From Ulota crispa (Eukaryota; Streptophyta; Bryopsida; Orthotrichales; Orthotrichaceae), in contig OY987243.1 in the NCBI GenBank assembly GCA_963920765.1, positions 10,602,001 through 10,666,000 of the forward strand: DNA of 64,000 nucleotides, written 5' to 3'. This document shows, one piece after another, positions 1 through 64,000 of the stretch (position 1 is its first letter; each line of letters begins with the position of its first letter). Position numbers and translations under genes: made by a program. The notes under the pieces were generated by a model, which was given only the letters and a program-made list of their open reading frames with translations, did not search any database and was not told where the DNA came from.

Positions 1-344
1 AGGAAGAAGAGAAGTGGCATGCACAACAAACAAATGCCTAATTTTTTTGATCCAAGGATATTTGTGATATTTCTGAAAAAGCAGGGATATCTATGATTAT
101 ATTGCGGGGTATCCATGAGATTTTCCCTATTTGAGTCGACTTGATGATCTATGCCGCATGATATTTTGGCGATCCTGGTTCTGAGCACAGCTTTTTAGTA
201 CTGCGCGGTTCGACGCCCGGTTCCTTTCTATCTGCGTCACCATCGTTGCGCACGCCACAGGGCAGGTCGACGAGCTTGCATGTGCGCTTGAATGTGTAAA
301 TGCGCGCATCTCAGGTTTTTGCTTTCATTTTCTGTAAACACCTG

Positions 345-424
345 CTCGTTCTTCGAATTTCTCGCTCTTTAAATTACTCGCTCTTTGAATTGCTCGCTAT
401 TTGGATTACTCGCTCTTTGGATTG
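345..424. repeat. 16-bp minisatellite, five units
   Basis: Five head-to-tail 16-base units start at 345, 361, 377, 393 and 409. The consensus is near CTCGCTCTTTGAATTG with one to four changes per unit. The unit length is not a multiple of three, so this is unlikely to be a coding repeat. Confidence 0.85.
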
Positions 425-490
425 CTATTCAGGAAGCTTTATTTGCTGCGGTACGGAGGTGAAGCGAGGATACATAACATAGCCGTTGCT

Positions 491-832
491 GTTTCAGTCC
501 GTTTTCGAGCGATTCGATAGTTTTGGATGTTGTGCAAGGGCGAAGCGTACGCAAGGATTCGTGTTAGAAGCGTGACGCGCAATCTGTTTATGTTATACTT
601 CGTTTCTTGCTCTTTCGGTGATATTTGAGCGCTTTTCCAGATCGTCAGAGTTTCAAGTTTGTGTTTCAGCCCGTTTTGGAGCGATTCGATAGTCTTGGAT
701 GTTGTGCAAGGGTGATTCATTCGTAAGGATTCGTGTTAGAAGCGTGCCGCGCGATCTGGTGGTGTTTTTCTTTATTTCTTGCTCTTTCTGTGAGATTTGA
801 GCGCTTTTCCAGATCGCCAGAGTTAAGTTTGT
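491..832. repeat. 172-bp tandem duplication
   Basis: Two adjacent diverged copies (491-662 and 663-832) share a start in GTTTCAG, a middle in GGATGTTGTGCAAGGG and an end in GCTTTTCCAGATCG. Composition is about 45% GC, above the local intergenic level. It may belong to a promoter or leader of the doubtful unit downstream. Confidence 0.85.
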
Positions 833-942
833 ATCTCCGGATCTGTCGAAGCCGCTACCGTCAACAGACGGAGTTGCACTGATAGAACGGTGTCATCTGC
901 CGTTCCGATGTGTTAGTTGCACGATATATTTCGTTTGCCAAC

Positions 943-1146
943 ATGATTGAGTTACCTTCCTTCGCGGCCACTCCTGTGGCGCATGTCAAAGCCAGCAAAC
1001 CTCAATGCACCTTGTGTCAGATGATAGCCTGCCCTAAGCTTGCTCTTGACCCGGACGCGGGTCGCGTTCTCAGCAATCAATGCCCCATTCACTCCGCCAT
1101 CGTTTTCGTGATTGTCGATTTCTTGTGGAGTGCGTTCAAAGACTGA
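943..1146 (+). CDS. doubtful small ORF, unrecognised
   Basis: An ATG at 943 opens 67 codons ending in TGA at 1144-1146. Codon third positions are GC-rich at the start, and the product has a CTLCQMIAC stretch with three cysteines. I know no family for it. A second open stretch at 1347-1522 ends before a donor-like GTAGGA, and a third at 1748-1825 follows an acceptor-like run, so this could be the remains or pieces of one spliced gene at 900-1830. The pieces could equally be chance ORFs in a GC-richer non-coding transcript. Confidence is low. Confidence 0.18.
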   Translation: MIELPSFAATPVAHVKASKPQCTLCQMIACPKLALDPDAGRVLSNQCPIHSAIVFVIVDFLWSAFKD

Positions 1147-2451
1147 AAAGCGCTAACTTGTAATGGCTTCATCGGCGTAGTTTTTTGGTGATGACGTGCT
1201 TATTACTCTCACGGACTTCTCGGAGGATGCATTCTTTCGGAGAAGTTGATTCGATATCTTCCGTTTGTAGCGGTCGATGATTCTTGCGCAAGGAATCGAA
1301 GATCCTGAACATGTAACATTTTGACCATACGATTCCGTGTCCATTCATGGCGCTCTTCTGTGCGACTCCAAAGCTTATGATTCCAAGTACGAGAGTGTCG
1401 GAGACGGCATTCTCCAAAGATTACGTTTGCAACGAACCTGTCGACTGGACCACGGAGCCTTCATCCACACGGCTACATCTGTTTCTGGAGCAATTTCGAG
1501 CTTTCTATCTGCATTCGGTAGGATTTCTTAACCGCTACATTGATCTTGCTTAAGTCTGCATTTCTTTGCCTGCAATACGTTATCATCTATGTTTCAATGC
1601 ATTGTCAACATTCTTCAGATTTTTTAAGAGACATATGATGCAATCACTTTCGCTTTCTGAATGTTAGGTTGCTTCGTCTTGCTTTTTGAATTGTTCACAC
1701 CTTAATCATTACTGACCTTCTGTAGAATTTTAACTAGGACGGTTGCAATGAACGATGTGCAGCGTTTGGTTGCCCTTGGAGAGGACATCACACTATGTTT
1801 GATTTTCAATGACAAGCCAGTCTGACGAATTGTAATCGTCTTTGTTTGCACAGGAGACATGAAGGATCTGTGAACGAGTGCAAACTTTCATTCCATTGGT
1901 TAGGTTTATTCTCCGAAGCAATCACGCTTGCAGGACTTGGAGGATATGGTTTGTGGCAATTGAGTTGATTCCCTTGACACTGCAACCATGTAGACCTCGC
2001 CCATTCTTCAGCCCCGCTTCCACCGGTCCAACGAATCACATAAATGATCGTTGCACTATCTGGATAGTGTGGACAATGTATGATCCATCACATTTTGGAT
2101 ATAAAGTTATGTTCAAAGAGCCACTGTGTACCTTTGTTTTCCGTGCTGGGGAATGATTTATCCAGAACACTTCCAAATTTCAACTGAGATTTCAGTGGAT
2201 CTGAGGGAATGAAACTGAAACCCGAAAGCTATGAAACCACTGATGTAGATCTGGGTGTGGATAGAAACTCTGTGAATTGAAGTGCAGTTGTAAGCTGTTT
2301 GAGCAACTTTTGTCTTCTCAGTTCTACGACTGCCTATATTGTCCCCTATTTTGCCCAGGATTTAGTAGCTGAGAAATGGATTCAACCAAATTTGGCTTGC
2401 AATGACTTCAGATGTTGAGAGTGTGTTAAAATCAAAGGTTTTGAACCGTTG
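1147..2451. other. GC-richer region, no firm gene
   Basis: The region is about 43-47% GC to roughly 2160, then AT-rich. Several overlapping short ORFs on both strands look like neither transposon nor a family I recognise. Confidence 0.4.
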
Positions 2452-3387
2452 TTAACCCCTAAAGGACTGAGCCATTTTTTCAGTAAAAATCACTCAAAAC
2501 TGCCACTTGGGGGGTTAGTAAGAACGTAATTTTTTTTGAAAATTTGGGAAATTCAACTGTAGGATCTTGTCCTAGATTGGATTAGGTACTTGTGGAAAAA
2601 AAATCAGGTCATTTCGGATGCACATGAGTGAGATATTTACATTTAAAGTTAAAAGAAAAGTTTTTTTTCATGCTGCCGCAAAATTTCAGAAGCCTTTGAC
2701 CATTTGTACATGAAAATAATTGCTCTACACAACTTTGTGCTTTATTTTTCCCATGTAGGATATCAAGTTAGCTATGTGTGGGAGAATTTTCAAATCAATT
2801 GGAACTACACAACAGATACGAAAAATCAGTAAGTAAAAAAAAAGTAGAGAATGAGTAAAATCACTAAATTGTTGAGAATTTAATTATTAAAATGAAAAAT
2901 GCAAATCCCAACAGTCATAACGTTGTGATAAACAATCTACATCCTTTGGTTTTGTTTTTTTTTCAAAATAATAAAAATTGAGTAAAATAAAGGACTTCAA
3001 AGTTTATTTTAGAATAGAGATTCCATAAGTGCCTACAAACAAAAACTCCTCATAACTTTCATGTCATTGATTGAAATTGAATGATTTGAAGCTTCTCACC
3101 TATAAAAAAATCTAAAGAACCAATTTCAAATTTTAATTTAAAAAAAATTAAATTTTAAAAAAGTTTTTGGGCTGCCCGAGCGGGCAATCCTCCCTTGCTT
3201 TTCAGATTTTCATGCATAACTTCTTCAATAATTGTTGGAATGAGGAAAAAATTAGATGCCCACATAGATGTTTGAATTCCCCACCTTCAATAAAAGTTTC
3301 AAAAAATCACACAAAGTAGCTTATCCAAAGGTACATGCCCAAACTCCCACCTATCCCCCGAAGGGGCAACAATCCTTTAGGGGTTAA
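2452..3387. mobile_element. TTAA-flanked piggyBac-like element, family 1
   Basis: The element runs from TTAACCCCTAAAGGA at the left to TCCTTTAGGGGTTAA at 3373-3387, a 15-base terminal inverted repeat that includes the TTAA target. It is 936 bases with no open frame. Other copies lie at 26894 (left 220 bases), 42336 (mutated TTCA end) and inverted near 43330-43830. A TTAA target plus a terminus starting CCC is the signature of the piggyBac superfamily. Assignment to that superfamily is inference because no transposase is present. Confidence 0.7.
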
Positions 3388-3432
3388 TTGTAAACCATAA
3401 ATGCATGTGCAACGTTTGTGATTTGTACTACG

Positions 3433-3642
3433 GTGCATGACACTTATAACCAACAACTCCCAACTCAAGTGGTTAGCCTAAGGCTTTATCAAAAAAAAAT
3501 TATTCACAATTTGAGACCACTAAAATGAAGCTTAGGGTTTGTCCCACTTGATGATGGAATTACTTTTGAGTTAATGAATATATGTGTTGTACTTTAGTAT
3601 TTCTTGTTGGACCAATAGTAGTTGGTTATAAATGTCATGCAC
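3433..3642. mobile_element. short MITE, TIR GTGCATGAC, copy 1
   Basis: Terminal inverted repeats read GTGCATGACACTTATAACCA at the left and its complement at the right with one change. TACG occurs just outside both ends and may be the target duplication. A second copy lies at 9973-10161 with the same middle (AGGGTTTGTCCCACTTG). It has no coding capacity. Confidence 0.75.
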
Positions 3643-3954
3643 TACGATTTCCAAATAATTAAAAATACATGACCTAGCCTAGAAAAAATACTATGTGCAC
3701 AGTTGTGAAAGGGTTTCCTTCTAAAAACTGATATTGGATGAAGATTTTGTTATCTGTTCTTCAGTTGTTGAAAAGCTTCTACAAGATAAGGAGTCCTGAA
3801 AAGTAAAGTTGTCATAAAAGGCTGAGGAGGACCATGTATAAGGTCCTTTTTCACAAGTGCTGCCTGGAGTCCGAAGATTGAAAAACTTCCTCTAGTTACA
3901 ATTGGGAAAATTCATTTCATGCAATCTACTTACAGCATAAAGCAAGAAAGACCT

Positions 3955-4256
3955 AAGGTAGGAACACCCATAAGCGTCAGTGTTCCCATCACCGTCACCT
4001 CTAAAATCTTGGAAAATCTATGTAATGATAAGAATGTACAACATGTGAACATGAAGTCTTAAAAGTGGTTATGGGTGCAATGGCATTTTGCTTTTTAAAA
4101 CTTCACAATTTATTCTCACAGTATCCAAATAATACATTCGAAAGTGCAAACTTAGTTTTTTTCTGTTCCTAATAGGATCCCATAATTTGCTAATTGGTCA
4201 TTAATAGTCATCATGTTCAAAACCCTTAGTTTGATGTTTATGGTTGCTCCTACCTT
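3955..4256. mobile_element. MITE, TIR AAGGTAGGA, copy 1
   Basis: This 302-base element has ends AAGGTAGGAACACCCATAA and, in complement, AAGGTAGGAGCAACCATAA. A closely similar copy is at 40966-41279. Non-coding. Confidence 0.75.
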
Positions 4257-4730
4257 AACAATCATATGAGATGTTCTTTACAATTCTCAAGAAGTTGAAA
4301 CTCTTTACAAGTATAAGCAAGGTCTTAGGATAAAAGTTACAAAAAACATTTGAAGTTATAGTTTGTCAAAAAAAAGTTTTTGGTATTCAAAGTCAACAAC
4401 TATTTGACATTTTCAACCAAATATTTATTAATTTGTGGTGTCCTGCACTAAACATACCCGAAGCCCCTTCTAGATTGTAATATTTGCACTTGGGAAATCA
4501 GGGACACACATTGAGAAACAAAAAAACAAACAGCCGCTCCGAAACTCCTTTTTAGAGGCTTGGCAAATGACTCGATTGGGTCACTCTTATGTGTTGATTA
4601 TTTTGCGATAAGGGCAGAGCAGGACCAGTGATTGTTAAATGCTGAACAGAATTCAGCAGTTGTTGCTGTTTTTTATCGTTGAACAACTTGAGCAGAATTT
4701 AAGGAAGTAGTTTCTTTGGCATTTTAATGT
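4257..4730. other. AT-rich spacer, nothing recognised
   Basis: I see no open frame, RNA gene or repeat partner here. Confidence 0.4.
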
Positions 4731-5170
4731 AGGGATAAGTTGATAAGTACCCTTATATTTTGCAGTATTTTGATGGATATCCTAAACTTTTTGGAAACTG
4801 TAGGAATACCTTTGCAGGGTTCTAGAGAGGAGATAATCATCAATACAATACTTTTGTTTGTCACAAAATAATTTGTCTGCATGCGTGCGTCATAATGTGG
4901 TGCGGTTGCAAGATTGACCCAAGCTTCATGCTTGCATGCAAAGAACGCTATCTTGGCAACATGATGTACATGCTTACACTATTTGACAACAAACAAAAAG
5001 AAATTAACAAAACTATGGCCAAGGATGTATCCGCCAACATTGCAAGGATGTCATTTACTAAGCTCTTTGCAATCTTGACATTCTCAAGGGTGTCCTTGTA
5101 GTTTTCAGAAAATCAAGGGTGTTCATCAAAACTTTACAAAATGCAAGAATATTTATCAAATTTTCCCTTT
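4731..5170. mobile_element. MITE pair member A, TIR near GGGAAAATTTGATA
   Basis: The right end is TATCAAATTTTCCC and the diverged left end reads GGGATAAGTTGATAAGTACCC. The same layout occurs at 6146-6580, with shared inner blocks such as AAAAGAAATT-ACAA-ACTATG. The 68-codon ORF inside is not supported in the other copy. Confidence 0.6.
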
Positions 5171-5173
5171 TAT

Positions 5174-5558
5174 ATAAGGGGATTGATGTATGTACACCTC
5201 GGGGGTTAGGTAAATTGACCAATCATCAACCAACTAGCGATCTTTGTGCCTAGCATCCTTGCACTTCCTTCCCCTCCCTTCCCAATTTGGAGTACGTCAC
5301 AAATGTATTTGTGGGGAGCTAAGGTGTAAAAGCCTAACCTTTTTTAGAAGCAAGGATAAAGGTAATAGTTTTGCTCCTTATTTTGGCGTTGGTCCAATTG
5401 TATCCTTCTTTGAGGTTCTAAACCAAATCAAGATTTTTGAATCCAAATATGGATTCAATTTTTTCAAATTCAACTTCTTAGTGGTAAATACTTAAAATTT
5501 ACCCCTAGTGTACTTTACATATAACAAACACCCGGTGTACATATGTAAATTCCCTTAT
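5174..5558. mobile_element. foldback element family D, copy 1
   Basis: Ends read ATAAGGGGATTGATGTATGT and, in complement, ATAAGGGAATTTACATATGT. The inner block (AATCCAAATATGGATTCAA region) matches copies at 11298-11695 and 28484-28805. Non-coding. Confidence 0.65.
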
Positions 5559-6145
5559 ATACTTGTCTCATTTTTAAGATTTAGGGTCAAATTTCATGCT
5601 TCATCACAATTGAAGAATTGTGAAAATGACACACAAGTGACCAACAAATTACAAAACTATGCACAAAAATGCATGGGAAAACAACCAAATTGGAAATTAA
5701 AAATGCTATTCCACCAATTTTCTCAAATAAACACAAGTTATTGAAAATCCTGAATTTGCATGGAAGTTTGCCCTTATTCTGGTTATTTAGTAAGTCGAGT
5801 GGCAAGTCATTACTACCAAAGCCACTTCAGAAAGCCCAACTCTTGAGCACCTTTTAAATGTATGTTGCTAGGAATTATTCAGTTAAAAGAGCTCCTGATT
5901 TGCAAGCATGGTTGAAGAAGGGCACCCAAGTTTTTGTGCAAAGACATTGCCAAATTTGCTAAATTTGCACTTGATCAATAGCTGACTTTTGACGTTGCTA
6001 CCGTGTACGCTTGAAGTGAATAAATTCTAGGCTTGCACACGTTTGTAGCCAATTTTTTATGGCATCAAGAATGACCTGAGTTTGTATTTGCGTTTCACAA
6101 AAAGAAGGTGACCAAGCCAAGTTTCTAGTCCTTTCAAATTTTAAA

Positions 6146-6580
6146 AAGGGAAAATTTGATAGATACCCATATATATTGCTATAGGTTGATGGCTACTCTT
6201 GAGTTTCCTTACAAACGCATTGGATATTGAAGAATTCCCAATATTTTGTCTTGTCATAAAACAAGTTGCATGTGTGCATGCACAACTCTAGTGCAGTTGC
6301 AAGAGCTACTTAGGTTGTACTATTTGTTTCAAAATAAGCATGCAAAAAACATGATTTTAATGTTGTGGTGTGTGCATACTAACAACGGCTACAGCCAAAC
6401 GAAAAGAAATTGACAACACTATGATCAAAGATATGATTGTCAAATATGCAAACAAACTATTCCTTGAGTTGTTTGTAACCCCTAAACTCAATCAAGAATA
6501 TCCTCACAATTTTTTGAAAATCAAAGATATCCATCAAAATATTACAAAATACATGGATATCGATCAAACTTTTTCATTTA
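6146..6580. mobile_element. MITE pair member B, TIR near GGGAAAATTTGATA
   Basis: The left end is AAGGGAAAATTTGATAGATA and the right end carries ATCGATCAAACTTTTTC. It is homologous through its length to 4731-5170. Confidence 0.6.
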
Positions 6581-6952
6581 AAAAACATGTAAAATTGGTG
6601 TTTTGCAATTGCAAGTTTAACAATCATTCCCAAAGTCAATAGTGTGATAAGTTCTCCTTTATAGCATTGACTATTCAGCTATAAACACTAAGTTTCTTTG
6701 TTGGTGTTGTTTGAATGAACTTTTGAAGCCTTGTAATTCACACCATTTTCGAATTTCTTTGTTTTTAAAGTTCATAGGACATTCATTTACAATAATAATC
6801 AAAGATTTTCCATCCAACCAAGAAATTTCAAATAGGTTGACACGGCCAAGATCGAAGGTGTTGAATGCTTTATGATGGAATTGGTTCCTTCTACCGTAAT
6901 GCAAAAGCACATTTTACAGGCAGTATATATCGAAAGCGGGTATCTAAAGCGG

Positions 6953-7062
6953 CTGCGATGGGTCTTGCAAGGTTCTCGACAGATCAGTTTGCAAGGGTAT
7001 AGATAGGGTCTCGAAAGGGTCTTGAAGGGTCTTGAGAGGGTATAGACAGGGTCTTTGAAAGA
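6953..7062. repeat. GGGTCT-type short repeats upstream of F-box gene
   Basis: Imperfect repeats of GGGTCTTGAA, GGGTCTCGAAA and GGGTATAGACAGGGTCT are packed into about 110 bases, 600-700 bases before the F-box start codon. They could be promoter elements or simple slippage; the sequence does not decide. Confidence 0.5.
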
Positions 7063-7687
7063 GGATCCACCACCGAACGCTCACTGTCCCAAAGAGTCTT
7101 CGCACCCAAGCCACCCTTGAGCCTTCCACCGCCGCCATCGCGTCCACCTCTCCTACACCATTCTACATTCCCATTCTTCTTCTTCACATCGCCGCAGCGT
7201 CGCACTCGCCCTTCCTCCCGCTTCATTCCTATTCACCCAAATTTCATAATCCATAGAACCTCCAAACAGCCAATTCCAGCTCCGAGGTGGACAACCATTT
7301 GCACACAAATCTGTACAATTTTGAAGACAAGGAGGCACCCCGTTGCCGTGTCTGTTGCGTTCGTGGAGAACAGCTCTCCAACTTAGAAACGCAAGCAGAT
7401 TCGGGGGTTTAGACGAGGATGGTAGCAACCGGCATTCGTGGTTTGTCGGTAGATCCGGGGTTTACCGATTGTTGTTGGAGCCGTGGTTGGGACGGCACGG
7501 GATACAGCTACACGCGCTTCTTCGGAGGAGGAGCGTGTTGTTGCTCGCGCGTGAATTCGAGCCACCTCGAATCCGGAATGGGTGAGTAGCGATCCCGGAA
7601 CTCTGTTTTAGGGCAAAATTAGGGTTACAAATTTGACGTTGAAGATTTATCAAGTGTTTCCAAGGAGAGTTTGATTCTGTTGCAACC
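7063..7687 (+). promoter_or_regulatory. promoter and long leader of the F-box gene
   Basis: A pyrimidine-rich stretch (7130-7210, CTTCTTCTTC type) is followed by about 480 GC-balanced bases leading to the start codon. Short upstream ATGs occur (for example 7419), so the leader may hold upstream ORFs. A telobox-like TTAGGGTTA lies at 7619-7627. No clear TATA box was found. The transcription start is inferred to lie near 7100-7200. Confidence 0.4.
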
Positions 7688-8806
7688 ATGGCGAAGCCAG
7701 TAGTGCGAGAATTACCACTCGACATTCTCATGCGTATTTTTGGGTTCCTGCCCATCCCGTCGGTGTGCCGCCTGCGCGCCGTTTGCAAGCAATGGAACGC
7801 CCTCATCGACTCGCCGGAGTTCGGGACGCTTTGCGCGCTAGCGCCGCGGCAGCGCTTCTACGTGCTCCTGACGCCGGGCAAGAGCCGCAACGGCGACGCC
7901 GGGTGGTGCGTCTTAGACCTAACAGACGAGCGATTCTACTCCCTCGACAGCAAGTACCTCGTCGACCATACAAAACAAGCAAACCCTAACCCTAATTCTC
8001 GTTACTCTTTAGACACGGTCGATGCAGCCGGCGGGTTGTTCCTCGTCTTATACCGCACATCGGATCTCACAGCGCTTTATGTCTGTCACCCCGTGACCAA
8101 AACCTTGAAAAGGTTGCCTCCTATTGTCGATACGGATCTCTTGTTACCCATGTTAACAGTGGATTACTCCACAAAGGCGTACAAGGTCGTCTTCTTCGGA
8201 GAGCGCATGCAAATGTACGACTCCGACGTGGAGAAGTGGATGCTGCTTGCGAATCCTCCGGACAACACCGACCCCGTGAGCTCCGCCGTTTGCAACAACA
8301 TTGTGTACACAGTTTTTGGGAATGGGAATGGTTCGTGTTACGTTTTGTTGACGTACAGCCTTGTCGACGACGTGTGGAGCAACAAGGGCATCGAATTGCC
8401 GCAGAGCCTTTCGTTTGTGCAGCTCGTGGTGTGCAGTGGCGAGGTTTACATTGTTGCAGGCTCCCGCATGCGGTGCTTCTGTGGGGAAGAGGAGACGTGT
8501 TTGAAATCCGGTATCACCATTTCCAAGGTGCTGCCGTCTCCTAAAGTGCCCGTTCGAGTGGCTCATATGCCGGAAACTTGGCATTCGTTGCTGTATCCCA
8601 CATGCTTGGCTTGGAATAATTGTCAAGGGATGCCGAGCTTTCTTGCTGTGGCGTCTGAAGGAGCCATTGTGTTTACTTCCAGCAGTGGAAGATCAGTTGT
8701 GTATGATTTCGCCAGAGCCTCATGGCGATCTGTGCAGAAACGTCACCAGTTCCACCGGACGCTTGCTGCAAGCTCCACTACTCTTAATCCTGGGTTCCTG
8801 CTCTAA
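7688..8806 (+). CDS. F-box protein, intronless
   Basis: A single open frame of 372 residues starts at an ATG in good plant context (CAACCATGGCG). Residues 6-46 form an F-box: ELPLDILMRIFGFLP, then the conserved VCRLRAVCKQWNALI helix. The rest (about 50-372) lacks clear kelch repeats but has the beta-rich, tryptophan-spaced look of F-box-associated or degenerate kelch propeller domains. Such proteins bind SKP1 through the F-box and hold a substrate for the SCF ubiquitin ligase in cytosol or nucleus; the substrate cannot be read. Length fits intronless plant F-box/kelch proteins. AACCCTAACCCTAA at about 7982-7995 inside the frame is telomere-like and encodes alternating Asn-Pro. Both flanks are transposon-rich, but the gene is intact. 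Confidence 0.9.
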   Translation: MAKPVVRELPLDILMRIFGFLPIPSVCRLRAVCKQWNALIDSPEFGTLCALAPRQRFYVLLTPGKSRNGDAGWCVLDLTDERFYSLDSKYLVDHTKQANPNPNSRYSLDTVDAAGGLFLVLYRTSDLTALYVCHPVTKTLKRLPPIVDTDLLLPMLTVDYSTKAYKVVFFGERMQMYDSDVEKWMLLANPPDNTDPVSSAVCNNIVYTVFGNGNGSCYVLLTYSLVDDVWSNKGIELPQSLSFVQLVVCSGEVYIVAGSRMRCFCGEEETCLKSGITISKVLPSPKVPVRVAHMPETWHSLLYPTCLAWNNCQGMPSFLAVASEGAIVFTSSSGRSVVYDFARASWRSVQKRHQFHRTLAASSTTLNPGFLL

Positions 8807-9972
8807 CAAAAAGGGAAGCTCTCTCTCTTTTCCATTTGCTTCCATTTGTTTGTGGGTTTGACTCAAAGGCCATGATTCTACTTGAGGATGTCAAAGTTCA
8901 TGATTTTAGGCACGCAGTTCTGTTGTTTTGTTTCAAAACCCATTTCTGCGTCATCCTGAGCCTTGTCTGAATATCTTAAGCCCTTTCGTAGAGACCTCAA
9001 ATCATTGCCTCCATTCTTGGAGAGCAAGTCTGACATCGCCTGCTGTGTAAACATGAGGCTCAAATTTCCCCTCCAGAACTCTTGCTCTGGGATAGAGTTT
9101 TTCAGATTTCGGGGTCGTCTGACACCCCTCTGATCTATCTCCTGGCTTTATGTGAATCATGTATCATGCGCAACTCTCGTCTGGTGATTTGTGACCCCCA
9201 CTTGTTTGATCTCTGGTTTCTCTTCACTTGGTCGATGCTTTTGTAGTGTAAGAGTGAAGTTTTATGCTGGAGTTCCATCTCATAGGGTCATCATGGTGAG
9301 AAGAGTGTGTTCTTCTCATCACTGTAATTATTTAAATGTACAAGGTAGGGTCTTAGTTAGAAATCGGTGTTTACAACTCGTAATTACCACAGCAGCAATC
9401 AAGCAAGCTGCTACTGTAATTGTACATTTTTCTTCTGTAATGGATGGCAAGACATCTCGTTACGTACCCCTCTTGTTTGGTGGACTTTGTGTGGAGCTCA
9501 GACATTCTTGTGTATGTGATGATTGTTGTTATCATTCTTTGGAGCTCACTGAAAAAAACCAGGGTTTTCTGGTTGCTCAAAATCTATTTGGGTGTATTTT
9601 TTCTGCAGCTACATCTGTTTGTTTCACTTCAGTACTTTTGGCAAACACTGGAGTATATTTTTTCACTTTAAGCATTTTCACGAACGCTTGATGTTTGGGT
9701 AGAGAATGTAGGATTGTGGAGAGATCTTTGGTTTTGCAAGAGCTTGATTTGATGAAATGAAAAAGTTTATCACCATGTCTTATTAGCTTCTGCAATTTCA
9801 AAGTGGGATGCTGTGGACCTGTACAAAGAAAACAAACATCTCGTTTCTAGTCAAAGATCTAGGCATTTTGCAAAATCCTGCTAACAAGTTGAACCAGACT
9901 GTACAAATTGATGAATTGATCTTGTCTCGTACATTGATCAAGTAGTACCGGACCCTGAAAGGTTTACATACG
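8807..9972. other. 3' flank of F-box gene
   Basis: It probably holds the 3' untranslated region and then spacer. The longest open frame (9191-9691) starts on GTG, is cysteine-rich with no domain I recognise, and I do not call it a gene. It has no repeat partner in the window. Confidence 0.4.
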
Positions 9973-10161
9973 GTGCATGCCACTTCTTATAACCAACAAC
10001 CCCTAATTGAAGTGGTTAGCCTAAGGCTTTTTGAACTACCAAGATGAAGCTTAGGGTTTGTCCCACTTGGTGGTGGAATTATTTTTGAGCTAATGAGGAT
10101 ATGTGTTGTGCTTTAGTATTTTTTGTTTGGCCAATAGTTATTGGTTATAAGTGTCATGCAC
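9973..10161. mobile_element. short MITE, TIR GTGCATGAC, copy 2
   Basis: Ends GTGCATGCCACTTCTTATAA and TTATAAGTGTCATGCAC. It is about 80% similar to 3433-3642 over its full length, with an internal deletion. Confidence 0.75.
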
Positions 10162-11297
10162 TATAGTATTGAAATTTCAGAAGCTAGTACTAGGAAAATT
10201 GCAACAGAAACTTTTCATGATTGCTATAAGATTACTAGCACTGAAAACGTTTTATGCTAATCGCTTTTTTGCTACACCAAAATTGGTGTGGCCAATTATT
10301 CTTTAGTATTTTTTGAAATATTTAACCAACTTTTATATATGGGATTGGGAGTAGGAGCCTAGTTTTCAAGGTTCCACTTGATGTTGCCTCACCCTACAAG
10401 TGCAATATTCTAATTTCTCACAAAACCATCATGAAATTTAGCTTTGATGAAAGGTTGAAAGCATCCAACTATACATCTGTAAAAAAAGTGTAGCCATTTT
10501 TGCTACTCAACCAATTTTTGGTTAGAAAAAAAGCTAAGGTCACTCCATCCAAAATATTTTCACTGATCACCAGTGATTATACAAGAGTCTTTTGAATGGA
10601 CGATTATAAAGAAACATGGAATGCAAAGAACATGCATTCAGTTTATAAGTACAGAAATTTATATACAAATTAGCCCACGAGGCCAAACACGAAGCACTCA
10701 CAAGCATGTCTCATAATCCCCTAACCTAAAACTCAAAATCCTTCAGCACACACTGTTTGACACATGGCCGATATGAATAGCTAGTTTCTCAAATTCGCCT
10801 CGTCTTTGGCTTCATCGCTGCATCGCCGCACAATGTACAAGTTCGTAAACATGGACACGACGCTGCTGTTGATAAAAATCTTCCAAACGCTGGAAACAAA
10901 ACACCTGGCACAAGCAGTGCTCACAAGTGTGGGTAAATTTAGTAAATAATTCTACCACTTTTTTTACTAGTACATCAGATGTCAATATCAAAGTTACGTT
11001 TGAATTTTTAGAAAATTTAGCAGTATGTTTTACCACTTGAGCTAATTATGTAAAAAATCACGTTTATGATCACTGCTTTGGAGGTGCTCCAGTCGTTGAA
11101 CTGGGTCTCCAGCAACAAATGGCAGGTATAAGGATGAGCATGGCAGGAAACCCTACCCCATTCGCGTCACTCTTCAGCCTGTTCATCTATTAGAACATTG
11201 AAAATCCAGAACTTACTCGTACAACGTATCCCAACATGTAGAATCATCTTAATAACCGAGGCAAGGTGCAGAGAAGTTTTTCCAACCATTTTTGTAT
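10162..11297. other. spacer with one GC-richer patch
   Basis: Mostly AT-rich. A patch at 10690-10950 is GC-richer and has a 38-codon frame (ATG at 10833, +) ending near a donor-like GGGTAAAT. It matches no family I know and could be a lone exon or chance. Confidence 0.3.
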
Positions 11298-11695
11298 AGG
11301 AATTGATATGTGCACACCGGGGGTTGATATATACATCCCCTGGGGGTAAATTATAGATTTCTACCATCAAAAAGCTGAATTTGAGGATTTTGAATACAGA
11401 TTTGGACTTGGAGACCATGATTTAGTCTAGAACCATTAAAAGGTTGCAATTGAACATCCAATGAAAAAACTCATCTTTTTTTACAAACAAAAGTAAAAGT
11501 AACACTTTTCCCCTAGCTAAGCTTTTTCATTGAGTGTTGTTCAATTGCAACCTTTTTATGGTTCTAGACTAAGTCATGGTCTCTAAGTCCAAATCTGAAT
11601 TCAAAATTCTCAAATTCGGCATTCATGGTAGAAATCTAAAATTTACCTCCGGGGGGTGTGCATATATCAACCCCAGGTGTGCACATATCAATTCC
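11298..11695. mobile_element. foldback element family D, copy 2
   Basis: A nearly full-length hairpin: left arm 11298-11490 and right arm 11505-11695 are inverted copies, from GGAATTGATATGTGCACACC at the left to its complement at the right. The spacer is about 15 bases. It lies about 90 bases beyond the stop codon of the CAAD gene. Non-coding. Confidence 0.85.
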
Positions 11696-11784
11696 CTTTT
11701 TGTATTGGGAAACACCTGAAAATAGAAGAATGGGATTCTTTACCTTAGAATCGTAAGAAAGGATGAGATGAAGTAATGTGAAGC

Positions 11785-13379
11785 TCAGGGACCGAAAGCT
11801 GGTGGTTGCGCTTCAAGCTCATCCACGACATTTGAAACGAGGCTGTTGGCGTCTTGTTGCGGAGGTACCGCATGGGCGTCTTGCGATTGCGCTCTAACGT
11901 CTCTCGAGGAGCTGCTTCCCATGTTGGCCAGCAGCGTCCTCAAGCTCTCAAGCTCCGCAAGGGCATCGTCTCTCTCCTGCGCTAATTGCATGGCCACTTC
12001 TTCCAGAGCCTGTTTCTCGACCTCTGAACTGGCCTTGAGGTTTGCAGTCTCCCCCATAGCCACATTGCGCTCCTGCGCAAGTTGCAACGCCACTGTCTCC
12101 AGAGCCTGGTTCTGGGATTTGAGTTGCCCCACTTCTTTCTCGAGCATGGCCTCTATACCCTTCATTCGATCGCTCATGGACTCCACCGCAGACTTCAAGG
12201 CGTTCACCTCCGCCATCGCCGTCTCTCTCTCCTCTGCGATCTGCAACGCCACGGTTTCCAGGGCCTCTTTTTCAGCAAGAACTCGAGAGTACTCCGTTGT
12301 CCGCCGCTTCATCTCCTCCACTTGGTTCACTGCCGCGTCGCGCTCTCGAGCTAAGCGCTCCATAGCTGCAACAGTGCCTTTGTCCAGATCCTGTGAAAAC
12401 AACACGTACAAGGTCTTCTTCAACTGTAGATAGGTGAAGCCACATCAAATAAAAAATCAAAGTACGAAGATAAGAACTAGGGCTGCAAAAACTGCAACAA
12501 AGCCAACAAACCGAGGTTATCGAATGCAGAGTGAATGTATCCGTGAATCTTACCTGTGGCATTACCAAGCTAGTTCTCTGCACTCTCTTCTTCTCTCCTT
12601 CCTCCACAATCTCCAGAACGGCTCTAATGGGTGAAACCTGGAATTTTGTAGGGGCTCCGCGGATCACACGGCTGGCAATAAACACGGAGTACGCGATCCC
12701 CACTGCTTGCATGGCCTCGGGGACGACGGGTAAAACCTCCAGGGACGTGAGTAAAGCTCCGGAGAGAAAGACGCTCGCAACTGCAACACCGCCAAATAAC
12801 GTCAGGTTGGCCGCTCCTTGCTTTTCCAACTGCCGCTTGGCTTCCTGTAATGATTCTGTCACTGTCGTTCTGTCAAACCGCGCCCTCGCAGCTTTCACCG
12901 TTCCCTTGACGTCCTCAGAGGTGAGATCTCCCAGAGGCTTCGCTGCCGCAGTTGCGTCCTCATTTTGTTTGGATTGCAGCGGCAGGTTCAATTCTTGACG
13001 CTTCTTCACGTTCACGTTCACCTCCTCTTCCTGGATGGCAGATCGTACTTGCAATCGCAATCTTCTTTGTTGTGCACGGCCACAACGAATCTAGCGAAAT
13101 TTCAAAGGCTCCCTTTAGAAAAAAACGAGTACATATAGAAACAGAAAAAACTCGAGAAATGAACCCTCCTGAGTTGTCTTCCAAGGTAGACAGGCTCCAA
13201 ACTAAAACGAAAGCTAACGTGCAAGCAATGGTCATGGAAAAGGAGTGGTCAGTGTAACATGAGAAGACGAAGTGAACCTGCTGAACGCGATCAACGTTGC
13301 AGAAGTGCAAAGATGAGAGCTGCGAGGTGCACGCAGAAGCACGCTCAGGTGGTGCACACCATCTTGAAATCGACGCCAT
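11785..13379 (-). CDS. chloroplast CAAD/CURT1-like membrane protein with coiled-coil tail
   Basis: Three exons on the minus strand (13379-13278, 13090-12554, 12390-11785) join in phase to 1245 nt, or 414 residues. Residues 1 to about 50 are Ser/Arg-rich with few acids, like a chloroplast transit peptide ending near QVRSA. Residues 128-152 and 157-177 are two hydrophobic segments joined by a Pro-containing turn (SLEVLPVVPEAMQAVGIAYS), which resembles the CAAD membrane hairpin of CURT1 thylakoid-curvature proteins. Residues 214-414 are a heptad coiled coil with repeats of the form ALETVALQLAQER. CURT1 proteins are usually about 160 residues, so the long coiled coil is unusual. The first donor (CAG|GTTCAC) is weak; the second intron has GTAAGA. 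CAAD membership is my reading; the gene model is firmer. Confidence 0.65.
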
Positions 13380-15019
13380 TGTAAATCAATTTGCTTCCAG
13401 AAATATCCACCAATGACTGAATCACTCTCACAAATTCTGGGATCCACCCTGCAGCACCAAGAACCAGCTGTCATTGAAGCCTCAAGTCCACTGAACAACC
13501 ATCTCTGATTGCACATAGTGCTCAGCGCTTTGCGAATGCAATAAAATTTTCACTGAACATTGTAACAGCAACAAAACGAGGTATTTCAAAGTAAGCTTGT
13601 GTGTTACTTGATTTCGCCTCTGACGATGTTGGATCTCCATGTGGATGCCCTACTGCAGACACAAGAGACCGGGTAGACACAAGTCTCCTCAGTCCTTGAA
13701 GAACATCACCCCTGCAACAAGGAAATTCGATTTTAGTAACGAAACCTTGGAAAGTTTTAGAGTGAGTTTTCTTGCATGAATACCAGATCTTGCGAGATAT
13801 GCTTCAAGATTACTATTGCTGGATGCCACATTTCTTCCTAAAAACTTCTCGCAAGCTCTTTCTACAAATTTCTCAAATTCCTTTACAAAAAGCGCAGCAG
13901 AACAAGCACCTATGACTCAGGCTACTATCTTAATCACATTTGCTTACCTTGCCTAAGTTGCTAACCCTACCTACGCTAGCTTCACCTCCCGATATACATC
14001 TACATACACTAAACGCTCCAGACGTGATTTGCTTAAACCAGAGAAATAATGATAATCGCCATCGCCTGCAAATGTAAACTGGCCGTGTCTCCACGTAAGC
14101 ACCAAGCTTAGGTGAAGGGAAGCCATCACTTACCTACTAAGCAGAAGCTCCTCTTTCAAGGCGATAGCTAAATATTCAAAAACTCCACCGGTATCATCAT
14201 CGCCTTCCTTCGTGCCCTGCGCAACAATCCATAGCGCATTGATTGTTGTCCCAAACAAGATTTCAGCTACGAATCTATGAAGCAATGGACCCACGCGAAC
14301 ACAAGAGAGTGAGAAAGAGAAATGCAAGTGTGAACTGGCCGTGTCTCCACGCCCTTCCACAAGAAAGGTACGCACCGAGCTTAACTTAGGTGAAGGAAAG
14401 CACATCACTGCTTAGGTGAAGGGAACAACGTCACTTACCTACTAAGTAGAAGCTCCTCTTTCAAGGCGACAGCTAAATATTCAAAAAACTCCACACCGGC
14501 ATCATCATCCCCTTCCTTCTTGCCCTGCGCAACAATCATCCATTGCGCATTGATTGTTGTCCCGAACAAGATTTCAGCTACGAATCTACTAAGCAATGGA
14601 CACATGCGAACGCAAGAGAGCGATAAAGAGAAATAATGATAATCGCCTTCGCCTGCAAGTGTGAACTGGCCGTGTCTCCACGCACCGAGCTTAGGTGAAG
14701 GGGAAGCCATCACTTACCTTAACTACTGAGTAGAAGCTCCTCTTTCCAAGGCGACAGCTAAATATTCAAAAACTGCACCGGCATCATCATCGCCTTCCTT
14801 CGTGCCCTGCGCAACAATCCATTCGCATTGATTGTTGTCCCAAACAAGATTTCAGCTACGAATCTATGAAGCAATGGACACACGCGAACGCAAGAGAGTG
14901 AGAAAGAGAAACCCTTGCACCTTGCGATTGAGGCATCAAGGCACCGCGCGGGATGAGCACGAGGGAAGAATTGGAGTTGGAGCCGAGTGGCGCAAAAGCG
15001 GCGCACAGGAGGCTGCCAT
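13345..15019 (-). CDS. unrecognised spliced gene with triplicated exon
   Basis: Three near-identical exon-like blocks (14873-14718, 14585-14439, 14274-14134) share an acceptor before ATTCGTAGCTGAA. The two lower blocks end AGTAG|GTAAGT. They encode FVAEILFGTTINA followed by an acidic EGDDD stretch and ALKEELLLSR. The lowest joins in phase to 13711-13608 (GDVLQGLRRLVSTRSL) and then, through a GTAACA donor, to 13448-13345 (WIPEFVRVIQSLVDISG), ending in TGA. Without that last splice the frame stops at 13522. A possible first exon (15019-14945) begins MAASCAPLLRH, transit-peptide-like, but its phase does not fit the next block, so the 5' part is unsolved. The last exon overlaps the first codons of the CAAD gene in another frame. 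The pieces could instead be a spliced 5' leader of that gene. No family recognised. Confidence 0.35.
14078..14910. repeat. tandem array of about 300-bp units
   Basis: Three units with exon starts 311 and 288 bases apart, plus a partial end, each hold the exon-like block, the donor GTAAGTG and a shared block GTGTCTCCACG. Copy-to-copy identity is high (roughly 90%), so the duplication is fairly recent. Confidence 0.85.
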
Positions 15020-15975
15020 GGCCGCAGATTGGGAGAGAATCGAGGACGGGGAATGAATGAATGTGAGTTATCGCAGGTGGAGGCATGATGTGCGAATGGC
15101 GATATGAGGGAATCTGTCGATCTCTGCGTGATCGAATAAGCTTACCGGCGAGGGAGGAAAAGACGGAGCCTCATGAAAAGTCGCATCGATTTCGAAGACG
15201 CGAAAAGCTGCAGGCTGGCCTCGCAGCGAGCCCGCGTCCGGCGAATTTTCCAGGGCTTCTCCGATATGGGCATCTCCAGCGTTGCACTATACATAGCCAG
15301 TTACAGGGGTAACTGGGCCCTCGCTCACCCGGCCTTCGAAATTAGGTCCAGTGGGGACTTGCTACAAGGGGACTTTTCAGAGACCTCGTCAAACACGTCC
15401 TCCAACATTGGAAGCTAGAAGAAACTTGTGTTTTTTATAATGGTTTTTTTAACGTCTACTTGATTTATGTTATAATAGGTGTTAAAATAATCATTTTGAT
15501 GTCATATTTGATGTCATTGTTAACATAAAAACAAATATACGTCCATAAAATCTCTTACAAAAAACACGGGTTTCATATAGTGAGTATTGTCTCTAAGCTC
15601 TAGCAAGTTCAAATCTTGAGACTTTTTTTAGGGAATTGACCTTCTTTCTCCCAAATAATAGAAGAAAATAAGAATTGTGAAGCGAGGTCTTTGTGCATCT
15701 TAGAGAACAGGGACTTGGAGGAAAAGAGGTCAACGGAGAGAAGGACTTGGAGGAGGATATGTCAACATAATTGCTGCCAGCCCTACTCGTGGCAAGCACA
15801 TTCTTTGACCAGTGTTAGGTCTTTGTCCCTAAGTCGCTCTCGACACATAAATTACCACCTTATGAGTATCATTTGGCACCCTCCACGTGACAGGGAAGGC
15901 TAAAGAAGCTCTAACTCTTCACTTTGCGCATGATTGCACCAAGTTTCCTAGTTTTTCCAATTTACTTGATTTCAC
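15020..15975. other. promoter side of the triplicated-exon gene, then spacer
   Basis: 15020-15420 is about 55% GC and probably promoter or leader for the minus-strand gene. 15421-15975 is AT-rich. Open frames here are short and unsupported. Confidence 0.35.
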
Positions 15976-16585
15976 TTAACCCTTACAAACCCTAGAAGAC
16001 CAAAAACGTCCCTTGTATAACAAAAAAATTGAAAAGAAGTTGTTTTTCATTTGATTTTTTTTTCAAAAGTGATCATAAACACATGGTCCATCATGGAAGG
16101 CAAAAAAAACCTCACCAAAACACAAATTGTGAGAAGATTCATAAACACAATGGTAGGTCCCAAGTTGCTCGTCTTGCAGTTTTTTATGAAGGCACCATGC
16201 ACTATTGGCATTTGCAACTTTTGGAAACAGTAGTGTAATGGTTGTGCACTTGCCACACCAATAGAAAGCACTATAGAGGTATTGTAGAGGGGCAATTACA
16301 ATGACAAGTTGGGGGTTTAGGGGGAGGTAAACCATTTTGTGAGCATAGAACGGTGAGCCTATGAGAGGTGAGCCAAGATTTTGTGGGTAGGAATCAATTT
16401 TGAACTTAAAATTAATGGAAAAACTTTAAAAACAACAATTTTTCAAGAGAAAAATGCATAGAATGTGCAATTATAAGGTTCTATATGCACATTTATAGGT
16501 GAAATTTAATATTTTAACAAAAAAATTATACTCATAGCTCATGAATCCTTGCTCACAATTTAGCATTCCCCAGTTTAGGGGTCAA
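15976..16585. mobile_element. TTAA-flanked piggyBac-like element, family 2
   Basis: The left end is TTAACCCTTACAAACCC; the right end GTTTAGGGGTCAA has one change from TTAA. Inner blocks (CATAAACACATGGTCCATCA; GGCACCATGCACTATTG) recur inverted at 54473-54839. 610 bases, non-coding. Confidence 0.65.
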
Positions 16586-16602
16586 TTCCTAAGAGCATTT
16601 TG

Positions 16603-17130
16603 ACATTGGCACGTATATTTTTAACCCACGCGAGTTTCTAACCCACGTACATTTTTAACTCTTGTAGTTATTTTACCCCGAGTGTATTTTCAACCCATTC
16701 AAATTTTTAACCTATATATACTTTTAACCCACACAATGTTTTAACCGCCGTAAATTTTTAACCCGCGCAATTTTCTAAGCCATGTATATTTATAACTCTT
16801 GCAGTTTTTTTAACTGATGTGTAGTTTAAAACCACGCAGTTTTTTTAACTAATGTGTATTTTAAAACCACGCAGTTTTTTTAACTAATGTGTATTTTAAA
16901 ACCACGCAGTTTTTAACCTACATATACTTTTAACCCACACAGTTTTTTAACCTACATATACTTTTAACTCGTGCAGTTTTCTAACCCATGTATATTTTTA
17001 ACTAACGCAGTTTTTTTCATCCACCTATATTTTTAACCCACGCAATTTTTTAACCCACACATATTTTTATTACCACCCAAGTTTTTGACCCTCACTAATT
17101 ACCCACACAATTTTTTTACCCACGCAGTAA
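16603..17130. repeat. degenerate minisatellite, 17-20 bp units
   Basis: About 25 to 28 units alternate between forms like TTTTTAACCCACGCAGT and TTTTTAACCCACATATA. They begin directly beyond the end of the TTAA element. Purely repetitive with no coding frame. Confidence 0.8.
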
Positions 17131-18158
17131 AAGAATCACCACGGTATTGTGTTATATAGAGAGGTTGAGGTGGCATGTCAAAAGTGGGCATTGGTGGCAA
17201 AATAAGAATTTAGGCTTTATAGTTTGGTATGAGAAGAGAACAGAAAATTTGAATTTTCATTCTCTTACCAACTAAGGATTTAACATTAAAAGAAGTTTTA
17301 GGTGGTATTTGTTTCCCAAGTTATTTTGAGACCACCTAAAGGTTCAATATTCAAAAAACCTAAATAAAGTGAAGTGTTGTATAAATAGATATCGCTAAAC
17401 ACAACACATTGTGTACTATCATTAACAGCAAATAAAAACAAAAATAAAAACCCAAAAACATATATATAAATATGCTCTCAATGATAAGATACAAAATCTA
17501 AGCACTTAGGCGTCAGTTAAGCTATCTCTCACTCCGTCAAGGGAGAATCTAAGAGCGCAAGGAGAAACATGAAAGATAGTATAAACTCAGGAAAACATCA
17601 CAAGCATATCCTCTCTCAAAATACCTCACAAGACTTGATTTGACAAAAAATGCCAAGTCAGAGAAGTAACGTGCTTTAACTAATCCCAAACTCTAAGTGA
17701 CCTCAAATGAGGTGTCAAATGGAATGAGGTGCCAAAGGCCCTAACCTTTCCCAAAACTACTAAAAACAAAGATCATCTACTAATGAAATACATCCGATGT
17801 GGCATAGCCACGATGCTACATTACGTGACAAAAGATGCAAAGAATGCGTAAATTCACACATTTACTTGCTAGGTTATATTATTACTAATAAACAACATGG
17901 ACTCAAACACACTGAGACACAAAGAGTGACAAGAGAGGCAAGGGCCCATGTATATATAAAAATATGGTAATACATCATGCCTCTCACTATGCCACCTCCC
18001 ACCCCTACATTGCCCAATGCTATGCAAGACTGTCTATTGGGCATCTATCAATCCCAAATGCTCCATATAGGCTTGCTCGCCTCCTACGCCTCACTTGGAG
18101 AGGGTGGTGGACATGGTGGTGGAGATGGCACTCTCTCACACCACGGCTTGGTCTTCAA
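17131..18158. other. AT-rich spacer
   Basis: No gene seen. Short ORFs at 17964-18170 run opposite the lysine-rich frame and look like its shadow. Confidence 0.4.
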
Positions 18159-18410
18159 CTAAGGGACTAAGTGCCGCGCCTTTGCGGGCTTGAAGACTGG
18201 CTTCTTTTTTAGCACAGCCTTCACTGCGGCCTTCTTCTTGTGTTGCCCTTTTTTGGCAACACAAGGGACCTCCGGATCCCTCATGAGCACCACAATCTTC
18301 CGCTCACGTGGCAGGTCGGGGTACCTTGGCCCATCAAATATGCAATGCCAAGACTTTGGCAATATGAGCGCCATAACACTATCCCCCAAACTCCAAGCCA
18401 CACCAACCAA
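18159..18410 (-). CDS. small lysine-rich ORF, unrecognised
   Basis: A frame of up to 83 codons ends in a basic tail with KKKAAVKAVLKKKPVFKPAK. Its upstream start lies in a repeat-rich stretch. It could be a decayed transposon (nucleic-acid-binding tail) or a histone-H1-like fragment. There is no second copy here to test it and no domain I can name. Confidence 0.2.
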   Translation of the reverse strand: MVGVAWSLGDSVMALILPKSWHCIFDGPRYPDLPRERKIVVLMRDPEVPCVAKKGQHKKKAAVKAVLKKKPVFKPAKARHLVP

Positions 18411-18525
18411 AGAGGAATGGTAGTGGCAAGCAAGAGCTCATGAATTGGAGCTAGGAGCTTGGAAGATGAGAGAGAATGGAGCAAAGGGTTCTGCTTATAC
18501 AATTCCAACCTCCATGTTTGAGGCC

Positions 18526-18717
18526 TTTGTTTGTGGTGTGAGTTGGAACTAGAGTTCTTTGACAACCATTGAAACTTTGCCACCTAGCTTTTGCTTGTGG
18601 TGTAAGTTCTAGAACTATCTAGAGTTCATTTACAACCAATGGAACTTTGCCACCTAGCCTTTGCTTGTGGTGTGAGTTGGAACTAGAGTTCCTTTACAAC
18701 CAATGGAACTTTGCCAA
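18526..18717. repeat. 64-70 bp tandem repeat, three units
   Basis: Units start at 18526, 18590 and 18660. Each begins TTTG(T/C)TTGTGGTGTGAGTT and ends CAACTTTGCC-like. The middle unit has a small internal insertion. Confidence 0.8.
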
Positions 18718-20345
18718 CCCTAGACATTTTTCTTTTGATTATTTTGCCACTATTCTATTACAATAACCAATCAAAAATCCTACTTTGCTAAAGAATAATT
18801 AAGAAAAAGTTGATATGCAAAGAACTTAGAGGACAAAAAGATCTAATAATTCAATTTCAATCCAATAAAAATAAAAAATTAATCCAATTGCTTAAGTGGT
18901 CATTTTCAAAAAGAAACTTTTTATTAGATGGAATTTCTTCATGAACTTTGAAGGAAGTTCTTTAGTGGAAATAGTGTGAGTTACTTGGACTAGGGAAAAA
19001 TATAGGATTTGTTTGTGAATTGGTTTGTGTAGAGAAGTAGTTGGCCCATTCAATTGATCGTGGAGACATACAACGTCATGAGTATGTGTTGTATATCCAT
19101 GTATCCCAACGTAGTTTACCAATAGTAGAAAGGTCCCTTTTAGTTAAAGAATGCAAGAAAACATGAAAATATTGAAACTAGAAAGTCAACAATATGCCTA
19201 AACATCTTATTGAAAGATATCTTTTGTTATTTTTTGTTTTATAGTTTGTGGGTAGAAAACAAAAGAACCAATCATATATAGTGAGACCTCCCATTGTGCA
19301 AATTCCCAATTTGCATAACAAATTGTACTTCTTAAACTACATACTCTCTATGTGTATAAAGTGTGTTGCAATAACCATGGATGGAGTTATTTTTGTTATA
19401 GTGGGACCACTTGCAAAGTACAACTTAGTCTCTTTGGTGTTTTTTTTTATCAAGTAGTGTTAATGGAAACCAGTTGTCTATAATTGATTTTTACAAATGA
19501 GCCACCTACCATTTGTACATCATATACATGTTGAAATAAATGACTTATGGCACTTGAAAATTTGTGTGTGCATATTACTAAAATACACTCCCCACCGTTC
19601 CCATGCAATAAGAGAGGTTTCACTATAATGTAATAAGATAGGGTATCATTGGTGAACTTTAAACCCAAAATAAGTGCAACTTGCTAGTTTTTACAAGATT
19701 ACCTTTCCTACCAATTTAATTCCAAAATCATCTAAAAAAATATGTATTAAAGGAGCTTAAAAATAACTTAACAAACAACTAAACTTTGTTATTATGTTCA
19801 AAATTACCTAATAAAACCACTTGACAAAAAGATTTAAGATAAATGATTTTAATAATAGGAGGATTTGTACATGAAAATAGCAATTTATGAAAAAAAGTTT
19901 AGCAATATTCTCATGCAGGATTACTTTTTAAACTTCATATGTTTTATTGTAAACATTAATTCATATGGACTTCATATATTCTTTTGAACAGCTTTCCATT
20001 CAATTTGAGATCCCACGCCCAAAGACCACATACAAGAAACCTGGTTTATTCATTTCAAACCATTCAAACCAAATCCAAGATTTTAGAAGACATATAAATA
20101 AGCAGCTCCACTAAGAGAGCGTTTGAAGACTCACTTAAACAAACAACTACGTTACAAGAGGCTCTATCTTTGCAAACTTGGTTGGCTTTTCCAATAAGAT
20201 ACCTACTCAAACTTCAAGAGTACCTTCTCTCAATGCAAAGCCTCCTCTCCTAGCGGTACAGACCCATTTAAGTTTGAATGTGGGGAGATTTAGGTTACAA
20301 GTATTTACTGAGAGACTCGAATAACATACTTTACAAGTCCTTCAC
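18718..20345. other. AT-rich spacer
   Basis: No gene or clear element recognised in about 1.6 kb. Confidence 0.4.
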
Positions 20346-20425
20346 TTAACCCTTGAACGCCTCAGAGGACTAAAAGTGTCCTTGGTTCAGTGCATTTTTG
20401 AAAACCCTGGGTGTTCAGGGGTTAA
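20346..20425. mobile_element. 80-bp TTAA micro-element
   Basis: TTAACCCTTGAACGCC at the left and GGTGTTCAGGGGTTAA at the right, with a small hairpin AGGAC/GTCCT inside the left end. It looks like an internally deleted piggyBac-type element reduced to its two ends. It lies 350 bases beyond the stop codon of the TL17.4 gene. Confidence 0.6.
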
Positions 20426-20775
20426 ACAACCTCAATCTTCATAGATTAAACCTGGCAAAGCTGACCCTTTCTTTTCTGCTCAAATCCACACTTTGTACAC
20501 TTTCTGAAAACCTTGATCAAGTGTTCCAGACAAAGCATCACAGAAACTTCTTCAACTTCAACCTCTATCCTGATCTGAGAGTAAGTCTTCATATTAGTGC
20601 ACTAATTCACTTGCAATTCAAATCCAACATGGCTTACTGGATAAAAAAAAAAGTGCATCTGATTACTCTGCTGAATCCCTGGATTTGGTTCTTCAAAATT
20701 TACTGCTTAGCTGCTCAAGCACAGTCAAATTCATCTGAATTTCAGCTTCACAAAAGCTTCCAAAACTAGGTCCCT

Positions 20776-23700
20776 TCAATAATCACACAGAAGAGTCTCA
20801 CGCGTTGAATTCCCGGTCACAGGGTTCACTCTGCAGAAAAGAACATAAAAAAGTTTAATCAAAAAGAAAAAAAAACAGCACCACATTCATCTATATTCTT
20901 TAAAATAGAAGAAAATGATAAGTGAACTGTGATAATAAGTGCTATGAAACGGAGGCAGTAGTCACAAACCCTTCAGCAACTTTGCACAATTCTTTGCGTT
21001 GATCATCTCTCCATCCTACTTCAGTGAAGTCTGTCAAAAACCAAACAATCCATTGTAGTCACTTGCTGTGCGCATTAATTCAGCAAAACAATATTTCGGA
21101 GAAAAAGCAAAACAGGAATTCAGAGAATATTAATGTGATGAGGTAAAGCACATGCCAATTTGGATATAAACGTACCAGCACCAGTGATGATAGTGTTTTT
21201 AAAGGACGTGTTGCCTGTAACCAAAGCTCCTTCCAGAATAGCATTGGTCAAGTTTGCCTGTGGACACGCAAGAAGGGCATCAAATAAAATGAAATGACCT
21301 TGTATAGCAAGTCCGTTGAGAAATCATTCAGTACAGTGGTGCTTGGATAAGGTCGACACTTTGAACGAGAAAAAAATGTTAACCATATCCAAACATTGAC
21401 CATAAACAAACACTCTGTTTGCATTCCTTCCCTTAGTTTTGGTGGTTGCAATTTTGGAGGTTGGAGGTGCTTTCTCACCAGTGTTTTTGGTACACTAACC
21501 AAACGCCTTTCTAACTAATGAGTAAAAATGGGCATTGACAAAAAGCAAGCGTTGATCATATGCAAGCACTTTACCTTAACTAAGCTCATAAGACACGCTT
21601 TGGGTAAGAGGGAGTGGGGCTGTGATCTTATCCAACCGTTTCTGTTACAAAGGTTGACGTTAACCAAGTACCAGCCAAATCTGTTGAGATCATATTTTTG
21701 CACCAGGTGTAATTTTTTTATGCAAATCCCAAAGTGAGAGGTTGACGAGCATGACTCATGACAGTAGGCAACCCCGTTTCCAAGTCAGTATAAGAGATAG
21801 GATTAGGTCTCTAAAAAGCACCTAATAATAATAACAAGCTCAGTGTGGAAGAGAGCCTACCTTCTGAACATTTGCTAGTGAGAAATCGCATCCTCTAAGG
21901 TCCGCATCAGTAAGATCAGCACCTGAAAGCACACACAAGCTCAATAAGCTCACAGCAACTCAGCCACAGAAATCAAATTTCTTACTTACTAACTATTTAT
22001 TTATGCAATAATGCACTTTACTTACACATCTTTTTGAGTTTATAATCTGGTTAAGGTGCACTTTGCCATGTTAAATGAGGGTCGATTGAAGCAAATACCG
22101 GTCAAGTCTGAGTCGAAGAAGCTGGCTCCAAACATTTTGGCCCCTTTGAAGTTTGCTTGCCGCAATATGGACTGCACGTTGATCCGACATGTCCCACATG
22201 TTAACCCTAAAAAAGGCATGGTTCAAAAATGACCGACTCTATTGTGAAAAGAGCATTTCAGATAGGTTCAAATTTTATACCCCCAGAATCAGTGAAGAAC
22301 ATCGCATGAGTTGGTGAAAAACTACAAAGAGGACAAGAAAACAATCCCTATCAAACTACTTGGACAGAAATGTGTCTCTTGAGGAGTCTAAAGAGAGTTT
22401 TGCATGGCAAAACAGAAACTTACCGTTTTGAAGTCTTGTTTAGTTAGAGTTAATCCACTGAAGTCTCTCCCCGTCAAGTCCTGGCCTCGTGTGACTTCTT
22501 GTCCGTATGGACCTCCACCCTAAAAGATGCAAAAAGCTAAAACCATCAGCATTGCAAGAACAAGCAGCTCCTCACAAGTTTCTCTACCTCGAACAGAAAA
22601 CCTAAAATCATGTCACTTGATCCTCAAGAAGTGAAAATTTCAAAAAAAAAAATCAATTCAAAATCATTCTAGTAATATCATGTCCATATAATATAAAACA
22701 TTAAAAAAATCATTCTCTGGAGTAAAATTCGTTCTCTAAAATCCTGCAGTAAAATGATTGATATATTCAGAAACATACCCGGAAGGCAAGTGCAGGGTCT
22801 GGAGCTGAGTAACACAATGAGGCTGCTGCAATGGCCACAAGGCTGGCACGTCCAAACCTTTGCAGCCCTGCAAATTCGTAATCTCGTTCTGTGTACTCCA
22901 CCTGAACCATAAAACCAAACAAAATAAGATAAAACAAAATGAACTACCAAACTAAAGAGTTACTTGGTCCTTCTCATCCTTGCTAAGGTAGAAGGCTCAT
23001 GAATGGACCACCTAAGGGCTGAAACTGAATTTTGGGGAGGTGAAACTTCTTGAACAATTTTTTTCAATAAATTTTTTCCTTGAAAGACAAGAGGAATTGG
23101 CATCTAACCCAAGTCGTTTCATATTTTTTGAAGCTTTGTGGAATTAGTTATGAAGTTTTGAAGTTGAAATGGCATAGGGCTCTAAAATGGTGCACCTCCT
23201 CAAATGTACATTATCTACACATTAGGGGGTTTCAAATATGACATTCCACACCAATTTTGTTCAAGTGAATTAATTTGTGCACAACCTGGCCAAGTCACTT
23301 TGTGAACGAGCCATGACGACCTCCTCGGGTCATGACTTCATATTCACCTGACCACTTGGTTCACAACCACTGGTTCACTGCTTATTTGAGATATTTGAAA
23401 CCCCCTATTATTGGAGAGCTATGAAAAACAGCATGTACAAACATAATACATTTAAGGAGATGCACCATTTTAGAACCTGCACGCTTTTAGAACCTCCTCA
23501 TATCTTACCCTGCGCTTTTGCAGAAGAAATTCATGCTTGGTATTAAGAATATGATTTCAAAAGATTTGGTTTCTAGCCTTAAAGATCTCTCTCCCCCAAA
23601 AAATCACACTCTAACATGTGAAAAATGCATAAAGCAACGCATGTGGTAGTCTCTAACTTTAACCCCTAAGCGCTACCTTGCACCCAGCCCAAATTCATGC

Positions 23701-24192
23701 AGTGTTGAACCTCATTGCAATCAATTTGGCACCTCAAATTCAAAAACAACATCTGGAAGAAGGGTTAGCCGTTGATATTGCACAAAGTTCAGGGTATGCA
23801 ACTGGATGAAAAATTTGGTAAGTTTTCATTGCGCAGATCAAAAAACTATAACAGCCAAAGACAACAAATTGTCAAATATTTGATAAGTTTTCACTGCACA
23901 GATCGAAAGACTATCACGATCAAAGACAACAAGTTGTCAAATATGGAGAGGCTAGATTTGGGGCAGGGGTTAATCCTCATCCCTAACTGACCTGTCTTGA
24001 TTTCTCATCAGCTTCTTTGTAATACAGATGCTCCTCAACAATTATGTTAGCGGTGGTGGCTATGGAAGGGCCCGAGGACGGTGGTTGTTGCGAGCTTGTG
24101 CACACAGTTGAAGGCGCAGCAGCAGCAGCAGACGTCGTCCCGGGAAACAGTGCCTTCAAAGCTGACAAGCAAATCGTAGGCAAGGCAGCCAT
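20776..24192 (-). CDS. thylakoid-lumen pentapeptide-repeat protein, TL17.4 type
   Basis: Eight exons on the minus strand (24192-23992, 22901-22779, 22519-22424, 22171-22099, 21922-21861, 21257-21176, 21030-20970, 20830-20776) join in phase to 753 nt, 250 residues. Residues 1-67 are Ser/Ala-rich transit peptide. Residues 86-106 are a hydrophobic thylakoid-transfer segment ending PALA, a lumenal peptidase site. From GGGPYGQEVTRGQDLTG onward come pentapeptide repeats of A(D/N)LXX type (DLTGADLTDADLRGCDF). The end, with VNPVTGNSTRETLLC, is the conserved tail of Arabidopsis At5g53490-type proteins. The repeats form a right-handed quadrilateral helix; the precise lumen role is unsettled. No twin-arginine is visible before the hydrophobic segment. 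Every junction is GT-AG. Intron 1 is largely transposon. Confidence 0.93.
22986..23509. mobile_element. element family H (TIR AGGTAGGAGGCTC-like), copy in intron 1
   Basis: It starts AGGTAGAAGGCTCATGAATG and shares about 250 bases with 26238-26516 and 53516-53830. The inner inverted blocks CTAAAATGGTGCACCTCC and GGAGATGCACCATTTTAG form a hairpin. It sits in intron 1 of the TL17.4 gene. Confidence 0.65.
23659..23973. mobile_element. TTAA-flanked element in intron 1
   Basis: Left TTAACCCCTAAGCGC, right GGGGCAGGGGTTAA. 315 bases. Its right TTAA ends 18 bases from the donor side of exon 1 (exon edge 23992). It contains a 65-base tandem duplication. Confidence 0.6.
23814..23943. repeat. 65-bp tandem duplication inside the TTAA element
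   Basis: Two units start at 23814 and 23879 (TTTGGTAAGTTTTCA and TTTGATAAGTTTTCA) at about 82% identity. Confidence 0.85.
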
Positions 24193-24703
24193 AGCAGCAA
24201 CTCTCACAAACCACTAAGGATGATGATAATGATCCTGCCCAGCTCTGCTCCTGTGATTCTCCAGAATGACAAATGCCACCACCACACCGATGCTAAGGTT
24301 TGGCTATGGCAACGTTGCAATTGTGACAGAAAGCTTAACACACGAAAGCTAAGTGGTGATCTTTGTTTCTATCAAAAGTGGGTGCACTACTTTACTTAAC
24401 TACAGGATAGAATGATAAACCTGTCTTTGTAGAGAACTGGAGGGGTGTTGCAAAATTGAGCAGAAGTGCTGCTCTTTGTGCGGAGTTGGAGGAGAATGGT
24501 GGTGGGTGCTTCAAAAGTGTTGGTTTTTGCGAGATTTGGAGGGTGGGGCGGAGTCGATGACTTGGCCGATAAGATTCGGCTGCAGAAGTCTCAAGCCCAG
24601 TCATCACCGGGCGGGGTTCTTCACTAGGCAACTTCACCCACGGTACTGTAAGAGCACCGCCACTAAGCCTCTAAGGTAGGAGGCTCATGAATGGATCATC
24701 TAA

Positions 24704-26236
24704 GGCCCGGTTCAGACTACAGTAGAGCTTCTCTAAACTGATATTGTCTAAGCTAATGTCTCCAATAAGTTAACCCTTAAAGGATCACGCGACCATATTT
24801 TGGTCGCTGGGAATGGTTTTTGGCCTGTAGGTTGAAATCGCTTAATAATTTGGAATTTGGTTTTGAAGTACGCATGTGATCACAAGAACTTTGTATCCAT
24901 CTAAAAAATAACAATGCAATTGGGTATGTGAGTTGATAAATAATGGTGTTCATATAGCATGGCTTCAGAATACGTATCCAATTTTTGTCAAAGATGGATC
25001 AAAGCAACAACACAATACATCAAGTATGCAAGAAGAATATCAATCTTCAATTGCACAATTCTAAAAAATTTCAAATTGCTTAAGAAATATGCTGATATTG
25101 TTTTCATATACGGTAGTAGTATAATTGTAGTATTTGAAGATGTACTGAAATGGTGTTGTCATTTTGGCTGTAAAATTTGTCATCCTACATTTAAGGCCAA
25201 TTCTTGATTGTTTCCACCAAATGGATTTTCCAGAATAATTATCAAATTTCTTGTAGAATTGTTTTAGAGTAGCAAAGAAAGTGGGATTTTTGACCCTTTT
25301 TGTCCACTTAGCTACACCTTGTAATTGCTATATTTGTCTATTTTGTGTGAAACTAGTCTTGTTGGAAAGGTGGGAAACCTTGCTTTTTAGAAATGTAAGG
25401 CTCTTTTCAATCAAAGCTTGCATGAAAGGTTAACATTCAAAACTAAACAAGAATGAAACACAAGAGATTTTCCACATACGGCTCACTCAATCATTATAAT
25501 ATTTCACCTCTAACGGTAGATCTAGCTGAAATTTTGGTGCTTTACAATAAACAAGGTGTACTTCCCATTTGTATGGTTGGATTATTGAAAATGGGTCCAT
25601 ATTTGAGTCAATTCCAAATTCAAAGCTTACAGCCCTTGTTTTCAGTGGATTTTGTGAAAAAAGGTGTGGTCGTTAAAGGATTAATATACTGCACTAATTT
25701 CAAAGTGAGCCGCATGATATAAACAAACAAAACTAAGTATGTAGCCTCACAAAAATTGATGTTAGTCATGGACAATTACAATTCATTAAGGCTTTGTTAT
25801 GTTCCCAATGCTACCCGTGGCAAGTAGACACTACCTTTGAGGTTAGTGTAATTACACTTCCAAAAATTCAATTAACGACCTGCGTAAACTAATATTGCCC
25901 ATGCAATTCCAACCATATTAGTTTACAGAGGTTCTATTGTAGCAACCAATTGAAATATCTCAAACGTGATTGGTTGAAATATGACTTTTTTTTGCTGCAC
26001 AGTTCAAACTGAGGGTTTGTCTGGTACTTTAACATCCATGTTCACCAACCAATATAGTCACATTAGCGGCCATGATAGTGAAGTTTTGGGGCTTGCTCCA
26101 AGGGTGGTACCAAACTTGTCCGCTAGAAGCACACTCTTGAATGACACACAATGACATGGAAAAGTTTTTGACAGACAAATCAACAGCAAGAGTGCCAGTT
26201 CTGTTGCTTCATTTGGTCGCTAGTTTGAATCAGACC
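24704..26236. mobile_element. PIF/Harbinger-type MITE with TAA target duplication
   Basis: Termini GGCCCGGTTCAGACTA and, in complement, GGTCTGATTCAAACTA. TAA lies on both sides (24701-24703, 26237-26239), and the uninterrupted family H copy at 22986 reads CCTAAGGG at this point, which shows the empty site. A 3-bp TAA duplication and G-rich ends are typical of PIF/Harbinger. Non-coding, 1533 bases, with another element nested inside. Confidence 0.75.
24770..25684. mobile_element. TTAA element nested in the PIF MITE
   Basis: The left end TTAACCCTTAAAGGATCA is followed by a hairpin GCGACC/GGTCGC with loop ATATTTT. The right end is probably GGTCGTTAAAGGATTAA at 25668-25684, with one weak position after the TTAA. 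The right boundary is less certain than the left. Confidence 0.5.
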
Positions 26237-26893
26237 TAAGGGCTAAAACTAAATTTTGGGAAGGTGGAACTTCTTGAAACATTTTTCAGTAAATTTTCCT
26301 TTAAAGCCAAGAGGAATTTGCATTTGATCCAAATTGTTTCATATTTTTTGGAGTTTTGTGGAATTAGTTATGAAATTTTGAAGTTGAAATAGCAAGGGAC
26401 TCTAAAATGGATCACCTCCTCAAATGTACATTATATGTACATTGTTAAAGCCTATGAAAAACAACATGTATAATAATGGTACATTTGAGAAGATGATCCA
26501 TTTTAGAACTTGAGCCAAATTAGAGCCCTTGCATTAGTTAGCATAGTGGAGGGTCAAGCCCCACTTCTAGGGAAACTTTTGGGGATTTTTTTGGGCTTAA
26601 TACTTTTGCCAAATCACAAATGTCCAAAGTCCAGTGGTAATAAATGGAGGGATCCGCCAACATTTATCCAAGTTTTATCAAATTTGTCGTAAATAGCTTC
26701 TTTTTGCCAAAAAAATGCCCTACCACCCTTTATCGGATTAGAGGCCGGAAGCTACCGGCATTCCAAGGCCTACCAAGGCATTTTTTTGTTTTGCTACACC
26801 TTTATTGGTGACAATCCATTAGGTAATGAATGGAAGGACCTGTCCATATTGGTCTAAATCCGTCAAAGTTATTGCTAAATAATGACATTTTGC

Positions 26894-27115
26894 TTAACCT
26901 CTGAAGGACCGAGTCCTTTTTTTTTGTGAAAATCACTCAAAAACTACTACATTTGGGGGAATGAGTAGAATAGTAGGAAAATATTTAAAAAAAATTGAAA
27001 CCCAACCGTAAAATCTTGCCCTAGACTATAGGAAGTACTTGTGGAAAAAATATTAGCTCATTTTAGATGTAGAGGAGTGAGATCTTGACATCTAAGTGAA
27101 TTTGTTTGTTATTTT
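26894..27115. mobile_element. partial family 1 TTAA element
   Basis: TTAACCTCTGAAGGACCGAG and about 220 following bases align with the left end of 2452-3387. The alignment ends just before the CACTA element. Confidence 0.6.
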
Positions 27116-27294
27116 CTTATTGCCCAACACTAGTAGAAAACTCTGTCCAAAACAACAAAAAATCAACAATTTCTTATTGTTTTGGGCACTTGCACACTCT
27201 AATTGACTAATTTAACATAATTCTGTAAAAAAATACCTACGTTTTGTTCATTTAAACACCATTGTCTCAATCAGCAAAAAATTTACAATCTTCC

Positions 27295-27490
27295 AAACTC
27301 TACTTTGGAATCTTTGAGCATCATTTGGAAAGCTTTTAGAATATTTTTGGAATGTTTGAGAATCTTTTCAAAAAATAAAGAATCTTTGAGAATCTTTCAA
27401 AATCTTTCAAAATCTTTCAAAAATCTTTCAAAATCTTTTTGGAATTTCTAAGAGTCTTCCTTGGAATCTTTGAGAATCTTTTTGAAATCT
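27295..27490. repeat. AATCTTT-rich minisatellite
   Basis: Irregular repeats of GAATCTTT(G/C)A and AAAATCTTTC lie inside the CACTA element, with weaker copies continuing to about 27760. Confidence 0.7.
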
Positions 27491-28483
27491 TTAGTTATGA
27501 AATTTGTTAAAATACTTCAAAACCTTTATAAAAATAGAATCTCTTAGACTCAATTATAGTTGTTTTAGAATCTTTTTGAAATTCATTAAAATACTTTAAA
27601 ATATTTTTTCATAAAAAACTATTAGAATAGTATGGGTTGATTTTGAAATCTTTCTAGAATCTTTTTGAACTACATGAAAATGTTTTGAAGTTTAAAAAAA
27701 TAAAAGCAAGTTTCAAGAAAATTAGAATCTTTTAGAATTGAGTGTGGCTAAAATCTTCACTTTCACAATTTGATATGATTTAACAGTAGTAGCCATTAAA
27801 GTCTACTAAAAACATGACCAAAACAACAAGAAATCAACAGTTTTTTGTTGAGCTGAACACTTTTGGACACAACAAAACAATAGATAAACAACAATTTTCT
27901 ATTGATTTGGACACTTTTGGACACAACTTCATTAATTCAACAAAATTTTATATAAAATGTACACCATTTGTTGTTTTAAATACCAAAATTTCTTTATGAA
28001 AAAATATAAAAGATACCCTTCAATTCCTTTAGAAAATCACATGTGTTGTTCAAAGATCAAATGTATCAAAAATACCCTTGGCTTTTTGCAAACCCCAAGT
28101 AGATCACTTAGCGCATTTTACAAATGACGTGCGGCATAATATAGCAAGGGTTTTATTCATTGGAGATAAAATTTATAACAGAATTACAAATAAAAATGGG
28201 AACATTTAAAGTGTTAAATCCCGTATAAATAATATGGCTACTCAAAAAATTTGGGATATTATTAATTTTTATAAGTAATATAGAGTAATAAGTATTCAAA
28301 TATCCTATGCAATACTATATATACTCATTTATTCAGTAAAGGTCAGAGGTATCCTATGCAATATTGCATTAGTATGGATCTTTACTGAAGGGGTGGGTAT
28401 ACAATGGGCCAGCTGTACTAAATGAAAAGTTTAAGATGTGATGGTTGATGGATGTTGGATGACTCTGGCTTTCCGGCTTAGGG

Positions 28484-28805
28484 TTTGAACAAGCTGAATT
28501 TGGAAACTTTGAATTTAGATTTAGATTCAAAAATCTTGATTTAATCTAGAACCTCAAAGCCTAAAGGAGATTATTGAGGAGATTACAATTGAACAATGTC
28601 CAATAGAAAAGCTTAGCTAGGGAACAAATTATTATGTTTCCCTTGTTTCTAAAAGAAGCTAAGCATTTTCATTAGGATTTGTTCAATTGTATTCTCCTTC
28701 AAAGTTCTAGACTAAAGCAAGGTTTTTGATTCCAAATCTGAATTCAAATTTTTCTAATTCAACTTGTTGATGGCAAATATCTAAAACTTACCCTCTTGTG
28801 GTAAA
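28484..28805. mobile_element. foldback element family D, copy 3
   Basis: Inverted arms around 28625 match 11298-11695 (TTTAATCTAGAACCTCAAAG and the complement of TTTGAAGTTCTAGACTAAAG). The outer ends are less clear. Confidence 0.6.
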
Positions 28806-29148
28806 CTGCTTTGCATGTGAACAATGTAGGAGTTAGTGGTGAGATACTGCAGTGGATTTAGCAAGAAGCAAGGTGGATTTAGTAATTCCCTTTACTTAAG
28901 AGTTTATTTTTCCATTTTATAAAGAAAATAGCCTAGGAAAAAATGGAATCTCCAAAGCCGTATAAGTAATTATACAATGCCCTAAAATAGGCCATTTTAC
29001 CAAATTGTATAACTATAGAGGCCCTTTATTTTTGCCTAGGAGGTAAATAGCCCCCTAGATATTACCACCTTGCCGCACATGGGTACCCAAACATACTAAG
29101 AGTGATCTACCCGAGTTGCAATCATATCAACAATGCCTCTAATATATT

Positions 29149-29452
29149 GGAAAATTATTAGAAATGCTCCTCAACTATTTTAAATTATCAAATATCTTTG
29201 TGTTGTATGATAACCAAGGGTATACTTAAATTCAGATTCTTACAAAAAAACCAAAAGTGATTTTTACATTTCAAACAACACAAGGGTATATTTGACATTT
29301 TAAAATAGAAGAGCAATTTCAAAAAATTTCCAAAATACTAGAACTATAACTGATACTCCTACAAAAAATAAGGGGTATTTTTGATGTCTTAAATATTTGA
29401 GGCGTAAATTTGATATTTTGAAATTATTGAAGGGTATTTTAATTATTTTTCC
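29149..29452. mobile_element. MITE family G, copy 1
   Basis: Terminal inverted repeats near GGAAAATTATTAGAAATGCTC resemble those of 44196-44765. The recurring block (A/G)GGGTATTT-TGAT-TTT occurs in both orientations. Confidence 0.5.
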
Positions 29453-30040
29453 TTCCTTTATTCACCAAATCAAACAAAATAAACAAAATCTTACGAATTA
29501 GTTTTAGAACCTTTAAAAACATTCAAAAATATTTAAAAGTGTATAGAATTTTGATTTTATAATTGCAAGGTTTTATTTCCATGTCTTTTTCCAATTTCAT
29601 GTTTATTAAAGCTAGCAAACTATGAAGGCTATTTTAACAAAATAAGGTTTTTTTTTCCATGAAAATTAGCACTTAAAAATATTTAAAATTGAAGCCAACC
29701 TTCACCTACAACAATCTTTTTGAGAATTTTGATTTCCAATCAAAAGTTATAAACAAAATCAAAAAGCTAGAAATATACATATTTTTTAAAATTTCTACAT
29801 ACCTTTGATTTTTGCTTATAACTTTTGATTAAAAGATTGAAATCCAAAATAGTTTGTAGGAAGTGATATTACACTACATTAATCAACTTTTTGTAGTATT
29901 AAATACTTTGAAAAAAATCCTTTTGAAGGCCAAAATAGCCTCCAAAGTCTACAAGCTTTGCAAAGTAATTAAAAGTATTCTCATATAGTGTACAAATATA
30001 TGTTTAATAATTGTTTGTGCACATGCTTGTGTGAGTACTA

Positions 30041-30215
30041 TGGTGGTCAAGTGGGCTAACTTAGAGGGCTTAAGTAGGAAGCCCAAGGTTTGGGGTTCGA
30101 CCCCTAGCCCCAATGCCTTTGGCTAGGGCCCTTAGCTACAATGCAGCTGTTGCTTGGCCAATTTCCAAAATTTTCTTTTCTTTTTCCGCAAAATTATTAT
30201 GAAAAAAAAACTAAG
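30041..30215 (+). mobile_element. tRNA-derived SINE candidate
   Basis: A polymerase III box A (TGGTCAAGTGGG, 30044-30055) and box B (GGTTCGACCCC, 30094-30104) lie 50 bases apart, as in tRNAs with a long variable arm (Leu/Ser type). GGGG-TTCGA-CCCC forms a T arm, and GGGCT/AGCCC flanks an oversized anticodon loop, so it is not a working tRNA. About 70 unrelated bases and an A-rich tail follow. No second copy in the window. Confidence 0.55.
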
Positions 30216-30371
30216 AAAAAACCACTTATAAATATCAGATAATCAACAAAAAATCAACAAGAAAAACAACAAACTCTTGTTGAAAAGTATCCAAACTAAC
30301 GCGTTTAAAGCAACAAAAAAAACAAGTACAGTTAATTTACTGTTGATTTTGCGCTAAATTTTCTAGTAGTG

Positions 30372-32720
30372 TTTTTGAGCAATATAAAAGATGAGAGTTA
30401 TTTAAGGATGCTAGATTGTATATGTAATTTTCAAGTGTATTACTATTTGATTTTATTACAATATAAATTAAAAACTACAAATTTTCTTTAAAAATATATT
30501 TAATGCATATCAATTATGTTTGACTATAAGAAACATCAATCTATTTTAATCCTAATTTTTGTAAAGTTAATCCTAAATTTTTCTTATTTGTATATTAATT
30601 TTTTAAAATCACTTGTAAATTTAATGTGTTATTAAGAAAAAACAATTAAGTCAAAAGATAGACTTAGTTTTGATTTTTTTTGTTTAAACCATTTATATGA
30701 TCAATTAACAGATATTTAATAAATCAAGTTTTTAACATATCAATTTAGTATATTTTGTATCTAAAATTTATTAATAAATATAAAATTCTTCAATATATAA
30801 TTATTATTAACCACAAGATCAAGTTTTGTGGCAGCATAAGACTCAATTATTTATTTTTTATAAAAAAATACAAACAAATTTAAAATCATACATTCTATGA
30901 TATAAAAACTTAAATATAAAATGTGTGAACTATAAACTTATGAATAAATTAACAATACAATTGCAGTAATATTTGATTTGTAGCAATTCTTGAAATAAGA
31001 TTTTAAGTTTAATTTTTTTTCAAAGTTATAAAATTCATTTTAATCAATGGCCACCTGCATAAACAAAACAGAAATAATTTGATTTTTCTTTTCAATATCA
31101 GCAGCAAAAGTCCATATACTATACAATTACTTTAAAAAAAAAAATTTGGTTGAGATTTTTCATTTATTAAACATGACATTCTATTTAAGAAAAAAATTTG
31201 AAATATTTAGCTACATTTTAAAAATCTTTAGCCATAAAATTTTCTTTATTTGTTCAAACATAGCATATTCTTCATATAAAAATTTTGATTTCTTTTTCAA
31301 TTTATATCTTTCTTTTTTTTAATTCTCTTGACTGAAATTAAAAACAAAGATAAAATAATATTGTAGTTGTCTCCAATTAGAAAAATTATGGACATAATTT
31401 TAATAATTTGAAAAAAAAATCATTTTAAGGTTTAGAGTTGATTGAATATAAATGATTAAAAATTGTAATAACATCCTTAAATAAAATGATAAAAATGTCT
31501 ATCTTGGTAAAATCATATAAGATTTTAAATGAAGGAAAAAAATGGAATAGGATGGAAAGCGGATTACAATTATATATTTTTGCTAGAACAATATATTTTT
31601 TATCCATGGTTGAAAAAATCTAACAATTTTTTGCAAATATATAAAAAATATGGAAATTTAATAACTCAAATTTGTGATGTTTCTCACAAAAGATTCAAGA
31701 ATTTTGCAAATTAAAACTAGGACTTTAAAAGAGGCTATTACAATTTGCATATTAGATTTTGGCCAAACTGAGTTTCTTGATTTTGGTTCAAAAAGAGCAA
31801 GTTTTTGCAAGTAATTTGACATTTACATTCAAAAAATTCTAATTGTATTCAATGTGACCATATTAATATTAACTTTTCATATAAAATCTAGAATGTAATA
31901 GCTCTATTATATAAAAAAATTGCAATTAATAACAATGATTTTTTTTGTACTTGATATCAGTTTGTTATATTTTCATACAAAATCCACTTAGATGTTAATA
32001 ATTGTAATGGAGTAATGGAAATTCTTTGAGATAATAATACCCATTCTTATGTTATACTTGAATCAAAAAACTGTTACCAACTGTACCACAATTAGTACTT
32101 TGATACAAATTAGTTAGTATTTGCTTTATTGACAGCAAAATTTGATAAAAAACAAGGCCATGAGGTTAAGAATTCAAATTGCACCGTGTTTGGCAGATTG
32201 TTGAAAATAAATTACAAAAGACTATTATAATTTAACAAAAAAGCTTTGTACGAAAGGCTAATGTTGTGTGTTAGAATTTAACCTTGATATGCATTTTTTA
32301 TCTGTCTCTGTTATCAAAATTGACCACATGTGTCTGTAATTTGAATCTTTGAACCAAATTTGAAATTGTATCTTGAATATTGATTTTTAAATTTTGAAAT
32401 TTTATCTAACATCATTTATATAAACACACTTTATTTTGTTCTTGATTATTCAAGTAATAAATATAATCAATAAGTTTTTAGCTTTGAATTAATTTTAATA
32501 TCTTTAAAATAAACACATCCTAATACAATGTGATTCTAATTATGTCCTTATATAGCAAATAGAAATGTTGACAATATTAACATAAAATTATTTGAATTTC
32601 ACAATTATATAAATATAATGTTGCATATCACATGAAAAGTGGCTTGACTTTAGACAATATATAATGTAAACATGTATTACATCATTTTATATGTGTATAC
32701 AATTTATAAAAAATATAGAT

Positions 32721-32767
<47 letters not shown>

Positions 32768-34081
32768 CAAATTTTTAGAACAAATACTTATTACAAATTT
32801 ATAATTAATCAAATACTAATGAATTTATTATTTAAAAAATTAATTTAATAATGAAGTTTTTAAAACTGATAATTTGTGTTAAAATTTCATCTAATATTGA
32901 TAGTATTAAAAATATGAAATAATAGTTCATTTTAGTTTTAATATTTTAGTTTAATAGTATGTTTATTAAATGATCTAGTGATAATTTCTCTTAACCTTAG
33001 AAATGTAATTTAGATATAAAGAATTCCATAAATGAACAAAAATCTTTAGATGTAATACAAAATGTACATATTCATCTTTAAAATTTTGTATTAAAACAAA
33101 AAAAAATTATACAATAATTTAATAGGTGTTTTCATATCATGTAAAAATTATTGACATTAAACACAAAATCAAAACAAAATCGAAGTAACAAAAAACCATT
33201 GTGAAACACAATTACTATTATTTTAATCACATTTTTATTGTTTATGAGTCATTTTAATATTTATTTCTTACAGTAAAAGAATTGAATATAGACAAATTTA
33301 ACATACTGTATATCAAATCATTATGATGATTAAAATAATTTAAAGCACATAAACTTGACATAAAAATACTGTCATACAATACAAACAGTATATGTAGAAG
33401 CAAATATTTAAAAAAAATTGTGTAGTGTATGCAATATTATACTATTTAGATGTTGATATAATTTGATTGGAAAACTTGAATAATTATCAACTTTGTCACG
33501 TAAAAACAAAAACACAAATTCATATAAATTATAATAAGTTGGTTGCAAATTTAATCACTTACGATACTGTTTTTTATTGTACGGAAATAATATTTTTCAA
33601 ACAGCCTTGCCATTGCTATTCTAAATATCTTTCACATATACGAACCTTTTAATTTGATGATTATATTAATACAGCTTCTAAAAGCAATATTTGCAACATT
33701 TACAAACAAAATTTTGTATGAACACTTGAGCTCTTAGAAAAACATCTTTATTGCATCTATTAAATGTTAATATACTCTACTCATATTTACGCAAAAATTT
33801 AAGAAGATTTGGACATCAACTATGCGAAATAATTAAATTTGATCTAATACTGTTTATATATAATTCAACTACATCAAAGATAATTCAAATAATAGAATAC
33901 AATTTATAATCTTCTGCATTATAAAAAATATTAAATATATGTTGACTTAAATAAAATTTAGTTGCACAATACTCATTAGCAAAAATACTTATATGTCCAT
34001 TAATATTATGTTTGTTCTTTCAAGGCTTTTACCTTCAATCTCGTTTGCACATGCACTATATTCAAAGTATTAATGAAATTA
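30372..34081. other. very AT-rich gene-free stretch
   Basis: Composition is roughly 75-80% A+T. ORFs are short with biased low-complexity products. I see no RNA gene or element boundary apart from the AT microsatellite. Confidence 0.5.
32724..32763. repeat. (AT)n microsatellite
   Basis: About 20 uninterrupted AT units. Confidence 0.95.
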
Positions 34082-34639
34082 GGCCCACTTTATACTTGGG
34101 GTCAATTTGGGGATTGGCTTGAACTCTTCAAATCTCAACCAATAAAATCGCTCAATTTTCCTCAATCCAGTCCAAGGGCTTTATGCTAAGACTGGACTAG
34201 AAAGTCATTAAATCTTACATGGCATCCTGGCACTCTTTTGGCGCCAAAATTTCCAGCCCAAGCAAACAAATGAGGACAAGGTTTTTGCCGGCTGTAACTT
34301 ACAACTTGGGTTGGATTGCCATCGGGCTGCTTCTTGGCTCTTTTCCGCCATTGCGCTACGCTTTGAGTCTGATTTGCCATTGCGCTGTTTTTGCGCTCTA
34401 ATCCGCCATACCACTACTCCTTTTGCTCAAATTTGTCATTAAGCTCTGCCTTCTCTTCCTCTTCATCCTCTCCTTTTTGCCTTCTCTTCTTTTTGTGCTT
34501 CTCTTTGCCTTATTACACTGCTTCGTCTTTTTTGAAGTATTTTTTGTTATTTGAGGTTAGTTGTGTTGCTTGACTTTTGTGGTTTTGGGTTTTGTAGGTT
34601 ATAGAGACTTTGGCGGAGCAAGCACAATAGATGCCAAAT

Positions 34640-37600
34640 GAAGTTGAGAAGATTGACAACGATGTGTAGGTACTTTCTGCTCCTCAAAAAAAAAATGCAA
34701 GAAAAAATGCAAAATTGGAATCCTCAAATGTCAAAGACGACAACAGCAAATTGGGCAATTGGTTGGACAACAAAGTCGAGGCATTGATTGCATTAAAGGG
34801 TGAGATGCAACCAGAGTACAATAGCAATACCAAAAAGCAAGATACTTTTCTAAAATTTAATGTTTTGATGTAAGTGATCATTACGGTTGCGATTTTATTA
34901 GATATGCTATAACACGACTTGTAGTTTCCGCGTCACTACTTTTTTTTTCTCATCCTGTATTCTCCCTTCTTGCTTTCAAATTTTGTTCCATCATTCTTTT
35001 TTCACAATTATTTGCAAAAAATATATTGCTTCATCCAAACCCTAAAAACTAGTTGTCTACTTTTATCAATATCCGGACAGTACCGCAGACCACGACCTTA
35101 AACTGTTAATGATAGTATTGTGTGCCTTGGTTCCATTAGATAAAATAGTCACTAGTAAGATGTCTCGAATGCTTTTATTTGCTTTCTTATTTGTTTCTAA
35201 CTGAATAAACAATATTTATACCCTCAGTCGTTTTTCTCATTTAATCGTTTTCTTTGTTAGTGTACTGCAATTACACACCACACAACGTAATTGCTCATCT
35301 ACTTCATATTCTCAAGAACTACCATGCTTTGTATATTCTTAGAATCTATTATACTTTGTATACATCTGATATGACAAATTCTTACTTGCAAATATGTAGC
35401 TTACATGTTTTTCTGAGGCAGTGTTTTACTTTTGTGTCATAGAAAATTTTAAATTGTTGTTAAATAACACTTGCAAATGCTCAAAAAAAAATCTAATATG
35501 AAGCTTTCAAGACAAGCTTGTATTTTAATGAATCATTCATGTTGTTCATTTCAAATTTGCACGTGGTAAAGAAGAAATAATCTCTGTTCAACGGCCATCC
35601 TTTATTCCGTCTATAATTGTCGTCAATAGCTACGAAAGTCAAGAATTCAAGATGTTTTCATATTCCCTAAGTGCATTCTTAGGCTGAAGAAAAAAATCAA
35701 GTCTCTCAGACTTTTCTCTTTAAAAATGCTCAATCACTTCCAAATCTCAGAGACATTTGCAAGCCGTATAAGTGAAGCTATAGATTTCATCCTACAGCAT
35801 ATTTACAGTCTTTGATGCTCACTTCCAACATCACTACATTATTATCTTTGACTCTTATATCTAGTCCTAAGGATCAGTGTACATTGTAAGGGTCTTTACT
35901 CAACATTGGAAGCCTTCACAAGCTAGAAGCTTAGATAGCATGTCATGTTACTCGCTTAAAAAGAGCACATCAAAATTAAATTTGAAGTGGGCAACTTTAA
36001 AAAGTATTTAGACAAGTTGTAAAGTTTACATTTTCTTGTTATACAATACATTGGATTGGCGTATAGTTTTGTAAAGCTCACCTTTTCACCTGTCTTTTTA
36101 TATAATTATTGTTATAGAATTTGTTGTCTTGCTCACTTTCTTTTAGTTATTATTTATGTTTTTCTGATTAAGGTTTGGTCTCCTGCTCATGCCATCTTTA
36201 ATCGTTTTTGCTTACAAGAGTGGACATGTGGCTTAAACTCCACTTCAAACTTTTACTCCTGCACTCAGATTCCAAAAAAACACTACAAACTTTTAATAAT
36301 AAATTCAGCAACGTTCATAAGACTTACAAGGAGGCTAAGCATACTGTTGAGTAGAGAGGAGCGCATTTTAGAAACACGCAGGTTGTCTAGCAGCAATTAT
36401 ACGTCGCCAATTAGAAAATGTCGTCGGTTTTTTATTTTCACTCTTCAAATCTTCAATTTTCTGTCTTCCATTGACTTATTCTGTAGCTGACTTCAAAAGT
36501 GTAAGTGTCAAGATAGGGATAATAGCCAACTGGATACGGGACGGATTGATTGGGACAGCAGACACGGGCTGCTGTTTGTATGACTGGATCCTAAAATCAA
36601 ATTCACGATCTGCTGGCCAAAACTCCAAATCGTAAGAATATGGCAAGTTTTGACTATATAAGTGATCAATCTCACTTTTACACCACACAACAAATAGGGT
36701 TAAATTTTATTTAATCCAAATTGCTTGCAACAATGGTTACTAAACAGAACAGAAATGAATTAACAAACAAGTTTCCAAAACCGGTTTTGAATAACAAAGC
36801 TACATCTCACACATACATAAAAAATAGACCCAAAACATTCTTCTTGAAGTCTTCATATCTTCATGTCTTCAAGTCTTCATGTTTAAAAAAAAAAACAATG
36901 AAAAAAATTACAATCAATAAGTCCTAAAAAGGCTGCTACCTTCTATTTAGTGTCACAAATGGCTCAAAAATTCAAATACTAAGTATAATAGCATTTTAGA
37001 AAGCCTTTCTAATCCTCAAACATCTTAATAAATTTTAATTCATTTTAAACTACTGCCCAAAAGTTATGCGGATTCAAAGCAGAAGCTCTTCCTCCTCTTT
37101 GCAAACTAATCACGGCCTCTTCAAATCTCTATAACTTCTGTTCTAATATCCCACAAACAAATATGATACTAATTTGAAAAGACAATATAAATAACTTGAA
37201 TTTATAAAATTCTTACTACAAATTAAAGCTCTGTCCGTAAGTTCTAATGAACCTAAATTTAGGTCTCAATTTTTTACAAAACACTCATATCTCTAACTTC
37301 TACACACTATAATTTTCTTAATAAGATTCCAAATAAAATGATTAAAAACAATTTAGAAAGCTATGATAAGAAGCTTTGACTCCTAAATATTTGAAAAGAA
37401 AATTTCATACTATTCAAAAATTGTAACTCCTCAAAGTTTTGGCCTTCTCCCAACAAAAAAACAGCCACCTTCAATTTTTCGCACATCTATAACTTTTTCC
37501 TCAAACTACAAATCATAAGTTTAAAGATTTTTTAAAAAGATAAGACTAAAATGAAAATTCTCTTTAAATTTTGTTGCAAAATGATATACAAAACATAAGC

Positions 37601-38838
37601 TATAGCTTGTTAAAGTCTCACTTTTACTTTATTGTTTGGTTTTTTAACTCCAGACTTCAAACACTCATAACTTTTGCATTACAATTCCAAATTAAACTTG
37701 CAAAAACATTTTAGAAACATAATCACATAAGAAAAAAATCTTCATGATTTCACTTCAAAATCATGCATGCACAAAAGGTTCTCTCACATTAAAGTTCTGG
37801 AATTTTTTTCCTCTTCCTACCAACACTCAAAAACTAATTTTGAACATATTAAAGATCATCCCCTACTATATTTCAATCCTATCTAAGGTAAAAGGGTAGG
37901 CACATCAGCCCATATCCCTCTCCATCCTAACTCCACTATAAATGCCAAATCCTTTCTTCTTTCACACTTTCCAATTCACTTGTAAATCTTTTGTATTTTT
38001 ATTCAAATAAAAGCAAAATATATGAACCTTCCAAAATACGAAAATGAACAATTACAAAATAAACACCATCACAAAGTGGCCACGTGCATTTGCAAGCATA
38101 TAATAGCATTAAATGCTTATCTTTAATTGTCAAATTGAGAATTTGGTTGACTAGAGAAACGGTCGTTTTTGTCGCCTGTCGGTTTGGATTTGAACCCAAT
38201 TGGACTCGTCGAGCGGTGATGGCGGTCCACGGCTAGGTAGCTAATGAGGTAAGAAATTGACCCAACCAACCCGCAACCTACTCTCCTGAGCTATGCATGT
38301 GACAAGACGGCGCAGCTTACTAGAATCTATAGCCCCTATGCTATCACCAAACCGTAGTTCCTACCACGATCATGTCTTTTGCCTTGACTATTGATTTATT
38401 GAAATCAACACAAACATAGATAAAAAACGAGTATCTATACAATGGAAGGATCTTCATAGGGACAACATGAACAACATTTTTGGAGAAGTGCGCCACATCT
38501 ACAAGTTCTATAACTCCATGGATATGTGATACTACAAAAATGGATCTCTAGTGAAACATGTTTCTGTATCTTGTAGTGACATGGGCACCGTAGAGTGCAA
38601 TACAGCAAATGACAATGCAGCTGATGACAGCGCACCAGAGGTCAAAATGGAAGACTCCAACCCAAAATTTTGGTCTGTAGGAAAACAAAAAGAAGTAAAT
38701 ATTTACTAGGAACAGGCTTTAGATCTCATTTCACGACTTGTAGATAACAACAATGACATTGTTGGAAGTATGAGGCGTGTTACTAATTTCATGGGCAATC
38801 TTTATAAGCACATTGAAAAGCTTATTGAGAAGTTGTAG
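34640..38838 (+). pseudogene. broken trihelix (Myb/SANT-like) gene of the Harbinger element
   Basis: Two open stretches read as one protein type. The first (34640-34869) contains WLDNKVEALIALKGEM, which looks like the first helix of a trihelix domain, and ends at a good donor, GAT|GTAAGTG. The second (about 38420-38838) contains WKDLHRDNMNNIFGEV then RHIYKFYN, like the later helices, and ends in an acidic linker and a helical tail (MRRVTNFMGNLYKHIEKL). In-frame stops lie at 34667 (TAG), 38527 (TGA) and 38707 (TAG). About 3.5 kb of AT-rich DNA separates the halves: a long intron, an insertion or both. In PIF/Harbinger elements the second protein helps the transposase reach the nucleus and bind the ends. 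Similarity is by eye only. Confidence 0.5.
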
Positions 38839-39839
38839 TTTACCTATTTTGCAACCTACTTTAAAGTTTGATTATTCTATTCACTGCCATGGGAAGTTCA
38901 AAATGCTGTAAGAAATGCTTTGTAAGAGTTTGCTGTTGAAAACATGAGCTTTATTTTAATATATAACTTTTTTAAAAATATATGTGTATGGCGCTTTTCT
39001 ATTAATATATGTGAGTTTATAATTATGACATCTTTCATGTATGTTTATGATATCTTTTATATGTATTAACTATAATTTTTTGTTCATTTGTTTCAAGCTA
39101 GGTGACTACTACATTTATTTGGACGTGCGTAATTTCTTGAACTTACTCACGTGTTTTTATGATGTCATAGTTGTTTGAGTTGATTTCTAATCATTTCAGA
39201 CAAGATTCCTCCTCTCTTAAACAGTTTTGTGTGAATACAATATGACTGACTAAATGAAATCTTGCTGTAGATTTATACCACAAGCATCAATTGTCCTACA
39301 TGAAGATTGTATCTATAAAAAATAGGTTTGATTTCAATATAATTCAGAAGTATCTCACTTTTGCAAGTCTTGTGTTTGTTTGTTATTACAAGGGAACTGT
39401 GAAAGAGATAAAGAATTAAGAAGAAATATACAAGAAATTATGTATAATAATATCATTAATCTGAATAGTAGAACTAAGGGATCATGTTTACTACAAATTT
39501 GTGAATATTGACAGTGGAAATGTGCAGAAGTCTTAAAACTGATAGAAAAAATTTTACAGAAATTTCTTATGTTTTTTCTTCTCTTTGATTCGCTTACCCT
39601 GTCACAGCATTTATGGTGGTTTTTTTATATCATAGAGAGCTACTAAAAAAGTATTCCTTCCACTAGTATTGCCAATTGCCTTGCACCGTCTCACGCAACA
39701 TCTATATGAACTCCTAAATAATATTACAGATCCAACTTTAATAGGGAAGTACATCCTAACGTCAACAATGTCTCATTCAGGATTTCAAGCAAACAGCAGC
39801 ACCTCAAGAATTGAAACCGCGAGATTTGCATGATCAGGA

Positions 39840-40910
39840 TTAGCATTTCTGACATATTTGTTGAGGTACGAATGACGTTTGGAGTTCAGAGGTTACGGCA
39901 AGTCTCTAGACTTTTGCATTACTATGACGTTCTTCTTCTCCGTCATGTGCTTGCACAATTTTTGGAGGAATCTTGCTTCAATGTAAAGATAAAGATTTGA
40001 ATTTATAGTGGATACAAAAATCCATTTGATATTAAGTAATTTGTCAATTTTTTTGGTTTAGTGCATCAAACACAAGATTCAGTGAAAATAGTGTCTAATC
40101 TTACTCTATTTCTTGTCTTTATGTTTCTGTAGGTTATCCCCAAAGATAGTGCTGAAGCAACAGGGAGGAGTGTCCTCGTGTGTGCGAACAATTTATCAAA
40201 ATGTTGCGTTTTTGTTTAGTTCAGAGGAAATTTCTAGAAGCTCAAAAAATGCCTTAGGCATTTACAGGTTAACACCAATTATCAGCGCCTTTGACATCAA
40301 AATTCAGCTTTTTGGACACCACAGTCGATGTGTAGTTATGATTGCACTAGTATGATACATTTGCTTGTTTGTGTTCAATGCCTCAAATTGTCTGCACTTT
40401 GATCCAAGAACTTGCCAAAAATAGAACATTTGAGATATGATTCTGTAGATGGAAAACATGTGAAAGGATTGAAAAAGGCGACTAATATATTACTCATAGG
40501 TTATATGCTATGTTAACTTCAAACATCACCGGAGGAGACTTTGCATTTAGATAAGCCACCTCAATGAAAGTGACCAAAATTTGTATAGTTGTGGATTGAT
40601 AATTGAATTTGCATTTTTAAAATTTTACATATTAGAAATACTTGTAAGACAGCTTACAATCATTGCTTCAAAATATTACATGTCCCCTCCTCCAAAGAAT
40701 TGTTCAATAAATTATAAAAGATAAAACTTAAACAAGTTCTAGATGAGAGTGAATCCAACACTATGAATGCAAGGGTAACTGTCCAAATTTGGACAAGGTC
40801 GTGAGCTCTTCCTTGTTGCAAGACATGTTGAGGAATTATTTAGCAACCTTGTTGCTCCAAAAGTGGATATTGAGCTAAGAGTTTATTGTAAATCAAATTT
40901 CACAGACATG
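39840..40910 (+). pseudogene. coding-like fragments, unrecognised
   Basis: Three stretches have coding character without a shared full-length frame: 39826-39990 (contains RLLHYYDVLLLRHVLAQF), 40134-40220 after an acceptor-like TCTGTAG (contains SAEATGRSVLVCANNL), and 40782-40908 (contains LVARHVEELFSNLVAPKVD) ending at a good donor, GACAT|GTATGT. Their position between the two Harbinger genes suggests captured host exons or lost element genes. I could not name a family; an AMP-deaminase-like resemblance of the third was too weak to keep. Confidence 0.3.
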
Positions 40911-40965
40911 TATGTGTTTTTTTCTTTATTTATTCATTTGACAATGTATACCCATTTCTTGAAGT

Positions 40966-41279
40966 AAGGTAGGAACACCCATAAGCGTCAGTGTCCCCAT
41001 AACCGTCACCTCTGAAATCTTGGAAAATTTGTGGAAATGAATAGATATACTGATAAAGATGTACAACATATGAACATGAAAACTTAAAAGTGGTTATGGG
41101 CGCAATGGCAGTTTGCACTTTCAAAATTCACAACTTATTCCCATAGTATCCAAATAATACATTTGAAAGTGCAAACTCTTTTTTTTTCTATTCCTAATCG
41201 GATCCTATAATTTGCTAGTTTTTTATTATTAATCATCATGTTCAAAATCCTTAATTTGACATTTATGGGTGCTCCTACC
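40966..41279. mobile_element. MITE, TIR AAGGTAGGA, copy 2
   Basis: Ends AAGGTAGGAACACCCATAA and GGGTGCTCCTACC. About 80% similar to 3955-4256, in the same orientation, nested in the Harbinger element. Confidence 0.75.
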
Positions 41280-41706
41280 GTACATGCATATGTGCGTATG
41301 TAGGAAATTGTTACAATCACACCTTTTGTGAGCATGCAAGTTGAGGATTTATGGTTTTTATTTTTATTTAAGTGATCCGTTATTCATTCAATCATGACAT
41401 TACTACCTCTTTGAAAGAGAGAAGGGTCAAAAAAAAATTGTGTTCAACTTTTATTTCACCAGTTCTGATTTTTGGAAGAATTTTTGTTTTCTGTAATTCA
41501 AAATCCTATATTTTTAGTTCCAAATTTAAGTACCTCCTTTTTTTAGAGCCTTAGAATGAAAGAGGTGAAACAATTTATTTGATCCAAATAAAAAAAACCA
41601 ACATTAAATTCTCACATTTCATGCTCAAAACATACGTACAAGTGTGGCGTCAGCAATTTTGGATGTGGCATTAGCAATTCCTATATACATACATACATAT
41701 ATGTGT

Positions 41707-41708
<2 letters not shown>

Positions 41709-41780
<72 letters not shown>
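41709..41780. repeat. (AT)n microsatellite
   Basis: About 35 AT units preceded by TACATACATACATATATG. Confidence 0.95.
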
Positions 41781-41783
<3 letters not shown>

Positions 41784-42335
41784 TGTAAATGTAGCTTGGG
41801 TGAACACAATGCTGTAAAGCAAAACTTATTTCTAACTAAATACTTCGAAGGAAAAATAGATTTTCATGTACAATATTTATGAAAAATAAAGTTAGTGAGA
41901 AATTTTACTGGATAGCTGCGACTTCATAATAAGTTATATTTGTGACAATGACAACCATAATCAGATAGAGAATTGTCATTCATCATCTTGAAGCTTTTTA
42001 ACGTGTATACAATAAGATTTTTTAAATTTACATCTCTAGCATTCGATAAGTATGGTATAAATTGTGATATTTTGAGAAACATGGTCTTTTTCAATGGTTA
42101 TAGGGAAAAAAAATCAACATAATTGAAGTTTTCAAATTATTGAAATTCACATGATAAATTTTTAAGAGACGGTTTGAAATACTTTTACCAAATCAATTTT
42201 GTTTTCTAGAGCAATTTGTCCATAAACTTGCGTTATTTCATACTATTGTTAGATGTTAGATGAATAAGGGAAAAAGTTCTTTATAAAATGAAAATGTCAT
42301 TCACTTTTCAGATTACATTCAGAACTCTGTGCTAT

Positions 42336-43840
42336 TTCACCCCTAAAGGACCAAGTCCTTTTTTCTGCTAAAATCACTGAAATCTACCACTTCTAGTGGA
42401 TGAGTATGAAAGTAGATTTATTTATTTATTTATTTGGTTGGAAATCCAATTGTAGGATATTACCTTGGACTAGAGGAAATCCAACCATAGGATCTTCCCT
42501 TAGACTAGAAGAATTATTTCTTGAAAAAAATCTAATCATTATAGATGGAGAGGAGGGAGATATTTACATTTGAAGTGAGAGGAATTTTTTTTTCTCCGTG
42601 TTGTTATTCAATTTCAAATGCCTTTGACCTCTCTTACATGAAAAAAAATTCTATAACCAGAGCTATGCTTTTAATTAACCATGTAGGAGATCAAGCTAGG
42701 TATCTTTGGGAGATTTTTTAGAACAATTGGAACTAGACAACACATGGGGAAATAATAGTAAGTAAAAAGGAGTAGAGAATGATTGAAAACACCAAATTGT
42801 AAAGAATGTAATTATTGAAATGAAAAATGCAAATCCTAATGGTTATGATGTTGTAATAAACAATCTACTTCCTTTTGTTTTTGTTTTTTTTGTTTTTTTC
42901 CAAAATATTGAAAATTGAGTAAAATAAAGGACTTCAAAGCTTCTTTTAGAGTAGAGAATCCTTAATTGCCCGCACAAGAACTCCTCATGACTTTCATCTC
43001 ATGGATTGAAATGGAGTGCTTTAAAGCTCACTATGTACAAAATGACCTAAACAAACAATTTCAAATGGTTTATTTTAAATCGGAATTTTAAAGATGTTTT
43101 TTAGGCTGCCAGAGGGGCAATCCTCCCCAAATTTTCTTCAATTTGTGCATAACTCCTTCAATAAATGTTGGAATGAAGAAAAATTTAGATGCCCTTGTAG
43201 ATCTTTAAATTCCCCATCTTCAATAAAAACTTGCTTTCCATTTCTTGTACCACTATGTATTTATGATGAGGCTATGTATCTCTAAGTGTCATTAACAATT
43301 GGAAGAGTAAATTTTGTATTTTTTTTTGTTGAATTTGAGAAACATCGTGGGCAATTTAAAAAACATAGTGAACTTGTGTATTTGTAGTTAATTTTTAATA
43401 TATAAATTGGTTCTTTGTACTTTTATACAGATGGAAAGCTTTGAAGCATTCAATTTTGATCATTGACATGAAAGTCATGAAGAAATTATGTTTGCGGGCA
43501 CTTGTGGATGCTCTTCTATACAAAAAACTTTGAAGTCGTTTATTTCACTAAATTCTTAGTATTTTCATATTAAAAAATATATACCAAAAGATGTGGATTG
43601 TTTATATTTCTACCAGTGGGATTGGAATTTTTCATTTCCTTAGCTTAATTCTACATAATTCAATGCTTTGAATCATTTTGTATTGGTTTTCTCCCTTGTC
43701 TTTTATAGTTCCAAATGATTTCAGAATTTGGAAACTATGTACCCAACTACATTTGAAGATCAATTTATGTACATTAGTAATTTCAATGCAAAATGTAGCA
43801 AAATTGTTCATAACTAGTGGGAAAAATTTAGCTATGTCAT
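42336..43840. mobile_element. head-to-head family 1 copies
   Basis: 42336-43220 aligns with 2452-3300 in forward orientation (start TTCACCCCTAAAGGACC, one change in TTAA). 43330-43840 aligns with the inner part of the same family in reverse, for example the complement of ATGAAAGTCATGAAGAAATT. The TTAA end at the right is lost. Non-coding. Confidence 0.6.
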
Positions 43841-44195
43841 CCAATTTTTAGTTAATTTTTTTAGTATTACTATTGCCAGTGGTTTTGGATAAGATCTAAA
43901 GAAATTATTGAACCGCAAATTTCACTTAGAGAGGAACTTATTTGCACAAAAAAGAACCCAAAGAACTGTTTTAAGAACATCCTCTTAGTGGACAAGGTTT
44001 GAAATTTGTTGTCATGTCATACTAGAAGCACCTATATGCAGGTCCCAAAAATCATGAACCACGTCACTAAAGTCTTGTTCTAGATTAGTAAGCATCATAG
44101 ATTACAAGTTTAGCAAATGCTCACCAAGTGCCTACAACTTGTTGATGAGATTGGAGAAAGTGTCATTTTTGTAGACTTGCATGTGATTATTTGAG

Positions 44196-44765
44196 GGAAA
44201 ATATTGCAAATACCCCTTAGTTCTTTCAAAATATCAAATATAATCTTATGTTATTTGAAATATCAGAAATACCCTTGGCATTTTGTAAGAATATCAATTA
44301 CGTACGTAGTTATTTTGGAGAATATCAAATATACCCCTATTTTTTGTGCATGTTTCTTCCATTTTTTTTTTAAATATCAAAATGATAACAAAAATCAATA
44401 TGTGACCATTGCAATGGCTTTGACCACAATAGACATACATGCAAACATCATGTATAGAGCTTAAACAACATGTTTCAAAGATTTGGCTTGCATTCAATTG
44501 ACATCTAATGTTTGTACATTTCATTATCATCCAAGTATTTACAAAAACTTACAAAAGGACGCAGAACAAAGTTAGAGGTTTTTTTTATAATTCAAGTAAT
44601 AGGAGGGTATGTTTGATGTTTCATATTAATTCAGGGTCCCAAAGAAGTAGGGGTACAATCACTATTCCTATAGAAGCCCAAGGTAATATTTGATGTTTCA
44701 AATAATGTAGGGATGTATGTAATATTTTGGAAAAACGAAGGGGTATTTTAGATACTTTCTCATTC
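44196..44765. mobile_element. MITE family G, copy 2
   Basis: Left GGGAAAATATTGCAAATACC; right, in complement, GAGAAAGTATCTAAAATACC. Long imperfect inverted arms of about 150 bases flank a 250-base centre. ORFs inside are not conserved in the other copy. Confidence 0.55.
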
Positions 44766-45172
44766 TTTAAATGTTTTGAAACAACTGATTGTTGCTTCTG
44801 ATTTATATGTTTTTCATTATACTAATCTTGCCAACAATGCAAGCACATACAAGATTGTAGATAACATCAACAATGCGTGTATGTTCTTTCATATACATAC
44901 TTTGTTTATTTGTTTCTATTGTTGAATTTTGAAAAATATTATTTTTATTTTCATCCTTTTTTAATTTATAGTTGTTGTCCTTGTGCTTTGTTTTTCCTAT
45001 GCATATTGTTATTTTAATTTTGTAGGTGGTATTTCAATGAAATTTTATGTTACTTATTTTTAGAAGTATTTTTTTAAAAATTTGTACATTTCTTTTACTT
45101 TTTGAAACTCTATGTAAATGCAATTTCATTTGATGTATTATTATATATTAGTGTACTACTCGTCGTACAAAC

Positions 45173-45420
45173 GTGAGTATGCCCCCCACCCCTTGTCCCC
45201 GTGCCCCCCTATTCTTCTGTCCCCTATCCCCTGCCCCCTATTGTTGTGCTCCATATCCCTGTGCACTCTTTAGGCCAAGAGGAAGTTCTGGTGCAACTGC
45301 TAGTGACAATGCAACTGTCAGTGATATGTTGTTAATGTTTAGTGAAGCCATGGTGATTTTACAATGAAGGTGCAACTGCAAATGACCTGTTGTTAACATG
45401 TAATGAAGCCTTAGGTGATT
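45173..45420. repeat. C-rich low-complexity patch and short duplication
   Basis: 45173-45260 is a run of CCCC(T/A)-type motifs (Pro/Cys-rich if translated). 45290-45365 and 45369-45420 are partly duplicated (GTGATTTTAC block). It lies just upstream of the transposase and may be leader or a lost coding part. Confidence 0.4.
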
Positions 45421-45600
45421 TTACTTTATTCCATCTATAAGTTTATGATCCCAGTCATGCCCAACCTTATCCTAGTCATGCCCAACTTAATTGACTGATA
45501 TTAATTAGAACACATTTTGTTATATATAGAGATTCTCAATAACCTATTTTACTAAACTTTATTATATTGCATATCTCGTTGATTTTGTTGTCTTTGCAAT

Positions 45601-47061
45601 ATGGTGACTATGGAGAGAGATAGGGGTTTGGCATTGCTAGTGTTGTTCCTTGCACTCCAAAGTGCATTGAGTTGTATGTTAACCTTTATGGAGTCAGCAG
45701 AGTTTTGGAACAATATGTAAATTCTTGTAACAACCATTTTTTTATTAGGAAACAATTCAAGGCCACGGGTACGGTCAGTTCAGAGGTATAATAGGCAAGA
45801 AAGATTTGTACATAATCAATTATTGGGGACTTACACAAATAACATATTTAGGGAATGGTTGAGGGTACATAAAGAGACTTTCCACTTCTTGTGTCAAATT
45901 TTAAAGACAAGCCTTAGAAAACAAAATACTCCAATGAACTTAAGTATTGACGTTGAAACTAGAGTAGTAGTTACACTTGCTAGACTTGCAACTGGCAACT
46001 CATTATCTATGATTGGAGATTTGTATGGTATAGCTGAAAGTACTGCTTCTGTAATTGTACAAGAATGTTGCAAAGCCATAAAAGTTCATTTGCTACCTAT
46101 AGTGATAGAAAAATTGACTCCCAATAGTATGAAGAGAACATCTGCTGAGTTTGAGTCTTTGAAAGGTATACCTTATGTCATTGGTGCCATAGACGGTTCA
46201 CACATACCCATTTTAGCTCCCAATAAGGACTATCCGGAATACTATAATTGGAAAGGATTTTACTCAATTTTATTACAAGGAGTGGTGGATGCACAATGTA
46301 AGTTTTGGGATTTTGACTTTGGATGGGCGGGAAGCAATCATGATTGGACTGTATTCCAAAGAAGTGAATTAGAGAAAGAGGTTATGTGAAATAAGTATTT
46401 GTCTTATAGATTGATAGGAGATGCAACATATCCAATGAGGCCTTGGTTTTTGACCCCATTCAAAGGAGTAAGAGATGGACTATCGAGAGAGAAGGCACAT
46501 TGGAACTACATACAATCGAGTACAAGGATGGCAGTGGAGAGAGCTTTTGGATGTCTGATAGGGAGATGGAGAATTTTATTGAAACAAATAGATGTGCCAC
46601 TAAAGAATGTACCCGATCTAGTTACGGCATGCATTTGTTTACATAACTTGTGCATCATTCATTCTGATGGGTTCAATATGTGTTGGGCAAAAGAAGCACA
46701 TGAAAAACTTTGAGACTCTGCAAATCAAGACTTTGGGAACCTTTGTGTAGCAGAAAACCATGCTCAAACGATTCAAATTGCAAAGGAATCTATGAAGCAA
46801 ATGGAAATTATACTATTGCTAGCTACAATAGCCCTAGAGTCAACACTACTTCAATATGATGGCAAGGATCCAGAATATTTGGGAGGCAATGCAGAATCTT
46901 TACAATCAAGGAGAGAGAAAGAAGAAAATATCAAGAATTTGCTACAGCAAGCTACATTTGAACATGAACAACTAGCACGCAATTGCTATCAACTTCATGT
47001 AGAAAAAGAGAGGGACATAACCTTCACTAAGGCACATGTAGTGGAAAATGACTCTGATTAG
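45601..47061 (+). pseudogene. HARBI1-type DDE transposase, two internal stops
   Basis: From 45749 to 47061 one frame is open except for TGA at 46387-46389 and TGA at 46711-46713, before the final TAG. DDE_Tnp_4 marks appear in order: GAIDGSHIP (first Asp), VVDAQCKFWDFD then GWAGSNHD (second Asp region), GDATYPMRPWFLTPF, and MAVERAFGCLIGRWRIL with the final Glu. A helix-turn-helix-like stretch (MIGDLYGIAESTASVIVQE) precedes them. A short 5' piece at 45601-45717 may be exon 1 before an intron ending TTTATTAG at 45748, but its phase does not join cleanly. The last 115 codons form a Gln/Glu-rich helical tail. The enzyme class cuts and rejoins the element ends; this copy is dead unless the stops are read through. 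Confidence 0.85.
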
Positions 47062-47795
47062 ACATATACTGTTTGTTTATTTTTATATGTGAGTATAGTT
47101 TGATTTGGTTTTATATTTCCATTTCAAACATGTATTTCCTTGTTTTTTAAAATTTGAATGATTATTCAAGTCTTGAAATAGCTATCATTTTCCTTTGAAC
47201 TTGATATTTATTAAATTGGGAAGAATTGTTTCCCGAAACATATTCTAAGATTTTGAATGTTGCTTTTATGTGAAAAAGAAATTTTGATTTGAAGTGAGGT
47301 TTTTGGTATACCCTTAAGAAGATTTCATTGTTGATTTAAGGTCTCAAAAAAACCATCATGAAATTCATTGTGAATCATTTAGAATTGCTAATATGAATAT
47401 TATGAGATGCAACATTGCCCTTTGATATAAAATACTCTACAATATTTTTTTCCACAAAGATTACTTTCCATGATATCTTGTTGAAATGCTAACCTTATAA
47501 AAAAGTTCATGCATTTTACAAGACCCTAAACCCTTAAACCGTGCAATATAGATGCAGTATGTGTATAAAACCATAAATAAATAAATAAATCTTGTCCTAG
47601 CCCTCCCAGCCCGGACTCTACCTCTAGCCCTAGGGGCCCAACCTTGAGGGTCAGCCAGCCGACCCTCCCAGCCCGCCCCCAACAACTTTATAGCCCCTGG
47701 AGTTGGATGCTCAGGTGGGGGCCAGTTTTGAGGCTAAAAGTTGCCTGAATCAGGCCAGCCCTCACTCCAGCCCCAGCCCTTGTATAAAGTGCCCC

Positions 47796-50700
47796 TTACT
47801 TTGTCCTTTGAATTTTGTTGTCGCAATGCAAGGAGCACGTAAAGGCTCACAACACTGTTACAATGCATCAAAATCACTTGGAGCAAATTTATTGACTTCT
47901 GCTTGCGCCATTTTCTCATGATTCAAGAAGGAATGTGAAATCTATATCTGACAAATGGGAGAAGTTTCATAGCATTTATTGAAAAGTTAAAAAATTACAA
48001 ATTTAGTTAGAGACTAGCGCAACAAATCATATAACTAAATTCATCTTCTACAATAATAGTAATATCATCTTCAACCTTTCAGCAAAAAAAATGGTGTGTC
48101 TGTTGGTATGGATTTTTATTTTTGATTTTGTTTGCATGCACATTTTAATATTGTTTACTGATATTTACTATTAATAATTTTTTTAATCTAATATCAAATT
48201 TTATCTTTTGTTGTTTTTTATAATAAAGATATAAACATTCTAAAATTATTGATTACATTTTAATGTATATTAGTATTTTTAATTTAAATATATTTTTATT
48301 TATTATATTTTTAATAAGTGTTAATTTTATTTCAATTAAGATATATACAAAAGTGTCCTATTATTTGATACAAGCATTTTCAATGAGCCATTACGCTGTG
48401 CAAGACGTTATATGACATACAAATTCAATAATATTAGATAGAAAGTCTGGAAAAGTATTCTTTATGACTTTTTGATTTTTCAAATTTTATTTTCAAAATT
48501 GATACCGTTTTTTAACATCTATATTACCGCATATAATTAATAGTAGATCACATTTACCAATACACAAACAAATAAAGTTTATTCAATGTTGATTTTCACA
48601 TAATATGTCTTATAAGACAAGTAGTGACATTTTTGGATGTGATGCCTCAAGCATTTAGAAGTACACCTTGATTATTTGGAAAGTATTAAGTAGCCGTCAT
48701 GGATTGTTTAGCTACTTTATTTGTATACTTACAGGTATTAAATTACAATGTGTTATAGAAATATTTAAAGACATTATAAAGATTTTAAATATTTGACAAG
48801 TTTCACATTCAATTGTCGAGAGAATTAAATTTTCAAATCACGTTTATATGTATTAATTTTTTAAATCTAAGTAGTTCTACAGCATTATACTTCAAATGGT
48901 TTATGAAAACATTTGATTATTCTTAAATGTTTGTGCAGAACAACCAAGTGATATATATAATGCTCGACAATTGAGATGGTATAATTTGTATCAATGTATT
49001 TACCAACAAAACATTTTTTAAACTCTTTCACTTACTATTTGCGACGTTCAAATACAACCATTCATACTCAGATATTCTACTGATTCAAATTATCCGTAGT
49101 TATTGATAATTTCAAATCAGAAAATAATTTCAAATTTTGTGATACACTTTTGTTAATTTGTCATTAACAGTTGTAAAATTATTATGAATATTGTTTTTGC
49201 AACATTGAAAATTAGATGAAGAATTTTTAAGCATTTTACTTTTGATGTAGATAAGTGTGCAATTGTAACAGTAGCTTGTTGTGTATAACACTACTTTTAT
49301 GAGCTAAAGTACGAGAGATTTTTAGATTTAGCAAATAGTAGAATGTGGCAAGATCCTTTACAAAGTTTGCATTTATGATCACAGAGATTGCGAGATTACA
49401 AAGATGCAGCCAAAACTGCTAGAGAAAAACATTATTTTTTTCATGGTTAAATAGTAATTCAAGTCTTTTTTTTTCGTTTATCGATTTCAGATATTTATAC
49501 ATAAAAATTGTTGTAAGAAACACTTGTCATATTTTTTGTTCTTTTTGTTTTTCACAAAATGTTTTTAACTCTTAACTTTTGCAGTCCAAGTTCATTTAAT
49601 TTGAAACTCCAGAAAAATGTACATGTGCTCGTTAGACACATTTGATAATTTTTTGGATTTTCTAAAACTAGTTTATTATATTTAAACAATCTTCAATTAG
49701 GTATTTACCTTGGCTATTTTGAAGGTTTTTAATACTCTTTTGAACCCATAAATGCAGATTAAAAGATGAAAATTGACAACAAGCTCATTTGCTTAAATTA
49801 CATAGTCCTACCAAAGATTGTTCAAAAATAGTAAGGTATCCATCTTTTACGTGTGTTTAAAATGAATAATTTTGCCTAAATACACAAAGCACAACTTATT
49901 TTTCTCAAAAATGAGTTTAATGGAAAAGGAGCATCTTCAAGTTAGGAAAAATGACCAATTTTTAATTTTTTTTTTTGAACTTTTTGACTATTTTCTAAAA
50001 ACAAAGAATAAAGTATTTTTTGTACTAGTGTTTTTTGTTGCTTTATTTTGTGCATAATTTCTGTTTTTTTTTGGATATGAAATTTCAATAATTTTCTATT
50101 TTAAGTGCTTTACAAACTACCCATATTTTATTTTATTAAAAAAAACTATTCCTGAAGCTCACAATACTATAGTACTAAGGCTATTTGAGACAAAACTAAC
50201 AAGTGTATCTTGTAATGACTTAAAATAATAATTTTACTTTGTTATTTTATAAATTGCTATGACATTTATCAATCTTTGGTTGATGTTACACTGGTTTAAG
50301 GCATTTTAGAAATTTTGGGCAACTCACTGTAAATGTGTTTTTTTTTTTTTTTTTTTTTTTTTCCTTTTAAATTTGTAAGCATGAAGATTTAAGGAACAGC
50401 TGTAAGTTGCAATAACATTTATAGCTTTTAACCACATGGTTTAAAAGCTGTTGTATGTTATATGTTTTTTTTTAAAAATTTATCAAGCATCTAAAAAAAT
50501 TAAACTTGTAATTATGTTTTAAATATACTTTTGAAAAATGGGTCTCTACATTTATGAAATATTTAATTTTGATCAATGAAATGAAACTTACATGAAGCTA
50601 AAAGATAATTATTAATTATTATAATATGAAAACCTTTGAAATCGGCATTTTTCATTTCTATAATAAAAATCCTCACAGTATATATTTTTTATCATTCTCT

Positions 50701-53515
50701 ATTTCTTTTTATCTTTATTTTTTATTTTTTAATGTGTTCCATTATTTATAATGATTTGAATATTTATAAGTATTTATTTAACATGTGTTCAATAATGAAC
50801 CCAAAGAGTTTTAACTTTTTCAAAAAAACAAACATGTAACATTGTGAATTGGAGCTGCCTAGACTTTTGCAATAATAAAAATAGGTTGCTTATCAATTCA
50901 ATATTTTATATCTTATACTGTACAAGGTATACATCTCTTAAATTTTATCCACATATTTTAAATATAGTGAATTACAAGACCTTGTAGAGTTACAATAACA
51001 TTTGTCCAAAAAAATTATAAAATAAAAGATATTGCTACTTGCAATTGAAATGATAGGTTTGGAACAGTTTTGATGAAACCTTAGTCAAAAACCTTTAAGA
51101 GTCATAATAGTTGCATTTATATTTAGTATAAATTATATTGAAAATATATGGTAGAGGGCAGTTGCACATGTTAAAGACAATTTCTAGGTTTGTATGAAAA
51201 CAAAAGTACAAAGCAATTCCTCTATACTATTATATTATTCATTAAATATCTGGAAAAATTTATATTTTAAACCACAGTGAAGCTTTTGCTTTTGATATAA
51301 CACTTTATTTTAATTATTAATAAGCATAATTGTTGTAGTATTTTTTGGATAAAGCATTATAGTTGATGTAAGTTGTATTTGTGTAAGTACCAAGGTTTTT
51401 TTATATGAACCTTAATTACATATTTTAAATTTTTGCAAGTTTTAATTCTTGAGTAACATTCATTTACGATAGTCTATAATGTACAATTGTTGCTCTTTCT
51501 ATAATGTTTATATACGTGTATATATATTTTTTCATCTTAAGTTCTGAAGCACATTTTGATAATGAGGTTACGTATTCATAAATTCAATTGTCGTAAGCAT
51601 GAAATTATTTGTAAATGTATTGTTTTATCTTTTATGAAATCGATGTTCACATTCTTTTAGAAATTAAGAACTAGTAAGTTACATATATTTTAGTGAACAA
51701 AATAATTTAGTTATTTCTTAGATTTTGAAAACTATTATAATGTGAAAATGAATAAGTTTTATGTACAGATGTGCAAATTCCATTCATTTTGAATTTATAG
51801 TTTTTCATCGCTAATTTTGCATTATATCTTATAATTATTTCCTCACATGTCTACGTCACGTACTTCTATAATTGTCTGAACGTATTACTGTTTATCACAT
51901 GTTTATTGTATTTTTCGTTTTACAAATAATATTCATCATGCGTGACCAAGTACATTTTCATTTTCACAGTCATTTTTTTTCTTCTTGAAATCAAAGTTCT
52001 TTGAATTTTTGTCACATACTCCAAATGTTAGTCTCTTACTTATCACCATTCAAATTTCAAATAAAAGACTTCTTCATTGCACAAGAAGTCATGAATATGA
52101 TTAGGATATTGTCAATTCACTTAGCCTCCTTACATTGTAGAGTGGTCTAAACCTAGATGTGTTCTATAGTTGCTTCTGAAAATTTCTATGAGTGAACATA
52201 ACATCATATATTTATGAACTAGAAATTCATTAAAAAAATTGTAGGGAAGATTTTTAAAAGCCTTAAATTGATTAGAGTTATGTATATTATGTCCTTTAAT
52301 CTCATAATCTACATTAACCAACTTTTTAGATTTGACATGTGAAATGAGGAAATATTAAAAGAGTTCAAGTCACTTTTGCAATTTTAACACCCTTGTGTCC
52401 AAACACTATAATCTTTTGAACTATAAGTGATATTGTTGTAATTTCTTTTTCCATGTAATTTCTAACATGTTTAGTTTAAATTTGTACGGTTACAAAAAAA
52501 AAAAACTTTTTGAAATTTGTGAAAAGGTTGGTTGATTGTTCAATTTCATGGAAATTTCAAGAACTTGAAACAGGCTTTGGGCATTTAGGGGATTAAACCA
52601 TGTCCACTTTGATCTCCCATTGTTGCCAGAGACGTTGAAAATTTTCTTGTCCTTGTAAGGTAGTCGGCTCTAAAAGAGTTTGGTCAATTGAACCGAACAT
52701 GTAGGGACACAAAAACAGTTCATAGAGGTTCTTAAATGGGTCACATTTTTTTATGTTCAAAAATTGTACTTGTGCATGCACGGTTTTAGAACCTCAAGAG
52801 AGTGACATGAGCTACCATTAAGTGTGCTTATTGGCCATAATTGTGTTGAGTTTTGTCTTTCAATAAAATATAGATACATGTCATACTAAAATAAATGAAA
52901 ACGTGTTCTTGATCATGATTTGAGTATTAGAATATGAAATGGGTGCTTGCACGCTTTAAGAGCCTTATTGGAGCATTCTCAAGTTTGTAGTGGTTGCTTT
53001 TAGGACTTATGTGCTCCATTTACAAGCCATCTTTGCATCATAAATGTTACCACCTACGATCAAGAATAAATACCTATGCACCTTTTGCTTTGATAAATTG
53101 TAGTTAATTCATATACACTGAAGAAAATTTCAATTTAAATGGCCATAAAATTGTTTCTTCTTTAACTTTCCACCAAAAATCCAAATTACTAAACTGAATT
53201 TATTTTTGTGCAAACACCATCTTTCCCTTAGATAGTTGGTTTAGAAGCCGACTACTTTACTTCTTCGTCCGCAACTTTTCCCATTTGTCCTTGACATGCT
53301 TGGGCTCTCAAAAGAAATGACTCATTTGAACAAGACAAAATACAATTTTGTCACGAAATCTGTCCCAATCTTTTGGACGAAATGAAGCGTTCCTGGAGTC
53401 CACAACGTGTTCTTCCACAACCTCAATAAGCTTCTTTGTTGCCTCTTTGCTCCATGGCTGCAATCATCTCAACCACCATGACCTAGTTAGTGGTAAGTCA
53501 CCACCACGATCTCTG
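47796..53515. other. AT-rich gene-free stretch
   Basis: About 5.7 kb at roughly 75% A+T. A possible TTAA element end (GGCATTTAGGGGATTAA, 52580-52596) and a possible partner at 52385 are the only element signs. Confidence 0.45.
50338..50362. repeat. poly-T tract
   Basis: 25 consecutive T. Confidence 0.95.
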
Positions 53516-54472
53516 AGGTAGGAGGCTCATAAACTGTCCCTCTAGGGGCTGAAACTAGAACTTGGACAGGGGGAAAATTTCTGAATTATTTTACTATAAA
53601 TTTTTCTTGAAAGACAAGAGGAATTGACATCTAACACAAGTTGTTTCATATTTTTTGGAGCTTTGGGGACATAGTTATGAAATTTTAAGTTGAAATGCAT
53701 AGGGCTCTAAAACTATCCACCTCCTCAAATGTACTCCGTTTGTATATTTTTGAAACCTATAAAAATAGCATGTACAAACAATGTACATTTGAGAAAGTGG
53801 ACGGTTTTAGTGCCTGGTGTCATGATGTATATCACGGCATATAGTAAATATGTAAAATTTGATTAAATTATAGTTTGTGTGAGGTGTTGTACTCTTTTTC
53901 CTTTACTTGCGGTTTTATTTTTGGTTAACAAGGTTTCCCGAATAAGGTTTTGATGAGGCAACAACTGTTTAGAAGTGTTAATTCACTAAAGTCACTAAAG
54001 CTTATTTTAGAGAAATAATTCAAGAACCAATAGTAGAGAATGACTTTTACTTTATATCTTCTCTATTTAGTATATAAATGAAATTCTATTTGGAAGAAGG
54101 TGTCTTATCTTTTTAGATCAATTTATTATTCCATATATGTCTTTTCTTGTCTTGTCTTATCATATTTTGAGACCAATTTTTATTATTCCATGTATGTCTT
54201 GTGTTCTGAGACCATTGTTCTTAGAAACCAATTATTGTTTGATATATATTTGTGTTTGTTGAAACCAAAATATATTCTCCTATACTTTGATTCATATTTT
54301 CATGTGTTTTGCTCTCTTATGTTTTGATCATCTTGGAGAGTTTTTTTAATAGTGATTGTGTGTATACTGTTTTTCACTTGATTTTTTGAGACAGTTGCAA
54401 CCAGACACCTCGAGTATTCCCAAAGCGCGCTCCTCTCTATCTGACACCGGGTGGTTTCAGAGCCTCCTACCT
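53516..54472. mobile_element. element family H, copy with both ends
   Basis: Left AGGTAGGAGGCTCATAAAC and right, in complement, AGGTAGGAGGCTCTGAAAC give a 13-base perfect terminal inverted repeat. The first 310 bases match the other H copies. The rest is AT-rich with 55-60 base tandem-like repeats (54110-54290, GTATGTCTTGT motifs). No target duplication could be fixed. Confidence 0.7.
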
Positions 54473-54839
54473 TAACCATTGAAGGTCGGATAAGTGGCTG
54501 TACCTGCCTTCTACGGTGGTTTCTATAGTGGTGTGGTAGGTGTCCACCCATTAAAATCTTGTTCTATAAAGTTGCAAAAGTCAATAGTGCATGGTGCCCT
54601 CATGAAAGTTGCAAGAAGGGCAGTTTGGGACTTAACACCGTGTGTCTGAATATTATCAGAATTTGGATTACAAAAAAATATGAATGCATTTCATGAGGTA
54701 ATTTTTTGCCTTATATGATGGACCATGTGTTTATGGTCACTTTTGAAAAAATTAGATGAAAAAAAAAATTTTTTGAAGCACAAAATTCTTTTTTAGAGCC
54801 GGAGGACGTTTTTTGTCCTCCTTGACATTTAAGGGTTAA
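54473..54839. mobile_element. partial family 2 TTAA element, inverted
   Basis: In complement it matches 15976-16290. Its outer end is ACATTTAAGGGTTAA at 54825-54839, preceded by a perfect hairpin GGAGGAC/GTCCTCC. The inner end is cut off by the family H element at 54472. Confidence 0.7.
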
Positions 54840-55676
54840 CCCCTAAACTTGATCCATTTTGAAATGGTCAAACTTCATGTCAAAGCTCAATTTTGCATTT
54901 TAAAGTGTGTTCAAACAATGATTTTGAATTTTTATTACTTGAAACTATGAATGATATATCAGTGCAAGAATTTTCAATTTGTTTCATGAAAATTTGTAAT
55001 TGTTATCATTTTTTTTTAAATTAACATAAATAAGTTAAATAGCAAAAGAAATCCAAATTATTTGAATTTTTTCCAAGAGGTACAAGTAGCATTACAGATA
55101 AGTGTGAAAAAATTTCAATTGGTTATTTTATTTTTTACACCCAAAACAACCACAACAAATAATCTTAAGTCAAATTTGACTATGAAACCAAGTTTATCCT
55201 TATGTTTAATTTATTTATAAAGTTTTGATATTTTTCAATGGAAGACACATTCATTTTCTATTTATATTATTATTTTTGACAAGCTTGATTTTTTTAAAGC
55301 TAAATGTAGAAATAAAATCATATCAACTATAATATATATCAATAGAATATATATTAAAAAAATCTATAATTTGTACTATAAATGAATGGTAGAATGAGAA
55401 ACATAGTTTTGTAATTTAAATTTTAAATGCATTTGAAGAGTCAATGAAAAACACTCCATATTGTGTTATTTGGATTTTTACATTTGGAGTTTTCAGTGGC
55501 AATAAATCTTTCGATTTTTAACATTTTTCAAAGAAATCATATGAAATAGAAAGGAAACTTGTCAAGCTTCATTTTCTTAATTTGAACCACATACCAAAAA
55601 TTGACATTTTTGAAATTACAATCAGGGTTGACCAAGGCGCATCCACCTTTTGGATGCCCGGACCTTTAAGGGTTAA
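54836..55676. mobile_element. TTAA element sharing its target with the previous one
   Basis: Left TTAACCCCTAAACTTGATCC, right GGACCTTTAAGGGTTAA, 841 bases. Subterminal hairpins: CCATTT/AAATGG at the left, GCATCC/GGATGC at the right. The left TTAA (54836-54839) is also the right TTAA of the family 2 element. Confidence 0.65.
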
Positions 55677-55715
55677 CGGCTTGTTGCATTCCTCTCTTCA
55701 AAACTAAGTTATAAC

Positions 55716-55945
55716 TTAACCCTTGAACATCTCGGACGCCCTTTGTGGCTGTATGTATGGTTGTATGTCCAGACGTATTTGAGCTACTCTGAAGGTTTTC
55801 CGAAAAAAATTACGCACCCCATCATACAACCTTTTAATATGTATAGTTGTAACATTTAATTTCCAGCTGATTCAAACTTCTGAATATTGGTTGCAACCGT
55901 ATTTGCTACCATATCTCCAAAGCCCAAGGGTGCTTCAGGGGTTAA
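55716..55945. mobile_element. 230-bp TTAA element upstream of MBOAT gene
   Basis: TTAACCCTTGAACATC at the left and GGTGCTTCAGGGGTTAA at the right. It ends about 180 bases before the start codon of the MBOAT gene, so it probably lies in the promoter. Confidence 0.65.
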
Positions 55946-56020
55946 GTTACTCATCTTCTGACTCCTCAAACAAAACAGGCCAGCTAAGTAGCCTGGTCGA
56001 TGCTTTGCTCTGCTGCCATA

Positions 56021-56037
56021 TTTAGGGTTAGGGTTTT
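56021..56037 (+). promoter_or_regulatory. telobox in the MBOAT leader
   Basis: TTTAGGGTTAGGGTTTT is two and a half plant telomere units. Teloboxes are known promoter and leader elements of plant housekeeping genes. It lies 89 bases before the start codon. Confidence 0.55.
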
Positions 56038-56125
56038 GAGAAAGGAAAGGAGAGAAGAAAGTGTGAGATCAGACAGTGTGTGTTGTGAGCAGAGGAGCGT
56101 GGCCTTGAGAACTGATTGGATCGAG

Positions 56126-59100
56126 ATGGTGGTGGCTCGGAAGACGATGAATCCGCAAGCGTCGTCATGGCGGGGTGTGGAGCTTTACGCTTGCATTGCG
56201 TATGCGATCCTCTTTGAAGGCTTTGTTGTGTGGCGCAGCTCCGTCACCTCTAATGGTTTGTACATGCTCCTTAATTAATTTTTGATGTCAATTCTTTTGA
56301 AGCCTTCCTTTTTTTTTCTTTTTCGTATGTCGGATTTGGTCTAGGGATGTGGACTTTTGGTTGCCTATAAGAATAAGCTTGCATTGCATTCGAATTGTTT
56401 AGATGCGTATTATTCTCTCTTTATGTTCAATTCTTGAATGGAATGAATTAGGTTTTGTGTAACAAAGAATTCCGTGCTGTTCTGTTTTGATGTTGCAAAC
56501 TTTCAGCTCATTTTGAACTTGTCGTTGTCATGAAGAATTGCAATGTTTTATTTCTTTCTAAATTTAGCTCACGATGTGTCTCTAACTTCTCTCAGAATAA
56601 AATAGGTTGCGTTTGATTCTAGCGTCATTTGTGATTGTGAGTTCTCTTGATGAGAGTTTGTTGTTTTGTGACAAAGAATAGAACTTCGGCACGTTGCCCG
56701 TATGCCATCGGATGTATGTTTCAGCTCTTGCCCTACATTGACTGAGCCCTACATATTTGTTTACGATGGACTCTGATATTTTTTTCTTAATCTTTTTATT
56801 AGTGCTTCACCTTACGTTAGCAGTAAGGTGAAGAAAGCGCGTTTTGCTAGTCCTTTGAATGTGTATATTTATTGTCTGATGGTACACTCGTTAAAGTAAA
56901 TATTATGTATGCACGGTATTGAGGGAGCAGAAGGTCTTTTTGACAAATTTGCGTCCGAATTTTCCATCTGAAAGTCCATCAAGATTATGATGTAGTTTTT
57001 GTGTATGAAACAGAGTACTCAACTGGCACCAAGGCAGGATGGCTGTATGGATTGAAACCAGGTTGGATTGTGGGACGCCAGATGGTAGGTTGCTCAGTTT
57101 TACAGCTCCTCTTTCTCGACTTATCTCTGGTCTTATAATATACCGTGAACTGGTTTTTAAATGATGTGTTTCTCTGCGAGTCTTCTATTAATACTTGCAA
57201 TGGCTCGAGATTTCTCCTTTTGTTTGCGTCAGAAGCGTTCTTGCTAAGAGCTTTTGTTTTCTTCTTGAACATTCTAAATTGTTGTGATCGTTCAAGCACC
57301 TCACGTAGTTTGCTGATGTTTGTACAAGGATCTCTCCGACAGCCAATGGAGAAACTTTCGTTCTGGTTTACCAGCTTTGACAGGAGTTATGGCTGCCTTC
57401 TCGATTCTGGCAGTTGCGCTGAGGGCAGGACTGGGCTTCAGGGGTAGAGGGATGGCAAGGTTTTGGCTTTTTGCATCATCAATATATTTGATTTATCTGC
57501 ACGGAAATTGGTGAGTGCGTGCTCCAATTGTTGTTGAATTCCAACGTTCCTTGCATTAAGATCTTTAGTTATCTTTCATCTACATCTTAAGTGCTTATTT
57601 AGTCACAGGTAAGTGATATAGACATTTCTGGTTGAACAATATCATCTGTAATACAATTCTCAACTTTGACATGGGTATGTTGATAGAAGATAATATGTGT
57701 GCGTCAGAATCTACTGACTGTATTTATGTGATCGACTATGTCTTTCCAATAACTGCCTCAAGACACTTTGAAAACACTTTTTGATTCTTGCTGTTCCTCT
57801 TTTGATTGAAGTGGATGCTATTTTGTTTGCGACTGGATGCTGTGGGCGATTCTGGTGATTAATATCTTATCTGATTACATTTGGCATCTGTTCTTGGTTA
57901 TTGGTGAACTATCATCTTAATTGGTTTTTTGGCTTGGCAGCGTCCTTTTCATTCTAGCAATTGCTCTTGGTAACTACGTGCTTACGAAGGTGCTCGCACT
58001 ATCTATTCCTCAACTTCTGCACTTTGTTTTTTCAACAATATACTATAGAAGTTGTTGTGTGAGAGGTCTTGGAACATTTTACGTCGAATATTTCACCTGC
58101 ACAGCAAAAGGCTCAGTTTGACAAAGTTGGACACATGAATTGCTGGTTACGTTGGATTATGAAACTGACATGTTCAAAGGTTGAGTAGACCTGTGCAGGA
58201 AATTTTTTATTTCCTTATCTCCTTTGGATTTACAACCTTACGTTCCTAATAAGCAACCGCGTGTACGGTGGCTACAAGTTTGCATCTTTGGGGTGAGCTT
58301 TACTGGCAAGATGACGCTTTTTTGGAAAGTAAGTTTTGAATTTCTAGTCTTGAATAGCCTGTAACAGTTGGTAATGATGCTGAGATATTTCACATGTCAC
58401 CAAAATGACGAACGTACCATTTCGCTCTTGGAATTAATGATGTTAAGGAATGATGTTGCAGGGAGCAGTTTGCCTTTCTAGATCAATACCGGGGTGAAAT
58501 GCGATGGCACATCAGCTTCAACTTGGGTATGATATTGTTCCTGCTATCTGCACTTTCTGTGGTTAGCTATCTCTTGTTCTTGCTATTCAGGATGTGAGTG
58601 CTCGAGAGGATAAGGTTGTTTTATCCAGAGCTGCATTTTATGTTTGGTGTAACCACGTAATGGAGAATTGCGTGTTTGATTAGGTCCCATCGTTCTTGGT
58701 TGAGTGGTTGCAGTGATGTTGCGAATGTTGAGTTTTGGCCTTGACTATCACTGGGCGCAAATTTCCCGGCCTTCGTCTGTCAACTGGGAGGTCCGTCTCC
58801 TCTTCGTCCTTCATTCATGAGCTGAGGAGGTTGGTTGCAGTACCCATTTTTCTTGATTTGGAAATTATGCAATTTAACCGAAAGTGATAATGGTTCATGC
58901 CTTTTAATCCACCTCAATTTCTACGTCTATCTTAGGTGAGTTCATTCTGAGATTCATTCCTGAGAGAAGGTCAATGTAAATTCACTGATAACTGGCACAT
59001 GCCACATCCCCCATACTTTTAGTTTTCAGAGAAGTAATCCTATTATGTTAATCTTCGACACTGGCAATATCTAGCTTTATCAACCGGCTTTAATGGAGCT

Positions 59101-62100
59101 TGTGTGGGGCTGCTTTTGAGATGAATGTTTTTAGTGCATTGAACCAATTTTGCCTTCCACCATGGACTTTGAATACAGAATCATATGCGGAAATGTGATT
59201 TGTGCACACTTGGAGCATCTGGAACTGAGGGTGCTTCTTGTTATTTATCTCGTCAAGTAAGTTGTAAATCTTTTGGCCTGTTTACGGCCTCGTCAATTTT
59301 GGATAGGAGTTTCGCAGTTGTCCTCAATATTAGGGTTTATTTTCCTTACTCGAGCTATTTTATAACTCTTTTACGTGGGTAGCGATGTCTGATGGCATGC
59401 TATTATGTGTTCCAAAGTGTGTTCCAATATGAGTATCTATTAAACATGAAAGACATGCAATTATTTCTGCAACAACAGCACCATGCTCTGTTTTAACCTA
59501 AATTGCTAAGAGCACTTTTGTCATCTCTGATTCCCACAGGACGGTGAAGCATAAATAGGTGAAGTGCTAGAAATGCCAACACTTGTAGTAGAACCAATTA
59601 AATCAAGACTTATTTTCATAAATTTGTCGGTTATGCTCTGAATTTTATGTCCTTTGTTTCAGGAGAAGCCTGTTTCTGAGGCTCAATACGATCTTGTCAC
59701 TTACTTGGCATACCTCCTTTATGCACCCTTGTACATTGCTGGACCTATTATCACCTTCAACGCATTTGCTTCTCAGGTTTTCTCCTTACTCTGTTTCTGT
59801 GTTTGATGACAACCTGCGTAAGATTGTCACAAGAATGAGATTTTTGCAATACGGGGATTTTCCTTGAATAGGTCGAATACCCTACTGGTTATCCTTCAGT
59901 ACAGGGGATCATGTTCACCATTTTGACTGACTGCTATTTTTATTGTTCAGCTGGAGAACGCACAAAGAGCTTACAGTAAAAAAGACATTGCAATGTATGG
60001 ATTGCGTTGGCTTCTCTGCTTCTTACTCATGGAGCTTCTGACTCATCGCTGCTATTTTAACGCCTTAGCGATTAGGTTGGAACCCTGAACGCAAGCAAAT
60101 GACTTGACTAATTTGATCTGCATAATTATGGGGCATTCTATTCAAAAAACTGCCATCTTTTCTGCTTTTGGCGCTTCATTCATTTATTATTGTGCTTCAA
60201 GGATTCGTTAAATTGTTCAAAGCGCTTACAAGAGTATGCTTTGGTGATGCAGTAGAGTTTGGCAAATGTTATCGCCCGTTGAGATTTTCATCATTGGATA
60301 TGGGGTATTGCTATATTTTCCCCTTGCTTCAACAACGTCATTGTTTGATTGTCTCAGTTTGAAGTAATTATTTATGGGGAAATTACAAGTAGGGGCATGA
60401 AAACGTAAAATATTACAAATAGGGGCGTAGTTTCAAAATAATTACAAATAGGGGTACGATTTCAAAAAAAGTTTAATTTTTTGTAATTTTTTTTGTTTAG
60501 ACATTGGTTGATTTAGACACATCACATTAAATGTTAGCTAACTTCCTAAAACCTAATAATCTCCAAAAGTTGCCATCCCCTTTACTAAAATTTCTTTATT
60601 TAGGCTTGATTTGGAGAGTCCTTTAAGTTTTTTGGAAATTAGCTAACAATTAATGTGATGTGTCTAAATCAACCAATGTCCAAACAAAAAAAATTACAAA
60701 AAATTAAACTTTTTTTGAAATCGTGCCCCTATTTGTAATTATTTTGAAACTGCGCCCCTATTTGTAATATTTTACGTTTTCATGCCCCTATTTGTAATTT
60801 CCCCATTATTTATTGTAATCATCGATGTTTTCAACCTACCAAGTCGTTAAAGGACGCCAAAGCCAGAGGATTTAGGGGATCTTCTTTTCTTCTTACTCGA
60901 TTGAATAGAAACAGAATGAGCTCTCTTAACCTTTGACATCAACTCACATAGGAGTTCAGAAATACTTCCATCTCTGTTCAGCAAAGTAAGTCTTACACAT
61001 TTATGCTCCTGATCATGTTCACTTTGTGGTCTCTGGCAGGTTCTGAACTTCATGTGGCTCAAATTTTTACTTATTTGGCGCTTCTTCAGATTTTGGGCCC
61101 TGGTATGCACTGTCTGATTGCCGCATTGTTCATATTCGGTTAATACACGTGTGCCTCACTAGTTCTCATGGTGTCGTGGATGAATGTTGCAGATTGATGG
61201 AATTGAAACTCAAGAGAACATGCTTAGATGCCTCAACAATTGCTATGATTTGGAAACTTTTTGGAAAAGCTGGCATGCTTCATATAATCGCTATCTAGTA
61301 AGGTATCTTCATGATTATCTACAGGGTGCGGTCTACCAATTTATTTTCATCAATACCTGAATTTATACTCTCTAATAAGCTTATCTGGAGTACAATTTAT
61401 CACAGATGAGAAGTTGGGATGATGTTTAGTTTAGATTTGTGACCGGTCACTGTATTGTCAAATTAAAAAGCAGATCTGGTACCTGTGAAGGTGAAGAACC
61501 TCAACATAGTTATGAAGTATCGTGTTGTGTTAAGAAGCTTGGATGTTGGATACCTAGTGATCACGACATACAAAACAACCTCCAGTTTGTTTGAAACCTG
61601 ATGTACTAAAATCTTATAACAGTAGTTGGTTATTCTTCTTTTTGCAACTTTCAGTTTATTTTTTTGAGTGTGAGAATCTGTGAGGGCAGTTTTTGTATTC
61701 TAGCAATATTGTTGATTCTTCTCAATGCACTATTTCCCGTTCTTGGTACTCTCATGGTTTTGGACTGCGTGACCTTTTAATATCTCTCTGAGTGGTTCCC
61801 GTGCTAATTTGAAATTTGCAGGTACTTGTACGTACCACTTGGAGGATCGCAATGGAGGTTCCTCAATGTGTGGATTATTTTTACTTTTGTTGCAATTTGG
61901 CATGATCTTGAATGGTGAGTTCAATATCCATAATCTTTATATTTTCACATTGCTATGAAGGTTTTCTTAATAGAAACCTCTGAAAATCACTCCTTCAAAT
62001 GCAGTTGCTCGGTGGATTACGATATAATTAGTTTGAAACGTTGCATGTTTGGTTCCTGCTTTACAGGAGGCTTCTGTCATGGGCTTGGGTGACGTGTATA

Positions 62101-63482
62101 TTGTGGGGTCCGGAGCTGCTGGTGAAATCTGTCATGCGCACACCTCAGGTGTGTTAATCAGTTCATCTCTATTCCTATTTGACCATGTTCTTAGATGGGA
62201 TGTATTCCATTTTAACTCATAACATTGGTTCACAGCAGAGGCTGACGAGGTCCAACTTTCCGTATTGCGTAAGATGCTGTATTTTAAAATTTCTGATGAG
62301 TTTGAAGTGGTATGATAATTCGAATATTCCCTTTCCAAATGTCCGAGCAGATGGCAGACTTTAAGAAGACAGATGCATTCCGAGAGTGCCATGCATTAGC
62401 AGGGTCTCTTAACATCACTGGCCTCATGGTGGGTACTGTATTTGCACTTCAGTTTCAAAGTAATCATAGAATAGCAAGGTCATTACTAAAATTTACACGA
62501 TGCTGCTGCTCCTACCCTTCTGAGTCGTATATATTGCGTGCCTACAAATTCTATTTTTGACTATCTTCGTCGTTCTGAGCAATGCTCTGTTATTCTGCTT
62601 CCATTCCTTTTGATGGGCAATTTTGAATGATTGAGGAAAAGTAGCTTATGTGATTAATTTCCATATGTGCAGCTAGCAAACCTTGTAGGGTTTGTGGTGG
62701 GTCCAGATGGCATGAAGCTCTTGGCTACTCGTATGCTATCTCGTGAGAGTGAGTGAACCACTACTTCTCTATTGCAGCTCCTCTCTAATGCTTAGTTACC
62801 TTCTCTTGCTTATTTAGGTTATGCTCTTTGAATTTAACCCTATCTAGGACCCAAAGTCTAGATTCTCTTGCTCTTGCTTATCGTATTATGATGCTCTCCC
62901 TTAACCCTTGAATGCTGCTTTGACCTGAGAGGTCAGATTGTTTGATTAAATACAATGTTCTTCTTTAGCTTCCTGGCGGTGAGGTATTAAAATTTAACGT
63001 GAGTTTGTTTGGCAAGTATTTTATGAAGCCTTCTGATTGTTGCAGATGTTCCTCTTCTCCTCGTCATCGTATTCTCGTTTTATATCGGGACGAAGGTACG
63101 TCGTTTTGTGATGCAATTCGTAAATATTATTGTTTGATGGAGTAATCTAGCTATATATAAATATATGTATATGTAGGCTTACTAGTGAGGGTCCGGACTC
63201 AATTAGCACGTTTATTGTATTCTTGTTCACTGAAGATCATTATATGGAGCCTACACGCCCTCCTGATGCCTTCGTCACTGGTCAGAAATACAAATTTCAA
63301 GTTCCTTAGGTAGCAGGTGTGCGCAGGATTGTACATGTTGTGTTTTTCAGAAGTTATGAGATGGATTAATCTTCATCAAGTCTTTGGTGATTTTTCAGCT
63401 CATGCTTGCAATCCGCTATCGTCAAGAGAAAGTGCAGGAGAGTCAAAAACAAGACGCCCTTACGAAGCAAGTCATTGACTAA
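56126..63482 (+). CDS. MBOAT-family membrane O-acyltransferase, GUP1/HHAT-like
   Basis: Nineteen exons: 56126-56255, 57014-57084, 57329-57510, 57941-57989, 58189-58292, 58462-58526, 58714-58790, 59179-59256, 59663-59776, 59951-60075, 60253-60304, 61040-61102, 61193-61302, 61822-61914, 62067-62148, 62351-62428, 62673-62748, 63046-63095, 63399-63482. They join to 1683 nt, 560 residues, close to the roughly 530 of the Arabidopsis At1g57600-type protein. Several hydrophobic segments span the membrane. The MBOAT core is clear: FWKSWHASYNR with His398, YVPLGGSQWRFLNVW, and VAIWHDLEW with the likely catalytic His434. Family members move acyl groups onto lipids or proteins in the ER. The plant substrate is unknown. 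Junction 4/5 (AAG|GTGCTC, TAG|ACC) is the weakest; it was chosen because it keeps frame and family length. Confidence 0.92.
60376..60804. mobile_element. Mutator-like foldback element in intron 11
   Basis: Long terminal inverted repeats of about 180 bases (60376-60555 and 60625-60804), differing at only a few positions, start GGGGAAATTACAA. A perfect 9-bp duplication ATTATTTAT lies at 60367-60375 and 60805-60813. Nine-base duplications with long inverted repeats point to Mutator-like elements. Inside each arm, ATTACAAATAGGGG-type motifs repeat three times. The arms' near identity suggests a recent insertion. It lies between exons 11 and 12 and leaves both splice sites intact. Confidence 0.85.
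62901..62941. mobile_element. lone TTAA element end in intron 17
   Basis: TTAACCCTTGAATGCTGC followed by the hairpin TGACC/GGTCA resembles the other TTAA ends. No matching right end was seen in the intron, so it may be a decayed relic. Confidence 0.4.
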
Positions 63483-63826
63483 TAATTGGAGTGGTGTATC
63501 CAGGTTATCTTCGGAAAATTGTTCCGTTTTCTTCCAAACATTTATCTTTCCATTGTTTCTTAATCTTCTGAATTTCTAGTATCCACTAGAATTGAAATCA
63601 CCGTTCGTGATCTTTTGTGGGCACATGTCTATTTACAACAATTGTTGATGCCAGCCGAAACTAGTTGTCAAATTGAGTTGTAGTACAACCATTACCCCGG
63701 TTCGCTCAATTTATCAGATGTTCAGAGTCATTTGCACATGTTTTAGGTTCCGGTGTTGAGGAATCGCTAAACATTCAAGACTATATCAACTTTTGGGTTC
63801 ATTTTTCATTGGAATTTGGCTTTCAG

Positions 63827-63922
63827 GGAATTGTCCGAGGAGCTGATGGGTGCGGACGTACCTCCAAATCACAAACCGCCAGTGATCAAAACAAGAATTT
63901 GTGTCCTGATCTTCTCAAACAG
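63827..63922 (+). CDS. possible exon beyond the MBOAT stop
   Basis: It lies between an acceptor TTTCAG and a donor AG|GTATGG. One frame is open throughout and reads like protein (ELSEELMGADVPPNHKPP). It could be an exon of a neighbouring gene running out of the window, an alternative 3' end of the MBOAT gene, or chance. No family recognised. Confidence 0.3.
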
Positions 63923-64000
63923 GTATGGTTAGTGTTTGTATTTATGAGTCTTATGGCATTCAGTTGCCCTTCGCTGCCAAGTGAGTTGTTCTGATAGTAG

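Follow-up and report, generated by a model that had tools for sequence, protein, structure and literature searches.

The TTAA-flanked elements of the window, by which we mean the whole 64,000-nucleotide stretch of DNA analysed here, are with a probability of about 95% non-autonomous elements (MITEs, the smallest of 80 bp) that belong to a large and diverse population of cut-and-paste transposons of the piggyBac superfamily in a plant genome. The host genome has a size of 275 Mb and is most likely that of a moss rather than of a flowering plant. A preliminary description, made from the letters of the window, had proposed a piggyBac-type origin from the TTAA flanks and the CCC that follows them. 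This reading is now supported by several lines of evidence: the elements have common tips, transposase genes lie between such tips, which face inward, the target is TTAA, with empty sites for one family, and many copies have exact ends.

Elements of the window and their ends

All seven coordinate pairs initially proposed carry TTAACCC-type tips, apart from two right ends, 16585, which terminates in GGGGTCAA, and 25684, which terminates in AAGGATTAA. Element boundaries were tested by copies elsewhere in the genome, with about 40 candidates scored per search, and five of the seven (2452, 20346, 24770, 54836 and 55716; Table 1) are real insertions, as copies end at the same TTAA. First of all, bases 1-934 of the 2452 element are matched by genome locus L021 (1816-883, 79.7%) and bases 1-864 by L022 (1105-1968, 80.2%). 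Second, 34 of the 39 other scored copies of the 20346 element cover exactly bases 1-80, and all 39 are 86-94% identical to it. Third, exactly bases 1-915 of the 24770 element recur in 27/39 other scored copies (92-93%), the remainder falling short by at most 11 bases, and three further copies are present in the genome loci that were fetched. The starts of 29 and the ends of 33 of the 39 scored copies of the 54836 element lie within 3 bases of its own (78-84%). Finally, 35 of the 42 other scored matches to the 55716 element span exactly bases 1-230.

The other two proposals fared less well. For 23659-23973, base 1 is the start of 7/39 scored copies and none of the 39 goes beyond base 231, so that the element is only partly supported and its right end is unproven. 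The stretch 15976-16585 is rejected as one unit: all 40 other scored matches fall within bases 341-607, a separate repeat, and the unit with its right end at 16585 is thus unsupported. Its left part may belong to an element akin to 54472-54839, to which it is 72% alike over about 270 bp (54510-54777). The right tip of 54472-54839 coincides with the end of a copy in another genome locus (L014 532-809, 79%), its left end being without copy support, and its right TTAA serves at the same time as the left one of the 54836 element (54836-54839); a single TTAA common to adjacent copies is also found at C10:12942459-12942462. The view that the elements share little interior sequence is therefore only partly true, since the 15976 and 54472 elements are related and the 2452 element has two relatives in the window, one of which (26894..27095) is 73.5% alike to 2452-2646 and 79% to genome locus L026. 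The window also contains a Harbinger-type transposase fragment at 45721-46389 (PF13359, E 1e-9).

Table 1. Positions in the window of elements, parts of elements and subterminal palindromes
Positions	Strand	Feature	Details
2452..3387	+	piggyBac-type MITE	936 bp including both TTAA; near end-to-end copies in L021, L022
15976..16323	+	possible left part of piggyBac-type element akin to 54472-54839	tip TTAACCCTTA
20346..20425	+	miniature piggyBac-type element	80 bp (76 bp + TTAA)
20366..20382	+	palindrome AGGAC-N7-GTCCT	bp 17-33 from left tip of 20346 element; 5/6 arm pairs, centre 25
23659..23973	+	probable piggyBac-type element	internal 65-bp tandem duplication (23809-23944)
24770..25684	+	piggyBac-type MITE with paralogous empty sites	915 bp
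24790..24806	+	palindrome CGACCATATTTTGGTCG	bp 17-33 from left tip of 24770 element; 6/6 arm pairs
26894..27095	+	left end of 2452-family element	tip TTAACCTCTGAAGGACC; remainder not delimited; overlooked in preliminary description
42336..43228	+	degenerate 2452-family copy	76% alike to 2452 element over its bases 1-85 and 96-844; overlooked in preliminary description
54472..54839	+	piggyBac-type element	tips; right-tip palindrome 5/6 arm pairs; overlooked in preliminary description
54836..55676	+	piggyBac-type MITE	841 bp
55640..55656	-	palindrome CATCCAAAAGGTGGATG	bp 17-33 from right tip of 54836 element; 6/6 arm pairs
55716..55945	+	piggyBac-type MITE	230 bp

Could the abundance of TTAACCC be a by-product of A+T-rich, telomere-like or satellite DNA? 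On both strands of the window the motif occurs 23 times against 8.35 expected by shuffling (sd 2.95, maximum 18, in 100 shuffles), only about 2.8-fold over chance. Six of the 23 matches (16621-17050) lie inside the tandem array of a 34-bp minisatellite at 16610-17091 and were rejected as transposon ends. The 17 matches outside the minisatellite are below the top shuffle count, and the short motif alone is thus weak evidence. Longer tips, however, occur 28,650 times genome-wide in their general form against 4 in the control, and copies end exactly at tips. For the five verified elements the by-product reading is refuted, and as a general account we regard it as extremely improbable, although it stands for the minisatellite matches. 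In its strict 20-base form the tip was found 8,413 times (reversed control, 0), and 9,787 times when any [AGT]NNN was allowed to precede it (control, 1), so that 86% of strict tips follow directly after an exact TTAA. The piggyBac-type tips here begin with CCC; among tips of this kind CCCT is described as most prevalent in beetles (PMC12732532).

Target site, transposase genes and the tips around them

Empty sites with a single TTAA, which the piggyBac-type reading predicts, are found for the 24770 element at paralogous sites. Eleven such sites align across its joined flanks, and among the seven that were read there is a single intact TTAA in six, CCAA in one and a duplication in none. The TTAA target with its 4-bp duplication, a hallmark of the piggyBac superfamily, is thus observed in the empty sites of one family. 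A genome search for the 2452, 20346, 23659 and 54472-55676 elements (the last as a partial query), which left out 15976 and 55716, gave no empty sites among 40 scored of 670 candidates. When 176 joined candidate pairs were searched locally for empty sites, a diverged nested case (L027), with AAAA or GAAA at its empty sites, came out; the other matches were self-overlaps or contained a gap.

The checks proposed at the outset also included a piggyBac transposase with matching ends, and PF13843 genes are indeed present, flanked by tips of this type that face inward. A profile search of the genome with PF13843 gave at least 120 matched stretches (best E 1.3e-73; controls 0/14), a count that rests on 116 scored of 528 first-look candidates; 110 of the 120 contain an in-frame stop, introns not being allowed for. 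When the transposase protein of one locus (L019) was compared with solved structures at E up to 0.01, the only matches were 6x67/6x68 ('Transposase', E 4e-20, residues 63-369), which we take to be the piggyBac transposase of Trichoplusia ni (T. ni) described in PMC7351741, and piggyBat of Myotis lucifugus (9c0f, E 6e-17, residues 44-434), a homologous transposase from a mammalian host. T. ni piggyBac shares with the moss elements both a homologous transposase and the TTAA target.

With a fixed pattern, all of four motifs (D-E, DN[FY]F, G[VI]D..DQ and the cysteines of the cysteine-rich domain, CRD) are found in 4 of 20 transposase loci and three of them in 8; the three catalytic Asp motifs are present in 7/20 (L011, L012, L017, L020, L021, L022, L023), those of the remaining loci being decayed or missed by the pattern. 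The pattern of a C-terminal cysteine-rich domain (C-x2-C...C-x2-C...C...C[FY]) is found in 11/20 loci, one with an internal stop, and this count is pattern-dependent, a stricter first pattern having given 0/20 and the corrected second one 11/20. The transposase-bearing relatives are 5.0-7.5 kb long, with a DDD transposase gene and the C-terminal cysteine-rich domain, and in each of the seven large elements inspected a further open reading frame (198-539 codons, no Pfam domain in any) lies upstream of the transposase gene. A scan of viral contigs with one transposase query, which reaches close relatives only, gave five pattern matches, none confirmed.

The tips are oriented with respect to these genes. 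At 19 loci and a tip score of 12/15, the nearest tip on each side of the transposase faces inward in 28 cases and outward in 3, with both sides inward at 11/19 loci; at 13/15 the figures are 24, 4 and 9/19. No tip falls inside the transposase match in these loci, and one inward tip (L022, at 1105) is that of the neighbouring MITE, not of the transposase element. Tips could be assigned on both sides in 11/20 loci, with the best pair chosen, and a convincing pair of ends is absent in 9/20. Among the 20 fetched loci no window MITE could be traced to one particular transposase element: the matches to window MITEs there are other repeats or end pieces, with no end-to-end transposase-bearing element.

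Two further explanations have to be weighed against these data. TTAA targeting by itself does not single out piggyBac, being also a property of the Kolobok superfamily, and another such superfamily might move the elements while the nearby piggyBac genes are incidental. Against this speak the 28 inward and 3 outward tips around the piggyBac gene with none inside the transposase match, as well as a palindrome at the piggyBac position (see below), which together make it very improbable. The elements could also be Tourist-type MITEs of PIF/Harbinger, with a 3-bp TTA/TAA target and piggyBac-like tips that arose by chance; PIF/Harbinger elements are common in plants, and a Harbinger-type fragment lies in the window (45721-46389). 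The empty sites of 24770-25684, however, fit a single 4-bp TTAA and not a 3-bp TWA target, piggyBac transposases lie between inward-facing tips, and the tips bear the palindrome centred at base 25. We thus reject the Harbinger explanation, to which we assign a very low probability.

Subterminal palindrome and proposed end recognition

A palindrome centred at base 25, with at least 5/6 arm pairs, is found in 17/65 tips, against a mean of 0.25 and a maximum of 4 in 2,000 rounds of shuffling; the next-best centre is reached by 4 tips, and the other 48/65 tips have fewer than 5/6 pairs. In T. ni piggyBac, PMC7351741 places a palindrome within bp 17-33, where it is the binding site of the transposase, and the palindrome at 24790..24806 has the same position as this CRD site. 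The bp 17-33 palindrome and the C-terminal cysteine-rich domain described there for T. ni piggyBac both also occur in the moss elements. The two systems differ in that T. ni piggyBac carries the palindrome in each of its minimal ends, according to the same paper, whereas a moss element that has it mostly has it at one: of 36 paired elements, 20 lack it at either end, 15 have it at a single end and 1 has it twice, and no second fixed palindrome position was found at the opposite end between bp 12 and 149. The moss elements also differ from T. ni piggyBac in their length of 5.0-7.5 kb with an upstream open frame and in their land-plant host.

A scheme consistent with these features is that the transposase would recognise the common tip CCCYTVANNGNCC while its cysteine-rich domain would read a palindrome that is particular to the family and lies at bp 17-33 of one end; the transposase would then excise the element and join it to a TTAA. 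Recognition of this kind would leave families alike in their first bases and unlike in their palindromes and interiors, which is the pattern noticed in the preliminary description. That an active transposase source is implied can be upheld for the past only: two 5.2-kb copies are 99.3% alike and have different flanks, which supports transposition having probably been productive in the fairly recent past.

PiggyBac in plants

The piggyBac family is best known from insects and bats. PMC12732532 describes it as occurring in animals, fungi and protists and only occasionally in plants, for example in red algae. The initial statement that piggyBac is not known in flowering plants has to be withdrawn, as a review names PiggyBac among seven angiosperm MITE superfamilies (PMC10004981). 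A survey that covered 257 species, 80 of them land plants, lists PiggyBac among the superfamilies in all taxonomic groups (PMC4438587), and the repeat table of C-Fern gives 1,230 PiggyBac copies amounting to 122 kb (PMC6890710). As far as the available portions of these sources go, the land-plant records are classification entries or tallies, unlike the moss data in having no transposase genes with matching ends, no empty sites and no comparable tip numbers. In the literature searched, which lay mainly outside subscription papers and does not establish absence from print, no description of piggyBac elements native to mosses was found; one moss genome paper (PMC10619864) contains only the word 'piggybacking'. 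The superfamily is thus already known, including from land plants, and what is unexpected is the number of copies.

It is conceivable, though we put it at somewhat less than even odds, that piggyBac has become a leading DNA-transposon class in this moss lineage, with some 14,000 or more elements (from the 28,650 exact tips) in many families that have one catalytic tip in common and whose private bp 17-33 palindromes are read by the cysteine-rich domain. If so, the tip and the private palindrome together would act as an address in two parts, through which each transposase would move its own MITEs, including minimal elements of only 80 bp. With its tips in the tens of thousands and the transposase genes linked to them, this genome shows that piggyBac can become abundant in a land plant, and plant repeat annotation should therefore look for it. 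The many natural end variants found here offer material for understanding how piggyBac transposase recognises its ends, and the natural 80-bp elements are candidate minimal substrates.

Element boundaries and target sites

The elements that begin TTAACCC and end GGGTTAA are true members of the piggyBac superfamily, with an anatomy close to that of textbook piggyBac, and copies prove the ends of five of those listed in the preliminary description. For the element at 24770-25684, 27 of 39 other scored copies span exactly positions 1-915, at 92-93% identity (40 of 2,407 first-look candidates were scored). For 54836-55676, searched with a query that also contained neighbouring elements (5,864 candidates), 29 of 39 scored copies start and 33 of 39 end within 3 bases of the element, at 78-84% identity. 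The exact span likewise recurs in 35 of 42 other matches to 55716-55945 (1,968 candidates) and in 34 of 39 scored copies of 20346-20425 (82 candidates), and 2452-3387 has two near end-to-end copies among the fetched loci. Two further pairs of the preliminary description fare less well: the left end of 23659-23973 is supported by copies and its right end is not, and 15976-16585 is rejected as a single element, its genomic matches falling in a separate repeat of ~250 bp (see table).

When the two flanks of 24770-25684 are joined, the resulting sequence aligns across the junction at 11 places elsewhere that lack the insert. Seven of these were read (L035-L041), with a single intact TTAA in six, the feature that the preliminary description had proposed to look for in empty sites, CCAA in one, and a target duplication in none. 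Four other insertion sites entered in the same flank search gave zero empty sites among the 40 candidates scored. A sister copy of this element in L027 is placed inside a relative of the large elements at L012, L022 and L023; its flanks, joined with one 4-bp copy, are gapless at the junction, and its diverged empty sites read AAAA or GAAA. Adjacent elements in the window have one TTAA in common at 54836-54839, and at C10:12942231-12942690 two members of the 55716 family lie in opposite orientation, their matches having precisely four bases in common (12942459-12942462), which is what one common TTAA would give. The element at 24770-25684 itself sits within another dispersed repeat, of at least 11 copies that are 75-92% alike.

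Tip numbers and a subterminal palindrome

The genome totals 274.8 Mb in 157 contigs (the window is C2:10602001-10666000), a size similar to those published for mosses, such as 262 and 348 Mb in Hypnales (in the available extract of PMC13120521). Contig C157 (112.5 kb) has two PsaA/PsaB matches that are full-length and uninterrupted, and pieces of both genes lie in large contigs, which shows the genome to be a plant's. Its PsaB protein scores highest against PDB chains 7ksq, 6l35 and 8htu (1681 bits), which are from Physcomitrium patens, followed by 9lut (1643) and 7wfd (1603), and on this one protein the host is probably a moss. TTAACCC occurs 23 times in the window versus 8.35 expected; the six matches within a minisatellite were rejected as transposon ends.

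Other repeats and coding features of the window
Feature	Position	Strand	Details
Minisatellite	16610-17091		34-bp unit rich in TTTTAACCCACGCA; source of 6 of 23 TTAACCC matches
Dispersed repeat, ~250 bp	16324-16571		84-89% in 40 scored genomic matches; GTGAGC-like ends, unlike the surrounding piggyBac tips
Harbinger-type transposase fragment	45721-46389		PF13359 match and sub-threshold PF13613 match
F-box protein frame, open	7643-8806		387 codons, stop to stop
Frame with CAAD domain match	12272-13090	minus	Match below Pfam cut-off; may be a plastid CURT1-like protein

Relaxed tips, fitting at least 12 of 15 positions, number 17 in the window. Together with 20 fetched transposase loci (264 kb in all), there are 86 such tips versus 26 in reversed sequence, and 65 versus 3 at 13 of 15; L025 was left out of the latter count as an inverted duplicate of L024. 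Genome-wide, a general tip pattern finds 28,650 matches (14,359 + 14,291) versus 4 in the control, or about 14,000 element equivalents. This pattern has a single exact match in the window, although at least five verified elements lie there, and exact tips thus undercount in the window; the undercount was seen in this one window only and permits no safe extrapolation to the whole genome. In agreement with the empty sites, 8,413 of 9,787 strict, 20-base tips are preceded by an exact TTAA, a share that must in reality be slightly lower, since the pattern omits tips with C four bases ahead.

A palindrome centred at position 25 recurs in these tips, in a scan that was not blind, such palindromes having already been spotted by eye in some tips. 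Of all the centres compared, 25 ranks highest when tips must score at least 13, or at least 14, of 15, and comes second when only the 20 tips with the full score of 15 are taken. It is present (at least 5 of 6 pairs) in 17 of 65 tips versus 4 at the next-best centre, and in shuffled controls the mean is 0.25 and the maximum 4 (2,000 rounds), a count that is no strict probability because tips of one family are not independent. The published cysteine-rich-domain site lies at bp 17-33 (in the available extract of PMC7351741). Among 36 paired elements, 15 carry the palindrome at one end, one at both ends and 20 at neither, and it varies by family (GACC/GGTC, GGAC/GTCC, CACC/GGTG, CATCC/GGATG). Such differing palindromes would explain why common tips accompany unlike interiors, and families may be told apart by them.

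Transposase genes and large elements

A profile search of the genome with PF13843 matched 120 stretches, with 116 out of 528 candidates scored. Some genes contribute two stretches each, and the unscored candidates may add to the number; 110 stretches contain an in-frame stop. Twenty of these places were extracted with flanks. Fixed patterns were used to count four motifs in the 20 loci, the cysteine-rich domain and the three motifs with the catalytic Asp residues: 4 loci have all four, 8 have three, 7 have two and a single locus has one. An earlier pattern set recovered D1 in 10 loci and D3 in 13, and matched the cysteine-rich domain in 0 of 20, the pattern for the last being mis-spaced; its spacing was corrected before the final count. 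Locus L019 is open for 476 codons and matches both piggyBac (PDB 6x67) and piggyBat (PDB 9c0f) transposases, with Asn at the third Asp position.

Tips could be assigned on both sides in 11 of 20 loci, spaced 5.0-7.5 kb, but these were chosen best pairs, and a choice-free nearest-tip test was therefore made. Around 19 transposases (L025 dropped), the nearest tip faces inward in 28 cases and outward in 3, with both sides inward at 11 of 19 loci; at a stricter score the figures are 24, 4 and 9 of 19. No tips lie inside the transposase match in these 19 loci. Of the outward tips, those at L019 1637 and L028 910 are at a TTAA common with an inward-facing end, and the inward tip of L022 at 1105 is the end of a neighbouring MITE. 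The transposase source with matching ends that the preliminary description had proposed is thus present, as PF13843 genes whose nearest tips mostly face inward.

L022 and L023 have 5,233 bp in common at 99.3% identity, in opposite orientation and with unlike flanks. One side of the alignment ends at a TTAA tip, and the other stops 17 bp short of the L023 tip, which L022 is without. In L012, which is related to them, the tips stand at 1967 and 7712. Further open frames of 198-539 codons lie upstream of the transposase in large elements (seven inspected), with Pfam matches in none of the seven, and are common to the elements only in part. L024 (C10:671700-681699) and L025 (C10:780900-790899) form a 10-kb inverted duplication, 99.93% identical and ~109 kb apart, that includes a piggyBac transposase.

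PiggyBac in land plants

In the available extracts of the literature, PiggyBac is among seven MITE superfamilies of angiosperms (PMC10004981), among the superfamilies present in all groups of a survey including 80 land plants (PMC4438587), tabulated at 1,230 copies in a fern (PMC6890710) and named among plant superfamilies (PMC10794571), all of which counts against the novelty of piggyBac in land plants. For the moss Physcomitrium, the transcribed DNA transposons named in the extract of PMC7466625 are Mariner elements, and piggyBac is not mentioned there. Native piggyBac in mosses was not found in our literature search, nor was any description of the host and scale of this population. What surprises is the number of elements, together with transposases linked to them in a probable moss, autonomous elements of large size and a miniature of 80 bp.
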